NCBI GenBank assembly: GCA_017652345.1
Contig: JAGCBE010000056.1
Location: forward strand, 1 to 21,082
Direction of reading: 5' to 3'
Origin: Methanobrevibacter sp.
GTDB taxonomy: Archaea > Methanobacteriota > Methanobacteria > Methanobacteriales > Methanobacteriaceae
DNA: 21,082 nucleotides
Shown here: positions 1 through 21,082 of the stretch, piece after piece
Numbering within the stretch: position 1 is the first letter of the stretch
Layout of the letters: every line of letters starts with the position of its first letter
Notes under the pieces: generated by a model
Seen by the model: the letters and a program-made list of their open reading frames with translations, nothing else
Told to the model about the DNA's origin: nothing
Database searches by the model: none
Program-made: the position numbers and the translations under genes

Positions 1-3000
1 GCATTTTCATCATCATTAACCATATATCTCAAGCTTCAGAACGATAGATTAAAGAACTGTTTATCTATATATGCCTCAACGTTAGACCATCCTCCAGCTT
101 CAGCTGCTCACGCCATTTCAACCAACCAGTTAACAGGTTTCCGCTGTCTACCAAAGTTTTTACCTAGAGCATTAAAGAATGCTCATACTCAGTAAGTATC
201 TTGATATACGGTTGGGTCCATTTGCGATTGTAATGAACTACTCATCATCTCAGATATTGGTCTTATTGGTCAGAACGATTGAATACCTTGATACCGCTGA
301 GAAACCATATTCATTGTTTCTCTCATATAAGATAGGTAGTCCATAAAGTAATGCCATCAATCTGTCTCTGGGTCTGGCCATCTACCATTGTCTTGGTATC
401 TTTGAAGCTTCCAGGCCCATTTAAGGTCTTGTGCCATAGCTGTAACAAAGTTAACAAACTCTGGACTATTTCATATATATTGTACTAATTCTTCCTTTGC
501 CTCTCTACTTAGTCTAGGATTTATCATTCAAGAACCAAATCTAAACATTTTGTAGATGTTATCTCCAGTTTGTTTAAATATATTTTGTCACCAACTTCAT
601 CTAAAGTTGAACATCTGCATTAATCAGTATAGACAGTTAGCCCATCATCTTCAAGCTACTGGTCTATCTAATCAACCAAATCCTAATCAAAGAATGTTTC
701 TAAAGTTTCTTGAAGAAGAAGCAGCAACCGCATCTATTAATTTAGACTTAAGCTCTGCACTAACCGTAGCGTCATTCATAAAATCAAGAAAGTCTTCGGC
801 AGAGCTAAACTTCATAACGCTATTATCTTTTAATCATTTTATAAACGATATATTCTTAAAGTTTCTAGCGAATATTCAATCTATAAAATTGTTTGCATTG
901 TCTTTATAAGGGTCAAACCATTTAACCGCCTGTTGTATCCATCATGGCTTAGAGTATTTTTTATCAACCTTAGCATACATTGTTATATAATCATCCGCTG
1001 TGCTTATTCATGTGTTCCAATATAAATCTCTCTTTCCAGGTATTCAATATCTATTATAGAATGCGCTCTTATCTAAGCTATCTGGATTAAATGTAAGTAG
1101 GTTTCTAATACTAAGCTCATTATAAGCTCAGTCCAATATTCAAAAACTTTCCCTAATATCATCTATCCTTGCCATATCTTCTATTCATAAAGCCTTCTCA
1201 TATCATATTTGTTTTAAGAAGTAACTTACTCACTGTTGTGGAATAGTCAACAGCTGTCCAGGATAAGACATTAACATTCTGAATGCCATTCGGCTCTGGT
1301 TTGTTGCGTCTAATATTCTATTAAATACCCTAGCAAGTCATCATCAAGATAAAGTAAATCAAGTTAATCACTGCAACACTCTCTTAAATTGTTTATCTTC
1401 AAATTCAGTTCAGAAAATTTGATTAAATGTAGCCCTATCTATTCAACTAACGTCATTAACATAATCTCTATATCCTCAAGCCCAATCTAGAGCTTTCATT
1501 CTGTCTGTCTTCACAACAAATTGTTTAACGTACGAAGCTTGATTTGGATTAGCAAACTTAAAGAACTTTAATACTTGGTTCTGTTCTATTCAAGATAGCA
1601 TTCAGAACAATCATCTAATTCCACCAACTTCTCATGCTCACTCTCTTCATAGGTTCATAAACACTTCACCAATATGATAGAATGCCTTATTTATTTCATT
1701 GCTAGTAGTAACTCATTTTATTCAATCTGCACTACCAAGCTGACGCTCTAAATTCTTGAAGTACCTTGCAGTATCCCAAGCTACACGCTCAGCAGGAGTT
1801 AGATTATCAAGCTTTACTCTACCAAGCTGTTCTAAAGACATATTATAATATCAGCTATATGCCTCTCTAACTAAAGCATATCTTTCCCAAATTCATTTCT
1901 GGAACCGTTTTCAAAATGACCACATTCATCAAAGTCAGATAACATATCATTTTAATCATCTAGCAACCTCCTCTCACATTCAGCTAACACTATCTATCGC
2001 ATCAACCATTTTGTTTGTTAAGCTATACTTTCTAAGGTCAGTTCTAACGTCATGCATAAATGATACCATCATATCTCTTTCTGCGTTTGTTATAACCTGT
2101 CATTCGTTTTGTATTGTCTTAAGAGTTGCCAAATATTGGTTATCTATATTTTTTCTTATCAGCTCTTCTTTTCTCTTTAACTTACGGTCTTTAGTATCAT
2201 CACTACGCAAGAAGCTTTCATTCGCCGTAAGCTCTACATCAACATCATCAGCAGACTTAACAACAATACTTTCATCATCAAATATTGTTTTTTTCCAGTC
2301 ATCTATACTTCTCTTTCATAAGTCTCACAAACTATAAGACGTACCATCATCTAACTTAATTGTAATCATCTGTTGTATTCTGTCTCAATCTGTAGCTCAA
2401 GCAGCATCTAAGTCTTTTACTGCCTGTTCGTACGATTGCTTAATTGTGTCTTCTACCTTCTTCTTTACATCAAACAACGCCTCTCAGTTTTTTAACACTC
2501 ATCAATTAGGTATATCTCTAAGATATGTATAAGGAATAAACATATTTGTATATATGTTTTTCATTTTTTGTTTTGCTATTGCTTTATCAGCTGGTGAAAA
2601 TATATTTAATCTATCTAATTCATCAATTTGTATAGCAATCGCATCATCAACAATCTTATCCAAACCAACTATTTTTCACTCAGAATGAGGCGGTATATAA
2701 TGGTTCTTTTTAAATCATCTTTTAACATCTTCAAATATATCTTTCTTAATATCTATATCTATAGCATTTGACACCTCGTCTAATGTCTTGAAGAATGTGT
2801 CAGACATTAATGCGTTCGTTGACATAACTTTTGGTAATCATGTCATAGCATCAATAGCATAGTTCTCAAAAAATGAGTATTGTGCTAACTGTGGCATTTG
2901 CTTATACATAAGCTGTGTAGCATAATTAGATGTAGCAGACAATGCCTTCGCAGCCTCTAAATATCTAAGTATAGTATATGCCTGTTTATTTGAAAGTTCA

Positions 3001-6000
3001 TCAATTCATTGTTTACCAAGAGCATAAAGTCACGCAACTCATTGTATATTGCTAGGAAGATTATTTATGGTTTCCCGTAACTTTTCCTTAACATCATATA
3101 CAATATATTCTCAATTAACTTCTTTAATCGTCGCTCATCTCTCTATTAATTGGTTTCTTCTATTTTCTACTCTCTTCTTAAGTTCTTCTGGAACTATAGT
3201 TTCATCGTATCATTCAGCTATGGCTGCATTAACATCATTTTCCCTAGCAACATTATTCATTATAGATTTGTATGCTCATTCATGGTGAACTACACTTCAA
3301 TCTTCTAGCTTTTCATCCCATCACAACATTCTATTTCTCCAGTTGTCCAACATATCCTCAACAGCCCTTATATCCTTTTGTCATCATACTCAGATAGGAG
3401 CGGTATATTTAACTCATAATATTCATTGTCTTTCCTGTGGAGTGAAAAATTTTCAATACCTAGGCATTATAATATCTTGCTCAAATGTATCCATAGCATA
3501 ACTAAAGTCTTGTTTTAGTTTCTGTGCATCAAGAAACTTAAAGTCTTTATTACGCAATCATTTTTTCATCGCATCAACATATTTGTCTATCATCTTCTTC
3601 AACACGTCATATTCTTTATTTCACAAGATTATTCATTTTCACGCATCCTCAATCGCAGCTAAAGCAGAATATGTGTCTGGCAAAAATACATTATCATTCT
3701 TTACTACTCTTGATACAGTTCATACTATACTATCATCAGCCAATTTGCCTTCAAATGTTTCAAAATTAAACTTAAACTCTTTTGGCATCATAGTGTCTAT
3801 GATAGCATCTAAGTTACTTGTTGTTGGAGCTATATCATTCTTATAGAAGAATGCCTGACAAAAGTCACTATTCAAATCAACTTTTCCAGCTAAATAGTCA
3901 TAAACAAATTGCCTTGTATTTACTAATGGTAAATCATATCATGCCTTAACTAAGTTTTCTGTAAATTGAATAGATAGTCAATCAAATATATCTCAGTTGA
4001 TTTGTCTAATGAATAGTGCTAAATTCTCATTACTTACTTCCTGCTCTGGAAAGAACATGTCTTTATATATTTTGGCAGCGTCTTCTTTGTTTCTAACCAC
4101 ATTTTTTAATTGTTCCATATCTAATTTAGGAGGCTCAATTCACTTAACCAACGATATAATCTTTCATTCAGCAGCCAATAGCTGTGGCATATCTTGTGCT
4201 ATATTATAATTATACCACGCCTCTCTAATTAAAGCTATATTTTCATTTCAAACTATAGTTCATCACTTAACTAAATTTCATAACGTGTCATTTATTTCTT
4301 TGGCAAGGTCTTCATCTGACATATTTCTAATTCAATTTCTTATATCTTTTATATCAACCATTTCTCTATCATACCTTCAGCTTGTCATCTTTTCTAATGA
4401 AAGTTGTTTGTCTATTCTCATATATAACTCAGCCTTATCTGGGAATTGGTCAAATGTATTTATATCCATTCATAGCATATCAGACAGTTTTGTTTGTATG
4501 CTCTTCATATATTCGTCATCAATTACATCTGTGGAGTATCAAAGCATCTTTCAGAAATAATTAATAGCAGCTTCATTTAGTCAATCATTATAATCAACCA
4601 ACGATTTAGCAGCATTGATTGGCTTTCAATCGTTTGATAAATATTTACAATTAATTATATCATTAAACAAAACTCTCACTTCTTCTCAATAATCCCTAGT
4701 AAGTCAAAGCCACTTATTAAAGTCTTCAAACAGCTTTTTTAATTCCTCCGTTCGGCTCTTCATTTTGCCTGTCCAATATTTTTTTGCCTTATTGTCAAGG
4801 GGCGTACGTCAAATTAATTCACGGAACTGTCTCGTAAAGTCTCAAGTTCTAGACCAATATCCAAATTCATCGGCTAACATTTCTTCAAACACATCTTCTG
4901 CACTAAATTCAATTCACTGTCTAATCTCTCATTTTATTCAGAATAATTCAACTCATCTTTTCAGAAAGTCAGCTTTTCATTCTGGGTTTCGCATTTTAAA
5001 CGCTCCATGAAATATTTCGTGCGGTAATGTTCCTTTTGTTACCATATCGGCTAAATATATAACTCCATTACCATATGCTCATATAGCTTTAACTCACTCT
5101 TCTATATCTGCGTTTTTTATCCAATCAATTGTGAAACCATATTTATTTGCTAAGTCTTCCATTGTTTTTACTCACTCAGCCAACATTGAATGTTTAAATA
5201 ATTCAACCTTTTTTGCGGCATCTGCCGTCGTATCAAGCTGTTTCATATATTCTTCTGTCTGAAGCATTCGGCTGTAATTGTCTACTATCTTAGTATCCTT
5301 TGTGTCAAATATTACGGCACATCTTCCATCTCAGCTTACATAGCGTATTCACACAAATCATTCTCAGCTAAGGAACTTAGAAGCCTCAACATCAGAACCC
5401 AATATATCCTGCAATGATTTATATAGTTGCTCTCAATTTATGTCTCATCAGATATTATCTATAAGACGCAATTTATTTGCTGGTATGTTCTTTTTCTTAA
5501 GAGAAGATATAATACTATTTACCCTATCACTTCACACCTGCTCTCACCGATGTATATAATTAGTTCAATTATCATCAGGAAACTCAACGGTATATATATG
5601 TCTACGAGTATACTCTGCAGTAAATCACTCTGGGTTCATAGCATTGAGTGTGTCCATTTTTTTATTTATAGAAGTTATTTCCCTTCTTATTTTACTGGTC
5701 TTATTTTTTACTGCTTTTAACTCTCATAACCTTTTTGTATAATAATTTTTAGTAGCATTAAATGCATCCTTAGAAGAGCTTCATCTGACAACCCTATTAA
5801 ATACTTCCCTCATCACGTCATTTCATTCCCTATCTCATCGGTTTACATCTCTTATTGGCTTTCAATCATACAACAACGTGTATCATGCTTGATAGTCTGC
5901 ACTAGCGTATTTACCAGCAACTTCACGTGTGTCAGTTAGATATACTCAATATCAATAAGCTGCTCATCACTCTCACTCTCAAGAATGAGCTAAGTCAAAC

Positions 6001-8549
6001 TCATCAAGCTCCCTTTGGCTTCAATGATAACCCATATCAAACTTATATCTATTATCATATGTTGGCAGTTGATTATCTGCAGACTTTATTTGATTTGAAT
6101 AAAACGCAACATACTCTCAATCTCATTTAATTATTCAATCATATCACATATCAATAAGCTCTTGTCTAGCCATGGCTCATCCATTTGTGATTTGTCTGTA
6201 TTTATCAAACACTTTATATGCCGTATCATAGTCTGCAGGGTTTACGATATTAAGGTAAAACTCGCCAACATTGTCTCAATATCATCTTGCTTCATCTATA
6301 TTACTTGAGAAGAATAGTCATTGTATGTCAGCGCTTTTTCTTGATGCTTCTATGTCAAATACATCAAATATAGCGTTTGTACCATGATATACTTTAATTA
6401 AGTTTCAGTTCTCGTCTCTAATTGAGGACTTGGCGAAATATTCTACTTGCTGGTCTGAAAGTGCATTACCTAAATTATCCACCGCCTCATCTCAATATGT
6501 CGCCTGGTATCTAAGTTTATCTTGGTTTCTTCCTGTCCTGCTCTCAACAGCACTGGCCATCATTTCTCTTGTTGGCCTAACCTGTCACATTGATTGGATG
6601 GATATAGTTCAAGATATATCGTCAAATAGTTCTTTATTTGTAGTCTTAAAATATAGACTACCATTCTCTGCTACAAAACTTGAAGATGCTCATCACTTAG
6701 GATATATTATTGTAATCTTTTTATCCTTAATTAATGGAGCAATAGCATCCCTAAGCAACGGATTATCTGCCCGTCTACCATCATTTACTATAAGAAAACC
6801 TCATGTTATTTCACTCTCTATTTTTCCTCTCAGCTCTTCTACAGCCTTTTCACTATATTCCTTTGTTGTAGTTAAATCGGTAAAATCAGTTTCGCTTAAT
6901 CTCATTCTGTTCCTGTCTGCTATCTTATCCATAAGATTAGCTTTAGCTCAACTAAGCTCATCCTTTATATATAATCAATCCCTGTAATTGAAATATCAAA
7001 CCTTAGTTCAATCTGACACGTCCCATCATGTAATAGCCTTAAGACTTATTCAACGAGCGTTCTTTATTTTTTCTCCCTCCTCTCATTTTTTGAATAATGC
7101 CCTCATAATGTTCTTTGCTTCAGTATTGTTTCATAAAAGCTTTTGTGTAGCAATATCAAGAATGCTTCATGATGGAAAGCATTTTAGCTCCATTAAAGCT
7201 ATAATGTTTTTATCTCAAGTTATATCATATATCAACTGAATTGTATCTTCAATACTCACATCATTTCATGCTATTTTTATCGTTGTACCTAATTCACCAT
7301 CAGCTATATCTTCAGCAAGTCATTCTAAGGATTTAAGTATTTTTCATCAGTCTTCCTCAGTAACCTTATAACCCATATCTTTCATGCTTCTGAAGGCTCT
7401 GTTGTTTAACATCACATCAGATAGTGTAGCTCCTTCCTCAGCAAATAATGATGTATTAATTAATGAATTAACCTTAGCTATGTTTGTATCATCAAGTTCT
7501 GTTCATGCAGCCAATTTAGTTAACTTTTCCCTATATACAGCCCTTAAGTTTCAGTCCATACATAGTTGTTCAGTATTTGTAAATGCTCTAGCAAGCAATG
7601 TATCTAAGTCATCACACTTAGCTATCCATTCTTGCGTAATTGGTCAAGTCAAATTCTGTCATTCTTTCTCTAATACCTTTAGCACTTCATCAGCCATTTC
7701 TCATCAAGCTATTATTTCTCTAGCCATGATATAGTTTGTCCATGCTCTTCATGCCTTCTCTGGTTCGTCTCAATATATTTTTTTGATTGCCTTCCATTCA
7801 TCATCTAATTTCACAAATCATGATGGGTTTCATCATTCTTTAATTTTTTTAATTGCCTGTTTGTATCCTTTACTTATAGCCTCATCTATTTCATCCCTCT
7901 CCTTTTGCCAACCTTCTATAGCGCTTTCCTTAGTTCATTTAATTTTATCAAATTCATCTTTAGTTATATTTCACTTTTCTAGTTTCTTTCAAGCGTCCTT
8001 TATTTCCGCTCTTGCATTCTTAATTTTTTTAGATAATGTACTTTTAGTATCCTCAATTACATGATAAGCCCTATAAATAGAATAACCACTAGCAACAAAG
8101 TTTGATATAGTATCTTCCATCTCCTTCATGGCTGCAGATGTATCTAGTGTGTCATCCCAAAGTCTAGCTATATCATCCAACTCAAGGGCTGGTGCGTTTC
8201 TAACCTTTTCCAAAAGTGTAACTCACCCCATAAGACTATCTTTAGTATTATCTATTTGTCTAGCTAATTCCATATAAGCCTCTTGTCATGCATCTCACTT
8301 TAATATACGAGATTGAACGATTGCATCAATTTTTATTTCGGCAGACTTTCACATAAGTTCCAATTCGTTCGTATTTTTTCATGTTGCAATGTCTATTTTT
8401 TCTCACGCTTCTCTCAATCTTGCACTTTGTGTTTGGGCATAATTTTTGACCCTGCTTAACTCAGCAACCTTTTTTGCTAAGTCGTCATCTCAAGCTAATA
8501 TACTTATAGCTACAATATTTGATACTTTATCACAATCTTGTACTGCCAT
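1..8549 (-). CDS. Giant phage polyvalent protein with tandem ADP-ribosyltransferase-like domains and a zinc metalloprotease (C-terminus outside window)
   Basis: Read with TGA as Gly, this frame is open from ATG at 8549 to the left edge: 2849 codons with no TAA or TAG, so it is partial. Residues 1-690 are mostly charged helical sequence I do not recognise. An ADP-ribosyltransferase-like domain spans about 695-825, with SDQQVEYF, YHGTN (721-725), GLFFSSN (744-750), then YDGII (803) and EYVAF (E812, a possible catalytic Glu) followed by NQIKSADN. A second copy starts at YHGSQ (841-845), with GEGEGG and YGYGVYLTD, and ends near GIRYVSGDGR and VIFDT (about 1067-1085). A metalloprotease follows: HEIFH (1177-1181) and a distal EEMLADEF (1222-1229) that could supply the third zinc ligand. 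The remaining 1600 residues are largely helical and unassigned. Families with these domains are known from phage and plasmid polyvalent proteins, thought to be delivered with DNA to modify host targets; that role is inferred here. It begins 9 bp after its upstream neighbour, consistent with one late operon. Confidence 0.85.
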
Positions 8550-8558
8550 TTATTTATA

Positions 8559-11462
8559 TTAATCACATAAAACGTTTTTTACATCTTTAACAACCTCGTT
8601 ATATCATCCACCATCTGCCAATTCGTTTATGGTATTTTCAGAAAGTTTACTTCACTTAAGTCATGCCATCTTTTCCTTTAATATTTCTTTAACATTTTCA
8701 GCCTCACTTAAACTAATTCATAAACTATCAAGAGTTAAGTTTTTTGCTTCCAATCAAAAATTATCTAATCATTTTTCCGTTAGAAACCATCTTTCAATGG
8801 TACTTCAATCTTTTGCCTTGCTTTCAACCTTTCTAAATAATTCATCTCTGTTTTTAAATGTGTCTTCATATCATTTTATTTTAGATAAGTCTTGTATATC
8901 TTTATATGTAAATCAGCGCATAACTTTATCGCCAAATCAACCATCAACAGCATCTAGCGCCGCAGAATAAAATCATCAACCCTTAGCCTCAACTCAAGCC
9001 AATGTTCAATGTGTAAGTCTAATAACAGATTTATATGGTCATATTTCTACTATACCAGGAATACTTCAAGTATATTTAATTATATCCGCTGGACTTGTGT
9101 TTTTGTTTACAAGTATATCCCTAACAGCCTTTCATACCATTGAATTAGCTCAGTAATTTTGCTTTACATAATTATACATAAGCTCTTTCGTCCATTGGTT
9201 TGCTGCAACCTTTCCCTCTGCAGATAGTCATTCGTATGCCACCTTTGCCGCATCTGTTACTTGAGCGAACGTTCTAACATAATCTTTTAGCTCTTGTTCG
9301 GTAAATGTAGCCTTTCTTTTTCACATAGCACTAGCAATGGCATTTGCGTTTTCATCACTCTGACTTATAAAGTCAACCAAATCCCAAACTCAAGTTCACT
9401 TAGTTAATGCCTTTCATCATTTAGTTCAATTTCTAAATATTCAATAAAGGTCTTTTGCTTCTGGTAATATATCTCACAATAAACTTCATCAGATAGATAA
9501 CCAAAATGATGTAGTAGAATATGGCTCAGTATCAAATGTAGAAAGCTGCGCATCCATATGCTGTCATATCGCAGTTTGAGTTAATATTCTATCAGCAATA
9601 TTTATTGTTCTTTTCCATCTAGTGTTTATGTTCCCCAGCTCTTCTCATATTCTACCAACTTTTTCCAATCAAGTTAGTGTCTTATCTACAACTTGATAAG
9701 CCTTTCTTGCATCTTCTACGGCCTTCTGCACCTTAACAAGCCTAGAAACTTTAGATAGTTGTCATACCTTTCTAAGCAATAATGGTGCACTACCTCATCA
9801 GCTAGCGGCGATTAACGCAATATCTGGAATAATATTAGCAATTCATTCTGGTGCATACTCTAAAAATTGTAATGCATACTTTTTAATTGTCCTCATATTT
9901 GCACCATCGTCTGTTTCTATAAGTTTTCATACACTAAAGTCACTATCAAGATATGCAGATGTAGCGGCTTGTCACTTACCAGTAAACATATTAAAGAAAT
10001 TAATGGTTCATACAGTTAGCTGTTGTCCCGCTTCTCATAGTGCAAATCATATTGGTTCTTCCACATGTTCAAGCCAGTTCCACACTCTCTTAGCAACGTT
10101 TCATTCCGTAGCCTTCTTATAATTATATACGGCCTCGTTTGTATACTTTCTAATTATGTCTATATCAGATATATCCATCCATCTAGGTCAACTTCTTTCT
10201 AATCAACTAATTTCAAACATTCAATCTGTTAACACATCATTTAAGCTACTTCAATCTTCAAACCTATCTAACGCATCTACTATATTTCAATCCTTAACTC
10301 ATTCGTTAAGTTCACGCATTATATAATTCTTTCTATTAACGGCTCATTGATTAAATAGCTTAACCGCAGTGTTATATGCATCTATAATATCTAACTGAGC
10401 CTGCGTTCTTTGAAGCTCTGGTGTCTCTTTTGCTTCATCTGCATATTTTTTAAGGTATTCTATGGAAGGCAACGCCCTATTTGTAAAGTCTTGTGCTATA
10501 TCATTATAATTTCTTATAGCAGCACCAACTACCTCAGAATTAAGAACGCTCTTAGTCTTTGCCTCAATTGTTCAGTCTCCAAAAATTTTATCTCTAAAGT
10601 TTCATACTATCTCGTTTATTTCCTCGTCTCAATCAGCTTCCTTTGGATTACGATACTTATTTAAATCATCTTTGTATTTTAAAGAAAGATTACTGGATAA
10701 TTGTTCATTATCACTAATAGTGCTAAGATATGTTAATATATCTTCTTTGGTCACATCATAATCTCAGCTTCATATATTATTGTTTTTTAATGTCTCTAAT
10801 TCATCATCAGTAAATTTATCTTTTGTTACGTAGTTGGAACCTAATCAAACAGGAGAAGAGCCCTCTGGCCTTACTGCCACCCTGCTAGATTTAAACTGTC
10901 ATTTAACATCATTTATAAATCTATCTTGTGCAGCTAATTGTTCTTCATACGTATTTGCATCATTTATCTCCTGTATATACATATTTAATCTCTCATTAAA
11001 CGCCCCCTCATCTTTTGGTTTCAGCTCATACGCAGAAGACAAAATTGGATTATATCATAAGAATACATGCTTTTTATCTTTATTATATTCCTCATTCATT
11101 TTTGATTTGGCGTTTTCTCTAGTGAAGAAATTAGACACATCCTGTTTAGCGTTAGAAAACCAGTCTTTCACCTTGTCCTTGAAAGACTTATTCTCGGCCA
11201 TATCGTCTTTATTATCCACGCTATCTGTAGATGTTAAAATATTTCCATTCTGAGAAGAAAACGGAGTTGTCTGGTTTAAATTATTAGCAAAAGAACCAAC
11301 ATTATTTGTTGGCATCCTTTTGATTGTTCATGTATTTACTTGTTGATTTAATGTCTGTGGTGTTTCTACAGTTGACGGTTCGTCGTCATTTATTGTAAAA
11401 AAGTTTTTTACGGATTTAGCAGCACCCTTAATGGCTTTGGTTATATCTCATATAATACCCAT
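8559..11462 (-). CDS. Large hypothetical protein, possible virion or ejection protein (967 aa)
   Basis: The frame is open from ATG at 11462 to TAA at 8561-8559 when TGA is Gly (2904 nt, 967 aa); under the standard code it breaks into many fragments. I do not recognise a family. It begins MGIIGDITKAIKGAAKSVKN, a short amphipathic helix, followed by a Gln/Asn/Ser/Thr-rich low-complexity stretch to about residue 90. The rest is mainly charged helical sequence. Around residues 455-550 there is a more hydrophobic, Gly/Ala-rich patch (for example EPIGFALGEAGQQ and IANIIPDIALIAASGGGAP) that might interact with membranes. It sits between the terminase genes and the giant polyvalent gene, transcribed the same way, so a structural or DNA-ejection role is a guess from context. 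The start is preceded by AATATAA and no Shine-Dalgarno sequence at normal spacing; a GGAGG lies about 27 nt upstream, inside the end of the previous gene. Confidence 0.8.
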
Positions 11463-11485
11463 TTATATTATTTACTAAAAATAAA

Positions 11486-11788
11486 CTATTCCTCCTTGAA
11501 GTAGTCGTCCTCTATCTGCGCTTTAATCTTCTTCTCCTGTTCTTCTAGCTGTTCCTTGTATTGTTCATAAACCTTCTCATCCACTACAGGAGTAATAGCA
11601 ACTCATGCCGCCTTATCTAACAAGGCCTCTGCTTGAGCTTTGGTAAATCTATATTCTTCCCATGAGTATACGAAATATCATTCATCGTCTCTACCGAGTA
11701 GGCACAACAGTTCCCCGTCCTCATCTCTTATCATTACATAATTTTTATCAAGTGTTTTTAACACATCTTGTTTTCTTTCTATCAACAT
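11486..11788 (-). CDS. Small acidic hypothetical protein (100 aa)
   Basis: ATG at 11788 to TAG at 11488-11486, 100 aa, with two in-frame TGA codons read as Gly (both in the middle of the protein), so it would be missed under the standard code. It starts MLIERKQDVLKTLDKNYVMI and continues with acidic, Tyr-containing sequence. The last 30 residues are very rich in Glu, Gln and Lys (for example EQYKEQLEEQEKKIKAQI), predicting a terminal helix or coiled coil. It lies 45 bp after the large terminase and 23 bp before the 967-aa gene, in the same direction, so it is probably co-transcribed with them. No family recognised; a small virion-assembly or terminase-associated protein would fit the position but is not supported by any motif. 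A weak AGAAG lies just before the start. Confidence 0.75.
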
Positions 11789-11833
11789 TTCTTCTATATT
11801 TAGATTATAAAATTTAAAGGTTTTACTATAACT

Positions 11834-13984
11834 TTAGAACAATCCGTTCTTAAGATTGTCTAAAAATGTGGATGTAGTCTCCTTTGGTTTTTGAAAGCGT
11901 TCAGCCCATAGCTCCTCCACTATCTGCTGGTTGCTCTTCTGGTTAGTAATAGCAGACACATCTTTCGTTGCTAGCTGGTCATGGAACCAAGCAAAGTATA
12001 ACACAAGCAACATTCCTGCTACCTGGTCATCATGTATCTTCTTCTCTCACCTAGCTGAAGCACCCCGCTTCTTGAAGTGGCTAAGTTCCTCCACTAAACC
12101 GCCATCTCAATAACAAGCTGGGTCAATGTAGATAATGTTGGTGTCAAAGAAACTACTCTTAATCATTTCAATACACCAAGCTTTACCAACATTGTGCCTA
12201 GCTCAAGGCTGGTAGGTAACATTACCTGTCCATTTGATAAGCATATCACAAGGCATTCATAATAATCATAGCTCCCTAGCTGCGGCCCCTCATCTACTTG
12301 CATCGATTATCAAGTAGGGTGGTTTCCCGGTGTTTTTATATCCTTGGATAACTTCCTTCATTTTGGCAAACCTTTGGTTGCTCTCTTTAGACAAGTTTTG
12401 TGTTTCCTTTATATAATATTTTCCATCCTTACATCCTAATACACACAAACCTGGGTTGTCAAATGTATCAGCTTCGTCATAACCTAAGGCTCGGTAATCG
12501 CAATCAGTCGGGCATTGTTGTTGTATTCAATCAACATTAAATACCGTTTGGTCTGTTGAATATTCTCCGTAGTATTCAGCCAACATGTAATCGTAACCTC
12601 TGGCATTGAGCACTCTTGTAACTTGTGCATCTTTCTGTTCTTCAGTTAAAAATTGTACATCATCCATAGTGTAATGTAACGCTACCTCTGGACGACGCTG
12701 TATAAACTCTGCCCTCATCTTCTCAAAGTCCCCATTCTTTATCTTTCTTATATAATCATTTCTGCTCTTACATAGATGTAGTCAATACTTAATCCATATG
12801 TCATGGATGAGCACATCTATTGGCTCATAGTTTCTCTGGTTCTTATATGCGTTAAGCCAACCCCTGTAAAAGTTACCCGCCTGTGTGTTTGGCCCAATAG
12901 TTGAAATAAGTGTAACTAAACTATCAGCAGTTGACATAGCAGTACCCACATAATCCCAATCTAAGTAGTCAGCTTCATCTCACACAAATTTTCTCGTTCT
13001 CCTACTACGTGTCGGGTCGTTCTGGTTTGTAGTCACATATTCAAGCTTCCTCTGTTTGTCTCAGTCTAGGATGTATAGCCCAGTACCATCTGACAGCTTA
13101 TTACAGAAGCTTGGCAGGTCTATAAGGTTATTAAGCATCTGTTGCGCATAAACCATATATGGTGCATTCTGTTTCTGGCTAAGTCCCATATATAGCTGTG
13201 TCCATTCCTGCACCCTTTCGTTATTATCTGTTATCTCTTTAAGTAAATATCAAGACATATCTCAGTTGATGTACAAACTTTTTCATCCTCACCTAGGTCA
13301 AATAACATAGGTAACTCATCAACTAAGCAGCCACACCATCAATTGCCAATTCTGTAGGCAAAACCCGTTGAACTGTCTCCCAGTATCCGCAAGCATAGCC
13401 TCAAAAAGCTTTGGCTTATATACACCGAAAAGGTTTGTTTGGTATTTAGTTCCCTGTACTTCGTACTCTATACTAAAGTCTTCTCATATGTCCCACTCAA
13501 TATATTCTGTCTTGTTCAAGTTCTTCTTGTTCTTTCACATAGGTATCCTTAATGGTGTCACCCTAAATATTCATTGAATTATATCTTTCATCATACATAG
13601 AGCAAGAACGTTCCTTGTGCTCTTCAATGCACTATCATCTTCGTCCTCTCTCCTATAGAACACACCATCCTTGCTCAGATGGTATCTGTCCATAAAGCGG
13701 TTAAGGATAAGCTCCATTCTGGTTGACACAGCACCCTTTGTAATATAGGTTAAGAACCTGGTGTCAATGTCTTGCTTAAGTAATTTATCTGTACCTAGAG
13801 GTAGCTGAACAGGTATCTCTAGGTTAGGCGGTCTCTTAACAGTAACCATAACCATAAGCCTCTTATGTTTCTCAAACCATTCCTCAGCCTCCTTAGGGTC
13901 TAGGCAATATTTTAGATTAACCTTCTCCCCATTATAGAATAGCCCACGCTGGTCATCCCAATCTTTATATAGTCGTCAATACAT
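11834..13984 (-). CDS. terL: Terminase large subunit (DNA-packaging ATPase and nuclease)
   Basis: 716 aa from ATG at 13984 to TAA at 11836-11834, TGA as Gly. The product is the motor that cuts concatemeric phage DNA and pumps it into the prohead. The ATPase half shows a Walker A motif, GPRGGGKS (residues 229-236), in which three of the four glycines are TGA codons, and a Walker B segment FVGDEADYLD (acidic pair D336/E337). The C-terminal nuclease half shows GYDEADTF (D503), YLIIDASRG (D561) and HDDQVAGMLLVLYF (D652/D653), matching the spacing of the three acidic metal-binding positions of RNase H-like terminase nucleases. The length is a little above the usual 450-650 aa because of an N-terminal extension of about 200 residues before the P-loop. 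It starts 9 bp after the preceding gene. Assignment rests on motifs and order; the nuclease residues are inferred by pattern. Confidence 0.92.
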
Positions 13985-13993
13985 TATTTATTC

Positions 13994-14983
13994 TTATCAG
14001 CTAAAATTTTTTGATGTTGGAACTAGATAATATTCCGTCTCCCATTCGTTTGGTTTCATCTTAATCAGATATGTGTCCCATAGAATGTAAACAGGTATCT
14101 CATCTAATTCTTTCTTTAATCGCTTCTTCCTGTCTTCATGCAGTTGCTCAACCGTATCTACAGTTAGCCAAGGAAGGTTATTCTCAAGACAAGGACGAAG
14201 GATGTTTCCCCCCTGCGTTATTATTATGTCCCCCACAAGGTAGCTAACCCTACCCATATATACCTCAGAACAGATGTACCTATCCCTCAGCATAGCAGAT
14301 GCTACACTGAATAATTGGTTCTGAGATATAGAGGAAGCATTAACTAACTCTAACATCTTTCAGCTTGCAGTCCACATTGGTTTCTTTGTGAAAAACTGCT
14401 TCCATGCCAGCTTGAATGTTTTAACATCTATCTCGTCTATATGTGGCTTGAGATATAGATAAGCTTGGTCCTGTATCCTGCCCAAGTTTGACAGCATTTC
14501 ACTAAAACCCTTTCTCCACGCTATCCTAACTGGTTGCTCAATGTTTTTAAATTCCTTCGTCCTCATAAAGTTGAGCCTACTACACCACCAATAATATTTA
14601 TATTTTCAATCGCTGCCTTTGTCGTCCTCTGCATATTTATCCATGTAGTAGTCATCTATCTTCATATATTCTGGGACATTTCACCACACCTCATCCATTA
14701 CCTCCTTAAACATTTTCTCCGTCTCCTCTTTCTCCTGTCTGTATTTACGTAACTGTTGTTCTATCCTCTTAGCCTTGTTCTTCTCATATAGCTCATGTAG
14801 CTTCCACTTCTTGAACGCTTCCTCTCATAGCTCAGCCTTCTTCTCCGCACATAGCTGCTTCCATGCCTCTTTTTCGTCTACAGGTATCTCAGCTTTTTTC
14901 TCCGCCGCTATCTTGTAGGCCATGTGTGTACGAGAAGGGTTTTGTATTATTTCTCATTTTGCCAGTTCGTTTCGTAACGACAT
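13994..14983 (-). CDS. Hypothetical protein upstream of terL, candidate small terminase subunit (329 aa)
   Basis: ATG at 14983 to TAA at 13996-13994, 329 aa with TGA as Gly; the frame is closed upstream by an in-frame TAG, so 14983 is the first possible ATG. Residues 1-115 are highly charged (repeated AEKKAE, then long Lys/Glu-rich helix), followed by an acidic Tyr-rich patch with YKYYWWC (about 133-139). The second half, from MRTKEFKNIEQPVRIAWRKG on, looks like a folded helical domain. Small terminase subunits usually lie directly before terL and have an N-terminal DNA-binding part and a helical oligomerisation part, so the position is suggestive. I see no diagnostic helix-turn-helix motif, and the protein is longer than most small terminases. 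It could equally be another late protein. It is the first gene of the leftward block, so its promoter should lie within 14984-15250. Confidence 0.75.
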
Positions 14984-15187
14984 TTGCTATTTTGAATATA
15001 AAATGTTCCCGATGGACAGATGTGCCACCCAACACATTGTGTGTGTCTTATTTTATTTTTGATGACAAACAGACCTAGTGTTTCTATATAATTTTTCTTT
15101 AAATAAATTTTTAAATTAGTATATATTTTTCCTGTCCTACATCATATATAGATTATCAAAATGCAGAGCAAAATAAAAATAATTGTA

Positions 15188-15218
15188 TTGACATATTTGA
15201 GAAATGGTACATAGTAAT
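15188..15218 (+). promoter_or_regulatory. Possible sigma70-type promoter, perfect -35
   Basis: TTGACA at 15188-15193 is a perfect -35 hexamer. The best -10 candidate is AGTAAT at 15213-15218 (4 of 6 consensus positions) with a 19-bp spacer, which is long. It may be chance in AT-rich DNA. Confidence 0.25.
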
Positions 15219-15233
15219 TGGGCTAAAAGAAAA

Positions 15234-15242
15234 TGTTATAAT
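15234..15242 (+). promoter_or_regulatory. Extended -10 promoter element
   Basis: TGTTATAAT at 15234-15242 combines a perfect TATAAT (15237-15242) with the upstream TG of an extended -10 promoter. A start near 15249-15250 would place all hairpins of the region in the transcript. No good -35 lies 17 bp upstream, which extended -10 promoters do not need. This is the best candidate promoter for the rightward RNA and replication operon. Confidence 0.5.
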
Positions 15243-15248
15243 TTTTGT

Positions 15249-15490
15249 TAGAAAAAATATAATCAAAAAATACAAGGGGATGAATATTTTGTGATAACCC
15301 AAAGTTATCATAATTAAAAAATGTGTTGCATTTATAATGCATATATTTATAACATTGTTGTGTACAGAATGTACCACGCCATCTAACGATGGTGATGTAC
15401 AGAATAAAAAGCCTAATATCTTTGTGTTGGATTGGCTCCCTAACATAGAGATACAATTCAACAGGAGCCCTTGGATATTGGGCTTTTTAT
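15249..15490 (+). ncRNA. Candidate structured small RNA or regulatory leader
   Basis: Downstream of the extended -10, about 240 nt hold a series of inverted repeats. Hairpin 1 is TGATAAC/GTTATCA (15292-15298 with 15304-15310, loop CCAAA). Hairpin 2 is TGCAT/ATGCA (15327-15331 with 15337-15341). Hairpin 3 is TGTAC/GTACA (15370-15374 with 15397-15401), enclosing CCATC/GATGG with a TAAC tetraloop. The last element is a 15-bp stem closed by 15406-15420 and 15474-15488, then T-rich DNA. A 10-bp direct repeat TGTACAGAAT (15361 and 15396) flanks hairpin 3. No coding frame explains these. It could be a free RNA ending at the last stem or a leader controlling the replication operon that starts at 15526. 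I recognise no known RNA family. Confidence 0.45.
15406..15490 (+). terminator. Terminator-like long stem enclosing two crossing pairings
   Basis: AAAAAGCCTAATATC (15406-15420) pairs with GATATTGGGCTTTTT (15474-15488), 15 bp with one G-U, and the 3' arm ends in a T run as in an intrinsic terminator. Inside it, TGTTGGATT (15425-15433) can pair with AATTCAACA (15455-15463), and GGCTCC (15434-15439) with GGAGCC (15464-15469). These two pairings cross each other, so they either compete or form only a partial pseudoknot. The element lies 36 bp before the first replication gene and could act as an attenuator. Confidence 0.5.
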
Positions 15491-15525
15491 TTAACACATA
15501 ATATTTATTTATTAATTATTTACTT

Positions 15526-16056
15526 ATGGAAAAAGAAATTACTTACGATGATGTTCTTATGTTCATCGTTAAAAACAAGGACAACGAAGAAATGATGGCC
15601 GACCTAAACAGGACCACATTTCCATTTACAGCTAAGTACAAAAGAAAGTACGCTAGCTGAAGCAAACAAGGGGCGGATGATTGAGACAACTTCTTGTTTG
15701 AGGAATTAAGACAGAAACTATCTGAAAAACTAATCTCAACATTTGATTGCGATGCAAAGACAGCAAGAGCTATCGCAAAGAAACGGATTAACAAAGACGA
15801 GTATGAATTTTACAAACAGGCTCATACATTTGATGGTATACCTAGAATGAACCAACAATATGTACTGTGAGACTTTTATGATGACTGTGAGGGTAGAATA
15901 TCAGACATTGAAAGAATGCTATCATGAGACGACGAACGTGTACTTGATGGTATGGCTTGATTATCAAGGCGACTAGATTGATTTGATTTAGAATGCTTTA
16001 GAGCTATGACAACTTCCGAGAATAGGGAAGATATTTTACTTCACTTAGCAAAATAA
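15526..16056 (+). CDS. Hypothetical protein, first gene of the replication operon (176 aa)
   Basis: ATG at 15526 to TAA at 16054-16056, 176 aa with seven in-frame TGA codons read as Gly. The protein is acidic overall and starts MEKEITYDDVLMFIVKNKDN. It contains a Lys/Arg-rich segment (AKYKRKYASGSKQGADDGDN) near residue 40 and ends in helical sequence with DGMAGLSRRLDGFDLECF. I do not recognise a family. It precedes the replisome organiser by only 2 bp, so the two are almost certainly translated from one message; a role in replication or early takeover is inferred from this position only. The start lies in an AT-rich leader (TTATTTACTT before the ATG) without a Shine-Dalgarno sequence, directly after the terminator-like stem. 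Confidence 0.8.
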
Positions 16057-16058
16057 AG

Positions 16059-16868
16059 ATGGAGAGAGATAGTTTCGTTTTTTACAAGAGCTTTATAGAT
16101 GGTATAGATGTAATACCAGACCAGATGGAACAGTTTAAAGCTTATAGGTACATAGTAAGGTACTGAATATATTGAGAGGAGCCAGAAGAAAATAATTCTA
16201 TGGCATACGCTATCTTTGTTATGGCCAAACCACAAATTGATGCTAATAATAAAAGGTTCATTGATGGTCAAAGATGATGAGCACCAAGATGAAACCAGAA
16301 TGCAAAGAAACAGTGGTCTGACCTAACAAATCAATATAAAACAACCAGTGGTTGATTTGAAAACAACCAGTGGTTAAATGAAAAACAACCTAATGTAAAT
16401 GTAAATGTAAATGATAATGTAAATGATAATGTTAATGAAAATGAAAATGAAAGTATTGCGCTCGTTGCTGACGCAACTCGCTGAGACATAGAGAAAAAAG
16501 TTGCCGTAGCGAAAAAAAATAAGTGAGATGTTGATGGTAAGGTGTTAAGTAAACAAGATGCTATAAACAGATTAAGACAAAGAATGATAGATGAATGATA
16601 TAGCGATACAGTTGTTAATCTAATAATGGACTTTGATGAGGTTAAGAAATGAACTAAACTACATAAGCAAACAGATAAATGAATAAAAGCTTTCATTACT
16701 ACACTTAATACACGAGATACAGATGAACAAAAAATAGATGTATTAAATTCAGCAATAGCAGGTCCATATCAATGAATATGGCCAAATAAATATAAAAAGC
16801 AGGTTGCTACCAAACCTAAGAGCGATAACAATGTCGTTCAAGCTGGATGATATTATTTCTATATGTAG
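16059..16868 (+). CDS. DUF6291-like phage replisome organiser / replication initiator (269 aa)
   Basis: ATG at 16059 to TAG at 16866-16868, 269 aa with TGA as Gly. The first 85 residues match the pattern of the DUF6291 domain found at the start of many phage replication proteins: SFVFYKSFIDGI (5-16), YGIYGEEPE (35-43), KPQIDANNKRF (57-67) and GGAPRGNQNAKK (73-84), where both glycines of the first GG are TGA. An Asn/Val/Asp/Glu repeat linker (about 112-131) follows, then a C-terminal helical domain, an arrangement typical of DnaD-type organisers that load the helicase at the origin. The gene is followed after 26 bp by the DnaB-like helicase, in line with that role. The linker-coding DNA carries iterons and an AT-rich tract (separate entry). 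Family assignment is by recalled pattern; helicase loading is inferred. Confidence 0.82.
16338..16450. repeat. Candidate replication origin: three 22-bp-spaced iterons plus AT-rich tract inside the initiator gene
   Basis: AAAACAACCAGTGGTT occurs at 16338-16353 and again at 16360-16375, and its first nine bases recur at 16382-16390, a constant 22-bp period. Each full copy contains the odd palindrome AACCAGTGGTT. Because 22 is not a multiple of three, the word is translated differently each time (KTTSG, ENNQW, KQP), so it is conserved as DNA rather than protein. Immediately right lies an AT-rich tract of near-repeats of GTAAAT/GATAAT/GAAAAT (16391-16450) that could serve as the unwinding element. 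Phage initiator genes often contain their own origin, as with lambda O. Function is inferred. Confidence 0.6.
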
Positions 16869-16894
16869 CTTTACTTCCATTACCATAAAACACA

Positions 16895-17962
16895 ATGAAT
16901 AATTTACAAAATATGTTAACGCTATTACAACAAATGGCGGATGAGGGTAGGGAAGCAAAAGACATACTTCCTATCGCCAAAACCCTAGTACAGGATTTGG
17001 ATACAGAAAAAACAGAAAATAAAAACTTTGTAGTTACTACCAAGGATTACTATGAGGGTTTATGAAAAAGAGCTAAATGAGAATTAAAAGCTAAAATTAT
17101 ACCTACTGGTTTCAGAGACATAGATAGCAGACTATATTGAGTGTTCTCGTGAGAGATTATGACCATAGCTGCTAGAACATGAGTAGGTAAGACGACGCTA
17201 TGAATTGATATGGCATTGAATATGTTAGAAGACCGTAAGGTTTGATTTATAACCCTGGAGATGACAAAGGAAGATATGTTAGATAGAATGATGAGTAGAG
17301 AATGTAATATCTATCTAGGTAGCTTTTATAGTGATAGCTTTAGTGAACGAGATATAGAAAACTTAAAGAACTATTGAGCCAAGGCTAAGGAAAAGATAGA
17401 TAAATTGATGCTTGCCTACGGTTGCTTTAACTTGGATGATATTATCTCAACAATAAGGCAAATGGCAGACGAATGATGTGAAGTAGTATTTATAGATTGG
17501 TTATGAATGATTAATGCTCAATGAAACAAGAGAAATGAACAGATGCACGAGGTTATGGTTTCATTAAAAGACATTGCTATAGAAAAGGATATTGCTATCG
17601 TAGCTATGCAACAGTTGAATAGACAAATAGATTGAATGGCAAGAGACGAACCACGGCTATCAGATATAGCAGATAGTAGTGCTATTGAACATATCTCGTC
17701 TCCAGTATTAATCCTACGAAAACAAAAAGACTGAGATAAAGAAAAGAGCGACGAAACATTCTGTGAAATATTTAAAGCAAGAAGAATAAATGAAGATGCA
17801 AAGGAACAATGCAGAAAAATAGCAGAGGCACAACAGAGAAGGCGACAAGATGTATTTTATAGAATAACATTCACAGACGATTTGTGACATTGCTCATTCA
17901 GAGACTACACACCTAATTTACCATCTAATATAACTACCGAATGATATGAGATGCCCTTCTAA
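16895..17962 (+). CDS. dnaB-like: Replicative DNA helicase, DnaB type, lacking the usual N-terminal domain (355 aa)
   Basis: ATG at 16895 to TAA at 17960-17962, 355 aa. It is the RecA-fold motor that unwinds the phage fork. The core opens with PTGFRDIDSRLYGVFSGEI (70-88), then Walker A AARTGVGKTT (92-101; G96 is TGA), GFITLEM (117-123), Walker B VFIDWLGMI (198-206, D201; G204 is TGA), QQLNRQIDG (239-247) and LSDIADSSAIE (255-265), the order seen in DnaB family proteins. By hand count 15 of its 21 glycines are TGA and six are GGT. Only about 70 residues precede the core, whereas cellular DnaB (about 450 aa) has a roughly 150-residue N-terminal domain, so that domain is missing or strongly reduced. 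Its end overlaps the primase start by 22 nt, implying coupled translation. Confidence 0.93.
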
Positions 17963-18789
17963 ACTATGTCTCCAGAAGATGTTTAGACAGTTCCTACATC
18001 CAAAACAAATGCAAGCTAAAGGACAATTCATTCTGTGTTCCTTTATATACATTTGATTGACAACATTGACGACAAGAACGCTTCATTAATCCAAAAGAAA
18101 ATGATGCTAAGTCTAAAACAGAATATGGTAGCACAGGTCGCTACTTCCTTAATTGACGAGACAAAGATAAAGACATTATCCTCATTGTAGAATGAGAAAT
18201 TGACTTTCTATCAATAATCCCATATGCAGATGACTATAACTTAATTGGTCTTAAAGGGATTAATAACCTGCCACATTGCATTATTGATATAGAGAAGCTA
18301 AATAAAATATATGACATATATATTCTAGTGGATAACGATATGGCAGCAGAGGAATATATTAAGAAGATACCATACACTCCATTACATTTGTACGATGTAA
18401 GAGACGCCCTCTGTTGACACAAAGATGTTAACGACGCTATATGTGCTAACGAATTTAATATGAATGTATTTCCAAAGAGAATACCAAAATTAAAACCCAA
18501 ACCAAAGAAGCGCTTCTCTCGTAATGATACATTAGACACATTAGATAAGATTGACGCTATTCCAGTGATGGATGTATTAGAAGCCCTCTACCCAGAGTAT
18601 AGACGTAGAGGACAAGATAGCATAACAGAAGATTGAAAAGAAACACATTGATATAAATACAGTAGGCGCTTAAATATAGTGAGGGACTTTAGCTGAAAGG
18701 GAAGGCCAGAAGGATGACCGTTCCAAATAGCTAAGAGAAAGTTTGGTGAAGCTAAGTTGGCATTCCTCTATTTCAAAGGTAAAATATAA
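17941..18789 (+). CDS. TOPRIM-domain primase with a C-terminal CHC2-like region lacking zinc ligands (282 aa)
   Basis: ATG at 17941 to TAA at 18787-18789, 282 aa; it is the first ATG after an in-frame stop and overlaps the helicase end by 22 nt. The N-terminus (ALLNYVSRRCLDSSYI) resembles the start of phage DnaG-type cores. The TOPRIM fold is marked by IILIVEGEIDFLSI (79-92; E84, with G85 a TGA), ILVDNDMA (128-135; D131, D133) and KDVNDAI (161-167). It should make the RNA primers used with the neighbouring helicase. Residues 204-270 (IDAIPVMDVLEALYPEY to SGKGRPEGGPFQIAKRKFG) read like the CHC2 zinc-finger region that normally lies at the N-terminus of primases, but here it is C-terminal and has no Cys/His quartet. 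The TOPRIM call is firm; the CHC2 comparison is tentative. Confidence 0.85.
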
Positions 18790-18830
18790 TACAGAGCCCT
18801 TCTAAAAGAGAGCACCAATAATATTTTTAG

Positions 18831-18868
18831 AAAGAGCATTCCTTTACCCAAGGATGCTCTTTTTTTAT
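18831..18868 (+). terminator. Intrinsic terminator of the replication operon
   Basis: AAAGAGCATTCCTT (18831-18844) pairs with AAGGATGCTCTTT (18850-18862) through a single one-base bulge, with a TACCC loop and a run of T directly after. It lies 42 bp after the primase stop and closes the rightward operon. Confidence 0.85.
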
Positions 18869-18933
18869 TGGCCCAAAAATGGTTGACATTTTTAGAAAAT
18901 TATCTCTGGTATGTGGGCCACACTTTTTAGTAA

Positions 18934-18982
18934 TTTTCTAATGAAAGGCAATTTCTCTTTTTGACAGTTTTCTAATGAAAGG
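18934..18982 (+). repeat. Direct repeat TTTTCTAATGAAAGG, two copies 34 bp apart
   Basis: Identical 15-bp copies lie at 18934-18948 and 18968-18982. The second follows TTGACA (18961-18966) at once, so it would sit in a promoter spacer if that hexamer is a -35. A pair of binding sites for a regulator is possible. Confidence 0.6.
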
Positions 18983-19042
18983 TCTAACACCCACCCAAAA
19001 ACCACGTATAAGGGGCTCTGGGGCTGGTATCCCGTCCTTTTT

Positions 19043-19093
19043 TTAGTAGTTTATTTTTGTAGTAGTTTATTTTTGTAGTAGTAGTTTGTTTTT
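19043..19093 (+). repeat. Imperfect tandem repeat of GTAGTAGTTTATTTTT
   Basis: A 16-bp unit is present nearly three times, the last copy with an extra GTA and a T-to-G change. Read on the other strand it gives AAACTACTAC, the same CTAC word that dominates the following gene and its terminator stem. Confidence 0.65.
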
Positions 19094-19173
19094 ATTTGGA
19101 ACTATAGGAACGAACTACAAAAACTATTGTATAGTAGTATTGTTTTTATTCCAAACAAACAACCATATAAAAA

Positions 19174-19218
19174 GTATTGATATATCAAAAAAAATTAGTA
19201 TTGTATCTGTATCCATAT
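19174..19218 (+). promoter_or_regulatory. Operator-like words shared with the 30-bp array
   Basis: GTATTGATA (19174-19182) is the reverse complement of TATCAATAC in one variant of the array; it overlaps the palindrome TTGATATATCAA (19177-19188). ATTGTATC (19200-19207) and TGTATCCATAT (19208-19218) match the other variant on the plus strand. They lie 34-78 bp before the start of the low-complexity gene, a natural place for control by a protein that also binds the array. Confidence 0.4.
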
Positions 19219-19251
19219 TTGGAACTTTTTATATTTTAAACAATTACAACT

Positions 19252-20847
19252 ATGGAACAAACAAACAACAAAAAATTTGTAGTGGAACAACTACAACAGG
19301 AACTACTACAGGAACAACCAAAAAAGAAAAAACAAAAACTAACTAAGGAACAAAAACAGGAACACGAACAAAAACTACAGGAACTAAAAAAACAGTATCC
19401 CAAACTGTGAGATTTTAAACTATACAACGAACAGGAACTACAACTACAGGAACTACAAAAAACAAACGAACAACTAAACGAACAGGAACTACTACAACTA
19501 CTAAACGAAAAAAACAAACAGGAACAGGAACTAATACAACAGTATTTTTGAATAGTCAATATAGGAAAAAACGAACAGGATATACTAAAAAGTATTGAGT
19601 ATGAACGAACAAAAACACAACTGATACAAAAACAAATGGAACAACGAACAACAAACAACGAACAGATAAAAAAACACAACAAATACTACATACTTAGTAA
19701 TATATCCAAAAACATAAAAAACAACAAACTACAACTATTTGATACAAACGAACAAACAACAAACACAGTAGGAACGAATAAAAACTACGATATAAATTTT
19801 ATGGATAAACTAAACACAAACTACATACTACAACATATAAACGAACAGGAACAACAGGAACTACAAACAACTATGGAACTACTAAACGAACAACTAAACG
19901 AACAACAAAAGATACATTCCAATTCATACACAAAAATACAATACTTAATTGATAAAAAGGAACAACAACAACTACAATACAAAAACGAACAAAAGGAACT
20001 ACAGGAACAACTAAACGAACAGGAACTAATACAAAAACTATACAACACAACGAACAGGATATACAACAAACGAAAAAACAGGAACGAAAAAAGGAACGAA
20101 CGAAAAAAGGAACAGGAACAACTACAAAAACAGATACAAACAACAACAACAGATATTACAACCTTACAGGAACAACTACAGGAACTAATGGAACAACACA
20201 ACGAACAGGATATACAAAAACTAAACAAACAACAACAAAAAAGATACGAAAAAACAATACAGGAACTATACGAACAAATACAGGAACAACAGGAACTACT
20301 ACAGGAACTACAGGAACTACTACAAACACGAACTACAAACAACAAAAAACAACTACAGGAACGAACAAAAAAGGAACACGAACTACAAAAAAAGATATAC
20401 AACTACTACATAGGAACAAACGAACAAATACAGGAACTAATAAACAAATACAACGAACAACGAACAAAAAACAGGAACAACTACAACAACAAAAATACAC
20501 AAGTATCAAATAAGATAAAAACAATATCTAAACATTTGATACAAAAATACTACAACATATACAAGGAACGAAAAAACAAGGAACGAACAACAGGAACAGA
20601 TACACAAACGAATAAACAAGGAACATTACAGGAACTACAGGAACTAATAAACAAAAAACAAAAACTACTACACAGACTACAACACGAACAGGAACTACTA
20701 CACGAACTAAAAAACAAATACGAACAACCACTATACAACGAACAGGAACTACAGGAACTACAACAACGAAAAAAGGAACAAATACAGGAACAGGAACTAC
20801 TACTATACAAACTAAGAAAAAAGGAACACAACGAAATAAACAGATAA
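19252..20847 (+). CDS. Low-complexity Gln/Glu/Lys/Asn/Leu-rich coiled-coil-like protein (531 aa)
   Basis: ATG at 19252 to TAA at 20845-20847, 531 aa; two in-frame TGA codons (both before residue 110) are read as Gly, otherwise only the last 403 residues would be called. The protein consists largely of words such as QEL, NEQ, QEQ, KKEQ and TTNN, with very few Ala, Cys, Trp, Pro or Val, predicting long charged helices; no membrane segment or enzyme motif is visible. Codon use is extreme and unlike the rest of the window: Leu almost always CTA, Asn mostly AAC, Thr mostly ACA. Gln and Lys become CAG and AAG before Glu, and Arg becomes AGG before Asn, which together recreate GGAAC. The same words continue outside the gene on both sides. 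It has its own terminator and stands apart from the replication operon. No family recognised; scaffold-like, or shaped by DNA-level constraints. Confidence 0.8.
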
Positions 20848-20872
20848 AAACGAACAGGAACTACTACACAGG

Positions 20873-20908
20873 AACTACTACTACAACTACTGTAGTAGTA
20901 GTTTTTTT
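20873..20908 (+). terminator. Intrinsic terminator after the low-complexity gene
   Basis: AACTACTACTAC (20873-20884) pairs perfectly over 12 bp with GTAGTAGTAGTT (20892-20903), loop AACTACT, followed by a T run. It begins 26 bp after the stop codon and is itself built from the CTAC word of the gene. Confidence 0.85.
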
Positions 20909-21082
20909 GTATCAATACAGTTTATTACATAATACATTGTATCCATATAATTTATTACATAATACATTGTATCCATATAATTTATTACATAATACATTGT
21001 ATCCATATAATTTATTACATAATACATTGTATCAATACAGTTTATTACATAATACATTGTATCCATATAATTTATTACATAA
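20909..21082. repeat. 30-bp tandem repeat array, two unit variants, continuing past the window
   Basis: Units start at 20909, 20939, 20969, 20999, 21029 and 21059 (the last cut by the window edge), exactly 30 bp apart with no spacers. The last 18 bp, TTATTACATAATACATT and one preceding T, are identical in all complete units; the first 12 come in two forms, GTATCAATACAG (units 1 and 5) and GTATCCATATAA (the others). Junctions create the odd palindrome ATACATTGTAT. The unit is AT-rich. Iterons of an origin or partition site, or an operator array, are all possible. Confidence 0.9.

Follow-up and report, generated by a model that had tools for sequence, protein, structure and literature searches.

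The window, by which we mean the whole 21,082-nucleotide stretch of DNA analysed here, is part of the genome of a double-stranded DNA phage. Its nine genes and their main features are as follows, with counts of in-frame codons in brackets.

3..8549, minus strand: giant polyvalent-type protein, at least 2849 residues, cut by the window edge (184 TGA, 5 CGA, 6 CGG)
6060..6416, minus strand: ART-PolyVal domain (PF18760) of the giant protein, from Pfam
8559..11462, minus strand: 967-residue protein, function unassigned, from the open reading frame (59 TGA)
11486..11788, minus strand: 100-residue protein, from the open reading frame (2 TGA)
11834..13984, minus strand: large terminase (TerL), 716 residues, from relatives and a structure model (21 TGA, 2 CGA, 1 CGG)
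13277..13300, minus strand: TerL P-loop GPRGGGKS, residues 229-236
13994..14983, minus strand: 329-residue protein upstream of TerL, from the open reading frame (6 TGA)
15526..16056, plus strand: 176-residue protein, from the open reading frame (6 TGA)
16059..16868, plus strand: 269-residue protein with DUF6291 (PF19808, 49.4 bits), from Pfam (13 TGA)
16895..17962, plus strand: DnaB-like replicative helicase, 355 residues, from Pfam and PHROG (15 TGA, 3 CGA, 1 CGG)
17171..17194, plus strand: helicase P-loop ARTGVGKT with G96 encoded by TGA, from codon reading
17941..18789, plus strand: probable Toprim primase, 282 residues, from a match below the Pfam cut-off (10 TGA)
18187..18204, plus strand: VEGEID of the probable primase with its Gly encoded by TGA, from codon reading

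Translation of the open reading frames shows that the nine genes reach full length only when TGA is a sense codon, as in NCBI table 25; under table 11 none is complete. The sequence-only reading had described nine long frames that open only in this way, with TAA and TAG still ending genes, and both statements hold. The nine genes contain 316 in-frame TGA codons, about 5% of all their codons, compared with 142 GGN and 67 TGG. If a low-complexity frame at 19252-20847 is added to these, nine of the ten frames close inside the window, seven at TAA and two at TAG, and the largest, that of the giant protein, is open at the left window edge. Measured from stop to stop, with TGA not counted as a stop, the longest frames have 2849, 967, 717, 535 (the low-complexity one), 357, 330, 286 and 280 codons, and the longest frame in 200 dinucleotide shuffles of the window is 255 codons; the lengths of the 176- and 100-residue genes, taken alone, are within the chance range of the shuffles. 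The low-complexity frame (531 residues) has just two TGA and ten CGA codons, and is perhaps not a gene.

No Pfam or PHROG model matches TerL at E 0.01. An AlphaFold2 model (pLDDT 77.6, pTM 0.60), built from an alignment whose other rows carry mistranslated residues as described below, was used to search the PDB. Large terminases rank first (E 1.7e-13), with a TM-score of 0.39 to the top match and of 0.65-0.70 to a terminase ATPase domain. On the basis of this model, a large terminase, as in tailed double-stranded DNA phages (Caudoviricetes), is present in the window. The giant protein matches PF18760 at 92.3 bits and DUF3990 below the cut-off, and its 28 close relatives are 2282-3705 residues long; its very large size and its ART-PolyVal domain would fit a polyvalent protein, which it may be. 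The 967-residue protein gave no Pfam or PHROG match at E 0.01. No capsid, portal or tail genes were recognised in the 21-kb window using Pfam and PHROGs (the latter search covering all but the giant protein), no tRNA genes were found in it, and a scan with Rfam gave no match.

The meaning of TGA was examined by rescoring the Pfam profiles DnaB_C and ART-PolyVal with TGA translated as each of the 20 residues. Gly scores best in both: 141.7 bits for DnaB_C, followed by Ala at 138.1, with Trp at 127.7 ranking 16th of 20; and 111.5 bits for ART-PolyVal, followed by Ala at 91.2, with Trp at 70.5 ranking 18th. In 83 ordinary DnaB relatives, the 15 TGA columns of the helicase contain Gly as the commonest residue (278 of 988 cells), 187 Ala and no Trp, and the best conserved of these columns (82, 86 and 96) have Gly in 79, 77 and 76 of the 83 sequences. 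The last of these is G96 of the helicase P-loop, whose other glycine, G98, is GGT; the sequence-only reading had correctly placed TGA on a conserved glycine here. It had also placed TGA on invariant glycines of the TerL P-loop, whose codons are TGA CCT AGG TGA GGA TGA AAA AGT. Three of the four glycines are indeed TGA, but the column of G232 is variable, with Ser in 16 of 90 relatives. In the third motif that it cited, the VEGEID of the primase, G85 is TGA as stated; the identity of the protein is less secure, its support being a Toprim_2 score of 19.2 bits (Pfam cut-off 22.1) and weak PHROG primase matches. Among the TerL relatives, Gly occupies 520 of 1852 cells in TGA columns and none of 1136 in the 13 TGG columns, and Phe or Tyr occupies none of the former and 143 of the latter. 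Conversely, the GGN columns of TerL hold the relatives' ‘Trp’ (TGA) in 1350 of 2978 cells, showing that TGA and GGN interchange. The sequence evidence is thus that TGA is read as Gly in the window, and that TGG is separate and means Trp, as first proposed.

Close relatives are found in the public protein sets, as 37 helicase, 90 terminase and 28 giant-protein clusters. In all three proteins the residue that they most commonly have at TGA columns is Trp (62%, 55% and 57% of cells respectively). The Trp content of the close helicases is 4.5% and that of the terminases 6.3%, compared with 0.5% in ordinary DnaB, and a Trp excess, the mark of TGA recoding, is seen in every one of the 90 terminase clusters, which span 38-96% identity. 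The close relatives were evidently translated by gene callers with TGA as Trp, which is why Trp is commonest at these columns. The sequence-only reading had suggested that mainly Trp in aligned homologues at TGA positions would refute Gly; this is what the count gives, yet the comparison is misleading, because the homologues were themselves evidently translated with TGA as Trp. Scans of IMG/VR found no close relative of the window. Of 123 IMG/VR loci that matched, 80 were kept, at 25-34% identity in the helicase. A first measure of coding density hinted at recoding in some of them; in the best 40 of the 80, however, no more than 2.2% of the codons of long frames are TGA (a count that includes spurious overlapping frames), against about 5% in the window, and we judged them to be phages of ordinary code. 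No TerL relative is encoded by six IMG/VR pattern matches, and among the GenBank phages there was neither a TerL match nor a near DNA match, the helicases found there being all below 60% identity.

The same alignments were used to examine the CGA and CGG codons, of which 17 of 25 could be tested, in TerL, the helicase and the giant protein; seven are in genes without relatives at hand, and giant-protein residue 1187 (Q 3, K 3, R 1) was left out as having fewer than eight aligned relatives. The 17 columns have a mean aromatic share of 0.61, an R+K share of 0.17 and a Gly share of 0.000, very like the 43 TGG columns (0.65, 0.11 and 0.000). The R+K share is 0.70 in 158 AGR columns and 0.61 in 17 CGY columns; a Mann-Whitney test in the same column comparison gives p = 4.9e-18. 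Trp reaches at least 25% in 11 of 17 CGA/CGG columns but in only 3 of 175 columns of the other Arg codons (Fisher p = 1.7e-11), and in 35 of 43 TGG columns (p = 0.19 against CGA/CGG); R+K reaches at least 50% in 1 of 17 and 128 of 175 respectively. Examples of the Trp-rich CGA/CGG columns are:

12491..12493, minus strand: CGA, TerL residue 498 (W 63, V 10, Y 6, A 6, R 3, I 2 of 90)
12065..12067, minus strand: CGG, TerL residue 640 (W 40, Y 20, R 16, S 5, F 2, H 1, the six commonest)
6771..6773, minus strand: CGG, giant-protein residue 593 (W 23, Y 3, R 2)
5838..5840, minus strand: CGA, giant-protein residue 904 (W in 14 of 14 aligned)
294..296, minus strand: CGG, giant-protein residue 2752 (W 22, R 2, V 2, I 1)
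141..143, minus strand: CGG, giant-protein residue 2803 (W 22, R 5)

In five of the 17 columns the aromatic share is below 0.5: giant-protein residues 2420 (N 12, R 7, W 4, T 2, S 2), 1001 (mixed, chiefly aliphatic) and 1825 (W 9, E 8, K 4, R 3), and helicase residues 152 (W 14, R 13, T 5, Y 3, I 2) and 275 (R 25, W 12). The column of helicase residue 254, also CGA/CGG, has F 20 and E 12, and in the closest relatives the residue is polar. The converse comparison considers TGG columns in which Trp is at least 60%, of which there are 11 of 13 in TerL, 1 of 1 in the helicase and 9 of 29 in the giant protein. The main substitute in these is Arg (70 of 117 in TerL, 8 of 8 in the helicase and 14 of 17 in the giant protein), while Ser, Cys and Gly are never substitutes; the relatives are known as translated proteins only, and their codons are deduced from these. 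Of 62 codons, those whose commonest aligned residue is not the standard one are TGA, CGA, CGG, the GGN box, CCC (3 columns) and GTC (2 columns), the GGN box being displaced because the relatives are mistranslated. CGT, CGC (3 columns only), AGA and AGG behave as Arg, and TGG as Trp. The sole outside profile, DnaB_C on the helicase, is neutral, scoring 141.3 bits with CGA/CGG as Trp and 141.7 with Arg. CGA and CGG thus appear to mean Trp in the window. We note that the earlier assignment to table 25 was right as regards TGA, but is incomplete because CGA and CGG are apparently read as Trp.

We consider it very probable, from these alignments, that the phage reads TGA, a stop in the standard code, as Gly, and CGA and CGG, otherwise Arg codons, as Trp, keeping TAA and TAG as stops and CGT, CGC, AGA and AGG as Arg. 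The standard code, with decaying or read-through frames, has nothing in its favour but the stop meaning of TGA in table 11; a 2849-codon frame that includes 184 TGA but neither TAA nor TAG, and P-loop glycines encoded by TGA, already refute it, and relatives of similar length occur in many contigs, so that we give it almost no weight. Table 4, with TGA as Trp and a mollicute-like or similar host, could appeal to the predominance of Trp at the TGA columns of the 37 helicases, 90 terminases and 28 giant proteins, but these were evidently translated in this way, as their Trp excess over ordinary DnaB shows. Trp moreover ranks low in both profiles, and the ART-PolyVal scores, together with the occurrence of Gly at TGA columns but never at TGG columns, we count as already refuting table 4, which we regard as extremely improbable. 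A more serious alternative is plain table 25, in which only TGA is reassigned, CGA and CGG remain Arg, and the host could be any Absconditabacterium or Gracilibacterium. A single transition turns TGG into an Arg codon, and mutations from TGG to CGG at tolerant sites would place Arg at Trp columns; the indifference of DnaB_C, the five columns of low aromatic share, and the apparent retention of CGA as Arg in some genomes of the host class (see below) are all compatible with this. However, codons meaning Arg would be expected at Arg columns, where just one of the 17 lies; CGA is two changes from TGG and nonetheless behaves in the same way; and conserved TGG columns are substituted mainly by Arg and never by Ser, Cys or Gly. 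We therefore consider plain table 25 improbable.

The three-codon code is the one predicted for Absconditabacteria (SR1) by Shulgina and Eddy (2021), namely TGA as Gly and both CGA and CGG as Trp (PMC8629427); the assignment of CGA and CGG is a computational prediction, for which the authors caution that rare codons rest on few columns. If CGA and CGG are Trp, the host narrows from ‘SR1 or Gracilibacteria’, as originally suggested, towards Absconditabacteria. The phage would then infect that lineage, its TGA codons presumably being read by the host's own tRNA-Gly(UCA) and its CGA and CGG codons by the host's Trp-charged tRNAs. Judged from the code, Absconditabacteria are the most likely host, and probably the true one. 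Alternatively, the three-codon code may be right but the host a Gracilibacterium, or an unsampled lineage that reads CGA and CGG as Trp independently. Some Gracilibacteria are predicted to read CGG as Trp (PMC8629427), and neither a spacer nor a bin ties the phage to Absconditabacteria; but among the clades of section 11 of PMC8629427 only Absconditabacteria have both CGA and CGG as Trp, and PMC13092985 (2026) says likewise of Absconditabacterales. We think this alternative rather unlikely.

For a direct link to Absconditabacteria, we searched 353 genomes, all from the class to which one of two TGA-sense genomes belongs; a TGA-rich GTPase motif had led to these two (TGA 5.1% and 5.0% of codons). 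This host class also holds genomes that seem to use the standard code. TerL gave one distant match among the 353. The phage helicase family was not found in them at E 1e-30; the three helicase matches at this threshold, all of about 106 bits and without in-frame stops, were taken as ordinary DnaB. The DNA of the window gave some match at E 1 in 324 of the 353 genomes, the best being in a low-complexity stretch (16376-16451), and a crude array finder applied to 12 loci from these matches gave only low-complexity repeats, in two of them. Cas1 was found in 35 of the 353 genomes, and arrays near cas1 yielded 502 distinct spacers, part of them from standard-code genomes. The spacer comparison suggested by the sequence-only reading, made with these 502, gave no match to the window: the best has 6 mismatches in 26, compared with 6 in 27 for a reversed-sequence control. 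The missing match does not exclude Absconditabacteria as host. On the cas contigs of the host class, TGA aligns with Gly in 0.53 of 1892 cells; pooled CGA (197 cells) gives R 0.31, K 0.15 and W 0.08, and pooled CGG (29 cells) R 0.31 and K 0.21. By genome, and in small numbers, CGA aligns with Trp/Tyr over Arg in three genomes, whereas in six others its partners are Arg/Lys or mixed; one of the six may be standard-code, and this CGA/CGG comparison is a hint only.

On balance, we favour the view that a whole, old phage family is locked into the three-codon code, and would be expressed properly only in Absconditabacteria-like cells. If so, this would be the first phage group with an Arg-to-Trp sense reassignment, as far as the literature searched shows, and a counter-case to the idea that translation in the host poses no obstacle to phages of such bacteria. 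The family would also have been hidden in public protein sets by mistranslation, of Gly as Trp and of Trp as Arg; in practical terms, the 37 helicase, 90 terminase and 28 giant-protein clusters in these sets appear mistranslated. A phage with the same code provides largely independent sequence support for the predicted reassignment of CGA and CGG to Trp in Absconditabacteria. It also offers a handle on the host: a phage carrying CGA or CGG where Trp is essential would be expected to fail in cells translating these codons as Arg, even those in which TGA means Gly.

Phages that read TGA as Gly are already known, and it is the CGA/CGG layer that is new. Our literature search for a phage with TGA as Gly and CGA/CGG as Trp found none among the matches listed. 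Where it speaks of phages, PMC8629427 notes them for AGG as Met in Bacilli and names none for the present code. The Absconditabacteria code described there shares with the window TGA as Gly, CGA/CGG as Trp, and CGY and AGR as Arg, but is described for cellular genomes, whereas the window is phage. Liu et al. (2023; PMC10746230) describe phages of Absconditabacteria and Gracilibacteria that use code 25. These are like the window in their dense in-frame TGA as Gly, following the host's code. They differ in that they are tied to hosts via spacers and come from IMG/VR and GVD, while the window has no spacer match and no close relative in IMG/VR; the main text of that paper treats code 25 and does not mention CGG, CGA or Codetta. 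Phages of recoded Bacilli with AGG as Met follow a sense reassignment of the host without carrying the tRNA, as the phage in the window would, but the codon, amino acid and host phylum are different (PMC8629427). Phages using codes 4 and 15 have stop-codon recoding in common with the window (PMC10746230, PMC9523058); their code may differ from that of the host, and machinery for changing the code is found in some code 4 phages (PMC10746230), whereas the window has no tRNA that we could find and its code agrees with one predicted for a likely host.

With TGA read as sense, the longest frames in the window are 2849, 967, 717, 357, 330, 286 and 280 codons long, together with a low-complexity frame of 535 codons. 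All of these are longer than any frame in 200 dinucleotide shuffles (maximum 255 codons); the 176-aa and 100-aa genes lie within that limit. Table 25 gives nine genes over most of the window and table 11 gives none at full length, bearing out the earlier suggestion that the long frames are open only when TGA is sense. The nine genes contain 316 TGA, 142 GGN and 67 TGG codons in frame, and the frames that end within the window, counting the low-complexity one, stop at TAA (seven) or TAG (two).

The low-complexity Glu/Gln/Asn/Thr/Lys frame (19252–20847, + strand) is built of short tandem repeats, and has two TGA, no TGG and ten CGA. It is largely open in table 11 as well, is overlapped by antisense open frames, and could be non-coding repeats, such as an origin, rather than a gene. 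It contributes to the totals for stops and frame lengths and is outside the codon counts that assign TGA, CGA and CGG. A 30-bp tandem repeat (5.9 copies, 93% match) at 20907–21082 reaches the right end of the window. Use of TGA for Gly is uneven on the − strand between 3 and 14983: its share of the Gly codons is 78% for the giant protein and 73% for the 967-aa protein, but 38% for TerL and 46% for the 329-aa gene; GC is about 0.40 in TerL and the 329-aa gene, compared to 0.29–0.35 elsewhere.

The largest gene is as follows:

3–8549, − strand: giant protein, with ART-PolyVal at residues 712–830, a weak DUF3990 match at 841–885 and a HEIFH metallopeptidase-like motif at 1177.

The terminase, together with the DnaB-like helicase, the probable Toprim primase (the 282-aa gene product) and the giant ART-PolyVal protein, identifies the window as a fragment of a phage genome. 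At E 0.01 the terminase had no match in Pfam or PHROG. Its AlphaFold2 model (pLDDT 77.6, pTM 0.60) has phage large terminases as its best PDB matches (E 1.7e-13), with TM-scores that are low over the whole chain and 0.65–0.70 for a terminase ATPase domain. Contigs carrying relatives are up to 82 kb long, and the 21-kb window is therefore probably partial; close relatives of the giant protein reach 3705 aa. Within the 21 kb, no tRNA genes were found, and no Rfam families at gathering score.

Two Pfam domains were scored with every one of the 20 residues substituted in turn for TGA. The helicase DnaB_C domain gave 141.7 bits with Gly, 138.1 with Ala, 137.9 with Ser, 127.7 with Trp and 121.9 with Ile, and the giant-protein ART-PolyVal domain 111.5 with Gly, 91.2 with Ala, 70.5 with Trp and 61.7 with Tyr. 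At the 15 TGA columns of the helicase, ordinary DnaB relatives (83 sequences) carry Gly more often than any other residue (278/988 cells; Ala 187, Trp 0). Three of these columns have Gly in 79, 77 and 76 of the 83, and the remaining ones are mostly Ala, Gln, Tyr or gaps. The 1852 cells at TGA columns in terminase relatives hold Gly 520 times and never Phe/Tyr; the 1136 cells at TGG columns never hold Gly and have Phe/Tyr 143 times. On these alignments TGA is exchanged with GGN and not with TGG. TGA is read as glycine in the window. The sequence-only reading had placed TGA at invariant glycines of three catalytic motifs: the codons are as it described, but the column of TerL G232 is not invariant and the 'primase' match lies below the Pfam cut-off.

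Close relatives number 37 for the helicase (among the best 120 of 168 matches), 90 for the terminase and 28 for the giant protein (scoring limited to the 7996 candidates sharing most words). Trp content is 4.5% in the helicase relatives and 6.3% in the terminase relatives, against 0.5% in ordinary DnaB, and the giant-protein relatives have 145–273 Trp versus 41–96 Gly. Evidently, gene callers translated the relatives with TGA as Trp, and this is why Trp stands at their TGA columns. Columns that are mainly Trp, which had been proposed as evidence against glycine, are thus misleading in close relatives, and codon exchange is the proper test. In the public protein clusters P0001–P0037 (helicase), P0121–P0210 (terminase) and P0211–P0238 (giant protein), TGA is rendered as Trp and CGA/CGG (CGR) apparently as Arg; alignments or models derived from them bear wrong residues at catalytic glycines.

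Arg is a frequent substitute at TGG columns, which prompted a look at the window's own Arg codons. CGR codons are aligned with Trp in 63 of 90 relatives at TerL 498 and, in the giant protein, at residues 593 (W 23, Y 3, R 2), 904 (W 14/14), 2752 (W 22, R 2, V 2, I 1) and 2803 (W 22, R 5). None of the 17 usable CGR columns contains Gly, so that these are true Trp columns rather than mistranslated Gly. When the three proteins are pooled, the mean aromatic share is 0.61 at CGR columns, with R+K at 0.17 (TGG 0.65 and 0.11), while R+K is 0.70 for AGR and 0.61 for CGY. Trp makes up at least 25% of the column in 11/17 CGR, 35/43 TGG and 3/175 other Arg columns.

Some evidence counts against CGR as Trp, the rival being plain table 25, in which TGA is Gly and CGA and CGG are still Arg. 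Five of the 17 columns have an aromatic share below 0.5: residues 1001, 1825 and 2420 of the giant protein, and 152 and 275 of the helicase. Helicase 254 has Phe in distant relatives and polar residues in close ones, and the DnaB_C profile is neutral between Trp and Arg. Seven of the 25 CGR codons sit in genes without relatives in hand, and giant protein 1187 (Q 3, K 3, R 1), with fewer than eight relatives aligned, was left out. However, plain table 25 demands that CGR avoids Arg sites by chance and also prefers Trp sites by chance. The comparisons strongly favor a code that extends past table 25, with CGA and CGG as Trp: the original assignment holds for TGA, on both profiles and column exchange, and is incomplete for CGA/CGG. 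A codon scan found no further change resting on more than a few columns; CCC (three columns) and GTC (two) miss their standard residue, too few for a meaning, and the skew of the GGN box arises from the mistranslated relatives.

The code points to Absconditabacteria as host, within the Absconditabacteria/Gracilibacteria originally proposed, although spacers and genome searches gave no direct link. Of 502 spacers collected at cas1 loci in the host class (that of one genome with TGA as sense), the best had 6 mismatches over 26 positions; a reversed-sequence control reached 6 over 27. The terminase search of 353 host-class genomes gave one distant match, L089 (G349:C199), of 673 aa with five in-frame TGA and followed by a large TGA-containing frame, possibly a prophage or phage contig. 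No helicase of the window's family was found in these genomes at E 1e-30, and three matches resemble ordinary DnaB. In cas-region genes of the class, CGA seems to align with Trp/Tyr at loci L139, L144 and L145 and with Arg/Lys or mixed residues at L137, L140 and L146; the numbers are small, and this genome-to-genome split could map where the CGR reassignment arose.

Most likely, TGA would be read by a host tRNA-Gly(UCA) and CGA/CGG by host Trp-charged tRNAs, and termination would occur at TAA and TAG. Sequence comparison shows what the codons mean; the tRNAs and host are what we infer. Absconditabacteria are predicted, in PMC8629427, to have TGA as Gly plus CGA and CGG as Trp, and some Gracilibacteria CGG as Trp, with the caution that rare-codon predictions rest on few columns; PMC13092985 states the same TGA, CGA and CGG meanings for Absconditabacterales. 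Code-25 phages of Absconditabacteria/Gracilibacteria are described in PMC10746230, where a term search of the main text gave no occurrence of CGG or CGA. Among the matches listed in the open-licence PMC literature, no paper has a phage with CGA/CGG as Trp. A phage with TGA as Gly is already known; what is new is the apparent addition of CGA/CGG as Trp, the scale of the phage family, and its mistranslation in public data.
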